DNA from: Flammeovirgaceae bacterium 311
GTDB taxonomy: Bacteria > Bacteroidota > Bacteroidia > Cytophagales > Cyclobacteriaceae
DNA: 64,000 bases
Assembly: GCA_000597885.1 (NCBI GenBank)
Contig: CP004371.1
Coordinates: 620,001 to 684,000, forward strand
Direction of reading: 5' to 3'
A program made the translations under genes and the position numbers. This document shows positions 1-64,000 of the stretch, piece after piece (positions within the stretch are counted from its first letter, which is position 1; each line of letters opens with the position of its first letter). The notes below the pieces were generated by a model. It ran no database searches, was not told the DNA's origin, and saw only the letters and a list, made by a program, of their open reading frames with translations.

Positions 1-1120
1 GGCCTGCTGCAATAGCGGCAAATAATTCGTCGTGCTCTGCTTGATAAGGGTTAGGGTCAGCTTTCCCTGCATGATCATAGAGCATGTTGCCTTTATAATC
101 CCACAATGTTCCTTTATTATTGGCCGACAGATACACCCTTCCTTTTGTTCCCTGGAAACTTTCGTCTACCCGATTATCGGTACCTTCGAAGTGGCGGCAC
201 TGGCTTTGCAGTACTGTACCATCGGCATACACAAACTCAACGGTATGATTGTCGTAGATCTCTCCGTATTCTTTACCAGTGCGTAGAAAACGACTTCCTG
301 TACCATGGGCTGTCACAGGATAAGCATTTTTTATCCAGTTGGCTACATCAATATTATGGATGTGCTGTTCGTTGATATGGTCTCCACAGAGCCAGTTAAA
401 ATAGTACCAGTTTCGCATCTGATATTCCATCTCAGTCTGGCTGGCTTGTCTTTGTTTCACCCACACACCTCCGCTATTCCAGTACACCTGACCAGAAAAG
501 ATATCTCCAACGGCACCATCCTGAACTCGCCTGATGGTTTCGCGGTAGTTGTTCTGGTAATGGCGTTGCAACCCAACGACTACATTGAGCTTTTTCCGTT
601 TGGCTTCTTCAGCAGCGGCCAGCACCTGGCGAACTCCAGGGGAATCGGTAGCCACAGGCTTCTCCATGAACACATGTTTGTTTTGCCTGATCGCCTCTTC
701 AAAATGCATGGGCCTGAAACCGGGAGGGGTAGCCATCAGCACAACATCTGCCTCGGCAATAGCTTTCTTATAGCCGTCGAAGCCAACAAATCGCTTCTCC
801 TTAGGTACATCTACCCTGGTCTTTCCAAATTTCTCAAATAACGGCTGGTAGCTGCTATCCAAACGGTCTTGGAAGGCATCTGCCATAGCTACCAGTTTTA
901 CATTTGGCCTGGCCGTGAGGGCCTGAAAGGCAGCCCCTGTTCCTCTGCCGCCACAACCGATGAGGGCAATCTTAATAGTGTCTTTGCCGCCGGCATAAGC
1001 ACCTGAAATAGGAAGACCACCTAATATGACGCCTCCAGCCAGCATGGCTGAAGTTTTCAGAAAGTGTCTCCTGTCATTGCCAGGCTCCTGGTTTGAGTTA
1101 TTATCTTTCATGTCTTTCAT
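1..1120 (-). CDS. Gfo/Idh/MocA family oxidoreductase, Tat-exported (3' end outside window)
   Basis: Predicted NAD(P)-dependent sugar or cyclitol dehydrogenase of the Gfo/Idh/MocA family, exported folded by the Tat pathway. The N-terminus has a twin-arginine signal (RRHFLKT, residues 17-23) followed by a small-residue hydrophobic stretch ending at about residue 43. A Rossmann nucleotide-binding loop follows (IALIGCGGRGTG), then the family hallmark EKPVATD near residue 150 and a catalytic-domain stretch with GDHINEQHIHNIDVANW. Start codon is taken at 1120, 14 bp after the upstream gene; an in-frame Met three codons later is possible. The gene runs off the left edge, so its C-terminus is not seen. 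It follows an SUMF1-like gene on the same strand, probably one operon. Family assignment is solid; the substrate is unknown. Confidence 0.88.
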   Translation of the reverse strand, partial: MKDMKDNNSNQEPGNDRRHFLKTSAMLAGGVILGGLPISGAYAGGKDTIKIALIGCGGRGTGAAFQALTARPNVKLVAMADAFQDRLDSSYQPLFEKFGKTRVDVPKEKRFVGFDGYKKAIAEADVVLMATPPGFRPMHFEEAIRQNKHVFMEKPVATDSPGVRQVLAAAEEAKRKKLNVVVGLQRHYQNNYRETIRRVQDGAVGDIFSGQVYWNSGGVWVKQRQASQTEMEYQMRNWYYFNWLCGDHINEQHIHNIDVANWIKNAYPVTAHGTGSRFLRTGKEYGEIYDNHTVEFVYADGTVLQSQCRHFEGTDNRVDESFQGTKGRVYLSANNKGTLWDYKGNMLYDHAGKADPNPYQAEHDELFAAIAAG

Positions 1121-1134
1121 GTTAGGATGGTGAA

Positions 1135-2181
1135 CTAAAAATCTGCAATAGGTTTGAGGTTATAATAAGCTTCAATTTCTTCTTTAGAGGGTGGATTTGC
1201 GGGGCGAACCAGTCGGATGCCAACAAAGGGTGCCTCAGGAAACCACCAGTTACTCTTTGGAATCTGTGGATCAATCCTTTTCCAGTCAGGATCAGAGCCT
1301 CTACGTCGGGCCGCGCGTAAGTCTGCTGCAGTATCCTGGAAAGATCCGCCCCGGATAGAGAGCGGATAGAGTTTGGTAGGAACGGCAACAGGATTTTCTG
1401 CTGCTTTGCCCTTTAGCTGCTGATAAAAATCAGTAAGATATTGATCTATTGTCCATTCGGCCACATTGCCCATCATATCGTAAAGACCCCAGGGATTGGG
1501 TTTTTTACTTCCGACTGGGTGAGTTTCACCTTTGCTGTTTTGCTGATACCAGGCATATTCACCCAGTTGTGTGGAGTCATTTCCAAAGGAATAAGCCGTA
1601 TTAGTGCCGGCACGATTTGCATACTCCCATTCAGCTTCTGTGGGAAGACGATAAAAGACTCCTGTTCTAGCATATAGCCATTTACAAAATTGGATTGCAT
1701 TGTACTGTGTCATCCCCACAGCCGGATGGTTTTCTTTCCCCATTCCAAAGGTCATGTCCAGGTAGGGTTTTGTTGGTCTGGCAATGGCATCTACTTCAGG
1801 GGCAACACCTCCATTGCTTTGACTAACCTCATAATCTTTATAGACGAAAGGTTCAAAGATATCCCAGCTTACTTCATATTTGCTCATCCAGAATGGGCTG
1901 ATCTTTACCAGCTGCTGCGGACCTTCGTCTTTATTCCTGGCGGGCTCATTGGCAGGACTTCCTATTTTAAACTCGCCTGCAGGAATGGCAACCATCTCAA
2001 AAGTAAGATTAGTACCTTTGATTTCCTGCTTGTACGGTTCTAATGCACTTTGCTGGGCCTCTGCAATCTGTTGAGCTGAAACTAAAATAGTGCAGCTCAG
2101 CAGGACGGCTCGAAATGTATGTTGAAAACTCCACATTATGCTTTTCTTACTATTCCTGCAATGCGTTACAGATGACTTCAC
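1135..2181 (-). CDS. SUMF1/formylglycine-generating-enzyme-like domain lipoprotein or secreted protein
   Basis: Exported protein with an FGE-sulfatase (SUMF1) fold. A hydrophobic signal segment lies at residues 22-42 if the listed start is used; Met16 would give a shorter and equally good signal peptide. Family motifs appear in order: [13 protein letters not shown], a partner-binding stretch [54 protein letters not shown] and a closing GIRLVRP. The arginine-rich stretch LRAARRRGS, where true formylglycine-generating enzymes carry the catalytic cysteine, has no Cys. It is therefore unlikely to make formylglycine and more likely a structural or binding protein, as many Bacteroidota SUMF1 proteins are. 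It precedes the Gfo/Idh/MocA gene by 14 bp on the same strand. Confidence 0.87.
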
Positions 2182-2790
2182 TGCCGGAATACCTACCTGA
2201 TATTAAGGTTAATATGATCTGTTTAAGTGCTTAAAGAGAGGCTGTTGTGTTAGCTTTTTCTGTTTTATCAGCCACACCGCTTCCTTTATTTTAAGGAATA
2301 TAGATATTTATCCAGGTCTGCCAATGCTGTTCTGTTATGCCCTGATGCAGATACTGTAGCACCCTGCGCTACTACATCCTTGCATTTTGCTAATACAATC
2401 ACTGGAGCCAGGGGTTTCCGTTCTTACGGATCAGGTACTTTAAGATATTTGGCAGCCTCTTCGCGAATGGACAGCCGGTATATGCCAGCTGAAACAGTGG
2501 CAGTAGTTAATTCAAGGTTTTTTTATTGTAAATCACCTTGCATAACCACACTCAATAAAAATTCTTCACCGTCTTAACTCCTGCCAAGGGAATTAACTGC
2601 TTTTTTGCGTACAGCTAAACTGCGATTTTTATCATTAATGACCAACTGTATCAACTACATGGAATAAGATACAAATATCTGCTTTATTACCATGCTATAA
2701 GGGAAAATAACATAAGCCTTGGTTATGAAAAAAACCCTTTAAGAGGTTTTATAAACATTGCTGTGGGTTTAGAATTACTTTGCTGGTCTT
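2182..2790. other. Gene-poor stretch left of the first att-like repeat
   Basis: About 600 bp without a convincing gene. It should contain the promoter of the minus-strand SUMF1-like gene. A plus-strand reading frame at 2380-2577 has no recognisable motif or ribosome binding site and is not called. No right-end module like those left of the other repeats (CAGGTGCAG box, GCCGGCCGCTGCCACC) is visible here, which fits the idea that this is the outer chromosomal flank of the array rather than the end of another module. Confidence 0.5.
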
Positions 2791-2885
2791 ATTTACCGAT
2801 ACAAAATGTATTAAGTATAATTTTATATCTGATAATTATATGTTAATGTAATAATATGACTACATGAGGTACAAATAAGATACAA
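2791..2885 (+). repeat. att-like repeat, copy 1 (mnmE 3'-end core plus paired GGTACAAA boxes)
   Basis: The core at about 2789-2807 (TTATTTACCGATACAAAAT) is identical over 19 bases to the end of mnmE at 60232-60250, including the A that most other copies have as G. A first box GGTACAAA starts at 2868 and a second, weaker one (GATACAA) ends at 2885. Core start to box end is 95 bp. The AT-rich spacer resembles the bent DNA common in phage attachment sites. That this is an integrase site is inferred from position, sequence and repetition. Confidence 0.75.
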
Positions 2886-2954
2886 GTTTTGTATCAGAAT
2901 TATAAAAAATGATTGTTCTGAAGTTATGGTCTTTCCTTGATTAACCATATGAAT

Positions 2955-3734
2955 CTACAAGTCAAGCCACTCTTTGAAAGCTGTTGCTTTGTTGTTACTG
3001 ATGATGATATCATGTGGAACATTTGGCTGCAGTACAAGAAAAAGTCGCCCTTTGAAATAAGGCCTTACTTCTTTGATGGCTTCTATGTTGACAATTAGTT
3101 GTCTATTGACACGAAAAAACGTACTAACGATTAGCTGTTTTTCCAGTTTGTCTAAAGTATAATCTATGATGAATCGTTTTCCCTGAAAGGTAGTTAGAAT
3201 TACAACTCCTTCTTCTGCCAAAAAAAAAGCAACTTCTTCGCTGGAAATAGTCTTGATGATCTGTCCAGTTTTAACAATAAATCTGGACTTTATATTACTC
3301 TGCTTTGTAGTTACCTGCGTTGAAGTGTTTAACAGTTTGTGTAGTTTGTTCAATTCATGCACCAGCTGATGATTTTGTAGACCTTCGTACTTGCTGAAGG
3401 CTTTTGCTACTGCCTCAAGCTTGATAGGCTTGAGTAGATAATCAATGCTATTCACCTGGAATGCTTCGATGGCATATTGATCAAAAGCGGTAGTAAAAAT
3501 TACTGGGGTCTTCACCTTTACCTGACGAAAAATCTCGAAACTACTCCCATCTGAAAGGTGAATATCGCAGAAGATTAGTTCGGGTGCTTGCTGAAGTCGA
3601 AGCCATTCTACAGACTCTTCCACGGAGCACAGACTAGCAACAACCTCACTTCCTGGTCTAAGCTTAAGCACTAGTGACTTGAGCAGTTCGGCTGCAGGCT
3701 GTTCATCTTCTATGATTATTACCTTCATATTCAT
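2955..3734 (-). CDS. LytTR-family response regulator
   Basis: Cytoplasmic response regulator of 259 residues. The receiver domain (about 3-120) has the acidic pocket IIIEDE, the phospho-acceptor Asp57 in FCDIHLSDG, the switch Thr in FTTAFDQYA and the Lys in YLLKPIKL. The C-terminal LytTR DNA-binding domain (about 150-257) shows FFRVNRQLIVNIEAIKEV. It overlaps the end of the upstream kinase gene by 32 bp, so the two are translationally coupled. A second Met two codons in (3728) would do equally well as start. The gene ends only about 70 bp from the GGTACAAA boxes of att-like copy 1. Target genes are not visible; the neighbouring amidohydrolase is a candidate by proximity only. Confidence 0.93.
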   Translation of the reverse strand: MNMKVIIIEDEQPAAELLKSLVLKLRPGSEVVASLCSVEESVEWLRLQQAPELIFCDIHLSDGSSFEIFRQVKVKTPVIFTTAFDQYAIEAFQVNSIDYLLKPIKLEAVAKAFSKYEGLQNHQLVHELNKLHKLLNTSTQVTTKQSNIKSRFIVKTGQIIKTISSEEVAFFLAEEGVVILTTFQGKRFIIDYTLDKLEKQLIVSTFFRVNRQLIVNIEAIKEVRPYFKGRLFLVLQPNVPHDIIISNNKATAFKEWLDL

Positions 3735-4803
3735 CTGCTGTTAAAAGGGGTAGTTGCACACGAAAAACATCCAGCGTATGCTGGATGGTTACTTCTTCAA
3801 TTGTTAAGTACCTATATCGGTTAATTATATTACTTAAACCTGTTTTTGTGGATTGGATGATTTCTTGCCGAGGTTGTACATTGTTTTCTACCACCAACTT
3901 ATTTTCTATTGTATAGAGCTTAATTAGGAGCGGTGTTTTTTTGGTAGCACTGTTGTGCTTCACAGCATTCTCTAGGAGCATTTGCAAAGAGCAGGGGGGA
4001 AGTTGTAGAAATAATTTGTCACTTGCTATTGCTAATTTAAATTGAATTACCTGACCAAATCGCGTGTGAAGCAAATAAATGTATGCATCTACCAGTTCCA
4101 GCTCTTGCTTCAGCGGCACCAGTATCTTATTTTGAATATCTAGAAAATAACGATATACCTCGGCAAGCTTTTGAACAAATGCTAGAGCTCTGTTAGTATC
4201 CTGCTGAATGACAGCACATAAAACATTCAAGCTGTTGAATAGGAAATGCGGATCTACCTGATTTTTTAAGTTTTGCAGTTGGTACTGCAGGTTGGCCTGC
4301 TGCAGTTGTGCTGCATGTAGCAGGGCAGATTGTAATTGTTTCTGATTTTTAACTCGCTCTACGAAATAATAAAAGAAGAGGGCTACAATGGTGGTGATTA
4401 TATAAACAATGCGTAAACGCCCAGGAGGAAGTTTAGTCTCAGGAAAGAGCAGCATTAGAGGGAGAAGGAAGAGAATGGTTAACAAAGCTAAATTGGTTCC
4501 TACTACAAGTACTGCCTCTAATATTGGCTTTAGGGGCTCTTGGTGTTTATTCATAGCCTTTGACTGCATGAATAAGGAGATCTTAGCCTGAATCCAGAAA
4601 ATTACTAGCAGAAACAGAAAGGCTAAAATCATATCAACTAGCATAACTGTATCAATAGTGAATGAACCATCGAACAGAAAGGATAGTGTGCCAGCATGCA
4701 GGTAGAGGAACATAAAATAGACTAATATGCTGGTTGCTGCAGCTAAACCAATTCTACGAAATATCATTCGGTTGTTTATGATCATAGATGTTATTGTAGT
4801 CAT
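3703..4803 (-). CDS. LytS/YehU-type sensor histidine kinase
   Basis: Membrane histidine kinase of 366 residues. About four hydrophobic segments occupy residues 15-150, with almost no extracytoplasmic domain. A coiled region leads into the His_kinase domain with the phospho-acceptor motif DPHFLFNSLNVL near residue 185. The ATPase part has LPPCSLQMLLENAVKHNS as N box and a degenerate G box (TGLSNIINRYRYL). This is the class that signals to LytTR regulators, and the partner gene overlaps its 3' end by 32 bp. The stimulus is unknown; few-loop sensors of this class tend to sense membrane state or small peptides. Confidence 0.92.
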   Translation of the reverse strand: MTTITSMIINNRMIFRRIGLAAATSILVYFMFLYLHAGTLSFLFDGSFTIDTVMLVDMILAFLFLLVIFWIQAKISLFMQSKAMNKHQEPLKPILEAVLVVGTNLALLTILFLLPLMLLFPETKLPPGRLRIVYIITTIVALFFYYFVERVKNQKQLQSALLHAAQLQQANLQYQLQNLKNQVDPHFLFNSLNVLCAVIQQDTNRALAFVQKLAEVYRYFLDIQNKILVPLKQELELVDAYIYLLHTRFGQVIQFKLAIASDKLFLQLPPCSLQMLLENAVKHNSATKKTPLLIKLYTIENKLVVENNVQPRQEIIQSTKTGLSNIINRYRYLTIEEVTIQHTLDVFRVQLPLLTADEYEGNNHRR

Positions 4804-5131
4804 TCACCTCTAAATGATGAATTAATTACAGAAGATCAGCATATAATAATCTATCATCGCTTCGGTTGTTGTAAAATTAGAATAAACCATATTAAACATT
4901 TCAGCTAAAAAAGTGAACGAGTACCATATAGGTAAATATGATAGGTTTATTTATGTTACATCAGACTTATTTCTTATTTATGGTTGAGCCTTTTGTTGTT
5001 GAGGAGAGATACTCATTCATAGATTAAATATCTCATTTTATTGTTTAGAATTCCAACTTCAAACGAAATAGGTATTTAACTAAGAAACCGGTTCACCTTC
5101 TTTGCTTTTCTTTTAACTAAAAAGTGAAGCA
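4804..5131. other. Intergenic region between divergent genes
   Basis: AT-rich 328 bp between the minus-strand kinase gene and the plus-strand amidohydrolase; it should carry both promoters. I see no hairpin, repeat or small gene. Confidence 0.5.
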
Positions 5132-6421
5132 ATGGAATTGATTAGGAAGTTTCTATTCATCATTTTGATAGTAAATATATGTTGGGCATGTGTACCAACA
5201 AAACATAATGAAGGTGCGACCTTAACTGCAATAAAACATGTGGCAGTAGTGGATGTAACAAATGGCACACTTCTTATTGATCAAACAATCTTAATTCAGG
5301 AAGAAAACATTCTCAGCGTAGGGCCTTCATCTACCATCAAGATTCCAGTTAAAACAAACATTGTTGATGCTCAAGGGAAATATGTTATACCTGGACTTTG
5401 GGATATGCATGTTCATCTCGATATGGCTGGTGAAGAATCATTACCTTATTTCATTGCCAATGGTGTTACAGGGGTCAGAGATATGGGTACTGATCAATTA
5501 GATACTTTAAAGCGTTGGAGAAGAGAAGTGGAGCAAGGACAGAGAATAGGGCCTCACATCATCACTGCTGGCCCCATGCTAGATGGACCTTTTTTTGTTG
5601 ATATTTTCAGAATTACTGTAAAAACAGAAGATGAGGCCAGGGCAGCAGTAGATTCATTAGTAGCCCAAGGAGTAGATTTCATCAAGATTCATCAGCAGAT
5701 TACTCGTGAGGCATATTTTGCAGCGGCTGATCAAGCACAAAAGCATGGCATCTCATTCGTCGGACATAAGCCTAATGTTGTTTCTACCCTTGAGGTTGTG
5801 GAAGCTGGGCAGAAAAGTATAGAGCACATTATTGGCATCCCAGATTCTTCTCAAGTGTCCTTTTCATACATAAAAGAAAAAGGAGCCTGGGTAACTCCAA
5901 CGCTTGTTCTTATAGACAAATTAGCCAATTATCATTCCCTTGTCGCCGAACAGGATGCTCGTATGCCTTTTGTATCTGCATCACTTAAAGAAGCCTGGAA
6001 AAAGCAAACAGAAGCTTGGGGTGAAGGCGTAGATAAAACGGTTAGCATGATGCAAGAAATAAAGCCATTGATGCTTGAACGGACAATTCAGCTCCATAAA
6101 AAAGGAGTGGGTTTGTTGGCTGGTACTGACTTAGGAGTTCCATATATTTTTCCAGGAAGTAGCTTGCATGAAGAGTTAGAATTATATGTTAAATCAGGAA
6201 TGTCCCCTTTGGATGCTTTACGAACTGCAACAATCAACCCAGCAAAGTTTCTAAAGATGGAAGAAACTATTGGATCAGTGCAAGAGGGAAAAATAGCAGA
6301 TCTTGTGGTACTGGATTCAAACCCTTTAGAAGATATTTCTAGCATAAGAAACATTGTAACAGTGGTTTTCAAAGGGAGGGTATATGAAAGAAATAGAACA
6401 GGTACCATAAAGATTAAATAA
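5132..6421 (+). CDS. Metal-dependent amidohydrolase lipoprotein (imidazolonepropionase/prolidase-like)
   Basis: Hydrolase of the amidohydrolase superfamily, predicted to be lipid-anchored in the cell envelope. A short signal peptide ends in the lipobox ICWAC (Cys20). A small beta-sandwich leads to the metal-binding HxH motif in LWDMHVHLDMAG (His93, His95). A lysine in FIKIHQQ near residue 188 could be the carboxylated bridging Lys, GHKP and EHIIG supply further metal-ligand histidines, and GTDLGVPY carries the catalytic Asp. The C-terminus closes the sandwich with the typical GKIADLVVLDSNPLEDI. Members cleave dipeptides, organophosphates or cyclic amides, and the exact substrate cannot be read here. 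It is complete and is the main enzymatic cargo of module E1. Confidence 0.9.
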   Translation: MELIRKFLFIILIVNICWACVPTKHNEGATLTAIKHVAVVDVTNGTLLIDQTILIQEENILSVGPSSTIKIPVKTNIVDAQGKYVIPGLWDMHVHLDMAGEESLPYFIANGVTGVRDMGTDQLDTLKRWRREVEQGQRIGPHIITAGPMLDGPFFVDIFRITVKTEDEARAAVDSLVAQGVDFIKIHQQITREAYFAAADQAQKHGISFVGHKPNVVSTLEVVEAGQKSIEHIIGIPDSSQVSFSYIKEKGAWVTPTLVLIDKLANYHSLVAEQDARMPFVSASLKEAWKKQTEAWGEGVDKTVSMMQEIKPLMLERTIQLHKKGVGLLAGTDLGVPYIFPGSSLHEELELYVKSGMSPLDALRTATINPAKFLKMEETIGSVQEGKIADLVVLDSNPLEDISSIRNIVTVVFKGRVYERNRTGTIKIK

Positions 6422-6424
6422 AAT

Positions 6425-6626
6425 ATGCAGATAGAGTTTCCTGTTTTAAGAACGAAAAGACTGTTGCATAGGCAATTTGAGCCCTCTGATCTTGAAAATG
6501 TATTTTTAGGATTATCTCATCCTGATGTAATTAAATACTATGGGGTAAGCTTTTAGAACATTAGAGGAATCCAGAGAACAGATGCGATTTTTCAAGAATC
6601 TTGAAATGACAAAACAGGAGTTTTAG
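6425..6626 (+). pseudogene. Truncated, frameshifted GNAT N-acetyltransferase
   Basis: The N-terminal third of a RimJ/RimL-type acetyltransferase. The frame from 6425 reads LRTKRLLHRQFEPSDLENV and stops at 6556. One extra T near 6551-6554 breaks the frame: shifting by one base restores RTLEESREQMRFFKNLEMTK, exactly what should follow, up to a stop at 6624-6626. The acetyl-CoA-binding part is missing. The reading ends about 65 bp before att-like copy 2, so truncation probably happened at the module end. Confidence 0.75.
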
Positions 6627-6940
6627 ATACATAAATAAAGACAGAGCTAATAGGCCTTCATTATAAATATTATTATAATATTTATAACTATTTTCGTATA
6701 CAGAATGTAATACAGTTATGTAATACATTGAAGAACATATCATTATAAATTTTAATTTATGCTTTAGGTACAAATAGGGTACAAAAGTAATCTATGACTT
6801 CACGGCTAATCAGATGTTCAGGGACAAATTATTTCATTGACAATGATACAGTATAGTCAGATAGATCAGCCGGATAAGAATAGGGAAGAAGAGATTTAAA
6901 TTTAAAAATGCGGCCTTCCTTTCCCCGGAATATCGATATC
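6627..6940. other. Module boundary E1/E2, no gene
   Basis: Very AT-rich. It holds att-like copy 2 (listed separately) and, after its boxes, a short left-end stretch (CTATGACTTCACGGCTAATC) also recognisable after copy 4 and, more loosely, copies 3 and 6. Short minus-strand reading frames here have no protein-like features. Confidence 0.5.
6691..6785 (+). repeat. att-like repeat, copy 2 (degenerate core)
   Basis: The core CTATTTTCGTATACAGAAT differs from the mnmE end at about four of 19 positions, but the boxes GGTACAAATAGGGTACAAA at 6767-6785 are perfect, and the core-to-box length is again 95 bp. The left-end sequence after the boxes resembles the other copies. Confidence 0.65.
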
Positions 6941-7654
6941 CTAGGAATAAATTGGTGGCTGCGGTGTATCACTGAGGATAAAGCCCTTGCCGTGTACATT
7001 AATGATGCGGATGTTGGCATCTTCGCTCAGATACTTGCGCAGGCGCGAGATAAATACATCCATGCTGCGGCGGTTGAAAAAATCTGCTTCGCCCCAGAGC
7101 CGCTGCAGCACTTCTCGACGGTCAAGGATTTTGCCTTTGCACTCGGTGAGCATCAGCAGCAGTTCGGCCTCTTTCTGGGTCAGCTGTATATGCTGCTCCT
7201 GCTTCTTAAGCAAGAGGTTTTCATAATCGAAGGTGTAGGCGCCAATCGAATAGATGTGACTCTCCGGAGCCGGTGCTGTTTCGGGATAGGCCCGACGCAG
7301 CACCACCCTAATGCGGGCGATCAGCTCTTCTTCGTCGATGGGTTTGCTCAGGTAGTCGTCGGCCCCCAGCTTAAAGCCCTTCAGCTTATCTACTTTCAGG
7401 CTACGGGCCGTAAGGAAAATGAAGGGCAGCTGCGGGTAGTGCAGTTTGATCTGCTGGGCCAAGCTGAAGCCATCAAGCCGGGGCATCATCACATCCAGAA
7501 TGCAGAGCTGAGGGGGCTGTTGCTGAAGCTTCTGCAGGGCCTCTTCACCATTTTTTGCCCAGCATACGTCAAAGTCATGCATGCCGAGATACTCCACGAG
7601 CACATACCCTAGGTTCTCATCATCTTCTACCAAAAGAAGTTTTGTAGTTTGCAT
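6941..7654 (-). CDS. OmpR/PhoB-family response regulator
   Basis: A 237-residue transcription factor of a two-component system. The receiver domain (about 5-120) has LLLVEDDE, the phospho-acceptor Asp in CILDVMMPRLDG, Thr in FLTARS and Lys in DYLSKPI. The winged-helix DNA-binding domain (about 133-230) includes the LTQKEAELLLML helix, the recognition helix RRSMDVFISRLRKYL and the closing VHGKGFIL. It lies 3 bp downstream of its kinase gene on the same strand. The coding DNA is clearly GC-richer than modules E1 and E3, suggesting a different source or closeness to backbone composition. Confidence 0.94.
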   Translation of the reverse strand: MQTTKLLLVEDDENLGYVLVEYLGMHDFDVCWAKNGEEALQKLQQQPPQLCILDVMMPRLDGFSLAQQIKLHYPQLPFIFLTARSLKVDKLKGFKLGADDYLSKPIDEEELIARIRVVLRRAYPETAPAPESHIYSIGAYTFDYENLLLKKQEQHIQLTQKEAELLLMLTECKGKILDRREVLQRLWGEADFFNRRSMDVFISRLRKYLSEDANIRIINVHGKGFILSDTPQPPIYS

Positions 7655-7657
7655 TGC

Positions 7658-8920
7658 TTAATGTTGAGGTAAACCAATGACAAATTCACTGCCTTGTCCG
7701 GGTTGGGAGCTAAGCCCGATCTGTCCCTGGTGCAGCTCTATGATATTCTTGACATAGCACAGGCCCAAACCAAAGCCTTTGATGGTGTAGAGATCGCCTT
7801 TTTTGATCCGGTAAAAGCGCTCAAAAATGTGCGCCTGATGGCTGGCTAAAATGCCGATGCCATTGTCCCGAATGCTCAGGGAAAGGCTGCCGTTTTCGGA
7901 GTCCCGGGTGCGAATCAGGATGTCGGGGGCAGTTTCGGTATACTTCACGGCATTGTCCAGCAGGTTGTAGATTACGTTTGCTAGATGGGTTTTGTCGGCC
8001 AGTATCAGAGGATTAAGCGCCTCCAGCTGTAGTTGAATGCGCCCGCCCTGCTCCTGAATGGTCAGCTCAAAGCTTTCGCTGCTCTTGCGAATGAGCTCAT
8101 GAACATCTACTGATGCTTTTTCCAGTTTCATGTTCCCTGAATCGATCAGGGCCATTTGAAGTACCTTGTCTACCTGAGCACTCAACCGCTTGCTTTCTTC
8201 ATCGATAATGCTGCTACACTTTTTAAGCCGCTCCGATTGCTGCACTTCTTCCGATTTTCTAAGAATGCTGGAGGCCATGTTGATGGAAAATATTGGCGTT
8301 TTCAGCTCATGGGTCATGTTGTTGATGAAATCATCTTTGAGCTCCGTGTGCCGCTTCTGGCGTAGGATGGTGAAAATGGTAAAGACAAAGGCTGCCAGGA
8401 TAATCGATATCAGGCCCAGGGAAGGGGCCAGGGTGGCGGCATACTCCTGCCAGTGCTCAGCCTCCTGTTGGGGTAGGCGCAGGTACAGGTGGTGGTGTAT
8501 GTTGCCTTTGCAAAAAAAGTGGCTGCCTACGCTGTTGCAGCTGGGGAGTTGCTCTGGAGCTACATTGCCCAGCAGCACTTCGCCCTGCTGGTTATAGAGG
8601 CCAAAGTCGTAGTTGAGTGCCAGGCCGGCCCGTTCAAACTCGCCGCTGAGAACTGTATGAATGGCCTGTGTTAGTTCCAGGCTGTCGTAGAGCATGGGAA
8701 TATCACAATTGTAATGTCCGGCCCGAATTTCGGCATAGATAGGATCTTCCTGCATGTGGTGCTTGGCATTTTCCAGCACCGTCTGCACCTGGCTCTCCTG
8801 GTTTTTGCGGTGAAGCGTAAGGGCACGATCCATCCATAGGCTCTGCTGCCTGAGCAGGCCAAAGAGGGCTAGGCTTACTAACCCAATGATTCCCATGATG
8901 ATATAGCGCGAGAGCTTCAT
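7658..8920 (-). CDS. Two-component sensor histidine kinase (HisKA/HATPase_c)
   Basis: Membrane sensor kinase paired with the OmpR-type regulator 3 bp downstream. An N-terminal transmembrane helix, a periplasmic domain of about 140 residues and a second helix (LGLISIILAAFVFTIFTIL) precede the HisKA motif NNMTHELKTPIFSINMASS. The ATPase domain has NLLDNAVKYT (N box), DNGIGI (G1) and GFGLGLCYVKNIIELH (G2). I place the start at 8920 because a GGAG ribosome binding site sits just upstream; a longer frame from 8965 is open but lacks such a site. The closest well-known design is a PhoR/BaeS-like kinase. The ligand is unknown. Confidence 0.93.
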   Translation of the reverse strand: MKLSRYIIMGIIGLVSLALFGLLRQQSLWMDRALTLHRKNQESQVQTVLENAKHHMQEDPIYAEIRAGHYNCDIPMLYDSLELTQAIHTVLSGEFERAGLALNYDFGLYNQQGEVLLGNVAPEQLPSCNSVGSHFFCKGNIHHHLYLRLPQQEAEHWQEYAATLAPSLGLISIILAAFVFTIFTILRQKRHTELKDDFINNMTHELKTPIFSINMASSILRKSEEVQQSERLKKCSSIIDEESKRLSAQVDKVLQMALIDSGNMKLEKASVDVHELIRKSSESFELTIQEQGGRIQLQLEALNPLILADKTHLANVIYNLLDNAVKYTETAPDILIRTRDSENGSLSLSIRDNGIGILASHQAHIFERFYRIKKGDLYTIKGFGLGLCYVKNIIELHQGQIGLSSQPGQGSEFVIGLPQH

Positions 8921-9143
8921 GCTATTCTCCTTTTTTATAGAATAAATGTACTGCTTTAGCCGCAATTCTACTACCCTTTAACTTTTCATTAACACTTTTA
9001 ACCTTTTGTTGGCTTACGTTAACCTCTTGTTAGCCCACGGGCCTCCTGCTGCTTTCTATTTTTGCCTATCTCCTTCAAACAAAACCAAAAGCAGCATGAT
9101 AGGGAGCAGGCTACTATTGGTTCTACCCTTAAAATATACAGCC

Positions 9144-10226
9144 ATGCATAAAAGGAAATTAGTAAGTATCGCCATAGCATTTGCATTTCTGATACTAGCG
9201 GCCACAGGTGTGTTCATGTACATATTTCCCTATGAAATGCTAACCGCATCCATTCATACCTTTTTTGGTATGGCATTTATTCTAGCTGCGGGGCTTCATC
9301 TTAAAAACAACTGGATGGCCTTAAAAAACTACAGCAGTGAAAAGAAAAAAGGCGCTGCACTCCCCTTCACGAAAGCCTTTATGGTGGTTGTCCTGGTGGC
9401 TCTCTTGCTCTTAATGGGCTTGTATGTAGAGTTTCCTCCTTTTAGTTCGGTGTACGCATGGGGTAATGCTTTTAGGAATGAACAGTTGGGCAAAAGCACA
9501 AAAACAAATGAGTACGAGCACATACTTCTACAGCAGGCATTAGGAGACGCTGCTGTTGCAATAGAGGTAAAGAAAGGAGCTGCTTTTCAATATCCACTCT
9601 TCGCCGTTTGGGCCGAAGACCTGGAGGGCAACTATTTACAAACCTTATATGTATCCAGGAGCATTGCCACCAGCGTATTCAAATATGGAAAAAAGGAGGG
9701 GGAGCAGTGGGAGCCTGCTGTTTTACGCAGGCCTGAAGCACTGCCTCGCTGGTCGCACAAGAGAGGTATACAAGCAGCCGATGGTTATCACCTGCCATCG
9801 GGCGGAACTGCAGACCAGGACCTGGACGGCTTCACAGGTGCTACCCCGCACAATAACTTCATTGTTAGCAGCAAACTGCAGCTAAAAAGTCTGGATACAG
9901 CGCGGATATTCTTTGAAGTTAACCAGTCATACGACTGGAATGAGTATTACAGCAAGGATCGCTTTCCGGAAGATAAGATCTACAGTGGTTCCGGAAAAGT
10001 AGGGCAGCCAGCCCTGGTGTACACTACAGTAGTTGACTTAAAAAGAGCGGGCAAAAAAAGCTACTTACTGGAGCCCCTGGGCCACAGCCATCATTCAGGA
10101 GAGACGGGCGAGTTATTTCCAGACTTCTCCAATATTACCACAGCCCTTGAAATTGTAGACAGAATTATTCTGACGGTTGACAAGCTAACACCACCCGCAG
10201 GAAAAAAGAGCTTAGCACTGGAGTAG
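9144..10226 (+). CDS. DUF4405-like membrane protein with large C-terminal periplasmic domain
   Basis: Probable membrane protein of 360 residues from the Met at 9144; the frame is open back to 9006 but that part is not protein-like. Three hydrophobic helices lie in the first 130 residues, two of them carrying histidines (SIHTFFGMAF, AGLHLKNNW), as in cytochrome b-like DUF4405 proteins. The remaining roughly 230 residues are soluble and contain HLPSGGTADQDLDGFTGATP, resembling the D-x-x-T-G-A-T-P block of DUF2271 domains. A heme-linked redox role is an inference from the paired histidines. It is divergent from the two-component pair and could be its target. Confidence 0.6.
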   Translation: MHKRKLVSIAIAFAFLILAATGVFMYIFPYEMLTASIHTFFGMAFILAAGLHLKNNWMALKNYSSEKKKGAALPFTKAFMVVVLVALLLLMGLYVEFPPFSSVYAWGNAFRNEQLGKSTKTNEYEHILLQQALGDAAVAIEVKKGAAFQYPLFAVWAEDLEGNYLQTLYVSRSIATSVFKYGKKEGEQWEPAVLRRPEALPRWSHKRGIQAADGYHLPSGGTADQDLDGFTGATPHNNFIVSSKLQLKSLDTARIFFEVNQSYDWNEYYSKDRFPEDKIYSGSGKVGQPALVYTTVVDLKRAGKKSYLLEPLGHSHHSGETGELFPDFSNITTALEIVDRIILTVDKLTPPAGKKSLALE

Positions 10227-10423
10227 CCTGAAAAGTTTTCATCTGCAGCTCAACAAACCAACTACAAGCTACGACTTTGCGGGCAGTGTAATCGGTGAAG
10301 AGATTAGGGGCAAATTTAGGGTCCGATAGCAGGGGCTGCAGCCCCGCCTGCTGAGCTTTAGCCTCCGGAGGATCAGCAATGTAACAGCATCAAAAATTTT
10401 CTAAGAAACTATCCACTACTCAT

Positions 10424-11026
10424 ATGAAACTCAGCTTATTTTTTCTTCTTCAGCTTTTACGCTTTACCCTCTTCGCATGCGAGGGGCCAGACGAAGCCAT
10501 TACTATAGACGGCCAGCTAGATAAAGGCCTCTGGGTAAAGGCTAAGCACTTCTCAGGCTTTTACCAGAACTTTCCGGCCGATACCGCCCTGGCCCATGCT
10601 CCTACCGAGGTATGGCTGCTGGTGGCGGGTGATCAGCTGCTGATCGGTGCCAAGATGTACAACGAAGGTGGCAAGGCCAAGGCTACCACCCTGCGGAGAG
10701 ATTTTTCACTAAATGACAACGATGCCTTTGGCGTCCTGCTCAATTCCAATTACAACTATACCCGCTTGCAAATACCTGCACCCCTGGTCAATAATGAGGT
10801 GTTCTTTGGCGGACTGGAGCTGCTGAAAAGCCTTTCAAGATCGCAGTTTGCTGATATTCAGCAGCAGTACAACAGCCTGGGCGAAAGCATCGGACTCTAT
10901 GCCCGTCTGCAGTGGGAGTTTAAGCAGCTTTTCAGTCTGTTCCTGGTGTATCAGGATAATTAATACGAAAGCTTCTCACAATTGCAGCGACGCAAGCTTT
11001 CGACCAAGCTGGAATACTGGTGCTAG
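10424..11026 (+). pseudogene. Internally deleted DUF5916-like outer-membrane protein
   Basis: Begins like a large carbohydrate-binding (CBM9-type) plus DUF5916 protein: signal peptide, EAITIDGQLDKGLWVKAKHF, then TTLRRDFSLNDNDAFGVLLN. After about residue 115 it jumps to what looks like the last beta-strands of such a protein (LGLYARLQ-type strand, LFSLFLVYQDN), so some 500 residues of the usual 700 or more are missing. A TAA at 10961-10963 interrupts the end; the same frame continues through LSTKLEYW to a stop at 11024-11026, matching the usual strand-like terminus. The ORF of 179 residues before the first stop may still be annotated as a gene, but it is unlikely to form a barrel. Confidence 0.65.
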
Positions 11027-11087
11027 CCCATGCAGGGCCGATTGTGAAAACAGAAATAGAATAAACAGCGACAAACAGGGAAAAGGT

Positions 11088-11963
11088 ATGACGACAGGCA
11101 ATACAGGAGTGCTTAAAATCCATGCGGCCATCGCCCTACTGGCCGCCAGCAATGCACTTATTAAGCTGGCCGATGCCTGGGTTACGCCGCAGCTGGTACT
11201 CTCCCGTTCGGCTCTGGCCATGCTGGTAGTCTATGTGCTCTTAAAGCGGGCAGGGGGAAGGCTCTGGACAAAGGGTAAATTCCCGCTTCTGGTACGGGGC
11301 ATTAGCGGAACCCTGGCGTTGCTGCTGTCGGTAGAAGCCATTCCCCAACTCCAGCTTACAACAGTATCCATGCTCAATCAGCTGAGCCCTTTTTTTACAG
11401 CACTTCTGGCTTCTGTAGCATTCCGTAAGCTGGTACCCCTGCAGCAGTGGTTAGCTATAGGCATTGCCCTGCTGGGTGTATGGCTGATGCTGATGCCCGG
11501 CCTGGTGGAGTTGCAGCGATCTTTCTGGTTGTACCTGGCCGGTGTGATTAGCGCTTCGGTCGGCTATGTGGCCATCAACAAGGCAGAAACCGCATGCACG
11601 AGTCTTCATTTTGTATTTTATACCTCCTCGTTTTCAGCCCTGCTAAGCATTGGCTGGCTCTTTAGTCTGCCGGAACTACCGCCCATTCCCCTGCACTCGG
11701 GAGCAGACATGCTCCTCCTGCTGGGTTATAGCGTGCTCACCCTGCTGGCTAGCCTACTGATGACCTCAGCTTTCCAGGCTGGCAATGTGGTAAAGCTCAA
11801 TGCTATTTCCTACATCAGCATTCTCTACGCCATAGGGTTGGATTTTCTGATCTTCAATAGCTGGATAGATCTAAAAGGAATTCTTGGAGCCCTGCTGGTA
11901 GGGCTAAGTGTACTGTTCTTTTCAGGAGCTTTTAAAAATAGGCTAAGTTTAAGTGCCAATTAA
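11088..11963 (+). CDS. EamA/DMT-family drug/metabolite exporter
   Basis: Integral membrane transporter of 291 residues with about ten hydrophobic helices in two repeats, the layout of the drug/metabolite transporter superfamily. Repeat one contains SNALIKLADAW and the well-conserved SMLNQLSPFFTALLAS block, repeat two ISYISILYAIGLDFLIF. The start at 11088 has a purine-rich AGGGAAAAGGT ribosome binding site; the open frame extends far upstream into the broken DUF5916-like gene and should not be used. Members export amino acids, nucleotide-sugars or drugs; the substrate is not predictable. The GC-rich coding bias matches the preceding genes of this module. Confidence 0.88.
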   Translation: MTTGNTGVLKIHAAIALLAASNALIKLADAWVTPQLVLSRSALAMLVVYVLLKRAGGRLWTKGKFPLLVRGISGTLALLLSVEAIPQLQLTTVSMLNQLSPFFTALLASVAFRKLVPLQQWLAIGIALLGVWLMLMPGLVELQRSFWLYLAGVISASVGYVAINKAETACTSLHFVFYTSSFSALLSIGWLFSLPELPPIPLHSGADMLLLLGYSVLTLLASLLMTSAFQAGNVVKLNAISYISILYAIGLDFLIFNSWIDLKGILGALLVGLSVLFFSGAFKNRLSLSAN

Positions 11964-11999
11964 TAGCCATTACCACTATTCATAAACAAATAAAGAGCA

Positions 12000-12479
12000 A
12001 TGAAAAAATACATTTTAGCTTTATTCTTAACATTCATGCTTACCCACGGCTATAGCCAGGTGAAAGTGATCAAATTTCCGGAGCTTCAGGCATATATTGC
12101 CACTAGTGCTGACGATAAGGTAAATGTTATCAATTTCTGGGCTACCTGGTGCGGACCTTGTATAAAGGAATTGCCATTTATAGACTCCCTGCGTTATACG
12201 TATGCTCCGGATAAAGTTGAGGTGCTGCTTGTAAGCCTTGATTTTCCCGATCAGCTTTCCAGGGTGAATACATTTCTTCAACGTAAAAAAATAGATTCCA
12301 CTGTTTGGCTTATGGATGAGTCAGATCCAAATCTTTTTATTGATCAGGTAGATCCTTCCTGGTCTGGAGCCATTCCTGCGACCCTTCTTATCCGAAATTC
12401 AACTGCAAAAAGAATCTTCCTTGAAGGAGAACTCACAAAAGCGGAGCTTGAAACACATATTAATAAACTTTTAAAATGA
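12000..12479 (+). CDS. TlpA-like thioredoxin-fold protein, exported
   Basis: Periplasmic thiol:disulfide oxidoreductase of 159 residues. Signal peptide at residues 1-20, then a thioredoxin fold with the redox motif NFWATWCGPCIKELPF and a cis-Pro loop near AIPATLLI. Its stop overlaps the start of the next thioredoxin-like gene (ATGA), so the two are translationally coupled. Likely keeps envelope thiols reduced or serves cytochrome maturation. Confidence 0.9.
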   Translation: MKKYILALFLTFMLTHGYSQVKVIKFPELQAYIATSADDKVNVINFWATWCGPCIKELPFIDSLRYTYAPDKVEVLLVSLDFPDQLSRVNTFLQRKKIDSTVWLMDESDPNLFIDQVDPSWSGAIPATLLIRNSTAKRIFLEGELTKAELETHINKLLK

Positions 12480-13087
12480 TTAAGGCTATGAAATACGTAA
12501 ATCTGGTAGCGGTTTTCTCACTGCTCATCTTTTTTGCCGGAACAGTTCCCAATGCAGGATATGGAGTTGGTGACACTGCACGTGATTTTTCATTAAAAAA
12601 TGTGGATGGAAAAATGGTGTCATTGGCTGATTATGAAAATGCCAAAGGTTATATCGTAATTTTTACCTGCAATACCTGCCCTTATTCAGTTATGTATGAA
12701 GATAGGATTATAGCGCTGAATAATAAATTCGCAGATAAAGGATATCCTGTTATTGCAATTAATCCAAATGACGAGACGAAACAGCCTGCCGATTCATATG
12801 ATAAAATGTTTGTAAGAGCCAAAGAAAAAGGATTTAAATTTCCATACGTTCAGGATAAAACACAGGAGATAGCCAGGGCTTACGGAGCTACGAATACGCC
12901 TCATGTTTACGTATTAAATAAAGATCGTAAGGTTGTATATATTGGCTCTATCGACAATAATGCCAGGGATGCTGCAAGTGCGGATAAGCATTATGTGGAA
13001 GATGCCATTAAGGCCATCGAGAGCAGCAAAGAACCCGAAGTCTCTAAAACTAAAGCGATAGGCTGTACTATTAAGTGGACATCATAA
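12476..13087 (+). CDS. AhpC/TSA-type thioredoxin family protein, exported
   Basis: Peroxiredoxin-like/redoxin protein of 203 residues with an N-terminal signal segment (VFSLLIFFAGTVPNAGY). The redoxin core begins VGDTARDFSLKNVDGKMVSL and has the CxxC motif CNTCPYSVMYEDR, then NPNDETKQPADSYDKM and the cis-Pro loop NTPHVYVLNKDRKVVYIG. A third Cys lies in the terminal GCTIKW. Proteins of this type are often annotated thioredoxin family or redoxin. It is coupled to the TlpA-like gene upstream and followed by a strong terminator. A near-identical gene, damaged by internal duplication, lies next to mnmE at 59144-60053, and the similarity continues past the terminators. Confidence 0.9.
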   Translation: MIKAMKYVNLVAVFSLLIFFAGTVPNAGYGVGDTARDFSLKNVDGKMVSLADYENAKGYIVIFTCNTCPYSVMYEDRIIALNNKFADKGYPVIAINPNDETKQPADSYDKMFVRAKEKGFKFPYVQDKTQEIARAYGATNTPHVYVLNKDRKVVYIGSIDNNARDAASADKHYVEDAIKAIESSKEPEVSKTKAIGCTIKWTS

Positions 13088-13107
13088 TATTCCCATCCTT
13101 TTCTACA

Positions 13108-13133
13108 GGCCATCCGTTGTGATGGCCTTTTTT
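13108..13133 (+). terminator. Rho-independent terminator after the redoxin gene
   Basis: Perfect 7-bp stem GGCCATC / GATGGCC with a six-base loop, followed by a run of six T. The same hairpin in nearly the same form follows the homologous gene at 60074. Confidence 0.9.
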
Positions 13134-13278
13134 ATGCTGCAAGTACGGTTCGTGTCCCGGTGCGCCGGGCGCTACCATCGATTTGATTAACTAAAGTACA
13201 CATGTTCACTTGTCAAATGCAGTAGGCTTTTTATGCAATTTTAAAAAATATATAATGATTTGTATTTATATTTAAATT
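13134..13278 (+). repeat. Right-end module of E2
   Basis: Contains GTACGGTTCGTGTCCCGGTG and GCGCCGGGCGCTACCATC, a diverged version of sequences found left of copy 7 (36950-36990), copy 9 (56732-56755) and mnmE (60111-60150). A box CAAATGCAG at 13214, related to CAGGTGCAG, lies 65 bp left of the core. Interpreted as the right terminus of the module. Confidence 0.55.
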
Positions 13279-13374
13279 ATTTAACGATACAGAATGCATT
13301 AATGTTTAGTAATGTGCTATTTAGCAACACTTTACAAGTCGTTTGAATCGCTTGAGGTACAAATGTGGTACAAA
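13279..13374 (+). repeat. att-like repeat, copy 3
   Basis: The core TTATTTAACGATACAGAAT reads F-C-I-V-K-stop on the minus strand, one codon away from the mnmE end. The boxes GGTACAAATGTGGTACAAA lie at 13356-13374. Length 96 bp. It is followed by a left-end module (13375 to about 13530: CCATAAATTCAAGACTGATC, ... TATCCATAGGATGAGCATTGG) shared with copies 4, 6 and 7 and with the scar at 44785. Confidence 0.75.
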
Positions 13375-13535
13375 GTTTATCCATAAATTCAAGACTGATC
13401 TGTTAGTTACAATCGTAGATTTCGCTAGTTATGATCCTGAACAAAAACTAATATCCATAGGATGAGCATTGGAAAAAAAGGTGAAGCAGTAGTTATTTAA
13501 TAGAGGTAAAGGTGCGCTACTACATAAGTGACTAT

Positions 13536-14543
13536 TTATCTGTGTGAAAGCAGCCAGCCAGTAGCAATTAGTAAGCCTGTAACAATTAATATTTCATTTG
13601 TTACTTTTTTGATAGTAGTTCTACCCCCAATTTTTTCCTTCTCCAGCCAGCCTCCGCTAATGGAGGCATGCTCCGGGATGGGCTCGAACAGGTTGCCACT
13701 GGTTTTAGGTACAGATTCATCCTGCAGTTCTATTGTTTCCATTACTTTTCGGTAGGATTTGTCAAAAAGAGTTGGTGCCAGGCTTCTGTTCATTCGTATC
13801 AGCGTGTTCCGTTTTCCTACATACACCTCCCGTTGCGGATGCTCACCTAGCTTAACTATTGCTTTAGCCACCTTTCTGGCAGGAGTTGCAGAGGTAGGAG
13901 GATTGATAGTATGGCCTGTAAAATTAGCGGCATTCTGGTATACAGGTGTATCTACTATAGAGGGGTATACTGTACAAACATGAATGTTTGGTTCATTTTC
14001 AAGCTCCTGGCCCAATGAAATTCCTAAAGCCCTTATCCCGGCTTTGCTGATGCTATAAGGGGTAGAATAAGGCTGCCCGACAATGCCTGCCAGAGAACTC
14101 ATGTTGATAAGAGTGCCCTTTCCCTGTCTGCGGAATTGTTGAATAGCTGCCCGGGCTCCCCAAACAACACCAAAGAGATTAGTCTCCAGAACTCTGCTAA
14201 ATTCTGCGGAGGGTATTTGTATAAAGTCACCAAAGATCATGGCTGCTGCATTGTTTAGCCATATATCAATCTTGCCATAGGTGATTACAGCTTCTTCTGC
14301 TAACTTATTCACTTCTTCCTCTTTGGATACATCTACCTGAAAAGTTAATGCTTTTCCTCCTGCTTCCTCACATTCTGTGGCTACCTGTTCCAACACCTCA
14401 CGACTGCGGGCAGCTAAAACCACACTCCCGCCAAGTTTTGCCCATTCCAGTGCTGTAGCCCTACCAATGCCACTAGTAGCACCGGTGATCACCATTACCT
14501 CTCCTTTATGCTTTGTTCCTTTCATAGCTTCATTGTCATTCAC
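13536..14543 (-). CDS. Short-chain dehydrogenase/reductase with C-terminal membrane anchor
   Basis: Classical-type SDR of 335 residues, longer than the usual 250. It has the cofactor motif TGATSGIGRA, NNAA for the central sheet, the catalytic Ser in INMSSLAG and the YSISK (Tyr-x-x-x-Lys) pair. After the Rossmann domain there is a linker and a final hydrophobic segment EILIVTGLLIATGWLL, a likely membrane anchor. The arginine after the first strand (AARSREVL) favours NADP(H). Substrate unknown. It is divergent from the YagU-like genes of module E3. Confidence 0.92.
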   Translation of the reverse strand: MNDNEAMKGTKHKGEVMVITGATSGIGRATALEWAKLGGSVVLAARSREVLEQVATECEEAGGKALTFQVDVSKEEEVNKLAEEAVITYGKIDIWLNNAAAMIFGDFIQIPSAEFSRVLETNLFGVVWGARAAIQQFRRQGKGTLINMSSLAGIVGQPYSTPYSISKAGIRALGISLGQELENEPNIHVCTVYPSIVDTPVYQNAANFTGHTINPPTSATPARKVAKAIVKLGEHPQREVYVGKRNTLIRMNRSLAPTLFDKSYRKVMETIELQDESVPKTSGNLFEPIPEHASISGGWLEKEKIGGRTTIKKVTNEILIVTGLLIATGWLLSHR

Positions 14544-14765
14544 CCTAGACTTTCATATTGGTCTGTTGTAAAAAAGAACAGCTGCGGTGAAGCTTTGTTG
14601 CAATACAACACATTACCCTCTGGGAAGCCCAATTTAGCATGAAGGTTAAAGCATTCGATGTCTTTGAATATCACTGCTTATACACCTTTACTTAGGTAAA
14701 ACCCTTTGATACTGATACCGTTGTTAGAATACGAGAAATCACTATTCATTTTTTGATAGACCAAT

Positions 14766-15266
14766 ATGGCAAATGTATTAAGAGAAGTAATGAAGGGAGC
14801 AATTGCCGGAGCAGCTTCTGTGTGGATGATGGACCGGGTAACCTGGTATATGTACAACCATGAAGACCGGGAGGCATATAGAAAGGAAAAGAAAGCGCAA
14901 GTAGAAGGCAAATACGTAGCCTTTGTTGCTGCCAATAAGATTGCCAATGCAGTTGGTGCCAGCATGTCTGATAAGCAGGAGTTTGTGGCCAGCAAGACTA
15001 TTCATTACCTACTAGGGATAATGCCAGGAGCTCTTTATGGCCTTCTTCGTCATAGAGTAGATGGACTAGATAGGGGTCGTGGCTTGCTCTATGGGCTAGG
15101 ATTATTCATTGTTATGGATGAACTGATAGCACCAATGGCTGGTCTTTCATCGGGTCCATTGGCTTATCCATGGCAGGCGCATGCCAGGGGCCTTGCAGGT
15201 CATTTAACCGTCGGTGTTACAACAGATGCAGCAGTTCGTATTCTTGATAAAGTGGTGCCTGCTTAG
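14766..15266 (+). CDS. YagU-like (DUF1440) inner-membrane protein, paralogue 1
   Basis: Small hydrophobic protein of 166 residues that resembles the YagU/DUF1440 family: an N-terminal GAIAGAASVWMMDRVTWYMY amphipathic helix, a middle helix HYLLGIMPGALYGLLRHR, then LLYGLGLFIVMDELIAP and GPLAYPWQAHARGLAGHL. A second copy with about half its residues identical lies 150 bp downstream. YagU is linked to acid survival in E. coli, but the function is not established here. A terminator separates the two copies. Confidence 0.75.
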   Translation: MANVLREVMKGAIAGAASVWMMDRVTWYMYNHEDREAYRKEKKAQVEGKYVAFVAANKIANAVGASMSDKQEFVASKTIHYLLGIMPGALYGLLRHRVDGLDRGRGLLYGLGLFIVMDELIAPMAGLSSGPLAYPWQAHARGLAGHLTVGVTTDAAVRILDKVVPA

Positions 15267-15343
15267 CTATGAAGCCTTAGTTACCGCGTAAGCCTGTAGT
15301 ACAGCTCCAATCCATTGTCATACTAGTTTAGTGCAGAAACACC

Positions 15344-15375
15344 TAAAGCCTGAGCTATATACTCGGGCTTTCTTC
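15344..15375 (+). terminator. Rho-independent terminator between the two YagU-like genes
   Basis: Stem AAAGCCTGAG / CTCGGGCTTT with one G-T pair, loop of about six bases, followed by TCTTCTT. The downstream paralogue therefore needs its own promoter or readthrough. Confidence 0.75.
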
Positions 15376-15415
15376 TTATGAGAACAGATAACAGTAATAT
15401 TTTCTAAGTGAGAAA

Positions 15416-15925
15416 ATGGCAACTATCATTAGCAGTTTAGTAAAAGGCGCTATTGCCGGAGGGGTGGGTGTGTGGCTAATGGACAGGTTTACCTGGTACT
15501 GGTACAGCCATGAAAATACAGATACACTGGTTAAAGAGAGGCATGCTCAAAAAGGAGGAAGGTATGCTCCCAATGCAGCGGGTAAACATTTAACAGATAC
15601 ACTAGGCATGGAGCTCCCTCAAAAACAACAGTATGTTGCAGGCAGGAGCGTTCATTATTTCATGGGCATTGCACCAGGTGCTTTATATGCCATCTGCAGA
15701 CACCGCATGAATAAGTATGGATTCTTACGAGGCCCCCTTTATGGCCTTGGCTTATTTCTTGTTTTTGATGAGATTATAACCCCTGCATTAGGGTATGCTT
15801 CTGGTCCATTTGCTTATCCCTGGCAGGCTCACGCGCGTGGATTTTTTGCCCATATAATACTGGGCACTGCAACAGAACTAACTATTAGTTTGCTAGCGGA
15901 GGGCACTGAAATAAAAAAAAGATGA
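15416..15925 (+). CDS. YagU-like (DUF1440) inner-membrane protein, paralogue 2
   Basis: 169 residues, paralogous to the gene at 14766: shared blocks are KGAIAGGVGVWLMDRFTWYW, the VHYFMGIAPGALYAICRHR helix, PLYGLGLFLVFDEIITPALG and GPFAYPWQAHARGFFAH. About three to four helices with conserved His and Arg residues inside them, so possibly ion- or proton-related. Its stop overlaps the start of a 37-residue reading frame, which in turn overlaps the amine oxidase gene, forming a tightly coupled operon. Confidence 0.75.
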   Translation: MATIISSLVKGAIAGGVGVWLMDRFTWYWYSHENTDTLVKERHAQKGGRYAPNAAGKHLTDTLGMELPQKQQYVAGRSVHYFMGIAPGALYAICRHRMNKYGFLRGPLYGLGLFLVFDEIITPALGYASGPFAYPWQAHARGFFAHIILGTATELTISLLAEGTEIKKR

Positions 15926-16035
15926 ATAAGCCAGAAGACCAGCTAAAAGCGCTAATCATAGTAGAAGATAAAGCATCTAAAATTGTTACCGGGAAAAACT
16001 CCACATCTTCCGGCAGGAAGCTTAAAATTATATGA
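15922..16035 (+). CDS. Micro-ORF of 37 residues in a double ATGA overlap
   Basis: Starts with ATG inside the stop of the upstream gene (ATGA) and ends with TGA inside the ATG of the amine oxidase gene. It encodes a basic, Ser/Lys-rich peptide beginning MNKPEDQLKALIIVEDKASK. No known family. The gap-free packing argues for translation, at least as a coupling device that hands ribosomes from one gene to the next. Confidence 0.5.
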   Translation: MNKPEDQLKALIIVEDKASKIVTGKNSTSSGRKLKII

Positions 16036-17108
16036 GAGAGGTGATCATCATTGGCGCAGGTTTGAGTGGTTTGTCAGCGGCCTATTATCTTAAAAAAGCA
16101 GGAATAAAGTCACTTGTATTGGAGGCAAGAGCACGTACGGGTGGAAGGGTGCTAACTATAGCAGCAGGTAATGATACACCTGTTGAGATGGGTGCTACCT
16201 GGTTTACAGATAAACACCTGCATTTACTGGCTTTACTAAAAGAATTGGATCTCCAATTTTTTACCCAATATCAAAAAGGAGTAGGCATATTTGAAAACAG
16301 CTTATCTGAAGAAACACAGCTGTTTCAGATGCCTTCTACAGGCGAACCTTCCTATAGAATTGCAGGAGGCACCTCAAGGCTAATTGAAACACTGCTTGAA
16401 AGAATCGGAAATGAGCAACTGGTGCTGGGATCTACAATCACTCAGGTCTCGGATCATAAAGATCATATTGAAATAAAAAGCTTGGAAGGAGAGGTGTTTA
16501 GCTGCAAAAACCTGATCATCACCATTCCACCCTTTCTTATTGTTTCACAGAAGATAGCTTTCGATCCGCCACTGCCTGCTGATATCGTTCATATCATGGG
16601 CAATACACATACCTGGATGGGAGAGGCAGTCAAGTTTGCTGTAGCTTATCAGGACCCTTTTTGGAGGCGGCAGGGATATGCTGGTGTCGTATTCAGTCAT
16701 GTCGGCATTGCCCAGGAGATCCATGACCACTGCAATTTTGAAGAAACCCATTATGCCCTGAAAGGCTTTCTTTCTGCAGAAGCTTATGCGCTAAGCAGAG
16801 AAGAACGAGAGGCTGAAGTCATTGTGCAGCTGACAAGACTATTGGGTAAAGAGGCCTCAGATTACCTTTCGTATACAGAAAAGCTGTGGAAGGAGGAGGC
16901 CTTTACCTATGCAGATTACAGGAAGTATGTTATGCCACACCAGCATAATGGCCACCCCTTATATGCCTGCCCGCTTATGAGCGGCAAAATACAGCTTGCA
17001 GGTACTGAAACCGCTCCCTATTATGGGGGTTATCTGGATGGTGCTGTGTATAGTGGACTATCAGCAGCCAGTAAGGTGCTAAAGCAGGTTAATTCCTTTG
17101 ATGCTTAA
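16032..17108 (+). CDS. FAD-dependent amine oxidase/flavin monoamine oxidase family protein
   Basis: Flavoprotein of 358 residues, short for the family (about 430-500). The ADP-binding motif IIGAGLSGLSAAYYLKKAG is at the N-terminus, followed by VLEARARTGGR, the classic FAD-contact arginine block, and MGATWF. The middle has IAGGTSRLIETLLERIG. The C-terminal FAD motif is LAGTETAPYYGGYLDGAVYSG. No signal peptide, so cytoplasmic or associated with the YagU-like membrane proteins. Oxidises amines or related compounds using oxygen; the substrate is unknown. It is the last gene of a coupled operon and ends about 58 bp before att-like copy 4. Confidence 0.92.
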   Translation: MREVIIIGAGLSGLSAAYYLKKAGIKSLVLEARARTGGRVLTIAAGNDTPVEMGATWFTDKHLHLLALLKELDLQFFTQYQKGVGIFENSLSEETQLFQMPSTGEPSYRIAGGTSRLIETLLERIGNEQLVLGSTITQVSDHKDHIEIKSLEGEVFSCKNLIITIPPFLIVSQKIAFDPPLPADIVHIMGNTHTWMGEAVKFAVAYQDPFWRRQGYAGVVFSHVGIAQEIHDHCNFEETHYALKGFLSAEAYALSREEREAEVIVQLTRLLGKEASDYLSYTEKLWKEEAFTYADYRKYVMPHQHNGHPLYACPLMSGKIQLAGTETAPYYGGYLDGAVYSGLSAASKVLKQVNSFDA

Positions 17109-17165
17109 ATCGATCTCGTTAGGATACTGCTTAGATACAACTTTCAAAATTTAAAGAATATAATT

Positions 17166-17261
17166 ATTTGCCAGTCCAGAGTGAGATATCATTGTAGTAT
17201 CAGCTGGTTAGCAATAGTTTATGGATCTTTTTAACTGCATGAGTTACAATTAGGGTACAAA
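17166..17261 (+). repeat. att-like repeat, copy 4 (most diverged)
   Basis: The core TTATTTGCCAGTCCAGAGT keeps the frame (L-W-T-G-K-stop on the minus strand) but has several changes from the mnmE end. The boxes are AGTTACAATTAGGGTACAAA at 17242-17261, the first one altered. Length 96 bp. A left-end module follows (17262 to about 17430), including CCATAAATTTACGGCTTAAC and CTATAGGATGAAAATGGG. This copy is old or inactivated. Confidence 0.6.
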
Positions 17262-17666
17262 AATCATCCATAAATTTACGGCTTAACCATTAGTTCCGAT
17301 CATAGATTACTAAGAAGTTGACTCTTAAAATAATATTACCTATAGGATGAAAATGGGTAAAGCAGGGGGTGGATTAAAAAATGGAGAGATTAGTCTGAAA
17401 GAGATTCTTCAGGTATAGATCAAATTTTATTCAAAGATCCATTCAAAGGCAACGGTAGCTTGCAGTGTAACTCTTCCATAGTTCGATTTTTACCACCTTT
17501 TATCTTAGAAACCCTAATCTCACTAGAGATATTCTGGTTTTTGCATTTATCTACTGCAACTTTAAAGTTCCCCTGCTTAAATTCATTAATTTTGAATGAA
17601 TGCATCAACTTTACTCAAAAAACCATTACATCAAGTTATTGTCCAGATCTTATAAAAGCCTTTCCC
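17262..17666. other. Left-end module of E4 and TetR promoter region
   Basis: The first 150 bp belong to the left-end module shared with copies 3, 6 and 7. A short reading frame after TATAGGATG encodes a 23-residue peptide ending GEISLKEILQV; the corresponding place after copy 6 reads GGINLK-stop-IHQA, suggesting a decayed common small gene. The rest should contain the TetR promoter. The frame of the TetR gene is open back to 17460, but that extension has no regulator-like sequence. Confidence 0.45.
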
Positions 17667-18224
17667 ATGGCAGTTAAAAAAGTAGATAAAGAATTGATCA
17701 TCCAGAAGGCTTGCCAGGTATTCCGCGAGAGGGGATATGGCAATACCACTATGGCTGATATAGGGAAAGCATGTGGATTGCTTAAAGGAAGCATTTATTA
17801 TTATTTTTCCAGTAAAGATGAGTTGATGCTGCAAGTGTTAATACATGACTATGTATATACAAAAGATAATGTTTACTCCCTGGCTTATTTAGAACAGCTG
17901 TCATGCAAAGAACGCCTTAAACAAATTCTTCAAGCAATGGAGAATTACTACTTCGAGGCTCCTGGAGGATGTTTGATGGCTAAGATTGGCTTAGAATCGG
18001 ATCAGATAATGCCTGAATTCACGAAGGTTATCAAATTATTTTTCGAAGATTGGATTACTGCTTTTTCCTATATTTTTCAGTCTCATTATGATCAGGAACA
18101 CGCCCTGCTATTAGCCGAACAAGCCGTGCAGGAAATAGAAGGAGCGATCATGCTTTCGGTGATTTTTCAAGACAAAAAATACTATACCCGTACTTCTAAT
18201 AAAATACTCTCCTATCTAGACTAA
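17667..18224 (+). CDS. TetR/AcrR-family transcriptional regulator
   Basis: 185 residues from the Met at 17667. The N-terminal helix-turn-helix reads ACQVFRERGYGNTTMADIGKACGLLKGSIYYYFSSKDELM, presented in parts: helix one to Y24, turn and recognition helix GLLKGSIYYYFSSKDEL. The C-terminal ligand domain includes a helix pattern like that of TetR_C regulators of aldehyde or drug response (GGCLMAKIGLES). The regulated gene is not obvious; the next gene downstream is an ECF sigma factor. Family call is firm, effector unknown. Confidence 0.9.
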   Translation: MAVKKVDKELIIQKACQVFRERGYGNTTMADIGKACGLLKGSIYYYFSSKDELMLQVLIHDYVYTKDNVYSLAYLEQLSCKERLKQILQAMENYYFEAPGGCLMAKIGLESDQIMPEFTKVIKLFFEDWITAFSYIFQSHYDQEHALLLAEQAVQEIEGAIMLSVIFQDKKYYTRTSNKILSYLD

Positions 18225-18607
18225 TAGATAAACTTGTTTAATTGCTAGAAGCATTTGAACAAAATGATTCAAACAAACGTTTGATTGGTTGTAGTTATAG
18301 CCAATCAACTATTCTACTGAAGGATCTAATAGAAGGGAAGTAGCGTGGCAATCAATACTGTTGTACTTAATACAGCAGGAGTGATGCAAGATGGCTTCTA
18401 CAGCGAAGTCACTCAACCAGGCCCTTTATCATCCTGCGCTATTGTTGAATTTTACTTCGCTATAAATTTTTTAAAACTATGGGTAAGAACAAATCATGGG
18501 GGGGGACCTATAGACTCTGCTATGACTGGAGTTATAAGTGTGGGTCCCTGCTTTAAAAACGCCCAAATTGTTTCATTGATATTATGTCAGTTTAGCGACA
18601 ACTTTTC
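18225..18607. other. Intergenic region between TetR and sigma-factor genes
   Basis: 383 bp. Contains an imperfect inverted repeat (GATTGG ... CCAATC near 18280-18306) that could be a weak terminator or a TetR-type operator; with AAACAAACGTTTGATT just before it, the operator reading is attractive. A GTG-initiated frame at 18345-18611 has no protein-like signal and is not called. Confidence 0.4.
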
Positions 18608-19165
18608 GTGATTAAAACTAAAACCATTATTGCTGAATCTCAATTAGTAGCCAGGCTCCAGGCGCAGGATACATCTGCCCTTAGCTATCTCTATGATAGT
18701 TACTCTCCAGCATTATATGGTGTTGTATTCAGGATAGTGAAGAAAGAAGAGGTAGCACAGGAACTGCTACATGATGTTTTTATGAAGGTATGGACTAATA
18801 TTGGCCAGTACACTGCCTCCCGAGGGCGCCTCTTCACCTGGATGTTTAAGCTTGCCCGCAACCTTTCTATTGATAAGCTCCGCAGCAAGGAAATGCAGCA
18901 GGAGTTAAAAACTGAAGCTGTTGATGATCATATACAATATGTTGAATGCAAAAATTATGATCTGCAACAAACAGATATTATTGGTATAGACAAACTGTTA
19001 TCAACGCTACAACCAGAACAGTCTCTGATTGTTAATTTGCTGTATCTCAATGGATATACTCATGCACAAGTTGCGAAAGAGTTTCATATCCCGCTGGGTA
19101 CTGTTAAAACCCGTCATCGATTAGCTCTCATTCAACTACGGCAACTACTTGTAAAAGAAGTTTAG
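18608..19165 (+). CDS. ECF-type RNA polymerase sigma factor
   Basis: 185 residues with a GTG start. The sigma-2 region (about 25-95) has DTSALSYLYDSYSPALYGV, the core-binding LLHDVFMKVW and the -10 binding segment GRLFTWMFKLARNLSIDKLRS. The sigma-4 region (about 125-180) has the helix-turn-helix YTHAQVAKEFHIPLGTVKTRHRLAL. The usual anti-sigma gene does not follow; the next gene is a large PAS kinase on the opposite strand. It may be an orphan whose anti-sigma factor is elsewhere or was lost during module transfer. Confidence 0.92.
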   Translation: MIKTKTIIAESQLVARLQAQDTSALSYLYDSYSPALYGVVFRIVKKEEVAQELLHDVFMKVWTNIGQYTASRGRLFTWMFKLARNLSIDKLRSKEMQQELKTEAVDDHIQYVECKNYDLQQTDIIGIDKLLSTLQPEQSLIVNLLYLNGYTHAQVAKEFHIPLGTVKTRHRLALIQLRQLLVKEV

Positions 19166-19243
19166 AGGAAAAATCCAGACATTAGCATTTCATTGAAGGG
19201 AATGGTAGTCTCATCATCATCAACAAACATAATGAATTTGAAT

Positions 19244-22147
19244 TTATTCATTATTTTCTGATGCTTCGGTTTTGGATAAGGGATTGGCACTTTGCTTGAA
19301 ATATACTCGAAAGATAGAACCTTCGTTCACTTTACTTTCCACCTCAATCTTTCCACCGGCATTCTCAACAATTTTCTTTACGATGTATAGGCCAACGCCC
19401 GAACCTTCCACATGATCATGCAGTCGTTTGAACATGGCAAAAATTTTATTTTCATCAGAGAGGTCCATGCCCAGACCATTATCCTGCACCTGCAACACAA
19501 GGAATTCTCCCTGTTTGTAACAATGTATCTGTACAAGCAGCGGGCGTTCGGCAGACCGATATTTAACAGCATTGGATATCAAGTTATAGATGATGCTTCT
19601 GGCATTTTTTGCTGAAAAGTGTAAGGGAATGCATTGCTGCATATCTATTTCAAAGGTGGCCGCTGCCTTTTCAATCTGGGCGCTTAGATCTAAATGTATT
19701 TCCCGAACTATATGGGCTAGATCCACAGGGGCAACTTCTTGGCTGGTGCCTTCCCGTTGAACTTTGGTTATTTCTGATAGGTCATTAATGGTACGGTTGA
19801 AACGTGCAATAGAGTCTGTTACCATCCCAAACAACCTTTCAATCTTAGGATCTTGCCTGCTTTCTTCCGTGAGGTTGCGCAGAATGGTATTCATTAGCCC
19901 TTCGATATTAGAAATGGGTGCCCGCAGGTCATGGGAAGCAGTATAGATGAAGTTATCCATATCAGCATTAATGAAGCTTAACTTCTGATTGCTGCTGGTT
20001 AACATTTTATTGCTTTCCTGCACCTGTTCACTGGATGAACGCAATCCTTTATTGGCAGCTGCTAGTTCTTCAGCTAATCGTAGTAGCTTCTGCTCTGCTT
20101 GTTTTTTCTGAGTAATGTCAGTGGCAGCTCCAAACCATTCTATGATTTCTCCCTCTTGACTGAGTACTGGAATAGCTCTGGAAAAAGTCCAGCCAACAGT
20201 ACCATCTGCTTTCAATACCCGATGTTCCAATTCAAAAATACCTTTGGTGCGTATAGCCTCTTTTATGGTCTCAAATGCCCGGGACTGATCTTCAGGTGGA
20301 AGATACTCATCTATCCAGGTAGTTTTTGGCTTGTCTGTGGCTGCTAAAAAGTTTCTTCCTTCCAGCTTAAGCATTTGCTGCCAGTCAGGACTCATTCTGT
20401 ACAAAGTATCATTACTTGCCTGCACAAAGAGGCGGAAGCGCTGTTCGCTTTCCTGTAGTTCCTGAGCATATTTTTCCACTCTTTGCTGTGCTAGAATCAG
20501 GTCAGTATTGTCAACACCTGAGTTAATTATACCATATACCTCACCAGAGGCATTGAAAAGAGGGGTAAAGCTGTAGTTATAATAAAACGTTTGTCGCTGT
20601 CCATTTATCAGCAGATATAGAGGATCATTACTGCTATGAAAAGGTATACCTGTTTCAAATACCCGATTTAATTGTTCAAATACTGTCTGATTTTCCAACT
20701 CTGGCAACACATCTCTGTATCGTTTGCCAATCACGTTCGGACCTTTCCTCCAGCTATTTTGAATAGCCTTATTGGCAAATTGGATATGCATTTCTTTACC
20801 AAAGAAAACTCCAATTGGGAAAGGAGAACTTTCGATAATATCATGTACCTGTTGCTCGTTTTCTTCTACTTTCTTGCGAGCATTTACAAGTTCGGTTACA
20901 TCTACTGCCACATGTATAACTGCGGTAACTTTACCTTCTTCTATGAAAGGGGTGTAGGCAAGATTAAAATAAAACTGCTGCAGATTTTCTCCCACCTTAA
21001 TACTCACCGGCACCTCGCTACCATTAAAAGGCTTCCTGGTGTCTAACACACCAAGAATTATATCCAGCACTGGCTGGTCTTTTAATTCTGGCATTGACTC
21101 CAGCAATGTTTTTCCAACAACCTCTTCTAAATTTTCTTTACCTAAGTTGCGCAACATCGGAGCATTCATCGTCTCAATTACCATTTCCCTTCCACGGGTT
21201 AATGCAATCGCTACTGGGGCCTGCTCAATTAAGCTGCGGAAGCGGATTTCACTTTCCTCAAGCCTCTTTCTGGCTAAAACCCGAGTAGTAACATCCTGCA
21301 GGGTGCCATTAAAGCGGTAGGCTACCTTGTTCTGATTAAACCATGCGCGACCTTTGGCTCTTATATAGCGTTGTTGCTTTGTCAGTGGATTAATAATCGT
21401 GTATTCGATATCATATTGACCGCCAGAAGAAAATTGATAAGCACGTTGTATAGCATCTATTACACGTTGTCTATCTTGCTCTGCTATTATATTTACAGCT
21501 TTCTGTAGATCAACTTCTTCGTGGGCTTCTAAGCCAAACCATTCCTTTAGTCTTCTATTCCCCTTTAACTTATTTGTGTGTGGGTTTACATCCCAGGTAG
21601 CTAACTCAGTCGCCTCAATGGCAAAAATTAACTCATCTGCAGTTTCTTCTAGACGAGTCAGGGTAAGCACTTTTTGGGTAGATTCAATGCTGGTTACCAA
21701 CACGCCTCCTGGTGTACCAGATTCGTCATGAACAGGACTAAAGCTGTAGGTCCAGTATACGTTTTCAATTTTACCATTCCGGTATATCGGAATCAACTGG
21801 TCCTCATGCCAAACAGCCTCTCCGCCAGCCATCACATGGGTAATTGAAGGCTCAACTTCGTGCCATGCTTCTGCCCAGAATTCTCTGCCTGGCTTACCCA
21901 ACAAGCGGGGGTGCTTGCCTTCGATCCCGAAGCTAGGGCGAAAAGCATCGTTATAAAAACAAATTAGTTCAGGTCCCCAGTACAGGAACATAGGGAACTT
22001 GGAATTCAGGATTACGCTAAGGATAGTGCGCAGGCTCTGCGGCCATGTTTCAATAGGCCCAACAGCCGTTTCTGACCAGTCGAATGAGAGGATCCTTTCG
22101 CCCATTTCCCCGCCACCAGCCATAAAACCTGCATTTTCAATATTCAT
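19244..22147 (-). CDS. Multi-PAS hybrid-free sensor histidine kinase (967 aa)
   Basis: Large soluble sensor kinase without transmembrane segments. The N-terminus (10-160) is the PAS-like module common in Bacteroidota kinases, with WPQSLRTILSVILNSKFPMF and FYNDAFRPSFG. At least four further PAS/PAC repeats occupy about 165-690, marked by FRSLIEQAPVAIALTRG, VAVDVTELVNA, FNASGEVYGIINSGVDNTDL and FGAATDITQKKQAEQKL. A coiled segment leads to the HisKA box [20 protein letters not shown] (about 735-755) and the ATPase domain with YNLISNAVKYRS, DNGLGMDL and GSGVGLYIVKKIVENAGG. No receiver domain is attached and no regulator lies next to it, so the partner is outside this locus. Confidence 0.93.
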   Translation of the reverse strand: MNIENAGFMAGGGEMGERILSFDWSETAVGPIETWPQSLRTILSVILNSKFPMFLYWGPELICFYNDAFRPSFGIEGKHPRLLGKPGREFWAEAWHEVEPSITHVMAGGEAVWHEDQLIPIYRNGKIENVYWTYSFSPVHDESGTPGGVLVTSIESTQKVLTLTRLEETADELIFAIEATELATWDVNPHTNKLKGNRRLKEWFGLEAHEEVDLQKAVNIIAEQDRQRVIDAIQRAYQFSSGGQYDIEYTIINPLTKQQRYIRAKGRAWFNQNKVAYRFNGTLQDVTTRVLARKRLEESEIRFRSLIEQAPVAIALTRGREMVIETMNAPMLRNLGKENLEEVVGKTLLESMPELKDQPVLDIILGVLDTRKPFNGSEVPVSIKVGENLQQFYFNLAYTPFIEEGKVTAVIHVAVDVTELVNARKKVEENEQQVHDIIESSPFPIGVFFGKEMHIQFANKAIQNSWRKGPNVIGKRYRDVLPELENQTVFEQLNRVFETGIPFHSSNDPLYLLINGQRQTFYYNYSFTPLFNASGEVYGIINSGVDNTDLILAQQRVEKYAQELQESEQRFRLFVQASNDTLYRMSPDWQQMLKLEGRNFLAATDKPKTTWIDEYLPPEDQSRAFETIKEAIRTKGIFELEHRVLKADGTVGWTFSRAIPVLSQEGEIIEWFGAATDITQKKQAEQKLLRLAEELAAANKGLRSSSEQVQESNKMLTSSNQKLSFINADMDNFIYTASHDLRAPISNIEGLMNTILRNLTEESRQDPKIERLFGMVTDSIARFNRTINDLSEITKVQREGTSQEVAPVDLAHIVREIHLDLSAQIEKAAATFEIDMQQCIPLHFSAKNARSIIYNLISNAVKYRSAERPLLVQIHCYKQGEFLVLQVQDNGLGMDLSDENKIFAMFKRLHDHVEGSGVGLYIVKKIVENAGGKIEVESKVNEGSIFRVYFKQSANPLSKTEASENNE

Positions 22148-22249
22148 GTCTCAATTCGTTCTTACTCAATAGTATATTCTATGCATAAGGTACAATTTAA
22201 TATTAGAAAGGTTGTCTTAAACACTAAAACTAGCGCTGTGTATTGGGTG

Positions 22250-22640
22250 TACTCATGGCTCGTTTCATTAGGGGGTAAGGTCCAGTGTTAACCCGACTCT
22301 CTATAATGTTTTGGATGGCTGCGGGAACGTTAGAAAGCAGATCATAGCCTGTTGCCTGCCGATGGCATCCACGGAGATACTATACGTGCCCCGGTCAGAG
22401 CTGAGTGTGTTGTTGTTTAGCGTATTCACTGCTATCACACGAGTACTTGTTGTGATGCGGTTTATGTCATCCTCACCCCCGGATGAATCACCAGTACCTA
22501 CCAGATTTGAGCTGGGACAATCACTCTCCCTTGCGCGATGGTCAGAGATGCTCCATTACTACCAGTACCGCCTTCACCGTAGTTGCACATAATAAGGTAT
22601 ACCTGGTTTCCATCTACTACTGAGAATGAATTCCTAAAGC
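22250..22640 (-). pseudogene. Possible decayed fragment of a surface or secreted protein gene
   Basis: Read on the minus strand in two frames, this stretch gives protein-like text: LIMCNYGEGGTGSNGASLTI in one, and GTGDSSGGEDDINRITTSTR followed by an SVDAIGRQQA-like block in another. No frame is open throughout. The Gly/Ser/Thr-rich composition is like that of a repeat-containing adhesin or phage tail-type protein. It lies in the 790 bp gap between the kinase and the YihY gene, which otherwise holds nothing I recognise. Confidence 0.3.
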
Positions 22641-22937
22641 ACCTCGTACGGCTGTTCTCTCCGGATCATATTATAATCTCGGCGGTGGTGCCAGCATAAA
22701 ACCCGTAAGTTCAGAAAGCAGCTGACAATTAAAACCCCTTTTGCCGCATCTGATAAATTGAATAATGCCGGTATTATATATAGGTGCCACAGTAAATGCT
22801 GCTGAGCATCACAGGTAGACAATCATCGAACATTTAATACAACATCCTGTTTTTTTAAGTATATCTGACTGGAACAGATTTAATTTTTTATCTCTTTCGG
22901 TCATTATCTTTTAATCTTAGCAGGTAGTAATATTATT

Positions 22938-23918
22938 ATGGGCAATACATCCCCAGACGAAAGAGGTCACAACGCCGAAAAGCCGACACAAATACCAAAG
23001 AAAGGTTGGAAAGATGTTGCCTCACGAGTAAAAGACCAGCTGACAAAGGATCATGTATCCATCGTTTCAGCAGGTATTGCATTTTATTTTTTACTTGCAA
23101 TTTTTCCCGCTATTGCAGCTGCTTTATCCATATATGGGCTGTTAATGGAGCCGGCACAGGTAGAGCAGCAGATGAGTCAGCTTGCAAATGCCCTTCCTGA
23201 GCAGGCACACCAATTTGTTAGCAAAATTTTAGAAAGGCAATCCGAAAAGCCAGCATCAACCCTAGGCTGGAGTTTTGTTTTGAGTTTACTGATTAGTCTC
23301 TGGAGTGCCAATAAAGGTGCAAAGGCAGTTTTTGAAGGAGTAAATATTACATATAATGAAGTAGACGAACGCGGCTTTTTTAAATTAACTGCCGTTACCC
23401 TTCTGTTTACTATAGGCGGCATTATTATCGGCTTTTTTGCTATTGCAATGGTGGTGGCTTTTCCCGCACTTATCGATAAGATCGGTTTACCCTCAACATT
23501 AGAAACAATTATTCAATTATTACGATGGCCGATACTGGCATTGATAGTCATGTTTTCGTTGGCTGCGGTTTATAAAGTTGCACCTTATCGTAAAAGTTCA
23601 GAATTTAAATGGACCAGCTGGGGAGCTATTATAGCTACATTAATCTGGCTTGCAGGATCGCTGCTTTTTAACCTTTATGTAAATAACTTTAGTAGCTTTG
23701 ACGAAACCTATGGCAGCTTTGCAGCAGTAATTATCCTTATGCTATGGTTCTATCTTACGGCATTTATTATCCTACTCGGTGCGGAAATCAATTCTGAAAT
23801 GGAACATCAAACGAGCCGGGACACCACAACCGGTGAAGATAAACCCATGGGACAGCGTGGCGGCTATCATGCCGATCATGTTGCCGGAGAAGATAAAGGA
23901 GATAATAAAAGGCAGTAA
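22938..23918 (+). CDS. YihY/virulence factor BrkB family membrane protein
   Basis: Inner-membrane protein of 326 residues. Six hydrophobic helices at about 45-275 with family landmarks: VSIVSAGIAFYFLLAIFPAI at the first helix, LGWSFVLSLLISLWSANKGA, VAPYRKSSEFKWTSWGAIIA and the last helix with FDETYGSFAAVIILMLWFYL. N- and C-terminal tails are hydrophilic; the C-tail is Gly/Asp/His-rich. The function of the family is unsettled, despite the old label ribonuclease BN. Last gene of module E4. Confidence 0.92.
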   Translation: MGNTSPDERGHNAEKPTQIPKKGWKDVASRVKDQLTKDHVSIVSAGIAFYFLLAIFPAIAAALSIYGLLMEPAQVEQQMSQLANALPEQAHQFVSKILERQSEKPASTLGWSFVLSLLISLWSANKGAKAVFEGVNITYNEVDERGFFKLTAVTLLFTIGGIIIGFFAIAMVVAFPALIDKIGLPSTLETIIQLLRWPILALIVMFSLAAVYKVAPYRKSSEFKWTSWGAIIATLIWLAGSLLFNLYVNNFSSFDETYGSFAAVIILMLWFYLTAFIILLGAEINSEMEHQTSRDTTTGEDKPMGQRGGYHADHVAGEDKGDNKRQ

Positions 23919-24303
23919 TTATAATCATTATAAGCTGCTAAACTAGTCCTAACCTGCTGCTTACAACAACTTCTTGATCTTTGTTCGCTTAAGATAAGGC
24001 TAGTTCTGAATAGAATCAGAAAGTCTCCTTACCGAATTTAGACTAATTTTATGAGGGACCTCATTCCAATATAATCTATTATTTATTACGTGCTTTTTAT
24101 TGTGGCATCATGAAATAGTACAATTTATTTGCCAATACAGAATGTAATAAAAAATTATATTCATCTGATATTCAGAATTTTGTGTAGCATTAAATATGCT
24201 TGAGGTACAAATAAGGTACAAAAATCATAAATATAGTGGGTTGACATTGGTTTGTTTGACTACCGTTTCCATCCTGGTGTAATCCTTCAACCGTCACACA
24301 CAG
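23919..24303. other. Module boundary E4/E5, no gene
   Basis: Contains att-like copy 5 at 24127-24222 (listed separately). No CAGGTGCAG box or right-end module is clearly visible on the left. After the boxes the left-end module is reduced to a few tens of bases before the broken DUF421 gene. Confidence 0.5.
24127..24222 (+). repeat. att-like repeat, copy 5 (synonymous core variant)
   Basis: The core TTATTTGCCAATACAGAAT reads TTC TGT ATT GGC AAA TAA on the minus strand, again F-C-I-G-K-stop but with two synonymous codon changes relative to mnmE here. The boxes GGTACAAATAAGGTACAAA are at 24204-24222. Length 96 bp. The silent changes suggest a core taken from the mnmE gene of another host. Confidence 0.78.
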
Positions 24304-24869
24304 TTACTTTTCCCGATCCTTTTTCAGGGGTGGTTCAATATGAACCTCTCCTGTAGTAGGATGACCTTTAACTCCTTTGAGTAGGTAGGCTTCCAGTGGC
24401 ATATCAGCTTTCAGGACGCTGATAGAACCATCGCGCTCCATCACAACGGCTTGGACCTCCCTAACCTTCGGATGCCTTGCTGGCGCAGGCTTTGTAGTAA
24501 GTCTGCTTCTGTTATCTTGGCTCTCTTAAGGTATTCAGGTAATATCTCTGGTCCATCCATTAACAGGAGCGGAGAACTATCTACTAGTTTGCCCAGGCTG
24601 TGGCGCCGGTATATGGCCACCAGCCAGCGCAATAAGAAAAGGGTGCTCAGCCCTGTGAGGCCTTGTAGAATAGGCACACCTCCAGTGGATGTAGCGCCAA
24701 CAATAGCACCAAGGGCAACGGTAACAGCTAAGTCGAAAGCCGTCATGCGAGCAAAGCTCCTGGGTCCAACCAGCCTGCTAAAAACAATGAGGAAAATATA
24801 TATCAGTATCCCCGAAAGTACTACGGTAGCGAACTCAAAAAAATCTAGCTGAAAGCTCTCCTTAAACAT
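24304..24869 (-). pseudogene. DUF421 (YetF-like) membrane protein, frameshifted
   Basis: The N-terminal 135 residues are a good DUF421 protein: three hydrophobic helices (VVLSGILIYIFLIVFSRLVG, MTAFDLAVTVALGAIVG, LSTLFLLRW) and then LLLMDGPEILPEYLKRAKIT and DLLQSLRQQGI. The frame breaks near 24465 by one missing base: the called frame ends after GRSKPL at 24441, while the next frame continues EVQAVVMERDGSISVLKADM and runs to a stop at 24304-24306. The total length of 566 bp is one base short of 189 codons. Either a real loss of function or a sequencing error. Minus strand, opposite to the following kinase and regulator. Confidence 0.72.
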
Positions 24870-24914
24870 ATGTCAACATGGCTGTTTAAAGACATAAGAT
24901 AAAGAAACTAAGCG

Positions 24915-25067
24915 ATGGATGAAAAGCAATGCCCGTTCCTGATAAAGGAGGCTTCTTTTATTTCTCTTCAATGCGGCTCACCCTTCAATTGGGAAGAGAT
25001 CAAAGGTGTTTTAGGAGCCAGGAAAAAGCCGGTTAAGCTGGCAAACATAATGGGAATAAACGCATGA
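24915..25067 (+). CDS. Hypothetical protein of 50 residues
   Basis: Open frame from ATG at 24915 encoding a soluble peptide beginning MDEKQCPFLIKEASFISLQC and containing FNWEEIKGVLGARKK. No family recognised. It sits in a 400 bp gap between divergent genes, ahead of the PAS kinase. Codon usage looks plausible, but no strong ribosome binding site is seen. The rest of the gap shows nothing. Confidence 0.3.
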   Translation: MDEKQCPFLIKEASFISLQCGSPFNWEEIKGVLGARKKPVKLANIMGINA

Positions 25068-25275
25068 AAACCGTCATCCAATTTCATAAGTTCGGCATGT
25101 GCCGAGATATTTAAGCCCTGAATTGCTTATATTCTGTAATTTGTTGTAACTGAATAAATGTCGAATAGGGGTATCATTATAGGTATTGTTTTATATTTTT
25201 TAGAGAAGTTTTAACTATTGTGATTAGCCTATTGTTAACACTCTAATTTATTACTACTCATGATACCCATGGAAA

Positions 25276-26349
25276 ATGGAAAATAATTTCTCAAGTCCTT
25301 CCAGAGAGATTCGGTTTCGTTCTTTATTCGAGAATACCCCTGAGCTGATTCTATATCAGAATGCAGAGTCCATTATATTAGACGCAAATCCTGCTTTTCT
25401 CAAGTTTGCACAGGAGCCAAAGGAAAATGTAATTAACCGTAGCATCAATGATTTTTTGCCCAAGGAGGTTCAGTCCCTGTATAGAGAAAAACTAAACGAG
25501 GCATTAAATGGCAAAATAGTTAGGTTTGATTTATATACCACACTGGGCGATTCTGCTCTCCGACACTTGGATGTTGTCAAGGTACCGGTGATGGAGAATA
25601 CAAGAGTTGTAGGGGTACACATGATTGCAAGGGACACTACTGAAAAGATGCAAGCACAGGAGGAGATACTAGAGAAAAACAAAGATTTACAACAATTCAC
25701 CTATATAGTCTCTCATAACCTGCGTAGTCCCTTGACCAATGCCTTAGCGTTAGTAGACTTGCTGGAAATATTAGAGCCAGGCTCATTTGATTTCGGGGAT
25801 ACGCTGACACACCTGAGGACCAGCCTTGGTCAACTTGATCAGGTAGTGCAGGATATGAATACTATTTTGTCAATACGCGACAAGGAAAGTTTTGTACAAA
25901 CTGAACCTGTTCCGCTAGTGGAGGTTGTTCAGCAAGTCATTCAAGACTTTCAGGACATGCTCACTGCTTGCGGAGGAACAGTACGAGTGTCCATCCCAGA
26001 GGGTTTTCAGGTATTGGCAAACAAGGCCTTTCTTTACAGTATCTTTTTTAACCTACTGTCTAATGCAATCAAGTTTCGATCGGATCAGCGGCCGCTGCAG
26101 GTAGATTTAACTGTAGCCGTAAAAGATGAGCAAAATAAGGAGATATTATTTGCTGATAACGGTTCAGGAATTGACCTTCACCATGCGGGCGAGGATATGT
26201 TCAAACTCTACAAACGGTTCCATCCACGGCTTTCCGGTCGCGGCCAAGGTTTATATCTGGTTAAGGCTCATGTGGAGAGTATGGGTGGCCAAATTGCGGT
26301 AGAAAGCCAGCCGAATGAAGGTACAACTTTTAGAATTTCGCTACCTTAA
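25276..26349 (+). CDS. PAS-domain sensor histidine kinase
   Basis: Soluble kinase of 357 residues. One PAS domain (about 10-125) with RFRSLFENTPELILYQNAES and the PAC-like VVGVHMIARDTTEKM. The phospho-acceptor box is FTYIVSHNLRSPLTNALALV near residue 143, of the HNLR type common in Bacteroidota. The ATPase domain has FFNLLSNAIKFRSDQRP, DNGSGIDL and GRGQGLYLVKAHVESMGG. It is followed 11 bp later by a single-domain response regulator, so the two form a phosphorelay pair that probably acts through protein interaction, not DNA binding. Confidence 0.93.
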   Translation: MENNFSSPSREIRFRSLFENTPELILYQNAESIILDANPAFLKFAQEPKENVINRSINDFLPKEVQSLYREKLNEALNGKIVRFDLYTTLGDSALRHLDVVKVPVMENTRVVGVHMIARDTTEKMQAQEEILEKNKDLQQFTYIVSHNLRSPLTNALALVDLLEILEPGSFDFGDTLTHLRTSLGQLDQVVQDMNTILSIRDKESFVQTEPVPLVEVVQQVIQDFQDMLTACGGTVRVSIPEGFQVLANKAFLYSIFFNLLSNAIKFRSDQRPLQVDLTVAVKDEQNKEILFADNGSGIDLHHAGEDMFKLYKRFHPRLSGRGQGLYLVKAHVESMGGQIAVESQPNEGTTFRISLP

Positions 26350-26360
26350 TTTAACTATTT

Positions 26361-26756
26361 GTGAATTTTATACTAATTGATGATGAGCCAATTACTTTGT
26401 TCATTACAAAGCAGCTTTTCAAAAATGTAGGTCTCTCCGATGAGGTGATTGCTTTTGATGATCCTGAGGAAGCCTTGGAGTTTCTGCAGCGTCATATCGT
26501 CTCAGGCCAGGTGCCGCAAGTCATTTTATTAGATTTAAATATGCCTAAAATTTCAGGTTGGGACGTATTAATGGCTTTGGGACCCTATAATGAACAACTA
26601 AAAGCCAACTGCCTCATTTACCTTTTAACTTCCTCGCTGGACCCTGCTGATATAGCGCGAGCAAAGGAGCATCCACAGGTGAAAGAACTCATCCACAAAC
26701 CACTGGATAAACATAAAATTAAAAAGATTCAGGAAAGCATGGGGAGAAGCCGCTAA
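26361..26756 (+). CDS. Single-domain response regulator
   Basis: 131 residues, only a receiver domain; GTG start 11 bp after the kinase gene. Acidic pocket FILIDDEP, phospho-acceptor Asp in VILLDLNMPKISGWDV, Ser/Thr switch in YLLTSSLDP and Lys in LIHKPLDKHKIKK. It has no output domain and is expected to pass phosphate to, or bind, another protein, as CheY- or Spo0F-like regulators do. It belongs to the same family as the three regulators at 29463-30872. Confidence 0.92.
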   Translation: MNFILIDDEPITLFITKQLFKNVGLSDEVIAFDDPEEALEFLQRHIVSGQVPQVILLDLNMPKISGWDVLMALGPYNEQLKANCLIYLLTSSLDPADIARAKEHPQVKELIHKPLDKHKIKKIQESMGRSR

Positions 26757-27041
26757 AAAAAGCAGTTAGTCCAGGTTCTCTGGTAAATAATAAGACTTAT
26801 CATTACAAATTCATCACCACCGCCCTCTCGTCCATCTCCTTCTAGTTTAGGATGAGCCGGGAAAGCTCAGTCATAGGCTCTTTCTTGTTCTACAAATCAA
26901 AGTTAACTTATGCAGCCATAACCTGCCTTATTTTTGGAAAAACCTAAAGTTTAACTTTCAAATATCATTACACAGTGGCACTCCGCAGGTGCAGTATATA
27001 TATTATTTCGAAATTTAACTATAATTATATAAAATATAATT

Positions 27042-27137
27042 ATTTACCGATACAGAATGTATTATTGTTTAATAATGCACTATATATCAATGCGTTACAA
27101 GTAGTTTCAATCGCTTGAGGTACAAATGGGGTACAAA
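27042..27137 (+). repeat. att-like repeat, copy 6
   Basis: Canonical copy: core TTATTTACCGATACAGAAT, boxes GGTACAAATGGGGTACAAA at 27119-27137, 96 bp in all. To its left, a CAGGTGCAG box at 26986 lies 56 bp from the core, as left of copy 9 and of mnmE. Confidence 0.85.
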
Positions 27138-28043
27138 GTTTATCCAAAAATTCAAGGCTGATCCGTTTGTCTCAATCATCGATTTCGCTGATGATGATAT
27201 CCCAAAAGCAAATATTCAAAGGATGAGTACTATAAAAAGCATTAGAACAAAATTAGATTGGGGAGGCATTAACCTGAAGTAGATACATCAGGCATAGATA
27301 ATTTGAATTTTTGTATACCTCTGATTGTACATTCTAATTTTTGAAATACTCCTTACATTATGTCTCAGAAACTTAATCTCAAATCATTAATCAGTTTTGA
27401 TTCATGAGATGGATTCTTGGGAATAAAGACAGCTGCTAAGAAGGTTCGGTGAAAGCAGCGTTGATTCTCATCAAACCGCCGATCTATGAAATTTCCGTGA
27501 TTAGAATTAATTCATTTCAAAAGAATAAAAAGGGACTTTTTGGATTCAGTTTCTACACAAGCGAACTGAAAATGAAGCCAGCTATCAAGTGGAAATCTCT
27601 AATGCCTGCTTTCCATCAAATAGAAGCATAATTTTAAATTTTTACTTTAGCCAAAAGTGAAACTAAAAGAAGTGAAGCCAGAAATGCTGACAAGACATAG
27701 GTGTAATCATTTAATTAAATAGTTACACCTGTAAAAATCCCTTCTCCGCTAGCTAAATGGAAAAACCTCCACATATAATATTTAGCTTTAAAATTGATCG
27801 CTAAGCTTATATCTCATCTCATTGGCAGATAATAACAGTACAAGCTATTTTGAAGTTAAAATAAGATTAGGTTTACTTTTCTAGCATATTTTATCTAGAA
27901 GAAGGCAAATGTGTACCAGCCATACAATGCGCCATTTTCTCCCTATTAGTTTGTTTTACATCAAGAGGAAGGTTAAATGCTAGAAATGTTCCTTTACCTA
28001 AAGTGGAAAGCTCCCATCAATTAGCACCCTATTTCCTCTACCT
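27138..28043. other. Left-end module of E6 and gene-poor region
   Basis: The left-end module is best preserved here: ATCCAAAAATTCAAGGCTGATC, ATCATCGATTTCGCTGATG, then CAAAGGATGAGTACT and, at 27405-27475, CATGAGATGGATTCTTGGGA with GTGAAAGCAGCGTTGATTCTC, which recurs at 44950-45025 (nearly identical) and, diverged, at 37440-37505. A 60-residue frame from 27449 starts within the shared block and is doubtful. From 27640 to 28043 I see nothing beyond a presumable promoter for the kinase gene. Confidence 0.5.
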
Positions 28044-29237
28044 ATGGAAAAATCCAATATCAATAGAGAAGCCCAGCTGGAATCAGAAATTGAAAGATTG
28101 AATAAAAAAGTTGCTTCTTGTGAGGCATATGTTGAAGAATTTAAAGCATTAGAGGAGCAGCATGCTCAAAGCCAGATGCGTTTCAAAACCATCTTTGAGC
28201 GGTCACAACTTGGAAATAAGATCTTAGGTTCTGACTTGAGCATACTTGAAGTAAATGATGCTTTTATTGCCCTGCTGGGCTATTCTGATAAAAAAGATCT
28301 TATCAATAGGAAGGTAATTGAATTTGCACATCCTGATTTTATAAAGCACTGGCAAGAGTTGCAACGTAAGCTATGGGAGGAAAAGATACCTAGCTTTTCA
28401 CTGGATACCTGTCTTATTCGAAAAGATAAGTCCACAATTTGGTGCCATGTTACATCTATTCTTTTTGAGGACGGTGGACGTACCCTAGGGTATACAATCC
28501 TGGAGAACATCACCGAAAGGAAAATTTTAGAGGGTAAAGCAAAAAGGCTATATGAAGCACAGGAGCTGGTTATGAATGCTGTCGCTCATGATTTAAAAAG
28601 TCCTCTAAATACTATTCAGGCATTAAGCGGTATTATTAGAAGTAATATTGAAAAGCAGGAACAAGATAAAGCCTTGCTTCACCTCTCTTTGCTGGATAAA
28701 ACATGTAGCCGAAATGATATTATCATTAACGACCTGTTGTTAATAGGTGAACTGGAGCTAGATAATGAAGCATTACAAAGGAAAACAGTTAACGTTGTTG
28801 AGATCGCAAAGTCAGTCGTTGAGCAACTAAGTGCAGGAGCACACAAAAAAGGCGTTCAAGTTCTAGAGGAATACCTCCATCCAGTAGTATTTGCGCATGT
28901 AGACAGGGAAAAACTATCCAGGGTGGTAGAAAATTTATTATCCAATGCCATTAAATTTACTCAATCCTCTGGGAAGGTTGTCATATCTGTAAAGGAGGAA
29001 GAGGACCGTATGCTTTTACAGGTAAAAGATAATGGTATTGGCATTCCTGAAACTATGCAAGCCTCTATTTTCAACAAATTCACAAAAGCAAAGCGAAAGG
29101 GTACCCAGGGAGAACAAACCACTGGCTTAGGACTCTTCATTGCCAAACGCATTGTAGATATGCATGAAGGAAAGATCTGGTTTGAAAGTGTCGAAAATGA
29201 AGGTACTACGTTTTTTGTCCGTATTCCTATGCTTTGA
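28044..29237 (+). CDS. PAS-domain sensor histidine kinase
   Basis: Soluble kinase of 397 residues. A short coiled coil (1-45), then a PAS domain with RFKTIFERSQLGNKILGSDL and a PAC segment (DGGRTLGYTILENITERK). The HisKA motif is LVMNAVAHDLKSPLNTIQAL near residue 185. The ATPase domain has VENLLSNAIKFTQSSG, DNGIGIPETM and TTGLGLFIAKRIVDMHEG. No regulator follows on the same strand, but three single-domain regulators lie convergently downstream and are plausible partners. Confidence 0.93.
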   Translation: MEKSNINREAQLESEIERLNKKVASCEAYVEEFKALEEQHAQSQMRFKTIFERSQLGNKILGSDLSILEVNDAFIALLGYSDKKDLINRKVIEFAHPDFIKHWQELQRKLWEEKIPSFSLDTCLIRKDKSTIWCHVTSILFEDGGRTLGYTILENITERKILEGKAKRLYEAQELVMNAVAHDLKSPLNTIQALSGIIRSNIEKQEQDKALLHLSLLDKTCSRNDIIINDLLLIGELELDNEALQRKTVNVVEIAKSVVEQLSAGAHKKGVQVLEEYLHPVVFAHVDREKLSRVVENLLSNAIKFTQSSGKVVISVKEEEDRMLLQVKDNGIGIPETMQASIFNKFTKAKRKGTQGEQTTGLGLFIAKRIVDMHEGKIWFESVENEGTTFFVRIPML

Positions 29238-29294
29238 CTAGACTAGGTTGTCTAGAGTAAGCCGCTGTCTTACTCTAGGCTAGAAGCCTGGCTA

Positions 29295-29329
29295 TAAAAA
29301 AGCCCCGGAACATTTTAAACATCCGGGGC
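29295..29329 (-). terminator. Rho-independent terminator for the response-regulator cluster
   Basis: Stem GCCCCGGA / TCCGGGGC (29302-29309 with 29322-29329), loop of 12. The T-run is on the minus strand (six A at 29296-29301 on plus), so it serves the minus-strand regulator ending at 29463. It may also slow plus-strand transcripts from the kinase. Confidence 0.82.
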
Positions 29330-29462
29330 GCTTATCGAGAGTATTTTAAAAAATATCGGAAGCAAAAAGGTTAAAAAATCCCTTAACCCATTGCTTTTAC
29401 GTAAAAGCAAAAAAGATGTTGGGCTATTGCCTCATAATATTTTAATGCTTCTGTTCCTTTTC

Positions 29463-29879
29463 TTAGAAGGTATCCATTGCTCGCATTCCTGCCAGTACCT
29501 GTTTTACCCCATCTGCCTGCAATGGCTTTGTGATGTAGGCAATTATCCTGTCACCAAAACTAACAGCTCTACTTACATCTTTCATATTCACTGATGTGGT
29601 GAGCATTGCAATAGAAAAACTGCGCTGTAAAGCTGCTTCCAAATCCGGCAGAGCTTCTAAAAACTCAAAGCCATCCATTCTGGGCATTTTATTGTCTAGA
29701 AAGATTAAATCAGGCCCAGTACCCTGGAGGCAATGCTTGTGTAAATACTGTAGGCCTTCCACTCCGTCATGTACGTAATCAATTTCTTCTGCTATATCCA
29801 TATTTTCCAGATATAACTTATTGATGTAGCTTGTTACATCAACGTCATCGATTAGCAGGATCTTCCTTAGTTTATTCAT
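29463..29879 (-). CDS. Single-domain response regulator
   Basis: 138 residues with only a receiver domain. Acidic pocket KILLIDDVDVTSYINKLYLE, phospho-acceptor Asp in LIFLDNKMPRMDGFEFL, Thr in AMLTTSVN and Lys in YITKPLQADGV. One of three tandem regulators on the minus strand, 35 bp downstream of the next. All three carry the MD/ME-(I/V)-A-E-E signature after helix one, so they arose by duplication. Expected to act by protein-protein contact. Confidence 0.92.
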   Translation of the reverse strand: MNKLRKILLIDDVDVTSYINKLYLENMDIAEEIDYVHDGVEGLQYLHKHCLQGTGPDLIFLDNKMPRMDGFEFLEALPDLEAALQRSFSIAMLTTSVNMKDVSRAVSFGDRIIAYITKPLQADGVKQVLAGMRAMDTF

Positions 29880-29913
29880 TTGCCTATATCCTTGTAAACA
29901 AGGTAGTTATAGC

Positions 29914-30294
29914 TTATTTGTGTAGGGGTTGGCTTAAATAAGCAGATATCCTTGATTCATAGTTGCTTAGCTTGATAGTTCTTTCCAAATCTGAATGTTC
30001 ACCCAGTATTACAATACGTAGCTTTTCCATATTTATTCGAAATGCTTCCAAATCCATCAAGAACTCGAAGTACATAATATCAGCTACTTTCATGTCTAAG
30101 AACACCAGATCAAATGCAGAACCCACTGCAAGATAATTTTTACTTAGAATCTCAACAATGTAGGAGAGAGCTTCCCATTGGCTGGTAAAAGCGAGTACTT
30201 CCTCTGCTATCTCCATTTCTTCTAGCAGCTCTTTATTGAGGTTGGATGTTAACTGATCATCATCAACTAGTAGAATCTTCCTAAGCTTTTTCAT
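29914..30294 (-). CDS. Degenerate single-domain response regulator
   Basis: 126 residues, related to the flanking regulators (KILLVDDDQLTSNLNKELLE, MEIAEEVLAF). The phospho-acceptor Asp is kept in LVFLDMKVAD, but the usual Thr position reads VILGEHS (Gly) and the usual Lys reads YLSQPLHK (Gln). The proline-glycine turn after the Asp (MPxMDG in the sisters) is also lost. It may bind a kinase or partner without normal phosphorylation switching, or it may be decaying. Confidence 0.82.
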   Translation of the reverse strand: MKKLRKILLVDDDQLTSNLNKELLEEMEIAEEVLAFTSQWEALSYIVEILSKNYLAVGSAFDLVFLDMKVADIMYFEFLMDLEAFRINMEKLRIVILGEHSDLERTIKLSNYESRISAYLSQPLHK

Positions 30295-30473
30295 TCCAAT
30301 CAGTTAAGTTTAACCATTTCAACCAATGTGTCTGCCAACTGGGTTAAGGCGAAGAAGGTGCCAACAATAGCAAGCTTCCGACTTAGACTAGATTGATCAA
30401 ACTTCTGATTCTGCTCTTGTTCCATAGCTGTACGGGTTAATCTAATAGAATATACCCTTTTATTTCTCTTTAG

Positions 30474-30872
30474 TTATACCCTATCGATTTTACAAATAGC
30501 ATCTTTTATAAATTCTGCTTGCAGGGGTTTTTGTACAAATCCCTTTAACTTCTCACCATAAAGCGTTTCAGCCTTTTTCTTATGCTCTGGGGACATGGAT
30601 GCGGTGTGCATCACAATGAAGATATCTTTCAAGGATATACCCCTAGCCTCCAATTTATCCAAAAATTGAAACCCGTCCATTTGAGGCATCTCAACATCTA
30701 AAAAGATCAGATCAGCAGCAGAATGGTTGTTTTGGAGATACTCAAGAGCTTGCTGGGGATCAGTGATGTACTCAATCTCTTCAGCAACGTCCATATCTTG
30801 CAATAATCGCTGATGTAGGAAAGCGGTTGTAGCATCATCTTCGATGATTAAGATCTTCTTTACTTTTTTCAT
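30474..30872 (-). CDS. Single-domain response regulator
   Basis: Receiver-only protein of 132 residues from the Met at 30872 (the frame is open to 30902, but MKKVKKILIIEDD is the natural start). Phospho-acceptor Asp in LIFLDVEMPQMDGFQFL, Thr in MHTASMS, Lys in GFVQKPLQAEFIK. First gene of the three-regulator set. Partners may be the kinase at 28044 or the CheB-CheR-kinase fusion in the same module. Confidence 0.9.
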   Translation of the reverse strand: MKKVKKILIIEDDATTAFLHQRLLQDMDVAEEIEYITDPQQALEYLQNNHSAADLIFLDVEMPQMDGFQFLDKLEARGISLKDIFIVMHTASMSPEHKKKAETLYGEKLKGFVQKPLQAEFIKDAICKIDRV

Positions 30873-31115
30873 TAGGCCCAGATTAAAAAATATGCACAAC
30901 ATTGTGCATCTATGATGCTAAGAGATTGAGAAGAGAACTATATACGCTTGCGAAGGTACTTACTGAGGGTTTATAAAAAACAATCATTATGTGAGCAGCC
31001 ACTATTTGCCTGTCAATACTATCAAAATGAAAATGCCTATTCATTTTGATAGGTAAAATTTCTTGGTATTCTTACTATACTCTTATGCTCCCCGCTCAAA
31101 GGTTTCTCATGTCCT

Positions 31116-31395
31116 TTAGCAATATTTTTTTTCCAGAAGGCGCTTAACAGATGTTACATAAAAAGTCTTCCCATATCTGGTGGAATTGCCCAGCTGGTTT
31201 AATTTATAAGCAACTTTCCGCAGAGAAGCCCCTTCCTTTTTAAGCAAGCGAGCCATTTCACCAGCCTTTATATTGTTCTCTTTGATGCGGCCATTTTCTA
31301 TTGTAGACACCATTCCTTTCCATTGTGCCTCTAGAGCCAGATTCTCTGGATTGCTCAGTATAAAGCCATTAGATTTTTGTATTGTCCCATCTTTT
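31116..31395 (-). pseudogene. C-terminal relic of a serine site-specific recombinase
   Basis: An open frame on the minus strand whose last 85 residues look like the tail of a resolvase/invertase-type serine recombinase: [15 protein letters not shown], then EMARLLKKEGASLRKVAYKLNQLG and TRYGKTFYVTSVKRLLEKK, the DNA-binding helix-turn-helix that ends such proteins. The catalytic N-terminal domain is absent; upstream the frame runs antisense into the cheB-like gene and loses all similarity. It is a scar of an earlier mobile element, unrelated in class to the tyrosine-type att sites. Confidence 0.7.
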
Positions 31396-31409
31396 TTATT
31401 TATTTCCTT

Positions 31410-32483
31410 ATGGAAGAATTCAAAGCGCTCAGCAGAAAGCGGGATATTATTGTCATCGGAGCCTCTGCCGGTGGCTTGCCTGCTCTGATGGAACTGGTAA
31501 AGGGTTTGCCCGCCGATTTTCCGGCCGCCATCTTCATCGTGCTGCATCTACCTCCCTTTTCCACAAATTTCATTCCCGAGATTCTAAGCAAGTTAGGTCC
31601 CCTGGAAGTCGTAGAGCCAACAGATGGGGAGCCGATTCAATACGGGCGCATCTATGTGGCGGCACCTGACAACCACCTTTTGCTTGAGAACGACAAGATT
31701 ATCATCAAAAGGGGGCCTAAGGAGAACCGTTTCCGTCCTTCTATCGATGCGTTGTTTCGTTCGGCCTCTTATCTTTACGGACCCCGCGTCATTGGGGTCG
31801 TCTTATCGGGCATGCTCGATGATGGCACCTCTGGCCTGTGGTCGGTGAAGCGCATGGGAGGCTTGGCCATTATCCAGGATCCGATCGACGCGGCTTTTCC
31901 AGCGATGCCAGCCAACGTGCTGGAATACGTAAAGGTAGATTACCAAGTGCCCATTGCACAGTTAGCAGCCCTGCTTTTTAGCCTGGTTGGAGAGACTACC
32001 CCTAAAAAGCCAAAAATACCCACCAAGGAGCTAGGGCTGCTGGAAATGGAAGTTGTCATTGCAACCCAAGACAATGCCTTCCAGATGGGCATTATCCAGA
32101 TGGGCGAGCTAACCCCGTTTACGTGCCCGGATTGCCACGGAGCCCTCACCCAACTCAAGGAAGGAAAGATTATGCGATTCCGCTGCCACACCGGGCATGC
32201 CTTCACCATCAGTGCTTTGCTGGCAGAGGTTACTGAATCGGTGGAAGACAATCTCTGGCAAGCCATGCGCAGCCTAGAGGAGAGCAATATGTTGCTGGAG
32301 AAGTTGGGCCAGCACTTCACTAAGGAAGGTCAGATAGGGGAGGCGGAGCTGTTTCAAACCAAGGCCCAGCAGATGGCCAAGCAGGCCCGGCTTATTCACG
32401 ATGCCATCTTTGCGCAGCAAATCTTGAGCGCCGATGTGCGGCTTGATAAACAACATACGCCAAAAAAAGCGCGGAAAGGGTAA
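31410..32483 (+). CDS. CheB-type methylesterase with C-terminal CxxC/CHTGH domain
   Basis: 357 residues from the Met at 31410. The CheB catalytic domain (10-200) has the nucleophile Ser in VIGASAGG, His in VLHLPPF, and the Asp-containing [19 protein letters not shown]. There is no receiver domain. The C-terminal part (about 235-290) has [16 protein letters not shown] and [10 protein letters not shown], a likely zinc site found in stand-alone Bacteroidota CheB proteins, then helices. It is convergent with the CheB-CheR-kinase fusion downstream. No chemoreceptor or CheA is near, so it probably belongs to a non-chemotactic sensory system. Confidence 0.9.
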
Positions 32484-32566
32484 AAGAACCATTGTTTTTT
32501 TGCTTCACCCACATACCACTTATCCATCATAGCGCCTTTGTCTGGCATAGCGTCTTTGTCTGACCA

Positions 32567-35500
32567 CTATTTATTTTTCGGCTGACTAAAGTATACTGTA
32601 AAGGTAGTTCCTTTTCCATACTGGCTTTCCACTTCAATGCGGCCACCGTTGTTTTCTACCATCCGCTTGATTATATGCAGGCCAATACCGGTGCCTTCCA
32701 CGTGGTTATGAAAGCGTTTGTAAAGAGAAAAGAGCTTAGGTACCTGTTTGGGCAATAAGCCCAGACCATTGTCTGCCACTACTAACACTGGGTGCCCTTC
32801 CAGCATATGTAAAGAGACGTGTATTTCCGGCACCCGATCATTGGAGCGATACTTGATTGCATTGCTGATCAGGTTGTAGAGTATACTTCGCAGGTGCTTG
32901 CGGGGATATACTATCTCTTCAACGGTAATCTCCGTGTGGATAAGCGCCTGGGCCTCCTGGATGGGCTCCTCGAGTTCGGCTAATACCTCCTCGAGCATTA
33001 CCCGGACGGAGATCGGCTCAGTTTCCCCTTCTTCTTTCTGCACTTTTGCAATCTCGGTCAGATCATTGATCACACCCATTAGCTTGACAACGGCTTCCTC
33101 AGCCATCTCCAGAAGTTTGCGGGAATATTCATCCAACTGCTCGGGTAGGCTAGAAGAAAGCAAGCCCATCAACCCAATGATGTTATTCACGGGAGACCGC
33201 AAATCGTGAGAGGCCGTGTAGACAAAGTTGTCTAAGTCTACGTTGGTGCGCTTGAGCTGCTCATTAGTAATGTCCAACTCCTGGGCCATTTTAAGGGCCT
33301 GACGCTGGCTTTCTTCCGCGATTCGGCGGGCCTTGACCAGGTTGGTGATGTCGTAAAAGGTCACCATAGCGCCCGTCGGATGATTGTCGGCTGCCCGTAT
33401 GTAGCCCATCACACTGACCTGGAACCACTTTCCGGTCTTAGCCTGCACTTCACGGGTAATAGTCTCCTCTCCGGCTAGAATCAGTCGGATGTCTTCCACA
33501 ATGGTTTCAAACTCGATATTGGTCGTGATATTATCCAGCGGTCGCCCCAGATCGCTCTTGCGCAGGTTGATGTGCTGGACAGCGGCCGGAGAAAACTTTT
33601 TTAACAATAAGTCCCCATCGACAAATAACTGGCCGCTCACATTACTGCGGAAGTAGTTTTCCAAATCATCATTGAGTTCGGTTAACTCCCGAATTTTCTG
33701 CTGGTACTCCGCGTTGATGGTGTGCAGTTCTTCATTGACCGAATGCAGTTCCTCGTTGCTACTCTGCATTTCTTCTCCCGCCGATAAGAGTTCCTCGTTG
33801 AACGACTGCATATTTTCCGCGTAGGCATCCAATTTTTCATAAGCGTCTTGCAGGTTTTGCTCACTTCCCAGGAGCTGCTGTTCCAAGGAGGCAATGTATT
33901 CCCGAGTATGTCGCTCGGGCTCGAAGGACTGGGCAGGGTAGCCCTCCTTGGGTGGCAGCGTATCATGGCTGAACAACAGCAGAAATAGCTTCTGGCTGGT
34001 CTTGCCCGAAACTAAGGGCTTGAGCAGCAAACGAAGGGATCCTGCAGTGGCTAACTCATTGGGAATTCCTCCAATGGCAATGGGCTCGTTGGACTGCACG
34101 ACCTGCTGGAAAGCGGTCCCGAACGCCACCAGCAGCGGTTGGGGCATTAACTCAACGAGGTTAAAATTGAACGCTTTCAATTGCAGGAAGGGAGCTAAAT
34201 CGCCGAATGCCTGCACGACGCGTCTGTTGCCATCCAGGCAGACGCCTACCTGATTGGTGTTTTCCAGTAAAGCATTGATCACCGATTCTAAAGGTGGTAA
34301 CCCATTGGGCGGCATCCCGCTGGGCGTATGGGAGAATTGGAATTCCGTATGTTTTCTGGGTAGGGATGCCGATTTCCGGTTGGGCGGCATTCCGCTGGGC
34401 GGCACTCCGCTGGGCGGCACTCCGCTTGTGGGTAAGGGGTGGCGATCCAGGGATTGCGGTAAGGTAAACATCTCAAAGCCAATGTTGGGGGCGGCGGCCG
34501 TTTTTTGATAGATCCGCGATTGCTTACTGATCTCAGTAAAGTGATGCTCACCAATAGGAGCCTGCTCGCTGGATCCCAGAAACAGGTAGCCACCTGGGTG
34601 CAGGCCAAAATGCAGCAGGGAAAATACCTTCTTCTGAAGCACCGGATTCAGGTAGATAAGTAAGTTGCGGCAACTAATTAGATCAGTGTTGCAGTAGGGT
34701 GGATTTTGGGTCAGGTCGTGATGGGCAAAAATAAGCATCTGGCGAATTGAACTGGTGACCTTGAAGCCCTCGCCCTCACGGTTAAAAAAACGCGCGATTC
34801 TTTCTGGAGTCAGGGAGTTGGCGATGCTACCCGGATACTCGCCCCGGGAAGCGATGCTCAGGGCGGTATCGTCAAGGTCCGTGGCAAAGATCTTCACTTC
34901 CCGCGTCTGACCAGCTTTCTCCAGGCACTCAGCCACCAGGATCGCTAAGGAATAGGCTTCTTCTCCGGTCGCACAACCGGGTACCCATATTTTCAGGGGC
35001 TGGTTGCCCTGAGCTACCATGTCCGGGATTACTTGCTCTTCCATCACCTTAAAGGCGGGTTGATCCCGGAAAAATGAGGTGACACTGATGAGAAAATCCT
35101 GGGCCAGTGCTTTCAGTTCGAGCGGGTTGGCTTGCAGGAATTCTAGGTAATCCAGGGCCTGGCTGAAGCTATGCATGCCCATCCGTCGTTGAATCCGACG
35201 GAAAATGGTTGGGCGTTTGTAGTCCGAAAAATCCTGGGGCAACTCCCGCTTGATAAACTCAAGAATGGCTAATAGGGCACCTTCCTGAGAATCCGGTGCG
35301 AATTGTTGGTCGTTCGTAAAGGGCATTTTGGGTTGGCTATAGGTATCTGGCTCTTCAGGTAAGGCATTGGCGGCAATGCCTACTCCTAAAGCCGGATCCC
35401 TAGTCACGGTCTGCTTTCGGGGGGGCGGATGAGCACCTCGGTCCCTGGTAGGATGCAAAAACAACGGTTGTCCGACCTGGGCCTGAATAGCGGCGGGCAT

Positions 35501-36040
35501 GGCTTGCGGTGCCTGCACGCTGCTTACCCAGCCGGTTGCAATAGCGCTCAGCGGCATTTGATCAAATTGAGAAGTAAGCGGATCCTGAACCAGCACCCAG
35601 CCCCCGGCTTTTCGTATGGCTCCGATGCCTTCACTGCCGTCCTTTCCGGTGCCGGAAAGAATAACTCCGATGGCTTTCGCTCCCTGATCGGCAGCGAGTG
35701 AGATAAAGAAGGTGTCAATGGTTAGATGCGGCCTTTCCTGACGCTCCTTACCGGTGAGCTGGAGCCTACCCCCTTGAATGGTAAGGTAGGCGTGGGACGG
35801 GATCACGTACACCCTATTTTTTTCCACGGGCGTATTGTCTTCGGCTACGTAGATTTGCAAGGGGCTATGTTTTTGCAGGACCTGTGCCAACCGGCTTTGG
35901 TGGCTGGGGGACAAGTGCTGGATCACCACATAGGCAACATTGTCCAGGGGAGTATGGTCAAAAAACGTGTATAGGGCATCAATGCCCCCTGCGGAGGCAC
36001 CGATAGCAATAATTCGTAACGGAGCCTTATTATTATTCAT
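32567..36040 (-). CDS. CheB-CheR-PAS-histidine kinase fusion protein (1157 aa)
   Basis: One polypeptide with four activities. CheB methylesterase at about 5-190 ([45 protein letters not shown]). CheR methyltransferase at about 250-520 ([56 protein letters not shown]). A Pro-Ser-Gly linker with SGVPP repeats and a degenerate PAS follow (about 545-700). A long coiled coil (about 715-805, [20 protein letters not shown]) leads to a PAS (about 810-925), the HisKA box [19 protein letters not shown] and the ATPase domain ([37 protein letters not shown]). Fusions of this kind are known in Bacteroidota and proteobacteria. The GC-rich DNA differs from the rest of module E6. Confidence 0.94.
34382..34426 (-). 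repeat. 15-bp tandem repeat in the linker of the CheB-CheR-kinase gene
   Basis: Three units of GGGCGGCAYTCCGCT in a row, encoding SGMPP/SGVPP pentapeptides on the minus strand. A related half-copy encoding [10 protein letters not shown] lies at 34309-34325. The repeat number could vary between strains and change linker length. Confidence 0.75.
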
Positions 36041-36099
36041 TAACTGAATTTTATTGCATATAATAACAAATAATTGCCCAAACGCTTTTTCATGAGCTG

Positions 36100-36512
36100 T
36101 TGTTCAATGGGTGAGTCCAACCTTGTCTGGAATTTGTCTAGTAGTTCGTTCTTCAGGTGCCGAACTTTGCCAGAAAACCGGATTCGGGTAAGTAAAGTTG
36201 CATTTTAGGTTCTTGAGAATCATACAGTTGGTTTTAGCCTGGATCTGGGATTTGAGCAACTATTCCCGATCAATGCGTTCCGCTTCAGCCTGGTGACACC
36301 GGAGATAACTGGGGATATCCTGAAAGAAGCCATGAAGCGAGCCAGATGTCCCCTTCATTGCTCAGCACGTAACCACGTTTCAACAGGTAGAGGTAGTCCC
36401 GATCAATCTTGCAAGGCTAAGGTATCGGATCAGTGAGTCTGGTGCTGGTCAATTCATTTACGCGGTGGAATCCATTGATCAGGTGTAAATCGTTCGGGTC
36501 TTGGATATGCAT
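36100..36512 (-). pseudogene. Decayed gene of unknown function
   Basis: Minus-strand translation gives protein-like text in alternating frames: MHIQDPNDLHLINGFHRVNE, then KIDRDYLYLLKRGYVLSNEG, then, after a shift, FFQDIPSYLRCHQAEAERID and LLKSQIQAKT. Stops and frameshifts interrupt it. No family is recognised. It follows the fusion kinase gene inside a 1.9 kb gap. Confidence 0.35.
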
Positions 36513-36756
36513 GTATCTGGACTCACTGCCAGGTTCCTTCAGAGCTGTTACAAACCTTAAACGTGCGTTTAAAGTTTGTAACATTTGCAGCTGACAAATT
36601 AAGCTATTGATAGCGAAATATATGTTGGTGTAACTTGTAATTTTGATGCTTCTTCTTTAGCAAAAGAATAGCTGTAGGAAAGAAGATAGTAAAGCTACGA
36701 GCCTATGCTAATCAGTTTCCTAACTATTGATTTCCTGTTTAGAGTACGAGCTTTAC

Positions 36757-37077
36757 ACCTCCCTAAATTCAAGAACTTGACTACATATTACTTGCAATGA
36801 CTCACCAAAAAATAGGAGTTAAGTAGCCCCTGGTATGATTTTTCCAAAATAAACAGGAAGCTTCCAGTAGAATGTTTTTAGGCTCAAAATGTGGCTTTTT
36901 AGTGTCAAAACTGCCTGTATATGCATGAAAAGGTCTTTTTTAGGGTATGGGTACGGTTCGAATCCCGGAACGCCGGCCGCTGCCACCTACACGGTATTAT
37001 AAGCACGTTCATTCACTCGCCAGGTAATCTAGTCCAACAATATAGTGGTATATAAAGTATTAATATATTATATAATT
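36757..37077 (+). repeat. Right-end module of E6
   Basis: About 260 bp closely related to 56535-56846, left of copy 9: shared blocks include GACTCACCAAAAAATAGGAG, CACAGGAAGC-like and TCAAAATGTGGC segments, TTTTTTAGG and TACGGTTCGAATCC. The end part GCCGGCCGCTGCCACC also stands left of mnmE. A CAGG box at 37021 lies 57 bp from the core of copy 7. Interpreted as the right terminus of the module. Confidence 0.65.
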
Positions 37078-37173
37078 ATTTACCGATACAGAATGTAATA
37101 TACTCTTGTATATGGCTGTATATAAATAAGTTATATATATAGTTGACAGCTTGAGGTACAAATAAGGTACAAA
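37078..37173 (+). repeat. att-like repeat, copy 7
   Basis: Canonical core TTATTTACCGATACAGAAT and boxes GGTACAAATAAGGTACAAA at 37155-37173; 96 bp. A well-preserved right-end module stands on its left and a left-end module on its right. Confidence 0.85.
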
Positions 37174-37960
37174 AATTATACATAAATTCGTGACTTTTCT
37201 CCATGTGTAAATCATCAATTTTATAGACTATGATCTCATAAAAAGTAGATATCCATAGGATGAGCTAGGGGAAAGGTATTGGGGAATAAATCAAATTGGG
37301 GGAATGATACTAAGGTAGATGATTCAGGCGGGGGCGATTTTAAAATTTTATGCATTTCTGAGTGTACAATTTAATTTCATGTAATTTTCATTATAATTCA
37401 CAGTAAAGGGATCTCAACCTATTAAGCAGTATTTGATATTCGAAATGTGTTCTTGAATTATAGGAAGAGCTGATGAGTACCCTTCTGATGGCATTGCTGA
37501 TTGCTTCTAAAGACTGTGTCTGAAAACTGTGTAAATGAAGATTCATCGAGACAATAAATGGGTTTCTTCCTAGCCATTGAGCAAGCAGAATGAGAGATGA
37601 AGAACCCGCCCTGTTAGGCAGGTCTGGTTCCAATCCACTTAGCACACTATATTGCTGACAGGTTACTCCCCAGCAGGTCTGATTCCATTAAAGGGGCATG
37701 CTCGCCAGAGTCTGAACTGCTTCAAAAACCCTGCGTTCAAAAAATCTTCCTTATTAATCATAGCTTTGGAACCGTTATAAAAATTAATAAAAAAGGTTCA
37801 GAGATTATCTTCCTGAACCTTCATTTACACAGTTCCTAAGACAGTACCAATCAAAAATTAATTTTTTATGGGCTTCAGAACAGAAGAAACATGAAGAGTT
37901 TTTGATTTGTATATTTTTTGATAAACTTTCAACTGAACTTGTTTGCACCACATATAGATT
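37174..37960. other. Left-end module of E7 and gene-poor region
   Basis: To about 37510 this is the left-end module (CATAAATTCGTGAC, AGATATCCATAGGATGAGC, then a diverged block related to 27405-27475). An 84-residue minus-strand frame at 37391-37645 overlaps it and is unconvincing. A hairpin AAGGTTCAG / CTGAACCTT at 37793-37821 has its T-run on the minus strand and no obvious gene to serve. The remainder should contain the promoter of the Crp-like gene. Confidence 0.45.
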
Positions 37961-38542
37961 ATGAAAGACCTCCTCGATAGTATGAGACAGTCTGTACCTA
38001 TAACAGAGGCAGAGGCAGAGCTTATTGCTGTGGGTTTCAAAACTAAATATTTAAAGAAAAAGGAGTTCTTGCTTCAAAAAGGCGAAGTATCTAACCATAT
38101 GCGCTTCATTTCAGAAGGTTGTTTACGCGCATTTCACCTTAGCGACGATACCGGTGAATATATCATACAATTCGGTATCGAAGGCTGGTGGATCAACGAT
38201 TTAAGTAGTTTTCTTGCTCAAACACCAGCAACCCAATTTATTCAGGCCCTTGAACCCTCCAAGCTTTATCAGATTCACCGAGATACGCTCCATGATCTTT
38301 TTGATCAGATACCCATGCTGGAGCGCTTCTTTAGATTAAAGATGCAAAAAGCTTATGTAGCCTTGCAGGATCGCACTTATAAGAGGATGAGTCAAACTGC
38401 AGAAGAGCGTTATCATGATTTCAGGCAGCAGTACCGTGAATTGGAGCAGCGGGTGCCTCAATACATGGTTGCCTCTTATCTGGATATTACACCCGAGCAT
38501 TTAAGTGCGCTGAGAAAAAAATGGAATGATCCACTTTCTTAA
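37961..38542 (+). CDS. Crp/Fnr-family cyclic-nucleotide-binding-domain regulator
   Basis: 193 residues. The cNMP-binding beta-barrel (about 20-125) is seen in KEFLLQKGEVSNHMRFISEG and CLRAFHLSDDTGEYIIQFGI; the phosphate-binding cassette Arg of true cAMP receptors is not evident, as usual in this Bacteroidota subgroup. The C-terminal helix-turn-helix is short: YMVASYLDITPEHLSALRKK. Such regulators often control an adjacent gene, here the cyclase 64 bp downstream on the same strand. Confidence 0.9.
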   Translation: MKDLLDSMRQSVPITEAEAELIAVGFKTKYLKKKEFLLQKGEVSNHMRFISEGCLRAFHLSDDTGEYIIQFGIEGWWINDLSSFLAQTPATQFIQALEPSKLYQIHRDTLHDLFDQIPMLERFFRLKMQKAYVALQDRTYKRMSQTAEERYHDFRQQYRELEQRVPQYMVASYLDITPEHLSALRKKWNDPLS

Positions 38543-38606
38543 GATATCTTAATTTTTTCGGCCTAACGAATCGTGAATTTTGTACTGTCAACCAAATGAA
38601 GTACAA

Positions 38607-39584
38607 ATGAAAAACACGGTTATACTAAGCCTTGCAATTAGTGCTTTAAGCCAGCAGGCAGCAATTGCCCAAACTGACCAGGCAGGAAAGAGTCCCTGGG
38701 GACCAGAGGATGAAATTGGCACACTCAACATGATGACGCCTGAATCTAAATTAGCAGTCTTAGGCAGCATCAATTCAGGGCAAGTTTATGATCTCAGCGT
38801 CGACTATTTTGTAGGAATGCCAAGCTTTCATGCCCTGGGTGATCCTGGCTATCAATACTGGCTCACCCATACCCCGCACGGAACCGTAGTAGATAACCCA
38901 AACGGTATGGGGGTTGCGATGAACAAAAAGGTGAGTTATACCGGAGATGCCATTTCTATGTATACGCATATGGGTACGCATATAGATGCCCTGAATCACT
39001 TTGGACTCAATGGTAAGATCTGGAATAATTTTAGTCCAGAGCAGCATCTTGGGGATAAGGGTTGGTTGAAAACAGGGGCTGAAACCATTCCGCCTATCAT
39101 TGCACGTGGCGTTATGATTGACATTCCGGCGTATAAGGGTGTAGCAGAGTTGCCAGAAAACTACCGCATCAGTGCCAATGACTTAAAAGGCGCTTTACGA
39201 AAGCAAAAAGTACAGCTAAAGACTGGGGATGTAGTACTGATTAGAACAGGTCAGGCGAAACACTACCACAATGCAGCTACCTACCTGCACCAGTACCCAG
39301 GCATCAATCTGGAGGCAGTGAAATGGCTCGTGGAAGAGCAAAAAATCATGTTGCTGGGAGCAGATAATTTGAGCTTTGAGGCCTTTCCACCTGAAAGAAA
39401 TGACAACTGGGTGCCCGTGCATACTTATTTGCTGGCAGAAAAGGGTGTCATGTTTATAGAGCAGATGCAACTAGAAGAGCTGGCGGCAGATAAGGTGTAT
39501 ACTTTTGCCTTTATTGCTGCCTCTTTAAAACTAAAAGGTGCAACCGGATCGCCCATGCGGCCTTTAGCCATTCCAATAAAATAG
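38607..39584 (+). CDS. Cyclase family protein (kynurenine-formamidase-like), exported
   Basis: Metal-dependent hydrolase of the cyclase/KynB superfamily. The start at 38607 gives a signal peptide (LSLAISALSQQAAIA); a frame from 38580 would bury it. The mature part begins SPWGPEDEIGTLNMMTPE, typical of the family, and has the metal motif THMGTHIDALNH (H-x-G-T-H-x-D). Later blocks are ARGVMIDIPAYKG, GDVVLIRTGQ and LGADNLSFEAFP. The family hydrolyses amides or lactones such as N-formylkynurenine, though exported members have other, mostly unknown substrates. It is probably cotranscribed with the Crp-like regulator. Confidence 0.91.
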   Translation: MKNTVILSLAISALSQQAAIAQTDQAGKSPWGPEDEIGTLNMMTPESKLAVLGSINSGQVYDLSVDYFVGMPSFHALGDPGYQYWLTHTPHGTVVDNPNGMGVAMNKKVSYTGDAISMYTHMGTHIDALNHFGLNGKIWNNFSPEQHLGDKGWLKTGAETIPPIIARGVMIDIPAYKGVAELPENYRISANDLKGALRKQKVQLKTGDVVLIRTGQAKHYHNAATYLHQYPGINLEAVKWLVEEQKIMLLGADNLSFEAFPPERNDNWVPVHTYLLAEKGVMFIEQMQLEELAADKVYTFAFIAASLKLKGATGSPMRPLAIPIK

Positions 39585-39758
39585 GTTTCTATTATAGAGT
39601 GCTGTTCATAGATGTTATGACAAACCCAATTGATTGTCTAAAGCCTCAGGAAGCGCTATCTAGAAAGTTATAGCAATGGTGATGTTCTATCAATTTTAAC
39701 TTGGGATTTCAATCTGCAGTCCAGGTTTTGCTCCATACTTTCTATCTAATTATCAATC

Positions 39759-40718
39759 ATGAGACAGATCCAAAAATCAACCTTATTTACTTTATTTCTT
39801 TTCATTTATTATTTTACCTGCTCCACTTCCAGTGCACAACCTAATTCAAGAGAAGGCTATATATCCGTAGAGGGAGGTCGTATCTGGTACAAAATAACAG
39901 GGACTGGAAAAGGGATACCGCTTCTGCTTATTCATGGTGGACCTGGTAGCCGAAGTTGTGAGGGCATACCAGTATATTCCAGTCTTGGAGAAGAGCGGCC
40001 TGTTATTTTTTACGATCAGCTTGGCTCTGGCAATTCCGATAGGCCTACAGATACATGTCTCTGGAAACTCCCACGCTTTGTAAGTGAAATAACAGCCTTA
40101 AGGAAAGCACTGAACCTGGATGAAATTCATCTTATGGGTAGTTCCTGGGGAGCAGCCATTGCTGTTGAATATCTTCTTACACAACAGCCTAAGGGTGTCA
40201 AATCAGTAACATTTGCCGGTCCATTGCTAAGCACACCTCGGTGGATGTCGGATGCCAATATACTTTTATCTCAGCTCCCCCAACAAGTGCAGGATACAAT
40301 ACAGAAATACGAGCGCTTAAAACAGTATGATTCTCCCGCTTACATAGCAGCTACGGATTCCTTTTACGTACGGTATCTATTAAGAAAATGGGGGCAATTG
40401 TCAGCGCCTGCAGCATGTGAGTCTTCATCCGAGTTCAATCAGCAGGTATATCAATATATGTGGGGCCCAACAGAATTCACTTCAACCGGTACCCTAAAAA
40501 ATTTCGACAGAACAGACCGCCTGCACGAACTAAAACTGCCCGTGCTATTTGTAGCTGGTCAATACGACGAAGCCCGCCCTGAAACCATGTATGAATTTCA
40601 AAAAAAGGTAAAAGGGGCTAAGGTTGAGATCATAAAAGATTCAGGACACCTGAAAATCATTGACAATCCTAAAGAATATTTGAAAGCAATCAGAAACTTT
40701 CTTGCACCGATTGGATGA
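39759..40718 (+). CDS. Alpha/beta hydrolase, proline-iminopeptidase family, exported
   Basis: 319 residues with a signal peptide (residues 1-27). The oxyanion motif LLIHGGPGSRS marks the prolyl aminopeptidase (S33) family, the nucleophile elbow is LMGSSWGAAIAVEYL, the acid lies near VAGQYDEARPET and the catalytic His in DSGHLKIID. Cleaves N-terminal proline from peptides or acts on related esters. It follows the cyclase by 174 bp. Confidence 0.9.
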   Translation: MRQIQKSTLFTLFLFIYYFTCSTSSAQPNSREGYISVEGGRIWYKITGTGKGIPLLLIHGGPGSRSCEGIPVYSSLGEERPVIFYDQLGSGNSDRPTDTCLWKLPRFVSEITALRKALNLDEIHLMGSSWGAAIAVEYLLTQQPKGVKSVTFAGPLLSTPRWMSDANILLSQLPQQVQDTIQKYERLKQYDSPAYIAATDSFYVRYLLRKWGQLSAPAACESSSEFNQQVYQYMWGPTEFTSTGTLKNFDRTDRLHELKLPVLFVAGQYDEARPETMYEFQKKVKGAKVEIIKDSGHLKIIDNPKEYLKAIRNFLAPIG

Positions 40719-40799
40719 AGAGGCCGATATACCTATACACTGGGGATGAAAAGGCCATAATATTTAATCAGGAAACAGACTAATTCAATAATACTATAT

Positions 40800-41447
40800 A
40801 TGAACATTGCAATCATAGGTACAGGCCGAATGGGCAAAGCACTCCTAAAAACCTTTCATCAGTATTCGCCTTACAAGCTTCTCTTCAGCAGTAGGGACAC
40901 AATACGTGCTCAACAAGTATTAGATGAGCTAAAAATTAATTTACAGGCAGTGCCACTGGACGAAGCCCTGCAGGCAGACATTATCATCCCTACGCTATGG
41001 TTCAAACACTTGTTACCCTGGCTGCAAATACACCAGCAGCAGCTCCAGAGAAAGATACTGATTGATATAACGAATCCCTTTAACAGTACCTTTGATGATT
41101 TTACCACGGCCTTTGACACTTCCTCAGCAGAAGAGATACAAAAAATTATACCAGAGACACATGTGGTTGGAGCTTTCAAAAATACTTATTGGGTCGTTTT
41201 TGATCAGCCGGTGCTGCAGAAAATTAAAAGCGATGTATATGTAACTTCTCTGAATGAACAGGCACGATACACAGTGATCTCTGCTTTAAAATCACTGCCC
41301 TTTAGGATACTAGATGCTGGCTCACTTACGAACAGCAGAACCATAGAACGAATGACGCTTCTATCACGAGAATTAGCCTTGAAGGCAGGAAATTACCCCC
41401 GCATTTCCTTTAATCTCTGGGGTCTTGAGCATGAGGGGCTGAAATGA
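40800..41447 (+). CDS. NADPH-dependent F420-reductase-like oxidoreductase
   Basis: 215 residues. The N-terminal Rossmann motif is MNIAIIGTGRMGKALLKTF with SSRDTIRA as the cofactor-specificity loop. The second domain resembles F420:NADP oxidoreductase (DITNPFNSTFDDF, VVGAFKNTYWVVF, ILDAGSLTNSRTIERM). In bacteria without F420 these proteins are generic NADP-binding reductases. Two relatives lie at 47380 and 48158 in another module. Confidence 0.85.
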   Translation: MNIAIIGTGRMGKALLKTFHQYSPYKLLFSSRDTIRAQQVLDELKINLQAVPLDEALQADIIIPTLWFKHLLPWLQIHQQQLQRKILIDITNPFNSTFDDFTTAFDTSSAEEIQKIIPETHVVGAFKNTYWVVFDQPVLQKIKSDVYVTSLNEQARYTVISALKSLPFRILDAGSLTNSRTIERMTLLSRELALKAGNYPRISFNLWGLEHEGLK

Positions 41448-41523
41448 AATAATACTTTCTTATAAGTTCATGCTATTAATAAATAGCATATATCAACGAT
41501 ACAACTCTAGAAATACAAACTGC

Positions 41524-41978
41524 ATGTACTCATTATTCAAAATTACCTGTCTGTTTCTTATGACTCTGATATCCTTTTCCGGCTGCTCGAAAAAAAACAT
41601 GAAGAAACTACTGCTCATGAAAGAGACCTGCACCAGAGAACGAGTAATCCTGCCGAATTACACATCTCCAGAATATGGCATGGATGGACAAGCATAGAGA
41701 ATGCCGATAAATTTGAAAGTATACTCAAAGAAGATGTTCTTCCTAGTATTCACAATAGTTTGCCACAAGGCTTTAGGGGAATTCAACTGCTGCGGCGTGA
41801 AGCAGAAAGCGAAGTGGAATTCACTACAATTATGTGGTTTGATTCGATAGAAACTGTAAAAGCATTTGCAGGTGAGCAATTTGAGAAAGCGCACATAGAT
41901 CCAATCTTACAAACACTTTTGACCCGTTACGACACAATAGCAGTTCATCAGCAGGTACGTTTTTCTAATTTTAAATAG
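41524..41978 (+). pseudogene. Frameshifted lipoprotein with antibiotic-biosynthesis-monooxygenase-like domain
   Basis: The first frame encodes a lipoprotein signal peptide (FLMTLISFSGC, Cys22) and stops at 41697. At 41590-41597 there is a run of eight A; shifting by one base there joins the signal to an open frame that reads ERDLHQRTSNPAELHISRIW, then a small ABM-type ferredoxin-like domain (TTIMWFDSIETVKAFAG) to the stop at 41976-41978. The parts separately look like two short genes. The homopolymer makes a sequencing error or phase variation possible. Confidence 0.6.
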
Positions 41979-42494
41979 AGTATAGTTTAAATTATTATAT
42001 GATGGGCTTTATAAGGGCAACTTGATGTTCCATCAAGTTGCTCGAGTAAAAAAATGGGATACGAATAATTTACAAATTCATGTTCTAAACTGTTTTTATA
42101 TAAATATGTCATTAATAAATATAATTATTTACCTATATAGAATGTAATAAATAATTGTAATATACTGTTATATAAGTTGTTACATATTGTATAAACCATT
42201 CGTGGTACAAATGGGGTACGAATTAAATTGATACATTCACAGCCGTACAAAAAACTAGATAAAATATTTCACTCAACATATTTAAAGTATAACTATAAAT
42301 TTTTTATATATTAATGTTTTGAAGACGCTATAATGATTTTAGCGCCTCAGTACGTTTTTTAATATTGATCAATACGTTGTGAGTTGGTATCAGCAACATT
42401 CAGCCAATGCATAACCTAGATTATTACTAACAATTTCGGCTACGTTTCTCTGATATTAAAAGCTATATGAATTTATCACTCAAGCTTGAAGCGT
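41979..42494. other. Module boundary E7/E8
   Basis: AT-rich; contains att-like copy 8 (listed separately). The box-distal stretch TACATTCACAGCCGTA resembles the start of other left-end modules, but the rest is not conserved. It should contain the promoter of the AraC-type gene. Confidence 0.5.
42127..42222 (+). repeat. att-like repeat, copy 8
   Basis: The core TTATTTACCTATATAGAAT reads F-Y-I-G-K-stop on the minus strand (Cys codon changed to Tyr). The boxes are GGTACAAATGGGGTACGAA at 42204-42222, with one change. Length 96 bp. Confidence 0.78.
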
Positions 42495-43376
42495 ATGCAA
42501 ATTCTATATCCACAACAACCGCTTCTTAGACCATATGTAAAGCAGATTCACTATTTCACAGTTAATCAGCATAGTTTAACTTCCATGACCGCCATTCCTA
42601 CGGGGAATGTGTTTCTTTCATTATTCTGGGGATCTGGAGGATATACCACTCAAAGACCAAACTCCCCAGAACAAACTGCAATGGGTGGTGTCTTTATATC
42701 AGGCCAACAATTTGAAGTAGCTCATCATTGGGTAAAGCGAGGTGAAGTAAACGTCATTGGCTTTGAAATGACTCCTAATGCCATTCATCAATTCTTTGGC
42801 GTTCCTCAGCAGGAGACAACAGGAAAGGTTCTAGCATTAAAAGATGTCTGGTCTAATAAAGCCTCTTTGCTGTATCATCAGGTAATCAATGAACCTAATA
42901 CTGTTAGACAAATCCAAATTGTAGAGGAGTTTCTTTGTAAGAGGATACTAGCGAAGGAATGGCAGTATAATCCAACAGTTGCCGAAGCTACTTATACGAT
43001 CAATCTATCAAAAGGTAATATATCTGTTCAAGGCTTGGCATCAAAACTTGGCATTAGTACCAGGAGCCTGGAACGGAAATTTTTAGAGGCAGTTGGTACA
43101 TCACCAAAAGCTTTTTGCAAGATAATGCAGTTCAATAATGCCTTCAGGCAATTGACCCTTCCTCACAAACAAATCTTAGATGTGGTCTCTGATGCAGGTT
43201 ATTATGACCAGCCTCATTTTATTAACCACTTCCGGAAGGTTTTAGGTAAGAGCCCTGGACAATTCTTTGAAGAGCATGAAAACTTTTTATACTCTTTCAG
43301 GAAAGACAATAATGATTGCACCCTGGATTCTATGTCTGACACACTAAATGCCATACGTAAATTGTATGTTTTTTAG
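42495..43376 (+). CDS. AraC-family transcriptional regulator
   Basis: 293 residues from the ATG at 42495 (a TTG three codons earlier is less likely). The N-terminal domain resembles DUF6597, with LYPQQPLLRPYVKQIHYF and IPTGNVFLSLFWGSGG. The C-terminal AraC domain (about 195-275) has two helix-turn-helix motifs: ISVQGLASKLGISTRSLERK and ILDVVSDAGYYDQPHFINHF, with the ending FRKVLGKSPGQFF. Likely regulates the epimerase gene that follows about 270 bp later, an inference from position only. Confidence 0.92.
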   Translation: MQILYPQQPLLRPYVKQIHYFTVNQHSLTSMTAIPTGNVFLSLFWGSGGYTTQRPNSPEQTAMGGVFISGQQFEVAHHWVKRGEVNVIGFEMTPNAIHQFFGVPQQETTGKVLALKDVWSNKASLLYHQVINEPNTVRQIQIVEEFLCKRILAKEWQYNPTVAEATYTINLSKGNISVQGLASKLGISTRSLERKFLEAVGTSPKAFCKIMQFNNAFRQLTLPHKQILDVVSDAGYYDQPHFINHFRKVLGKSPGQFFEEHENFLYSFRKDNNDCTLDSMSDTLNAIRKLYVF

Positions 43377-43643
43377 TTGTCGCATTTTTCCAATACTCAT
43401 CCCCTGAGTTTTACTTACTTCATCTTGAATTCATTACTAATGTAGCTCCATGAATTCTTTTGTAGGGTAGCTAATCCAATAGATCAACTCATGTTTTTTG
43501 ACAACTTTTCAATATTAGTGCTGATTTGAAGCTGATTATGCTTGTACCAGCAATCAAAATCTAGCTGGGCAAAAAGAGAATAAGAATGTTAATAAGGCTA
43601 TTTTATATACAGTAACAATAAACATATTTTTTCCCGCTTCATT

Positions 43644-44609
43644 ATGAATAAAACTGTATCAATCATTGGTGGATGTGGCTTTCTGGGAAGCTATGTAACC
43701 AAAAAATTTCTGGCCGAAGGCTACACTGTTAAAGCTTCTACCAGGAATAAAAACCAGCCAGGGGGTTTTCAGCATTTGTTGGAAATAGGGGGGGATCGGC
43801 CGCTGGAGCTGGTTGAGATGGATGTTCTCAATGCCGATGAAGTAGTACAATTTGTAAAAGGCAGCGAGGTGGTGGTGCATTGCGGTACCCCCTTCCGCTT
43901 TGACGTACAGCAGGAGCAGGCTGAAGCTGAAATGTTTCGTCCAACACTGGAAGGTACCCATAATGTAATAGAAGCCTGCCAGAAAGCACAAGGACTAGAA
44001 AAGCTGGTCATCATATCATCTGTTGCTGCAATCAATGGTTATGTACCTTCTTTTGATCCTGCAAAAGGTAAGGAGCATATTTTTACTGCTGATGATATAC
44101 CGGTAACCCATTCGGATCACCCTCCTTATAACCAGTCTAAGTATAGATCAGATCAACTGGTACAGGAATATATAAAAGAAAATCCCAGCCTACCCTTTGA
44201 GATCATTAGCTTATATCCTGGTCTAATTGTCGGTAAGCCACTCTCTGACTCAAGAGACTCTACTTCTGCAGGCATGCTTTACCTGTTAAAGCATAAACTG
44301 ATGCCGAACGACATGATGAAGATGGTATTCGAATACGATATTGAGTTTGCTATGGTGGCTGTGGAAGATGTAGCAGAAGCTATTTACCAGGGTACTGTTC
44401 GTTCAGGTTTACATGGAAAAAGATACATCATCAGCCATGAGACCTGGCCTGCATCAGATGTACACCGCATGCTGAATGGAGAATCTACTTCTGGAAAAAA
44501 ATGGGTTCAATACAGCAATCAAAAAGCAGCTGATGAGCTAGGGTTGACTTTTACCCCTGCAAGGATTCCACTCCAGGAATACAGTATGGCACAGGAATCA
44601 AAAGCTTAA
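43644..44609 (+). CDS. NAD-dependent epimerase/dihydroflavonol-reductase-like SDR
   Basis: Extended SDR of 321 residues. Cofactor motif SIIGGCGFLGSYVTKKF, adenine-ring block STRNKNQP, active-site Ser in IISSVAAINGY and the catalytic YNQSK (Tyr-x-x-x-Lys). The late segment VAVEDVAEAIYQG is typical of the family. Reduces carbonyls or epimerises sugars or flavonoid-like compounds; the substrate is unknown. Probably controlled by the AraC-type gene upstream. Confidence 0.9.
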   Translation: MNKTVSIIGGCGFLGSYVTKKFLAEGYTVKASTRNKNQPGGFQHLLEIGGDRPLELVEMDVLNADEVVQFVKGSEVVVHCGTPFRFDVQQEQAEAEMFRPTLEGTHNVIEACQKAQGLEKLVIISSVAAINGYVPSFDPAKGKEHIFTADDIPVTHSDHPPYNQSKYRSDQLVQEYIKENPSLPFEIISLYPGLIVGKPLSDSRDSTSAGMLYLLKHKLMPNDMMKMVFEYDIEFAMVAVEDVAEAIYQGTVRSGLHGKRYIISHETWPASDVHRMLNGESTSGKKWVQYSNQKAADELGLTFTPARIPLQEYSMAQESKA

Positions 44610-44784
44610 AACAATAACTGAATAGTCTCTATGTACTGATACTAAAGCGAAGCATCTCCTATAATTAAGCTTAAGCATCTTACAAATCAATGTCTGTAAG
44701 ATCACCTCCTCTATAAAAAGAGTTTAGCAACATTCCGTCCCATAAGTCATGCAAGCTAACAGCCAAAATATAGAAAGCAGCAAT

Positions 44785-45040
44785 AGGGGAGCAGATATCC
44801 ATAGGATGAGCATTGGGAAAAGTTAGATAGGGGAGGCTTAGACAATTTTTTGTTTCCTTCATCTCTGATTGAACACTTTAAATTTCTTGAAATTAACCTT
44901 TCTATAATATCTCGGTAACTCAATCTCAAACTATAAATCAGTATTTGGTTCATGAGATGGATTCTTGAGGAATAAAAACAGCTGTTAATAAGATTCTGTG
45001 AAGGCAGCGCTGATTCTCATAAGCCCGTCGTTTTAAGGAT
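44785..45040 (+). repeat. Truncated left-end module without core (module scar)
   Basis: TATCCATAGGATGAGCATTGGG matches the left-end modules of copies 3 and 7, and 44950-45025 matches 27405-27475 almost base for base. The core and GGTACAAA boxes expected about 180 bp to the left are absent. Module E8 is therefore probably two fused modules. A GC-rich inverted repeat GGCTGGGGCAGCC lies just after, at about 45103. Confidence 0.6.
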
Positions 45041-45177
45041 CAAAAAACTATTAATACTTTATAGGACGGGTCATAGTAAGTTGCCTAATTTCTCTACAGC
45101 GCGGCTGGGGCAGCCCCGCTGCCGCTTTACAGTAGTCCGATTTATTGTGGGGAGGTCAGGACCAAAGAACAGTGACA

Positions 45178-45343
45178 GTTATTTAATCTGAATTATGTAA
45201 CCGATCAATATTTCAATGTTAAAGTAAACTATACGCAGGAGGAGGAAACTCAATATACTGCAGATGAAATAAAAAAGGATTATGAAAAAATAGATAATTT
45301 GTTATCCTTTGCTAAAAAGAAGATCACAGTTAGGGTTCAGTGA
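45178..45343 (+). pseudogene. C-terminal fragment of an unrecognised gene
   Basis: An open stretch without start codon reading YFNVKVNYTQEEETQYTADE and KIDNLLSFAKKKITVRVQ, ending in TGA just before the nucleoside hydrolase start. Protein-like composition, but too short to name. Probably a truncated gene left at the scar. Confidence 0.35.
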
Positions 45344-45349
45344 TTGGTT

Positions 45350-46396
45350 ATGATTAGACGAAAAAATGTATTTAGGCTTCTGGTGTTATTAATTGTTTAT
45401 AATGCGGGCTGCAAGACAATAGAGAAAGAGAAACGAACCAGTAAAGCCAATGTAGTGAAGATTATTTTCGACACCGACATGGGCTCTGATTGTGATGATG
45501 TGGGGGCACTTGCATTGCTTCATTTTTATGCTGATAGGGGAAAGGCTGAAATTCTTGGTTGCATATATAGTTCCGGAAAGGTGCCTTATGGCGCCGGAAT
45601 AGTGCAGGCAATTAATATATATCGAGGCAGACCACAGATTCCCGTTGGCGCTGCTCATGATACGATCGTTGGTGATCCGGTTGATAAAATGTCTGCAGAA
45701 AAACTTGTGAGGGACACTGGGGCCTTTAAAAATACTATCGTCCATAACAGAGATGCAATAAATCAAACCGCTCTTAACAGACGCCTCTTGCTTAGCCAAA
45801 AGGATAACAGTGTTGTTTATGTTACAGTTGGTCACACTAAGGGTCTTTATGATCTGCTGCTTTCAGGTCCTGATGATATTTCTGAGCTGAGTGGACGTGA
45901 ACTAATTCAAATAAAGGTAAAGCGATGGGTGGCGTTGGGTGCTTTGAAAGCTAATAATGCTTCGGGAAATTACAGCAAAGACTGGAATTTCTTCTTTAAT
46001 GGTACTGCGCCATTCACGAAGTATCTTGTGGAAAATTTTCCAGGTGAAATCCATTTTATAGATGCCGGAAGAGATGTAATGACTGGAAAGTCATTGATAA
46101 ATACACCTACGGGGAATATAGTGAGGACGGCTTATCGCGACTGGCTATGGAATGTAGAAATGAAATCATTGGAGGATCAGCGGCCAAGCTGGGACCTTGC
46201 TACAGTTTATTATGCTGTGGAAGGTGAAGGGGATTTCTTAAGAAGCGCAGGTAAAGGCCAGCTTGAGTTTGATGTTGAAAAGGGCTGCAGGTGGCGTAAG
46301 GAAACCGGAAAATACCAGCACATTTTTGTTGTTCAGCGGGAAGGGGTTAATAATTTGTTTGCTGATTATTTGAATGAGAAAATTGTTGAGAGGTAA
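45350..46396 (+). CDS. Nucleoside hydrolase-like lipoprotein (IUNH family)
   Basis: 348 residues from the ATG at 45350. Lipobox VYNAGC near residue 20, so anchored in the envelope. The calcium-binding motif of inosine-uridine nucleoside hydrolases is clear: FDTDMGSDCDDVGALALLHF. Later YVTVGHTKGLYDLLLS and WNFFFNGTAPFTKYL correspond to ligand-binding blocks. The usual Asp-His near the C-terminus is replaced by SWDLATVYYAVEG, typical of the DUF1593/IUNH-like exported branch. Probably hydrolyses ribosides, with the substrate uncertain. Confidence 0.87.
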   Translation: MIRRKNVFRLLVLLIVYNAGCKTIEKEKRTSKANVVKIIFDTDMGSDCDDVGALALLHFYADRGKAEILGCIYSSGKVPYGAGIVQAINIYRGRPQIPVGAAHDTIVGDPVDKMSAEKLVRDTGAFKNTIVHNRDAINQTALNRRLLLSQKDNSVVYVTVGHTKGLYDLLLSGPDDISELSGRELIQIKVKRWVALGALKANNASGNYSKDWNFFFNGTAPFTKYLVENFPGEIHFIDAGRDVMTGKSLINTPTGNIVRTAYRDWLWNVEMKSLEDQRPSWDLATVYYAVEGEGDFLRSAGKGQLEFDVEKGCRWRKETGKYQHIFVVQREGVNNLFADYLNEKIVER

Positions 46397-46427
46397 TGAG
46401 CTCACAAATGTCTTTAAAAAAGTACTG

Positions 46428-46690
46428 CTAATAAGTAGCGAACCAACCAGCCAGGCGCTTCCACAGCCATTTCCAGTAAAAGGACTCTCCGTTCACTACA
46501 TTGAAAGCTTCAATATGTGCCGCTTCCCCAGTGACTGCCCATATTAGGTATTTTGCCAGCACCCGGGCGTCAGTCACATCCGATAGGCCGTTCCATTACG
46601 CTTCTGAACCAGGAAATCGGAATGGGCGATTCGTTTCTTTGCAAATAGTGGCGTAGACGGCTAAAGTTGTGCCTAGTTTTTCCCGCTTTT
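46428..46690 (-). pseudogene. C-terminal relic of a PRISE-type SDR (iridoid-synthase-like)
   Basis: Minus-strand translation reads LGTTLAVYATICKETNRPFR, FPGSEA, an in-frame stop, then WNGLSDVTDARVLAKYLIWA and AFNVVNGESFYWKWLWKRLA to a stop at 46428. This is the C-terminal third of the progesterone-5-beta-reductase/iridoid-synthase-like family. The nucleotide-binding half is gone. It lies between the nucleoside hydrolase and the HxlR gene. Confidence 0.7.
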
Positions 46691-46744
46691 AAAATTCGTA
46701 AAAAGTTATAGTATGACTTTTAGCTCCAGGGGACAACAGCAAAT

Positions 46745-47095
46745 TCATTCTTTATTAAAGATTCTCTTCCGGTGGTTCAACCCCCAATTCTTCAAAGCAT
46801 CGATAATAGGGGTTAAGGTATCAGCATAGGGTTCGGGTTTATACAGGATCTTCACCGGGTAATCATCCACTACCACTCGCTTAATGAGTTGGTGCTGCTC
46901 CAGGTCCTTGAGTTCCTTGGCCAGCACCTTTGGGGTAATCCCGGGGATACTCTCCTGGATATCGGTGAACCGCTCATTGCCTGTCATTACAGAGATAATG
47001 ATAGGCAACTTCCATTTACCATTAATTACGTCGATCGCATCCCGCACCGGCTTTACCGTATCAAGGCAGGATAGATATCCCATTTTATTAGCCAT
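46745..47095 (-). CDS. HxlR-family winged-helix transcriptional regulator
   Basis: 116 residues. Typical opening CLDTVKPVRDAIDVINGKWK, in which the Cys is the redox- or aldehyde-sensing residue of many HxlR proteins, then FTDIQESIPGITPKVLAKEL as the helix-turn-helix and the wing ending at LTPIIDALKNWG. It is divergent from the two reductase genes at 47380 and 48158 and very likely controls them; a promoter region of 284 bp separates them. Within that gap a short broken frame (47187-47335, EWFVDHAVDIVREINNLPSR) looks like another gene relic. Confidence 0.92.
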   Translation of the reverse strand: MANKMGYLSCLDTVKPVRDAIDVINGKWKLPIIISVMTGNERFTDIQESIPGITPKVLAKELKDLEQHQLIKRVVVDDYPVKILYKPEPYADTLTPIIDALKNWGLNHRKRIFNKE

Positions 47096-47379
47096 AGCTC
47101 TTTCTGTAAAGTTATTTCACTTTCCTTTAGGAAAGTGCTATACAAAGGAAAGCAAAATACGGTAACTTTGCAAAAACTTAATCACTTGATGCACAACATT
47201 TTGGAAGTAGTAGTATCACAAAAAGAGTTTGCGGCATAGCCCAAGGCTTTGTATCAATAGGATGATACCCTGAATGGTTTGTCGACCATGCCGTAGACAT
47301 CGTCCGTGAGATCAACAATCTGCCTTCAAGAAAGCATTGATCACCAACAAATTACTTTCAATTACATTAAATATAAGAT

Positions 47380-48126
47380 ATGAACATAGGAATCATTGGC
47401 GTCGGCCATATCGGTAAAACCTTAGCATTGAAATTGAGTGCGGCAGGGCATGAAATACATGTTGCGAACTCCAGAGGACCGGAAACGATAGGCACGGATG
47501 TGCTCGCTACTGGTGCGAAAGCGGTTACAGTTCAACAAGCTGTATTAGAAAAGGATGTGATCATCATATCAATTCCCCTTAATCGCATTCCTGCTATTGC
47601 GCCCCTTTTGGCTGGCGCTTCAGATGAAACAGTCGTGATTGACACCTCCAACTACTATCCAGGACGTGACAACAGGATTGATAGCATTGAGGCCGGGCAG
47701 GTAGAAAGCCTCTGGGTGCAGCAACAATTGGGACGGCCAGTGGCAAAGGCATGGAATGCCATTGGTTCAGATTCCTTTGCAAAGAAAGGAAAGCCAGCTG
47801 GAAGTTCTGACAGAGTCGCTATCCCAATAGCAGCAGATAGGGAAATTGACCGGAAGGTGACGATGGCACTGGTTGAGGAAACCGGATTCGATGCATTTGA
47901 TGCAGGTTCTTTAACGGACTCCTGGCGGCAGCAACCAGGCGCACCAGCTTACGGCACCGACCTTGCGTTGAATGAACTGCCGGCAGCCATTGCGGCAGCT
48001 GACAGAGCGCGATTACCTAAACGCCGCGATTTAGCAGTGGCAGCGTTTCAAGAACGACTTGGAGATGCCACTACTAACCCGGATGCAGATTACGGTGTCC
48101 GCTTAAGCCGGGTATTATATATGTAG
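47380..48126 (+). CDS. NADPH-dependent F420-reductase-like oxidoreductase
   Basis: 248 residues. Rossmann motif MNIGIIGVGHIGKTLALKLS with the NADP-type loop ANSRGPETI. Further blocks IDTSNYYPGRDNRID, GRPVAKAWNAIGSDSFAKKG and FDAGSLTDSWRQQPGAPAYG are shared with the next gene. Acts as a soluble NADP-linked reductase; no F420 biosynthesis gene is in view. Forms a tandem pair with the gene 31 bp downstream and is divergent from the HxlR regulator. Confidence 0.88.
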   Translation: MNIGIIGVGHIGKTLALKLSAAGHEIHVANSRGPETIGTDVLATGAKAVTVQQAVLEKDVIIISIPLNRIPAIAPLLAGASDETVVIDTSNYYPGRDNRIDSIEAGQVESLWVQQQLGRPVAKAWNAIGSDSFAKKGKPAGSSDRVAIPIAADREIDRKVTMALVEETGFDAFDAGSLTDSWRQQPGAPAYGTDLALNELPAAIAAADRARLPKRRDLAVAAFQERLGDATTNPDADYGVRLSRVLYM

Positions 48127-48157
48127 GTTGATTTCACGTTAAATAAAATTGCTAAAT

Positions 48158-48904
48158 ATGAAAATAGGAATCATAGGAACAGGCGCTATTGGAAGTATCC
48201 TGGCAAAAAAACTTTCTGCTGCAGGGCATCAAGTAAAAGTTACCAACACCAGGGATATGGCCACACTTAGAGAAATAGCTACCAATTTGGGTGCCCAAGC
48301 GGCTAGCCTCGAAAATGTGGTAAAAGAGGTGGATGTCATCATATTCTCCATCCCTTTTAAAGCTTATAAGGACCTGCCCAAGAATCTGCTTCAGGACGTA
48401 CCCCAGGAGGTCACTATTATGGATACATCTAATTATTATCCTTTTCGTGATGGCCAGCTCTCTGGCCTAGAAGGCAAGACTGAAAGTGAATACATTTCTC
48501 AAACACTGGGAAGACCAGTGATCAAGGTTTTCAACAATATCATGGAATACACCCTGAAACATAAGGGGAAAGCTGCCGGAGAGGAAGGAAGAATAGCTAT
48601 TTCCGTAGCGGGTGATAACGAGGAACATAAAAAAGTGGCCGCTGAACTGGTAGACCAGACGGGTTTTGATACCGTGGACGGTGGAAGTCTTGCCGAATCA
48701 TGGAGGCAGGAGCCGGGTACTCCCGCCTATTGTACCGAATTGGATGCAGCAGCATTAAAACAAGCACTTGCTGCAGCCGAAAAGGGAAAAGCCCCTGCCG
48801 TAAGGGATGCGGTGATGGGCAAATTTCAGAATTCAAAGACTTTTCCTTCTCACGAAGAAATGGTTAACATAAACCGTTCCACTGCCGCTGGAGATCTAAA
48901 GTAG
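48158..48904 (+). CDS. NADPH-dependent F420-reductase-like oxidoreductase, tandem paralogue
   Basis: 248 residues from the ATG at 48158 (the frame opens with TTG at 48149). Paralogue of the upstream gene: MKIGIIGTGAIGSILAKKLS, TNTRDMATL, MDTSNYYPFRDGQ, GRPVIKVFNNIMEYTLKHKG and VDGGSLAESWRQEPGTPAY. The pair probably arose by duplication and has clearly diverged. Likely cotranscribed with the first copy. Confidence 0.88.
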   Translation: MKIGIIGTGAIGSILAKKLSAAGHQVKVTNTRDMATLREIATNLGAQAASLENVVKEVDVIIFSIPFKAYKDLPKNLLQDVPQEVTIMDTSNYYPFRDGQLSGLEGKTESEYISQTLGRPVIKVFNNIMEYTLKHKGKAAGEEGRIAISVAGDNEEHKKVAAELVDQTGFDTVDGGSLAESWRQEPGTPAYCTELDAAALKQALAAAEKGKAPAVRDAVMGKFQNSKTFPSHEEMVNINRSTAAGDLK

Positions 48905-49128
48905 GCATATCTATTTATTGTACTTGACCGAAGGGCTAATATCAGCATCAATGTGTCACTCACTTTTGCTGGTATTAGCCCTTTAACATGGATTCTATAC
49001 CGGTCCCTACTAAACCAAAAAAAGGATTGAGATACCAACAAACCTAACATGACTAATTAACAAGTAGGTTAGAAAATAGCTCCACTGGTTACACAGAACA
49101 ACTAAGAATTTCGATAGCATTGAAAAAT

Positions 49129-50142
49129 ATGAATAATCAAAATATAGCCTATTCCATTTTAGAACTTGCCATTGTGTCGCAGGGTGAAACCATACAACAG
49201 ACTCTGCATAATTCATTGGCGTTGGCAAAAGAAGCGGAAGCACATAACTACAAACGCATCTGGTTTGCCGAACATCATAATTCAGATAATATTGGCAGTA
49301 GCGCTACCTCCCTGCTCATTGGTTACGTGGCAGAAAATACCCATACCATCCGTGTAGGTTCGGGCGGCATTATGCTTCCCAACCACTCTCCCTTGATTAT
49401 AGCAGAACAGTTTGGAACGCTGGCTCATTTATATCCTGGCCGTATCGACCTGGGCCTTGGTAGAGCCCCTGGTACAGACCCTCAGACAGCCCAGGCCATA
49501 CGCTCAGATTTTATGAAGGCCGCACACTCATTTCCCGAAGAAGTGGCTAAGATTCAGCGATACTTTTCATTGGAAAACAAAAAATCAAGCGTCAGAGCAG
49601 CCATTGCTGAAGGAACGGATGTACCGCTGTATATATTAGGCTCCAGCACCGACAGCGCACATTTAGCAGCAAAGAAAGGATTGCCTTATGCTTTTGCTAG
49701 CCACTTTGCATCGACGCATTTACACGACGCTTTACGAATCTATGAGCAGGGGTTTCAGCCTTCCGAGTTTTTGGATAAACCCTATACCATAGCAGGGGTG
49801 AATGTTTTGGTCACTGATACCGATAAAGAAGCTGAAAATTTATTCACTTCATTAATCAGAATGTTTGTGGGTGTATTAACCGGATCCAGAGAACCATTAC
49901 AGCCACCAACCGAAATGACCGAAGAGTTGAAAGAAATTTTTCAACATCCAAATTTACAGCAAATGCTCAGGTATTCCTTTGTCGGTAGTAAGCAAACAGT
50001 AAAAACGCAAATTCAGGAATTTCTGAAAGCAACGGGAGTGGATGAATTGATAACTGTTTCCACCATGTACAATCTAAATGAACGTTTAAAATCGACCAGG
50101 CTGTTTGCAGAGATCATGAAAGAAATAAACGTAGGCAAATAA
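49129..50142 (+). CDS. LLM-class flavin-dependent oxidoreductase (luciferase-like)
   Basis: 337 residues from the ATG at 49129 (TTG at 49120 is less likely). Luciferase-like TIM barrel: KRIWFAEHHNSDNIGSSATS, RVGSGGIMLPNHSPLIIAEQ, FGTLAHLYPGRIDLGLGRAPG and PLYILGSSTDSAHLAAKKG. Matches the MsnO8-type/YhbW-like branch of flavin monooxygenases. Uses reduced FMN supplied by a partner reductase; the neighbouring NADP-linked reductases could contribute, but that is speculative. Confidence 0.92.
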   Translation: MNNQNIAYSILELAIVSQGETIQQTLHNSLALAKEAEAHNYKRIWFAEHHNSDNIGSSATSLLIGYVAENTHTIRVGSGGIMLPNHSPLIIAEQFGTLAHLYPGRIDLGLGRAPGTDPQTAQAIRSDFMKAAHSFPEEVAKIQRYFSLENKKSSVRAAIAEGTDVPLYILGSSTDSAHLAAKKGLPYAFASHFASTHLHDALRIYEQGFQPSEFLDKPYTIAGVNVLVTDTDKEAENLFTSLIRMFVGVLTGSREPLQPPTEMTEELKEIFQHPNLQQMLRYSFVGSKQTVKTQIQEFLKATGVDELITVSTMYNLNERLKSTRLFAEIMKEINVGK

Positions 50143-50339
50143 TAAGAAGGGAATTATTTAATGGCAAACTATGCCCCTTTTATGCTTTGGGAGCATTGGG
50201 GACAGGGTAAAGCAGCAGTTGTCAACCTGAGATTGAAACAACAACAAAGATTGTCAATTTTTTCTGTGTAGGCTTACCTATAATTCGGCCATATAAAAAG
50301 TCAGAAAATTGATTTATTCTATCAGCCTTCTAAGAGATA

Positions 50340-51071
50340 CTAGTCTTTGAAGTCTCTCAACCTTTTATAAAAAGTATCTGCATAGGTATTACTGATTGGA
50401 ATAATTAGATCAGCTATTCTAATCCTGTTTTTTTCGATGTGGTCAATTTTATCGATGGCGACCATAAAGGATTTATGCACACGTGCAAATTTTTTGTCAG
50501 GTAGCAATTCCTCTAACTTAGCAAAACTTAGCAAGGTCATTATCTTTTCTTTGTGGGTATGTATTCGGAGATAATCTTTCATCCCTTCAATGAATAAAAT
50601 ATCGCGAATAGCAATCTTTTGAATACGAGTACCTGCTTTTATAAAAACGTATTCCTGCTCGTTTTTAGGCATTATGTTCGTTTCTATTTGCTCCGGCTGG
50701 TGCTGGGGGTTGAACTCCTGGTAGATTCGTAGTACACCTTTGTAAAAGCGTTCGAAAGAAATTGGCTTTAGCAGGTAATCTTTAACTTCCAGATCAAAGG
50801 CTTTAAGAGCATACTGATCGTAGGCAGTAGTCAGGATGATCATCGGCTTTGGATTCAGCATCGGAATAAAACTAAGTCCGTCCAGGTCCGGCATATTTAT
50901 ATCCAAAAATAGCAGGTCAGGCATGTCTTCATCCATATGGTCAACTGCTTCCAATGGACTCTCAAAACTGCCTTTCAGCTCCAGAAAGGAAACTTTTGCT
51001 ATATACTCTTCCAGTATTTTCTGAGCCAGATGCTCATCATCAATTATATAGCAGCTGAGCTTTTTTCTCAT
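50340..51071 (-). CDS. LytTR-family response regulator
   Basis: 243 residues. Receiver domain with CYIIDDEHLAQKILEEY, phospho-acceptor Asp in LLFLDINMPDLDGLSF, Thr in LTTAYDQYALKAF and Lys in YLLKPISFERF. LytTR domain (about 140-243) with FARVHKSFMVAIDKIDHIEK. Overlaps its kinase gene by 32 bp, the same overlap length as the pair in module E1. Gene targets unknown. Confidence 0.94.
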   Translation of the reverse strand: MRKKLSCYIIDDEHLAQKILEEYIAKVSFLELKGSFESPLEAVDHMDEDMPDLLFLDINMPDLDGLSFIPMLNPKPMIILTTAYDQYALKAFDLEVKDYLLKPISFERFYKGVLRIYQEFNPQHQPEQIETNIMPKNEQEYVFIKAGTRIQKIAIRDILFIEGMKDYLRIHTHKEKIMTLLSFAKLEELLPDKKFARVHKSFMVAIDKIDHIEKNRIRIADLIIPISNTYADTFYKRLRDFKD

Positions 51072-52074
51072 TGGTTTGTGTCTGAAGATTCGTGATTTTT
51101 AATTCCGCTGTAAAAACTTCATCTGTTTTGTTGCTGGCCAGGCTATGCTTATTTGGGTATAGTAATTGCAGCCGTTTTTGAACATTCGAAAATCCAATGC
51201 CACCTGGTTCTTCCAATACGGCACCCTTTTTTTTCCCAATTGGATTCTGAAAAGATGCAATAAGTAGATTTTCTTTTACAGCTATCCTCACCTTTATGGA
51301 ACCTGGTTTTAATCGAGGCGGACTATGTTTGTAGGTATTCTCCAGAAGATGGATAAATAACAGCGGTGCAACATGACAGGTCTCTGTATTTCCCTCCACC
51401 TGAAAGTCTACAACGGGTGTTGATTTGTATCGGAGCTGCTGCAGGCAAATATAGTCCTGTAAATAATTGATCTCTATGGAAAGTGGAACAGTTGAAGCAT
51501 TGGATTCATAAATCATATAGCGCATCAGGGATGACAAACGCATCATTGCCTCAGGTGCTGCGGGATCCTGTGTATACACTAATGTATGAATGTTATTTAG
51601 GGTATTGAACAGGAAATGTGGGTTAATCTGTGACTTCAAATAAACGAGTTCTGAATTAATGACCTGTTTCTCCAGCTGCTCTTTTTTTACAGTGTTGAGA
51701 ATAAGGTTCTGCGTAATTCCGACTAGAGAGCTAAGAATAATAAAAAAAAGAACGACCCCTGTACCACCAGGATAGTGACTTAGAAAATCTGTCCATGTTC
51801 TAATTTTTTCTTCACCCAGGATCAGGAACAACATATAGGGAAAGGTGCCCGTCAAAAAGATCCCAATTAAGTACGGGAAGTAGGTTTTATATTTTCCTTT
51901 ACTCAGGTATTTCTTAAATATGAATAAATGGGCATAAAATACATATAGCCCTATCAAAAATGCTTTTGGCTTTAATGGCCTATCATCAATCAAAACATCC
52001 CAGGCGCCAACCCCTAAAGCAATAGTCCATAGAAAGATGTGAATAAGCGAGAATAATTTTTTAATTCTATCCAT
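51040..52074 (-). CDS. LytS/YehU-type sensor histidine kinase
   Basis: 344 residues. Four hydrophobic helices in the first 130 residues, short loops, then the phospho-acceptor motif LKSQINPHFLFNTLNNIHTL near residue 150 and an ATPase domain with LLFIHLLENTYKHSPPR and GIGFSNVQKRLQLLYP. Partner of the overlapping LytTR gene. Divergent from the serine hydrolase gene across a 420 bp gap. Confidence 0.93.
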   Translation of the reverse strand: MDRIKKLFSLIHIFLWTIALGVGAWDVLIDDRPLKPKAFLIGLYVFYAHLFIFKKYLSKGKYKTYFPYLIGIFLTGTFPYMLFLILGEEKIRTWTDFLSHYPGGTGVVLFFIILSSLVGITQNLILNTVKKEQLEKQVINSELVYLKSQINPHFLFNTLNNIHTLVYTQDPAAPEAMMRLSSLMRYMIYESNASTVPLSIEINYLQDYICLQQLRYKSTPVVDFQVEGNTETCHVAPLLFIHLLENTYKHSPPRLKPGSIKVRIAVKENLLIASFQNPIGKKKGAVLEEPGGIGFSNVQKRLQLLYPNKHSLASNKTDEVFTAELKITNLQTQTNEKKAQLLYN

Positions 52075-52496
52075 AAGACAAAAGTATCTTTTCCTGCCTT
52101 CCCCCTTTAATCTATTCGACGAATGCCCATTATAATCTACAAAATCAGTACTTAATTCTGCAAGTGCTTTGGCAGAAGTAAAAGGTTCTTTCGTCGATTT
52201 TTATCAGCATTAGTATATCGCTTTTTGCTATGTGCATCGGTACCTGTTCTTTTGTTCTAAAGCGAGCAGAAAAGGTAAGAGAGCCTCACCTTTCCAGTAA
52301 CAAGCTAAACTAAAAGAGGGAAAAAAATGAAAAGGTCTGATCAAGACATTTCTAACCCTTCTAAACCCTTTGTTTAGCTGCCTTAAGAACTTGGTTTATC
52401 CAAAGATGAGCGCAGAAGACCTACTTGACTAATTTTATAAAACAGCCAAACCTATATCCTATAAGTAATTCATTCATCCTAACGAATAAAATAACC
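52075..52496. other. Intergenic region between kinase and serine hydrolase genes
   Basis: 422 bp with both divergent promoters presumably inside. No repeat, hairpin with T-run or small gene recognised. Confidence 0.45.
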
Positions 52497-53873
52497 ATGA
52501 AAAAATTATATTCAACCCTCTTACTATTTTTCTTGTTTCTGCCAGCCGGACTACAGGTGAATGCTCAGTCCCTGGAAAAAGATTTAGATGCCCTTTTTGA
52601 CGTCCATTATCCTTCAGGTCAACCAGGAGCTATTGTCTTAGTTGCTAAAGATGGTAATGTCATCTACAGGAAAGCCTTTGGGTCTGCTGACCTGGAATTG
52701 GGCGTGCCAATGAAACCGGAACATGTCATAGAACTGGGCTCCATCACTAAACAATTTACTGCAGTTGCGATACTCATGCTTATGGAAGAGGGGAAACTAT
52801 CTCTGCAGGACCCTTTATCCAAATACATTTCGGATTACCCAAATGGAGAAAATATCACCATTCATCACCTCCTGAATCATACTTCAGGTATACCAAACCA
52901 TCTAGGTATGCCTGAACTACCACCGAAGGCTCTCGATATAAGCCCTTTAGAGACCATTGCAGTTTTCAAAAATAAGCCCGGGGACTTTGCACCCGGAGAG
53001 AAATGGAAATATAGTAATGCAGGCTACATTTTGCTTGGCTATATAATTGAACAAGCTTCCAAAATGACCTATGAGGATTTTATAGAAACCAAAATCTTTC
53101 AGCCACTTGGGATGAGAAACTCCCAGTATGGCAATAAGAGAGAGATAATACCTAATCGTGCGAGTGGTTATAACCCTGACCCTTCCGGAAAGGGCTATAG
53201 GAATGGTGAATTTCTTAGCATGACCGTTCCATATGCTGGTGGCGCCCTTATGTCCACTGTGGACGATATGCTAATCTGGAATCAGGCTGTGCGCAACAAC
53301 AACCTAATTTCTGAAAAAAACAAACAATTGACTTTCAAAACCACAACTTTAAATAACGGTGAAACTTCCTATTACGGTTATGGCAGGGAGATTAGAAAGT
53401 TGTATGGCAGCCCTACTCTTGAACATGGAGGTGGCGTTAGTTCCGGATATCTAACTTTTGGAGTTTATCTCCCGAAAGAAAATATCTATACAATCCTACT
53501 CTCCAATAATCACAGCATAAATCCGGAAAAGATTGCTTTGGACGCAACTGCCATTGTTATGGGAAAGCCTATGATCACGAGTAAAACACAAGTTTCCCTT
53601 CCTGAAAATACTCTGAAGCAGTGGACTGGGTCATATATCTTTGAAGATGGAGCTCTTCGCCACATCACCTTTAAAGATGGCAACTTATACAGCAAACGTG
53701 AGGGAACAGAGACTTCTTTTCCGCTGCTCCCTATTTCAGCGAATGAATACCGTTTTCATAATGGTTCTACAACTTACACCTTTGGAAAGGAAAACGGCAA
53801 AAAAGTAGTTGTTTTTGCAACCAGATTAGATGTAAGCAATGGAAAGGAAACGGATAAAGCACCGGTGGAATGA
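52497..53873 (+). CDS. Beta-lactamase-family serine hydrolase, exported (C-terminus cut by stop)
   Basis: 458 residues from the Met at 52497, which starts a signal peptide (LLLFFLFLPAGLQVNAQ). Class C/AmpC-like fold: catalytic Ser-x-x-Lys in ELGSITKQFTAVAILML, Tyr-x-Asn in WKYSNAGYILLGYI, and the third motif as EHGGGVSSGY. LLNHTSGIPNHLG is the usual family marker. These enzymes hydrolyse D-amino-acid peptides or esters more often than beta-lactams. A TGA at 53871-53873 ends the frame; the same frame continues for 92 codons with the expected C-terminal domain, listed next. The catalytic domain is complete, so activity may remain. Confidence 0.85.
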   Translation: MKKLYSTLLLFFLFLPAGLQVNAQSLEKDLDALFDVHYPSGQPGAIVLVAKDGNVIYRKAFGSADLELGVPMKPEHVIELGSITKQFTAVAILMLMEEGKLSLQDPLSKYISDYPNGENITIHHLLNHTSGIPNHLGMPELPPKALDISPLETIAVFKNKPGDFAPGEKWKYSNAGYILLGYIIEQASKMTYEDFIETKIFQPLGMRNSQYGNKREIIPNRASGYNPDPSGKGYRNGEFLSMTVPYAGGALMSTVDDMLIWNQAVRNNNLISEKNKQLTFKTTTLNNGETSYYGYGREIRKLYGSPTLEHGGGVSSGYLTFGVYLPKENIYTILLSNNHSINPEKIALDATAIVMGKPMITSKTQVSLPENTLKQWTGSYIFEDGALRHITFKDGNLYSKREGTETSFPLLPISANEYRFHNGSTTYTFGKENGKKVVVFATRLDVSNGKETDKAPVE

Positions 53874-54149
53874 AAAAGTATTGCTGTAGATCCGGCTGTA
53901 CTGGATTCTTACAGTGGACGCTATGAAGTCAACCCCAAGTTTGTGATAACAGTAATAGCCAAAGAAGGCCGCATTTTTACCCAGCCTACAGGACAACCTG
54001 CTGTTGAGATCTTTGCCGAAACCTCAGAGGTATTTTTCCCTAAAGCATTTCCTGGAAAGATTACATTCAATAAAGATGCACAGGGAAATATAACAAGCCT
54101 TACCCTTGAACGGGGTGGGAAAAAAATGGAAGCTGTTAAGTTAAAATAA
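53874..54149 (+). pseudogene. Detached C-terminal domain of the serine hydrolase
   Basis: In-frame continuation after the TGA: IAVDPAVLDSYSGRYEVNPK, then IFTQPTGQPAVEIFAETSEV and KITFNKDAQGNITSLTLERG, a DUF3471/lipocalin-like beta domain that normally ends such hydrolases. A GTG at 53943 could start a separate product, but a nonsense mutation is the simpler reading. Confidence 0.7.
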
Positions 54150-54534
54150 TCGATTTAGCAGCAGCGTGTAAAGGAAATACTCGCCTACATATCAAAATCT
54201 TTTATAAAAATATATCAGATTAAATTTCCAAGTATAAGGGAGTTAATACAGGGGCGCTCAACAATTATACCTGGAATCGATATCCCGAGAAGACCTTATA
54301 TGTTGAAGATTCTATTACAGCTTTCGAAGTTGGAGAAGAAATCAAAGTTGCCTCTACAAATTCTATAGGTTTTTAAATGAAAAAACCTGCTATGAATAAG
54401 TTGAATTTAGCGCTTAAATAAGTCAGGGGATAATATAAAGTGTCTTTAATCCTGATTTTTTTACAGGCTTTGGAAAAAGGAAAGAGAAATTATGCTTCTT
54501 TTTAAGGATAAGGGATAAACACAAGCTATAAATT
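54150..54534. other. Gene-poor stretch with a small gene fragment
   Basis: At 54228-54376 an open stretch without a good start reads YKGVNTGALNNYTWNRYPEK, then EDSITAFEVGEEIKVASTNS to a TAA. It looks like the tail of an unknown gene. The rest is non-coding and leads to the ABC transporter genes. Confidence 0.3.
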
Positions 54535-55455
54535 ATGGACAATGCTGAAATTATAAGGACAAAGGAGCTTAGCTATTTTTTCCATAAAGACCAACAAGTT
54601 TTAGAAGGGATAAACCTGCAAGTGAAGAGAGGCAGTATTTATGGCTTTCTTGGACCAAACGGAGCTGGTAAAACAACATCCTTGCGGTTAATACTGGGCC
54701 TTCTGAAAGCACAACAGGGCTCGATCCACCTCTTCGAGAAAGATATCAACAAATCAAGAATTGAATCCTTAGATAGAATAGGCTCTCTGATCGAGCAACC
54801 CTCTTTATATGGTCATCTATCAGCAGAAGAAAATCTTAGAATCTATTTAAAGATTTATCGGGCTAAAGAAAGTGATATTGAACGGGTATTGAAGCTTGTT
54901 AATCTACAGGATACAGGTAGGAAAAAGGCCAGGAACTTTTCACTTGGTATGAAACAGCGTCTCTCAATAGCATTAGCTCTTTTACATGGTCCAGAACTTT
55001 TAATTTTAGACGAACCCACCAATGGACTAGATCCACATGGGATTGTCGAGATAAGGGAACTCATAAGGAGACTAAATAGAGAGAATGGAGTATCAATTAT
55101 GGTGTCGAGTCACCTTTTATCCGAGGTAGAACGTATGGCCACGCATGTTGGTATTATAAATAAAGGAAAATTATTATTCCAGGGAACTCTTCAAGAGCTA
55201 CAAAATATGAAAGTTCAGCAAAATCGCACCCATTTAGATACCAGTAATAATTCTGCCGCTCTACAATTACTACAGAAGGATTATGGAGCTGAACAAAGAA
55301 ATGATCGCTTAGTAATACCATCCCTACAAAAAGAAGTCGTTGCCCAACTAGTTCGTAGACTTGTTCAACAGAATATCGACATATATCAGTTGAAGTCAGA
55401 GCAGTTCGATCTGGAACAATTATTTATGAACTTAACATCTAATCAGAACCAATGA
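54535..55455 (+). CDS. ABC transporter ATP-binding protein (BcrA-like)
   Basis: 306 residues. Walker A FLGPNGAGKTTSLRLILG, signature NFSLGMKQRLSIALALL, Walker B LLILDEPTNGLDP and the switch His in VSSHLLSEVERMATHVG. The C-terminal 80 residues form the extra domain of drug or lantibiotic-resistance ATPases. Overlaps the permease gene by 4 bp (ATGA). Probably exports or clears an antimicrobial peptide or lipid. Confidence 0.95.
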   Translation: MDNAEIIRTKELSYFFHKDQQVLEGINLQVKRGSIYGFLGPNGAGKTTSLRLILGLLKAQQGSIHLFEKDINKSRIESLDRIGSLIEQPSLYGHLSAEENLRIYLKIYRAKESDIERVLKLVNLQDTGRKKARNFSLGMKQRLSIALALLHGPELLILDEPTNGLDPHGIVEIRELIRRLNRENGVSIMVSSHLLSEVERMATHVGIINKGKLLFQGTLQELQNMKVQQNRTHLDTSNNSAALQLLQKDYGAEQRNDRLVIPSLQKEVVAQLVRRLVQQNIDIYQLKSEQFDLEQLFMNLTSNQNQ

Positions 55456-56228
55456 AACTAATAATATCTATTCGTGCAGAATTACTAAAGATAAAAGGAA
55501 CTGCTTCAATCTGGTTAAGCGGTATAGTCGGAGCAATCGTCCCACTTGGTTTGTTTCTTCATTTTGTTATCTGGCCAAACGATGGAATAAAAGAAATTGC
55601 CCCCAATGCTTGGCAGCAATTTTTTATCCTTGGTTGGGAGGTTTTTACTGCATTTCTTTTAACACTATTTATCGTGCTTCTTTGCACATCCATTCCACAA
55701 ATAGAAGTAAAAAATAATACTTGGAAACAAGTGTTTTCTTCTCCCCAACCGGTTCATAACATTTTTCTTTCAAAGTTTGTGGTCATACAGGTAATGATCC
55801 TCTTCTGCTTTGCGAGTTTTAATATTTTGATGATTTTTGCAGTTGTCTTGCTGGATTTTATACATCCTATTTATGAATTTTTTAAAAAAGATGTAAATTT
55901 CGATATACTGTTCCAATTGAACGTCAAGACTTACATCTCTATATTAGCCTTAAGTGCGTTCCAGTACTATTTATCCTTACGTTTTGCAAATTTTATATTT
56001 CCAGTAGGTATAGGCATAATTTTAATGATTGGTGCATTTGTAGTTACCTCATTTAATTGGAGTTATAATGATTTTTACCCATACACATATCCAATTCTAT
56101 CATTCGATTCTGTGAAGGATGCTAGCGGAGCATTCATTCAGACTCATGAGTTGATTTCAATAGCCTGCTCCGTATTTTTTCTTCTTGCAGGATGGATTAC
56201 TATGAAAATGCAAAAAGTAAAAGCATAA
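55452..56228 (+). CDS. ABC-2-type permease (lantibiotic/bacitracin-type)
   Basis: 258 residues with six predicted helices, opening IISIRAELLKIKGTASIWLS, typical of ABC-2 and BcrB/MutG-like permeases. Two large loops are hydrophilic; the last helix is LISIACSVFFLLAGWITM. Coupled to the ATPase upstream. One permease may form a homodimer. No dedicated regulator adjoins; the LytTR pair upstream in the module is a candidate, since such pairs often control peptide-resistance exporters. Confidence 0.88.
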   Translation: MKLIISIRAELLKIKGTASIWLSGIVGAIVPLGLFLHFVIWPNDGIKEIAPNAWQQFFILGWEVFTAFLLTLFIVLLCTSIPQIEVKNNTWKQVFSSPQPVHNIFLSKFVVIQVMILFCFASFNILMIFAVVLLDFIHPIYEFFKKDVNFDILFQLNVKTYISILALSAFQYYLSLRFANFIFPVGIGIILMIGAFVVTSFNWSYNDFYPYTYPILSFDSVKDASGAFIQTHELISIACSVFFLLAGWITMKMQKVKA

Positions 56229-56534
56229 TCTGAATCGTTAGACATTAAAAGTAAATTTGGAACGTCTTTTATTGATCATCTTCATAAGCTTCTAATGAAG
56301 AGTGGAATAGTAAAACCAAAATTGGGCGTTTCGTCTTCCTGAATTTTAGTTTCATGAAGAAGGAGTACTGGAGCAAAGTGAATTTTTATAAAGGTAGAGT
56401 TAATAATTTCAAATTAAACAGCCGGTTTTCTCTCTCAAAACGAAGTGTAAGCTTCCCTAATAGTCAGATAAATTTAAGTTGAAATTCTTTTCTAAGAGAG
56501 CCCTTCAATAAAATCGTCTTATCACAATTCATTA

Positions 56535-56846
56535 ACCTCTCCAAAATCCAAGAAACTTAACTACAGATTTCTAGTAAAGACTCACCAAAAAATAGGAGAG
56601 GAGCATCACAAAGACAGATTTCTCCAAAACACACAGGAAGCATCCAGGAGAATTTTTTGAGGTCCAAAATGTGGCATCTTTGCCTTAAAAACCGCTTCCA
56701 GATGCAGCAAAAGACCTTTTTTAGGCTATGGCTACGGTTCGAATCCTGCCACCTATATTGTTGAATTATCTGAACATTTTCATTCGTCAGGTGCAGTAGT
56801 ATATCCAATTACAAAAATTATAAATATATAAATATTAAATATAATT
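56535..56846 (+). repeat. Right-end module of E8
   Basis: About 260 bp closely related to 36757-37020: GACTCACCAAAAAATAGGAG, CACAGGAAGCATCCAG, TCCAAAATGTGGC, TTTTTTAGGCTATGG and TACGGTTCGAATCC. The GCCGGCCGC segment is deleted. The box CAGGTGCAG at 56789 lies 58 bp left of the core. The preceding 300 bp (56229-56534) shows nothing recognisable. Confidence 0.65.
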
Positions 56847-56942
56847 ATTTACCGATACAGAATGTAATATATTTTCGTAGTAATCTATATATGAGCATGT
56901 TATAATTGAAATTATTTGTTTGAGGTACAAATGGGGTACAAA
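56847..56942 (+). repeat. att-like repeat, copy 9
   Basis: Canonical core TTATTTACCGATACAGAAT, boxes GGTACAAATGGGGTACAAA at 56924-56942, 96 bp. The boxes and the following ACATAAATTGAAGGCTTATC match copies 6 and 7. Confidence 0.85.
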
Positions 56943-57004
56943 GTTTACACATAAATTGAAGGCTTATCCTTTACTTTTGATCATCGATTTCACTGATTAC
57001 GGAG

Positions 57005-57103
57005 ATGGACATTACCGAAGAGCTTTTTCAAGCACGTAATGGTAAAGAGGCTCTTGATTTGATTCAAGGCCTATTAAAACAACTAGCGCATATTCCAGAT
57101 TAA
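57005..57103 (+). pseudogene. Response-regulator fragment
   Basis: A 32-codon frame MDITEELFQARNGKEALDLI and so on, equal to helix one to helix two of a receiver domain (compare MDIAEEIDYVHDGVEGLQYL in the regulator at 29463). The bases before it, in the same frame, also read like the end of helix one. It stops at 57101-57103, overlapping the stop of the convergent LytTR gene. A relic caught at a module's left end. Confidence 0.45.
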
Positions 57104-57810
57104 TTCCTTTCATAAAATCCCTGCATCCGCTTACTTACATCATTTCTATAAGCTCTTCCAACAGGAAGGGTTTTTCCCGAAATCTCAACCTCAGAAGCAG
57201 ACCAGCTTTGAATTTTATTTAATGGCACAAGGAAAGCCCGATGAATACGAATAAAGCCTTTACTGCTCAATTCTTCCTCCAGGTCACTTATCTTCCGGCG
57301 AACCTGGAACGTATTATGTTCTGTAACAATTTTTATAGTATCTTTCTGGCTTTCCAGATATTGTATTTCATCAACAGCAATCCTAATCATTTTTTTATCG
57401 GAATGGACAAATAAAAAAGATCCGGGAATTTTTTCATTACCAGATAAATCCCTGACTGATTGCTTTTCAGATTTAATTTTTGCTACTGCTTTCAAAAACC
57501 TGTCGAGGGATATTGGTTTTAATAAATAATCCACAACGTCAAGCTCAAAACCCTCAATGGCATATTCTCGGTAAGCAGTGGTAAAAATAACTTTAGGAGG
57601 GTTTTTAAGTGATTTAAGGAAATCAATACCTGAAAGCTTAGGCATATGGATATCAAGGAATATCAGGTCTACAGATTGCTTTTGTAATGCCTGAAACGCA
57701 ATGATTGCATTTTCAAAAGTGCCAACAACCTCAAGATCTTCCAGATGTGCTATATGTGACTCTAGAACTTCAATGGCCAATGGTTCATCATCTATTATAA
57801 AGCAGGTCAT
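57100..57810 (-). CDS. LytTR-family response regulator
   Basis: 236 residues. Receiver domain with CFIIDDEPLAIEVLESHIAH, phospho-acceptor Asp in LIFLDIHMPKLSGIDFL, Thr in FTTAYREYAIEGF and Lys in YLLKPISLDRF. LytTR domain (about 128-233) with FIRIHRAFLVPLNKIQSW. Overlaps the kinase gene by 4 bp. Third such pair in the window. Confidence 0.94.
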   Translation of the reverse strand: MTCFIIDDEPLAIEVLESHIAHLEDLEVVGTFENAIIAFQALQKQSVDLIFLDIHMPKLSGIDFLKSLKNPPKVIFTTAYREYAIEGFELDVVDYLLKPISLDRFLKAVAKIKSEKQSVRDLSGNEKIPGSFLFVHSDKKMIRIAVDEIQYLESQKDTIKIVTEHNTFQVRRKISDLEEELSSKGFIRIHRAFLVPLNKIQSWSASEVEISGKTLPVGRAYRNDVSKRMQGFYERN

Positions 57811-58907
57811 TCTTTTTCAGCTCCTAGTGGTTTATCCAGACTTACAGATAGAAAAATGCTAAAATTTTCTTTTTCATCAGAGATGTACAGTTTGTAGTCT
57901 TTGCCATAAAGAAGTTCTAGCCGACGCTTTACATTTTTAAGACCAATACCATCTTTACATTTCTGCAGGTCTGCTCCGGGAGAATCGCTGCTTTTATCGC
58001 TGCTTTTACTGTTATCAACCTTCAGCATTAATCTATTCAGATTTATCTCCAGCTTTATATCAATCCACATATCCTGCAGCTGCTGGCTTACGCCGTGTTT
58101 AAAGCTGTTTTCAATAAAAGGTAGAATAAGCAGTGGCGGAATATAATTTCCGTTGATATCACCCTTGACATCGTATGCTAATCTTAATTTATTGCCATAT
58201 CGGATTTTTTCAAGGTGGATATAACTTTCAATCAAATCAAGTTCTTTTTTTAGCGGTACTGTGGGGGTATTACTTTCGTAGAGCATGTAATCCAGCAGAT
58301 CAGAGATTTTAAGCACCACTTCCGGAGCTTTATCCGACTTCTTAAGGGTTAGAGCATAAAGATTATTAAGTGTATTAAAAAGAAAATGCGGATGTATCTG
58401 TGCTTTTAGAAACTTCAGCTCCGCATTTACTTTTTCACTCTCTATTTTTTGGGCAGCTCTGTCTTTTTCCAGCCAGTATTTCCCTAGCTTAATAAAAGCC
58501 GCCAGCATAACTACTGGATAAATAGCTAAAGTATGCCTTAAAATCTCAAAAGCTGGTATGCTTAAAGTAGTATTGGTACGCTCAGGATATAGGAGCGGAT
58601 TTATTACATAAAAATCATAAAAGTACTTGAAAATTCCACCTGCTAATAGGATTAGCGCAAAGAAAACTGAAAAAATAAGGATCTTTTTAGTAATAAAATA
58701 TCGAGGTATGAGTACGTAAAGAACGATGTAAGTAACTATGATTTTGGGGAGAAGGCTTAATCCTTGGCTTAAAAATGTATCGGTATAATTGTTTCTTGGT
58801 AAGCTTCCTATAGTGAATACGTAGTAGATGAGGTATGCCAACCAAAAGGTTATATGCCAGACAACCCTGGTCTTCTCATTAAAATATTTTTCAATTGTAG
58901 AATTCAT
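57807..58907 (-). CDS. LytS/YehU-type sensor histidine kinase
   Basis: 366 residues. About four transmembrane helices in residues 18-150, a coiled linker, the phospho-acceptor motif LKAQIHPHFLFNTLNNLYAL near residue 190, then the ATPase domain with LILPFIENSFKHGVSQ and GIGLKNVKRRLELLYGK. Partner of the overlapping regulator. Few extracytoplasmic residues, so the stimulus is likely in or at the membrane. Confidence 0.93.
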   Translation of the reverse strand: MNSTIEKYFNEKTRVVWHITFWLAYLIYYVFTIGSLPRNNYTDTFLSQGLSLLPKIIVTYIVLYVLIPRYFITKKILIFSVFFALILLAGGIFKYFYDFYVINPLLYPERTNTTLSIPAFEILRHTLAIYPVVMLAAFIKLGKYWLEKDRAAQKIESEKVNAELKFLKAQIHPHFLFNTLNNLYALTLKKSDKAPEVVLKISDLLDYMLYESNTPTVPLKKELDLIESYIHLEKIRYGNKLRLAYDVKGDINGNYIPPLLILPFIENSFKHGVSQQLQDMWIDIKLEINLNRLMLKVDNSKSSDKSSDSPGADLQKCKDGIGLKNVKRRLELLYGKDYKLYISDEKENFSIFLSVSLDKPLGAEKE

Positions 58908-59143
58908 AAGATATCCTTAAAGCTAAGTTATTGCCATGATATATTTCTTGTTAGAAGACAAAATGCACTGTACCTACTACAAACAACAGTTTAAACACTT
59001 CTAACAACAGTTTTTACAATTTCATTGCCGTTTGTCGTGCCTTACCTGCTGTCTGTCTCTATGTATAAAATCACAATAAAATATGTGATACATTCACCTC
59101 AGTGTAAATCAAAAGCCCTTAGGCTGGGAAATAAAACCTTAAA

Positions 59144-59572
59144 ATGATTAACCCCATGAAAAATTTAAAACTAGTAGCGGTCTTTTCACTGCTAATCTTT
59201 TTTGCCGGAACAGTTCCCAATGCAGGTTATGAAGTTGGTGACACTGCACGTGATTTCCAACTTAAGAATGTAGATGGTAAAATGGTATCCTTGGCTGATT
59301 ATAAAGGGGCCAAAGGGTATATTGTTGTTTTTACCTGCAATACCTGCCCTTATTCAGTTATGTATGAAGACAGGATTAAAGCGCTGCATGATAAATTCGC
59401 AGATAAAGGATATCCTGTTATAGCTATCAACCCAAATGACGAGGTGAAGCAGCCTGGCGAATCATATGATGATATGATTGTACGAGCCAAAGAAAAGGGA
59501 TTTAGATTCCCTTACGTTCAGGATAAAACACAGGAGATTGCCAGGGCTTACGGAGCTACTGCAAAATGTTGA
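59144..59572 (+). CDS. AhpC/TSA-type redoxin, 5' copy of a scrambled gene
   Basis: Signal segment and redoxin domain almost identical to the gene at 12476: VFSLLIFFAGTVPNAGYEVG, the CNTCPYSVMYEDR motif, and NPNDEVKQPGESYDDM. The frame ends at 59572, soon after EIARAYGAT, because a second partial copy of the same gene begins there out of frame. The C-terminal cis-Pro loop and final strands are missing, so this product alone is unlikely to fold fully. Confidence 0.7.
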   Translation: MINPMKNLKLVAVFSLLIFFAGTVPNAGYEVGDTARDFQLKNVDGKMVSLADYKGAKGYIVVFTCNTCPYSVMYEDRIKALHDKFADKGYPVIAINPNDEVKQPGESYDDMIVRAKEKGFRFPYVQDKTQEIARAYGATAKC

Positions 59573-60053
59573 TGGAAAAATGGTTTCCCTGGCTGATTAT
59601 GAAAACGCCAAAGGGTATATCGTTGTTTTTACCTGCAATACATGTCCTGCTTCCGTCATGTATGAGGACCGGATTATAGCGCTGCATGATAAATTCGCAG
59701 ATAAAGGATATCCTGTTATTGCTATCAATCCAAATGACGAGGCGAAACAGCCTGGCGATTCGTATGATAAAATGATTGTACGAGCCAGAGAAAAAGGGTT
59801 TAAATTTCCCTACGCGCAGGATAAAACACAGGAGATTGCCAGGGCTTACGGAGCTACGAATACGCCGCATGTTTACGTGTTAAATAAAGATCGCAAGGTC
59901 GTATATATTGGCTCAATCGATAATAACGCCAGGAATGCCGCAAGTGCAGATAAATTGTATGTTGAGGATGCCGTTAAAGCTCTTGAGAGTAACAAGGATC
60001 CGGAAGTCTCTAAAACTAAAGCTATCGGCTGTACGATTAAGTGGGCATCGTAA
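59561..60053 (+). pseudogene. AhpC/TSA-type redoxin, 3' copy without signal peptide
   Basis: Starts abruptly at what is residue 42 of the intact gene (NVDGKMVSLADYENAKGY) and runs on through CNTCPASVMYEDR, NTPHVYVLNKDRKVVYIG and GCTIKWAS. A Met codon at 59580 or read-through from another frame could start it, but no signal peptide exists. The simplest history is two tandem genes joined by deletion between their middles. Followed by the same terminator as the copy at 12476. Confidence 0.7.
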
Positions 60054-60073
60054 AACTCTTATCCTTATTTACA

Positions 60074-60102
60074 GGCCATCCCTTGGGATGGCCTTTTTTT
60101 TT
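60074..60102 (+). terminator. Rho-independent terminator after the scrambled redoxin gene
   Basis: Stem GGCCATCC / GGATGGCC with loop CTTG, then nine T. Homologous to the terminator at 13108. Transcripts from mnmE run the other way and would meet it as A-run first. Confidence 0.88.
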
Positions 60103-60231
60103 ACTCCAGGCTCAGTTCGAAACCCGCTGCGCCGGCCGCTGCCACCCCCATAGCTAACCTATATACACTTTTTCACTCTTCAGGTGCAGCAGACCAACTA
60201 CCCATGGATGAATTTAGAAACAATGCATATA
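60103..60231 (+). repeat. Right-end module of E9, abutting mnmE
   Basis: Contains CAGTTCGAAACCCGCTGCGC, CCGGCCGCTGCCACC and the box CAGGTGCAG at 60181-60189, which is 53 bp left of the mnmE-end core. The sequence is related to the right-end modules at 13134, 36757 and 56535. This is the junction between the accreted array and the chromosomal mnmE gene. Confidence 0.65.
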
Positions 60232-60250
60232 TTATTTACCGATACAAAAT
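60232..60250 (+). other. Presumed attachment core inside the 3' end of mnmE
   Basis: TTATTTACCGATACAAAAT: stop, K, G, I, C and F codons of mnmE read from the plus strand. The nine copies to the left repeat it. No GGTACAAA boxes follow within mnmE, as expected of the chromosomal half of the site. In SGI1 of Salmonella the attachment site is the corresponding 18 bp of trmE/mnmE. Confidence 0.75.
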
Positions 60251-61617
60251 TTCGAAAATATATTTGCCAGTAGATCGTCCGTGGTTACTTCCCCAGTGAT
60301 CTCTCCAAGGTGGTATAGCGCAGTTCTGATGTCCAGGGCTAGTAAATCGCCTGTCACTCCTATTTCCAAACCGTTCAGCACATCCTGCAGGGCAGCATGG
60401 GTTTTCAGAAGGCTTTCGTAATGGCGAGCGGTGGTGACTATCGTATTGCCGGTGCGGAAGCTGGCCAGGTTGGCTTTCTCCAGGATTTGCTGCTTTAAAT
60501 CCTCCAGATTGGTTTTATCTTTTGCAGAAATGTAAAGCATCTGCTCAAAGCCTTTTAGCGCCTCCATCAGCTCTTGAGATGCGCTGTCAACTTTGTTGCC
60601 GATGGGGAGGAAGGGTTTGCCAAGATTCTCCAGCAGGTTGATCTCTTTGCCGATGCTTTCAGGAGTTTCATCTGAAAGATCGAACAGGTAGAGGATAATG
60701 GAAGCCTGCTGCAGCTTTTCCCGGGTGCGTTTCACGCCCATGGCTTCTACAATATCGGTAGTTTCGCGCAGACCTGCGGTATCAATAAACCTGAAATGGA
60801 TGCCCTCGATGATCAGCTCATCTTCGATAAAGTCACGGGTGGTACCGGCTATTTCTGATACAATTGCTTTTTCCTCGTTCAGCAGGGCGTTTAGCAGGGT
60901 GCTTTTGCCGGCATTGGGTTTGCCTGCAATCACTGTGGGCACGCCTTCCTTCAGCACACTACCTACGGCAAAGCTCTTGATGAGCCGTGCAATTACTGTC
61001 TGCAATTCATTTACCAGCTTTCGCAGGTCATTGCGGTTGGCAAACTCTACATCTTCTTCGCCAAAATCAAGCTCAAGCTCCACCATCGAAGCAAAATGGA
61101 TCAGCTTCTCCCTTAAGTCTTTTATTTCCTGGCTGAATCCGCCACGCATCTGGTGGAGGGCGGCTTCGTGCGCTGCGGCAGAATCGGCCTGGATCAGGTC
61201 GGCTACGGCTTCTGCCTGCGCCAGGTCGAACTGTCCATTCAGGAAGGCACGCTGGGTGAACTCGCCTGCTTTGGCCGGACGGGCTCCCTGCCGGATGAGC
61301 AGGTTCAGGATTTCGCGGACAATGAATTGGCTGCCATGACAGCTGATCTCAACCACATTTTCGCGGGTAAAGGAACGGGGTGCCACAAAAATGGTTGCCA
61401 GCACCTCATCCAGAATATGCCCTTCTTCGGTACGGATGGTGCCAAAGTGGGCGGTATGTGAAGCCTGTTTATCAAGGTCTTTGCCCCTGAATACTTTATT
61501 GGCAATGGCAATGGCATCGGGACCGGAGAGTCTGATAACAGCAATGGCGCCGCTTCCCTGGGGGGTTGCCAGCGCCACAATGGTGTCGTCGGTTGCTAAG
61601 GCTGAAAAAAGGGCCAA
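60232..61617 (-). CDS. mnmE: tRNA modification GTPase MnmE
   Basis: 461 residues, normal family length. With MnmG it forms the cytoplasmic complex that adds carboxymethylaminomethyl groups to U34 of certain tRNAs. The N-terminal tetrahydrofolate-binding domain (IVALATPQGSGAIAVIRLSG to about 118) precedes a helical domain and an inserted G domain: G1 GKPNAGKSTLLNALL, the EEKAIVSEIAGTTRD switch, G3 DTAGLRET and G4 NKVD. The last residues are F-C-I-G-K with the essential Cys. The gene is followed by the array of att-like repeats derived from this end. A thioredoxin gene lies 6 bp upstream on the same strand. Confidence 0.97.
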   Translation of the reverse strand: MALFSALATDDTIVALATPQGSGAIAVIRLSGPDAIAIANKVFRGKDLDKQASHTAHFGTIRTEEGHILDEVLATIFVAPRSFTRENVVEISCHGSQFIVREILNLLIRQGARPAKAGEFTQRAFLNGQFDLAQAEAVADLIQADSAAAHEAALHQMRGGFSQEIKDLREKLIHFASMVELELDFGEEDVEFANRNDLRKLVNELQTVIARLIKSFAVGSVLKEGVPTVIAGKPNAGKSTLLNALLNEEKAIVSEIAGTTRDFIEDELIIEGIHFRFIDTAGLRETTDIVEAMGVKRTREKLQQASIILYLFDLSDETPESIGKEINLLENLGKPFLPIGNKVDSASQELMEALKGFEQMLYISAKDKTNLEDLKQQILEKANLASFRTGNTIVTTARHYESLLKTHAALQDVLNGLEIGVTGDLLALDIRTALYHLGEITGEVTTDDLLANIFSKFCIGK

Positions 61618-61623
61618 ATCTGT

Positions 61624-62106
61624 TTAGGGGTTTAATTTTTTTGCAGCAAATGCCTGGAGGGTTTTCATGAACTGATCAGCCTGCTGATAGCCGGAAACCG
61701 GTTCGATCGTCCTGAAATCCTCATAGATAAACACAACGGTAGGGTAGCCGGAAACGCCCAGCTGACGGGCAACCTGTCGTTCGGTCATTTCAGCCTCACC
61801 CAGTTTAAAGGCGCGGTCGCTTTCTGCATTCAGCTTTACGGCATAGTAGTTTTTGTCTACATAGGCTGCCACCTCGCTGTTACTGAAGGTATCTTTATCC
61901 ATACGCTTGCACCAGCCACACCAGTCGGTATATACGTCTACAAAGATTTTGCGTGGCTCCTGCTGGTTGAGCACATAAGCCTCTTCCAGGGTCAGCCATT
62001 TGATTTCCCCTTTTCGTGCTGCAGTACCTGGTTCAGCCATTCTGAAAGCCAGCGCAGACATGGCCATAAAAACCAATAGTAAACCTGAGATAAGTTGCTT
62101 CTTCAT
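61624..62106 (-). CDS. Exported thioredoxin-fold protein
   Basis: 160 residues with a signal peptide (residues 1-21). Thioredoxin-like domain with FVDVYTDWCGWCKRMDKDTF and the later GYPTVVFIYED cis-Pro loop. The WCGWC active site is found in DsbD-gamma-like and DUF255-like reductases. Only 6 bp separate it from mnmE, so the two are probably cotranscribed, a backbone arrangement. Confidence 0.9.
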   Translation of the reverse strand: MKKQLISGLLLVFMAMSALAFRMAEPGTAARKGEIKWLTLEEAYVLNQQEPRKIFVDVYTDWCGWCKRMDKDTFSNSEVAAYVDKNYYAVKLNAESDRAFKLGEAEMTERQVARQLGVSGYPTVVFIYEDFRTIEPVSGYQQADQFMKTLQAFAAKKLNP

Positions 62107-62242
62107 GTCTTGGATTTATTATACCAGCTGTATGAAAGGCAGGTACAAGCTAAACGTTTAAAGAATTGCATTTAATTCAACTCCGGGCTAAAATAATCAG
62201 TTTCTGCCTTACTTCTGCATCCATGTAAGATCAATCTACCAA

Positions 62243-63214
62243 TTAGGTCCTGCCCATTGTGCCTGGTACCGCTAAGCCTGCTGATCCTGCAGCACTTTTT
62301 TCTATGGATAAGGCAGTGGAGGGGGAAGCTAATGTACCGGCGCTTCTGTTGCTGAAACGCCTGTTAATGATGCCATCTGTTGGAGAAAACAGAAAGGCCA
62401 GCACAAACAGGAGACCAGCAACACCAGACATGGCACCGGCTACAGACCCATCCAGCCAAAGGGCTATATAATAGCCTCCAATGGCAGATAAAACACCAGC
62501 CAATGCCGCCAGCCACAGCATTTGCTTAAGCCGGCGGGTGAGCAGGTAAGCGGTGGCAGCAGGCACCACCAGAAAAGCCACCACCAGAATGGCACCTACC
62601 AGCTCAAAAGAAGCTACAGTAACCACAGAAACCAGGCTCATCAGCACATAGTGCCAGCCCAGGGTAGAAAGACCTATAGCAGCAGCAAAAGCTGGATCGA
62701 AGGTGGTTAACTGCAGCTCCTTATAGGCAATGATGATGATGCCCAGAATCAGCAACAGTACTGTGGTCATCACCCATGGAGCCCGCGGGCCCAGGTTAAC
62801 ACCAGCATCTGTAATCCAGAGATCGAGTGGTACAAAGGCTATTTCTCCATACAGCACACATTCCTGATCCAGGTCGATCTGTCCGGCAAACAGGCTTAAT
62901 AAAATAACACCTACTGCAAACATCCAGGTAAAGGTTACCCCTATGGAAGCATCGCTCTGCAGGCGGCCTTTGCGATGAAAAAATTCTATCAGAAAAGTGC
63001 TGAAGAGCCCGACTGCAACGGCTCCCGGCATTAGCGTAAGGGAATCGCGGCTGCCGCTGAACAGGTAGGCTACCACAATCCCGGGCAGTACTGCATGAGA
63101 AATAGCATCGCCTACCATTGCCATGCGCCGTAATATCAGGAAGCAACCCAGCAAAGCGCAGCTGATCGCCACCAGGCTGCCGGTCAGGATGATGTAAATA
63201 TCTGTAGTACTCAT
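62243..63214 (-). CDS. Metal ABC transporter permease (ZnuB/TroD-like)
   Basis: 323 residues with eight or nine hydrophobic helices. Family blocks: LLGCFLILRRMAMVGDAISH, AVLPGIVVAYLFSG, TFDPAFAAAIGLSTLGWHYV and VGAILVVAFLVVPAATAYLL. Part of a zinc/manganese/iron importer with the permease gene that overlaps its start by 4 bp; the ATPase and binding-protein genes should lie beyond the right edge. The C-tail is Ala/Ser/Gly-rich and extra. Confidence 0.93.
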   Translation of the reverse strand: MSTTDIYIILTGSLVAISCALLGCFLILRRMAMVGDAISHAVLPGIVVAYLFSGSRDSLTLMPGAVAVGLFSTFLIEFFHRKGRLQSDASIGVTFTWMFAVGVILLSLFAGQIDLDQECVLYGEIAFVPLDLWITDAGVNLGPRAPWVMTTVLLLILGIIIIAYKELQLTTFDPAFAAAIGLSTLGWHYVLMSLVSVVTVASFELVGAILVVAFLVVPAATAYLLTRRLKQMLWLAALAGVLSAIGGYYIALWLDGSVAGAMSGVAGLLFVLAFLFSPTDGIINRRFSNRSAGTLASPSTALSIEKSAAGSAGLAVPGTMGRT

Positions 63215-64000
63215 GGCTTCTGATAGGGTATGATGTTACTGTGCGGATCCAGCGGAGGATAGTTAAGCTTTTCTTCCAGCAGCTTTTCCAGCTCCGGGGT
63301 GAGCAAATGCTCGATACTTTCTGCATCATCATGCACATGGTCTGTAGCCAGCTGCACATACTGGGTCAGGTACACCTCCCAAAGCCTGTGCAGCTTTACA
63401 ACCCGCTGCCCCCGTTTCAGGCCGGCAGTGTTTAAGCGATAGTTAGTTCCTGTTTTCTCCAAATAACCCAGCCTGTACATTCTCTTTAGCAGCACCTTAA
63501 GTTCTTTTGGCTGATATCCTCGCGCTATTAACACACGCTCACTAAGGTTATTAGCATTACTGATGTTACCGTTAACACCCATATTGTAGAGTGTTTTCAG
63601 GAAGTTTTCGTCCTGGATTTTTCGCCTAAACCGGTGCTGTTTGAGCAGGCGCTGCAGGATGCCTTTTCCGGGTGCAATGAAAAATGAAGTAAGCGCAATA
63701 GTGCTTAGCACGATAACCATCCAGGGACCGGTGGGCATGGAAGGCGCAAGCAGGGAGATCCAGGTGCCGGCAAAGCCGGATATAATACCAAAAACAGCAG
63801 CCAGCAGGAGCATGATGCTTAGTCGGTCTGTCCAGAAACGTGCCGCCGCTGCCGGTGTAATGAGCATAGCAGCCATTAGCACCACCCCAACTGCCTGGAT
63901 GCCCACCACAACCGCAAGCACCGTCAGTGAGGTAAGCATCAGGTCAACACCGGCAACACCTATCCCGGAGGACCGGGCAAAGGCAGGATCAAAAGTAATG
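63211..64000 (-). CDS. Metal ABC permease fused to a DtxR/MntR-like regulator domain (5' end outside window)
   Basis: The frame is open at the window edge. The visible permease part has FDPAFARSSGIG, MAAMLITPAAAARFWTDRLS and IISGFAGTWISLLAPSMPTG, helices of the ZnuB/MntB fold. It continues without stop into about 140 residues of an iron-dependent-repressor-like winged helix: SERVLIARGYQPKELKVLLK, LGYLEKTGTNYRLNTAGLKR, then LHRLWEVYLTQYVQLATDHV with the HDDAESIEHLLTPELE metal-ligand helix. Such permease-DtxR fusions occur in Bacteroidota; the domain may sense cytoplasmic metal and gate transport. ATGA overlap with the next permease. Confidence 0.92.
   Translation of the reverse strand, partial: ITFDPAFARSSGIGVAGVDLMLTSLTVLAVVVGIQAVGVVLMAAMLITPAAAARFWTDRLSIMLLLAAVFGIISGFAGTWISLLAPSMPTGPWMVIVLSTIALTSFFIAPGKGILQRLLKQHRFRRKIQDENFLKTLYNMGVNGNISNANNLSERVLIARGYQPKELKVLLKRMYRLGYLEKTGTNYRLNTAGLKRGQRVVKLHRLWEVYLTQYVQLATDHVHDDAESIEHLLTPELEKLLEEKLNYPPLDPHSNIIPYQKP

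Follow-up and report, generated by a model that had tools for sequence, protein, structure and literature searches.

The genome of Flammeovirgaceae bacterium 311 contains many copies of the last bases of the gene mnmE, separated by blocks of other genes, which raises the question of how these blocks came to be stacked at one gene. We analysed a stretch of 64,000 nucleotides around this locus (the window). The last 19 bp of mnmE (60232-60250 on the plus strand) form an attB-type core that encodes the stop and last codons of the gene and is now the right-most site of the array. Orthologues of this mnmE that are 61-69% identical were found in seven of nine other genomes searched at E<=1e-100. The assemblies of G001 (a congener) and G002 yielded no mnmE.

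Repeats of the mnmE end and the modules between them

To the left of mnmE, the window contains nine further sites with a core, compared here with TTATTTACCGATACARAAT, each accompanied by the paired arm motif GGTACAAATnnGGTACAAA (the P' arm) 79 bases from the core start with 0-2 mismatches. The gene and the sites, each site beginning at its core start, are:

60232..61617, minus strand, mnmE, a 461-aa ORF ending in FCIGK and the stop codon at 60232
2789..2886, plus strand, perfect core and P' arm at +79 with two mismatches
6688..6785, plus strand, core with four mismatches and perfect P' arm at +79
13277..13374, plus strand, core with one mismatch and perfect P' arm at +79
17164..17261, plus strand, decayed core with five mismatches and P' arm at +79 with two
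24125..24222, plus strand, core with two mismatches and perfect P' arm at +79
27040..27137, plus strand, core and P' arm both perfect
37076..37173, plus strand, core and P' arm both perfect
42125..42222, plus strand, core with two mismatches and P' arm with one
56845..56942, plus strand, core and P' arm both perfect

Over the 36 bases of core and arm, mismatches number 0-7 at the nine sites, 11 at mnmE and 14 at the next positions in the window; 14 is also the best score in a control stretch of 60 kb from the same genome (480,001-540,000). The original prediction had described nine repeats of the mnmE 3' end in mnmE orientation, none in an intact gene other than mnmE. We confirmed this on the plus strand, with core starts 2-3 bases lower than those given, and none of these nine cores lies inside any ORF of at least 100 aa in the window's ORF list.

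We used a sequence-only profile to search the whole 6.67-Mb genome, scoring 150 of 2,561 first-look candidates. Twelve matches reached E<=0.1, every one of them on the plus strand and at 573-677 kb, with mnmE at 680.2 kb; these are the nine window sites and, further left beside mnmE, a well-preserved site at 604,686 as well as two decayed sites at 599,679 (E 6.1e-9) and 573,415 (E 0.019). BLAST with one 120-bp site returned eight matches from this genome, all inside the window. Among the candidates scored, the sites thus occur only beside mnmE, not scattered over the genome, and the array, which had been described from the nine window sites, extends beyond the 64-kb window with about ten modules head to tail. 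Synteny gave no left limit: the native gene downstream of mnmE in four relatives (L274-L277) has no orthologue at 480-700 kb beyond the surroundings of mnmE itself.

The further a site lies from mnmE, the less well it is conserved (leave-one-out rho 0.64, p 0.048, n=10), and the profile scores follow the same trend (rho 0.77, p 0.003, n=12), which is not significant for them when only the ten training sites are used (rho 0.60, p 0.067). Decay of the sites thus tends to increase with distance from mnmE, on weak statistics.

The modules between the sites are 2.9-14.7 kb long and are predicted to encode the following, from Pfam matches unless the ORF list was read by eye:

2789..6687, LytTR response regulator, histidine kinase and amidohydrolase
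6688..13276, response regulator, histidine kinase, DUF4405 protein, EamA transporter, thioredoxin-like and AhpC/TSA proteins
13277..17163, short-chain dehydrogenase, DUF1440-like proteins (below the Pfam cut-off) and amine oxidase
17164..24124, TetR, ECF sigma factor and BrkB-family membrane protein; large PAS kinase (by eye)
24125..27039, YetF/DUF421 fragment, PAS kinase and response regulator
27040..37075, PAS kinase, several response regulators, CheB- and CheB/CheR-PAS-like proteins (all by eye)
37076..42124, cNMP-binding regulator, cyclase, alpha/beta hydrolase and F420-type oxidoreductase
42125..56844, AraC, epimerase, F420-type oxidoreductase, luciferase-like monooxygenase and LytTR regulator; kinase, hydrolase and ABC genes (by eye)
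56845..60231, adjoining mnmE, histidine kinase and redoxin gene copies (repeat family D1); LytTR regulator (by eye)

The module at 42125..56844 is probably composite and contains the remnant of another left end at 44795-45019. The modules had been called unrelated; their sizes are as given, but several have stretches of up to a few hundred bases in common just past the arms, and about 1 kb at the right end of 6688-13277 recurs at that of 56845-60232 with 83-87% identity. A role of module proteins as defence genes found no support: PADLOC gave no match for the six window proteins examined. The window contains no tRNA and no Rfam family at the gathering score. A tmRNA origin was considered for the GGTTCGAATCC stretches near some module ends and rejected, the 3' end of the genome's tmRNA being different.

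Comparison with a congener (G001) bears on whether module boundaries coincide with the repeats. In two comparisons they do, with identity of about 90-94% stopping at the core: at site 17164 for contig C21 (94%) and at site 24125 for C29 (about 90%). Between two blocks common to both genomes in the same order, this genome has 50.7 kb with five sites and the congener has 4.3 kb in which none was found. On its left side the amine-oxidase homology ends at 16243, within a gene and not at a site. A third common block, 46439-50264, matches C30:5885-12467 of the congener at 92-94% identity, and no site was detected in that part of C30. This block ignores the sites, suggesting that part of the cargo was moved, or kept in place, in some other way.

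Integrase elements at mnmE in other Bacteroidota

Tyrosine-integrase elements that sit in mnmE of other Bacteroidota are bounded at both ends by this core and these arms. The integrase end reads integrase, P arm (at about -139), core and mnmE; the far end reads core and P' arm, at +56/57, 67 or 78/79. These spacings differ in steps of about 11 bp, one helical turn. Our survey comprises at least 122 loci (at least 120 from a genome scan and two viral). Among the loci listed, 125 exact arm positions were classed as P-type (59), P'-type (47) or neither (19). The mnmE C-terminus lies to the right in 51 of these 59 P-type positions and in none of the 47 P'-type, and an integrase lies to the left in 36 of the 59 (35 of the 48 where at least 1 kb is present there). 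Both ends, integrase and mnmE were found together in G016, G062, G064, G071 and G075, and tandem P-core-P' junctions on four contigs (L099, L150, L178 and L186). Domains of the arm-binding, SAM-like and Phage_integrase types make up the integrases, the arm-binding domain being seen in two of three scanned. Neither of the two stretches from the viral collection has an mnmE-type core.

The array sites match the P' end, that is, the end far from the integrase, with a spacing of +79 at all nine. Each window site is an attL-type core with a P' arm, and the other end of each module has a core and no P arm. This one-armed, integrase-less layout occurs at 21 sites in four genomes: ten in this genome, seven in the congener, and two each in G060 and G059, which are two other MAGs with similar one-armed sites. 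At these 21 sites the P' arm has 0-3 mismatches and no P arm is better than six mismatches.

Probable building of the array

The modules had been proposed to be integrative and to have accreted serially at one attachment site. Serial accretion is the best-supported reading. No module has an integrase or an integrase-side arm. Phage_integrase has nine matches genome-wide and none within the array, and Pfam detected no integrase, transposase or relaxase family among the 33 of 71 window ORFs scanned. The genome's own integrases were considered as drivers and rejected: near the nine recombinase genes there is only one single GGTACAAA and no pair.

Judged from sequence, the array probably grew as CIME-like modules without integrase accreted serially, in a site-specific way, at the 3' end of mnmE, the recombinase being a tyrosine integrase of a Bacteroidota family that would bind paired GGTACAAA arms. 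The modules would have entered one after another by site-specific recombination, each joining at the core adjoining mnmE and leaving mnmE intact, so that older modules would have been pushed outward. Because the modules have no integrase, they are likely to have moved with help, either in cis, travelling in tandem with an element that had an integrase and has since departed (the CIME accretion model), or with integrase supplied in trans. Since no integrase of the mnmE-type family was found in this genome, the array is probably now fixed unless such an element arrives.

Three other readings were weighed. Each module may once have been a complete element whose integrase and P arm have since decayed away, which is possible but not the account we favour. 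Complete elements and their tandem junctions do occur at mnmE in relatives, several sites and modules are decayed, and the module at 604,686-622,789, left of the window, contains two IS transposase genes. However, 520-700 kb contains no integrase trace (best tblastn E 0.76), and the P arm is missing at all ten sites of this genome while the P' arms are nearly perfect. It is unlikely that the one-armed modules circulate as circles of core and P' arm and are inserted in trans by mnmE-type integrases, as integron cassettes would be. The recurrence of the layout at the 21 sites would fit such traffic, as would two small modules (2.0-2.7 kb) directly after mnmE in the MAG G060, but the lack of an mnmE-type integrase in this genome argues against it, the larger modules carry many genes, and a single arm would have to suffice. 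Nor do the sites support attC-like folding (five stretches folded as DNA, z-scores -1.97 to +1.40).

A dispersed repeat or regulatory element that merely resembles the mnmE end is highly improbable. The bases common to several modules after the arms could suggest one, but the repeats are not dispersed, are always on one strand, and have the architecture that bounds integrase elements at mnmE in other genomes. Among the points counted against accretion of integrase-less modules, we note that simple decay of complete elements would need many independent losses, of integrase and P arm in every module.

Relation to known systems

The parallel drawn with SGI1 holds for the target: PMC2297512 gives this as the last 18 bp of trmE/thdF, where the array also sits, and describes tandem arrays of up to six copies in transconjugants. 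The link drawn here is confined to the target. Those arrays are copies of one integrase-bearing element, whereas here the cargo differs and there is no integrase. CIMEs related to ICESt1, as described in PMC5704250, have no integration or transfer genes, are bounded by att sites and pile up through site-specific recombination where a single gene ends. The array modules resemble them in lacking such genes among the ORFs scanned and in being stacked at one gene. They differ in that about ten follow one another, all lacking an integrase, only the P' arm is kept, the host is one of the Bacteroidota, and accretion is what we infer from sequence.

The kind of array had not been recognised as described. 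According to PMC3146451, several Dehalococcoides islands lie in tandem within 100 kb downstream of ssrA, bounded by a direct repeat of the gene's 3' end; 16 of them have an integration module and 15 do not. With such tandem islands published, about half of them without integrase, the array belongs to a known general kind. Those islands involve a serine recombinase and ssrA, whereas here the gene is mnmE and the site, with its paired arms, is of the tyrosine-integrase type. Among open-licence PMC papers, none was found that describes a tandem array at mnmE in Bacteroidota.

Compared with the mnmE-targeting elements of Bacteroidota, the array has the core and P' arm at fixed spacing and lacks the integrase and P arm next to mnmE. 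Both ends of this integrase-element family are now defined from sequence, and in one Cesiribacter-like genus the mnmE site appears to have turned into a long dock at which gene blocks without integrase gathered.

Chromosomal integrons also gather different gene modules at one site, possibly ordered by age. The array resembles them in both respects and differs in having no IntI-type integrase beside it (the array has no Phage_integrase match), no folded attC-like sites, and multi-gene modules. That single-P'-arm modules form a recurrent Bacteroidota gene-cassette system, with visiting mnmE-type integrases inserting them in trans or in cis into ordered, integron-like arrays of multi-gene cassettes at double-stranded sites, is a tentative and rather doubtful proposal. 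If an outside integrase can insert one-armed modules, Bacteroidota would possess a means of gene capture that resembles integrons and takes up whole operons.

Repeats of the mnmE 3' end and their clustering

The source genome, taken to belong to Cesiribacter or a near relative (order Cytophagales), is a single contig of 6,665,617 bp, and the window (bases 620,001-684,000) contains the following features:

2789, 6688, 13277, 17164, 24125, 27040, 37076, 42125 and 56845, + strand: copies of the mnmE 3' end (n=9)
60232: mnmE's own end

None of the nine copies lies in an ORF of at least 100 aa (0/9). This bears out the original prediction of nine mnmE-end repeats on one strand, none of them within an intact gene other than mnmE. 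Each copy forms the core of a site with an arm, GGTACAAATnnGGTACAAA, at +79 bases from the core start (9/9 sites, 0-2 mismatches). When core and arm were scored together (36 bases), the nine sites had 0-7 mismatches, against 14 both for the next positions in the window and for the best position in a 60-kb control.

A genome-wide check placed the repeat beside mnmE. One site used as a BLAST query gave 8 matches, all within the window, and a pattern search allowing one mismatch gave 6, all forward and likewise within the window. A sequence-only profile built from 15 sites, with 150 of 2,561 candidates scored in this genome, gave 12 matches at E<=0.1, all + and all between 573 and 677 kb. Besides the nine in the window, it found a site at 604,686, another that has decayed at 599,679 (E 6.1e-9) and, at 573,415, a relic (E 0.019). 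The same profile found 10 matches in the congener Cesiribacter sp. SM1 (G001), of which C31:50672 and C27 are weak, and none in G002, G003 or G012. G016 had 2, G060 4 and G059 6, a set that includes weak matches and G059's own mnmE end. The exact arm pair is present in 22 of 390 genomes of the order (G001 was outside this draw), with six copies in the source genome and at most two in every other; a backward control gave one match among the matches listed.

Stretches resembling a tRNA T-arm (GGTTCGAATCC and variants) occur at window 13147, 36955, 56736 and 60114, 100-130 bp left of four cores and behind terminator-like runs, and G001 has similar ones. A redoxin segment is present in three copies, 87-89% identical, in two modules, a module being the DNA between neighbouring sites (12597-12896, 59265-59564 and 59563-59862).

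Related elements and array-type sites in other genomes

A genome-collection scan for GAGGTACAAATnnGGTACAAA gave at least 120 stretches, and 78 of the 80 titled ones among the matches listed are from Bacteroidota. We surveyed arms in 122 loci, made up of 120 genome-collection stretches among the matches listed and two viral stretches. The 125 exact arm positions comprised 59 P-type (integrase-side arm, core downstream), 47 P'-type (far-end arm, core upstream) and 19 that were neither, and these and the following counts all hold among the matches listed. The mnmE C-terminus came next in 51/59 P-type positions, an integrase akin to those of G016, G041 and G002 lay on the left in 36/59, both were present in 33/59, and core-arm spacing was 134-142 in 49/59. 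By contrast, mnmE was next in 0/47 P'-type positions, where spacing was 54-58 in 39, 67 in one and 78-79 in seven, three of these seven from G001. Many cores have a palindromic layout around the mnmE end, TTACTTTC-CGATACA-GAAAGTAA. mnmE, integrase, P end and P' end are all present in each of G016, G062, G064, G071 and G075; the G016 element is 12.65 kb long with P' at +79. In G061 the P' site is ~98 kb away from the P end, and four contigs carry P-core-P' junctions in tandem. Among three integrases scanned, all had SAM-like and Phage_integrase domains and two had an arm-binding domain. Because this survey and the anatomy of these elements match the core + P' arm layout, the array sites are, as judged from sequence, P'-side (attL-type) sites of an mnmE-targeting tyrosine-integrase element family.

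The P' spacings in loci L093-L214 cluster at 56/57, 67 and 78/79, in steps of ~11 bp or one helical turn. At 13629-14744 of L082, on G002 C55, lies a gene for a full-length integrase related to that of G016 (53% identical). Its neighbours are phage-like genes, read by eye as capsid- and portal-like, and 15068 has an arm-like pair with 3 mismatches.

Similar sites were seen in two MAGs. In G060 the last 150-odd bases of the mnmE contig are also the start of the next contig, which carries modules of ~2.7 kb, ~2.0 kb and a third, bounded by core + P' sites and without integrase. One small protein there matches the PADLOC candidate family PDC-S09 (E 2.9e-24); further toxin-antitoxin-like gene readings were made by eye. 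In G059, one contig end carries two sites separated by 1,259 bp, and a third site is on a different contig; the mnmE of G059 lies on yet another contig, so a link of these sites to mnmE is only putative. In G003 a second, partial mnmE C-terminus (L275, C13:116917-117297; 99 aa, 65% to the source genome) lies downstream of the full gene.

Module boundaries and order

The expectation that homology ends at the repeats held in part. Site 24125 and G001 C29:16748 share ~90% identity for the 1,370 bp that lead up to the core, with a drop to background level past the arms, and a control pair of unrelated sites was similar at the site alone. Likewise, 927 bp at 94% shared by 17164 and G001 C21:124420 end at the core (next 50 bp, 0.56). 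However, three pieces of G001 C30:5885-12467, a stretch in which no site was found, match an oxidoreductase and monooxygenase block (window 46439-50264, away from every detected site) at 92-94% identity, and on its left the amine-oxidase match stops inside a gene. The segments compared with all of G001 and G002 were limited to window 2789-22700 and 40300-60232. mnmE was not found in either assembly (an assembly gap or loss), which gave only weaker GTPase matches. Two shared blocks (582,960-585,519 and 636,243-637,169 in the source genome; C21:116,679-119,239 and 123,502-124,425 in G001) flank 50.7 kb with five sites in the source genome and 4.3 kb with no site found in G001. Window 44795-45019 has 84% identity to G001 C54:7020-7241, located just past a P' arm; therefore the 14.7-kb module is probably two modules, with a site lost near 44.6 kb.

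Leave-one-out conservation of ten sites increases toward mnmE (rho 0.64, p 0.048). With profile scores, the ten sites gave rho 0.60 (p 0.067); adding two decayed sites from outside the model gave rho 0.77 (p 0.003). This gradient fits, weakly, with insertion next to mnmE.

Integrase, P arm and comparison with known systems

The source genome has nine Phage_integrase genes, all of them outside the array. In this genome the G016 integrase had no relative matching its full length (best match 31% over the C-terminal part), and three integrases compared by tblastn with 520-700 kb reached a best E of only 0.76. Pfam matches to integrase, transposase and relaxase families were absent from 33 scanned window ORFs (71 reach 100 aa or more). 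IS110 and IS1 transposase genes are present in the module that adjoins the window on the left. At 21 array-type sites (10 in the source genome, 7 in G001, 2 each in G060 and G059) the P' arm has 0-3 mismatches. It lies at +79 in 10/10 sites of the source genome, and at +70 and +80 in one G001 site each. A P arm sought left of these 21 sites gave best candidates with 6-10 mismatches versus a null median of 8, and two sites reached the 5% level (6 mismatches).

The data directly support the anatomy of the sites, their correspondence with the far ends of integrase elements, the clustering beside mnmE, two module boundaries at cores and the absence of integrase and P arm. Strand exchange may occur at CGATACA, with modules entering next to mnmE, possibly helped by an integrase in cis or trans; the modules would now be immobile.

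Our literature search of open-licence PMC papers and listings found no mnmE array in Bacteroidota. A Riemerella island, also from Bacteroidota, targets an Arg-tRNA (PMC6764341), and SGI1 has its target gene in common with the array and can form arrays with as many as six copies in tandem (PMC2297512). The nearest known systems are the CIME model (PMC5704250) and the ssrA islands of Dehalococcoides, of which 16 have an integration module and 15 lack one (PMC3146451).
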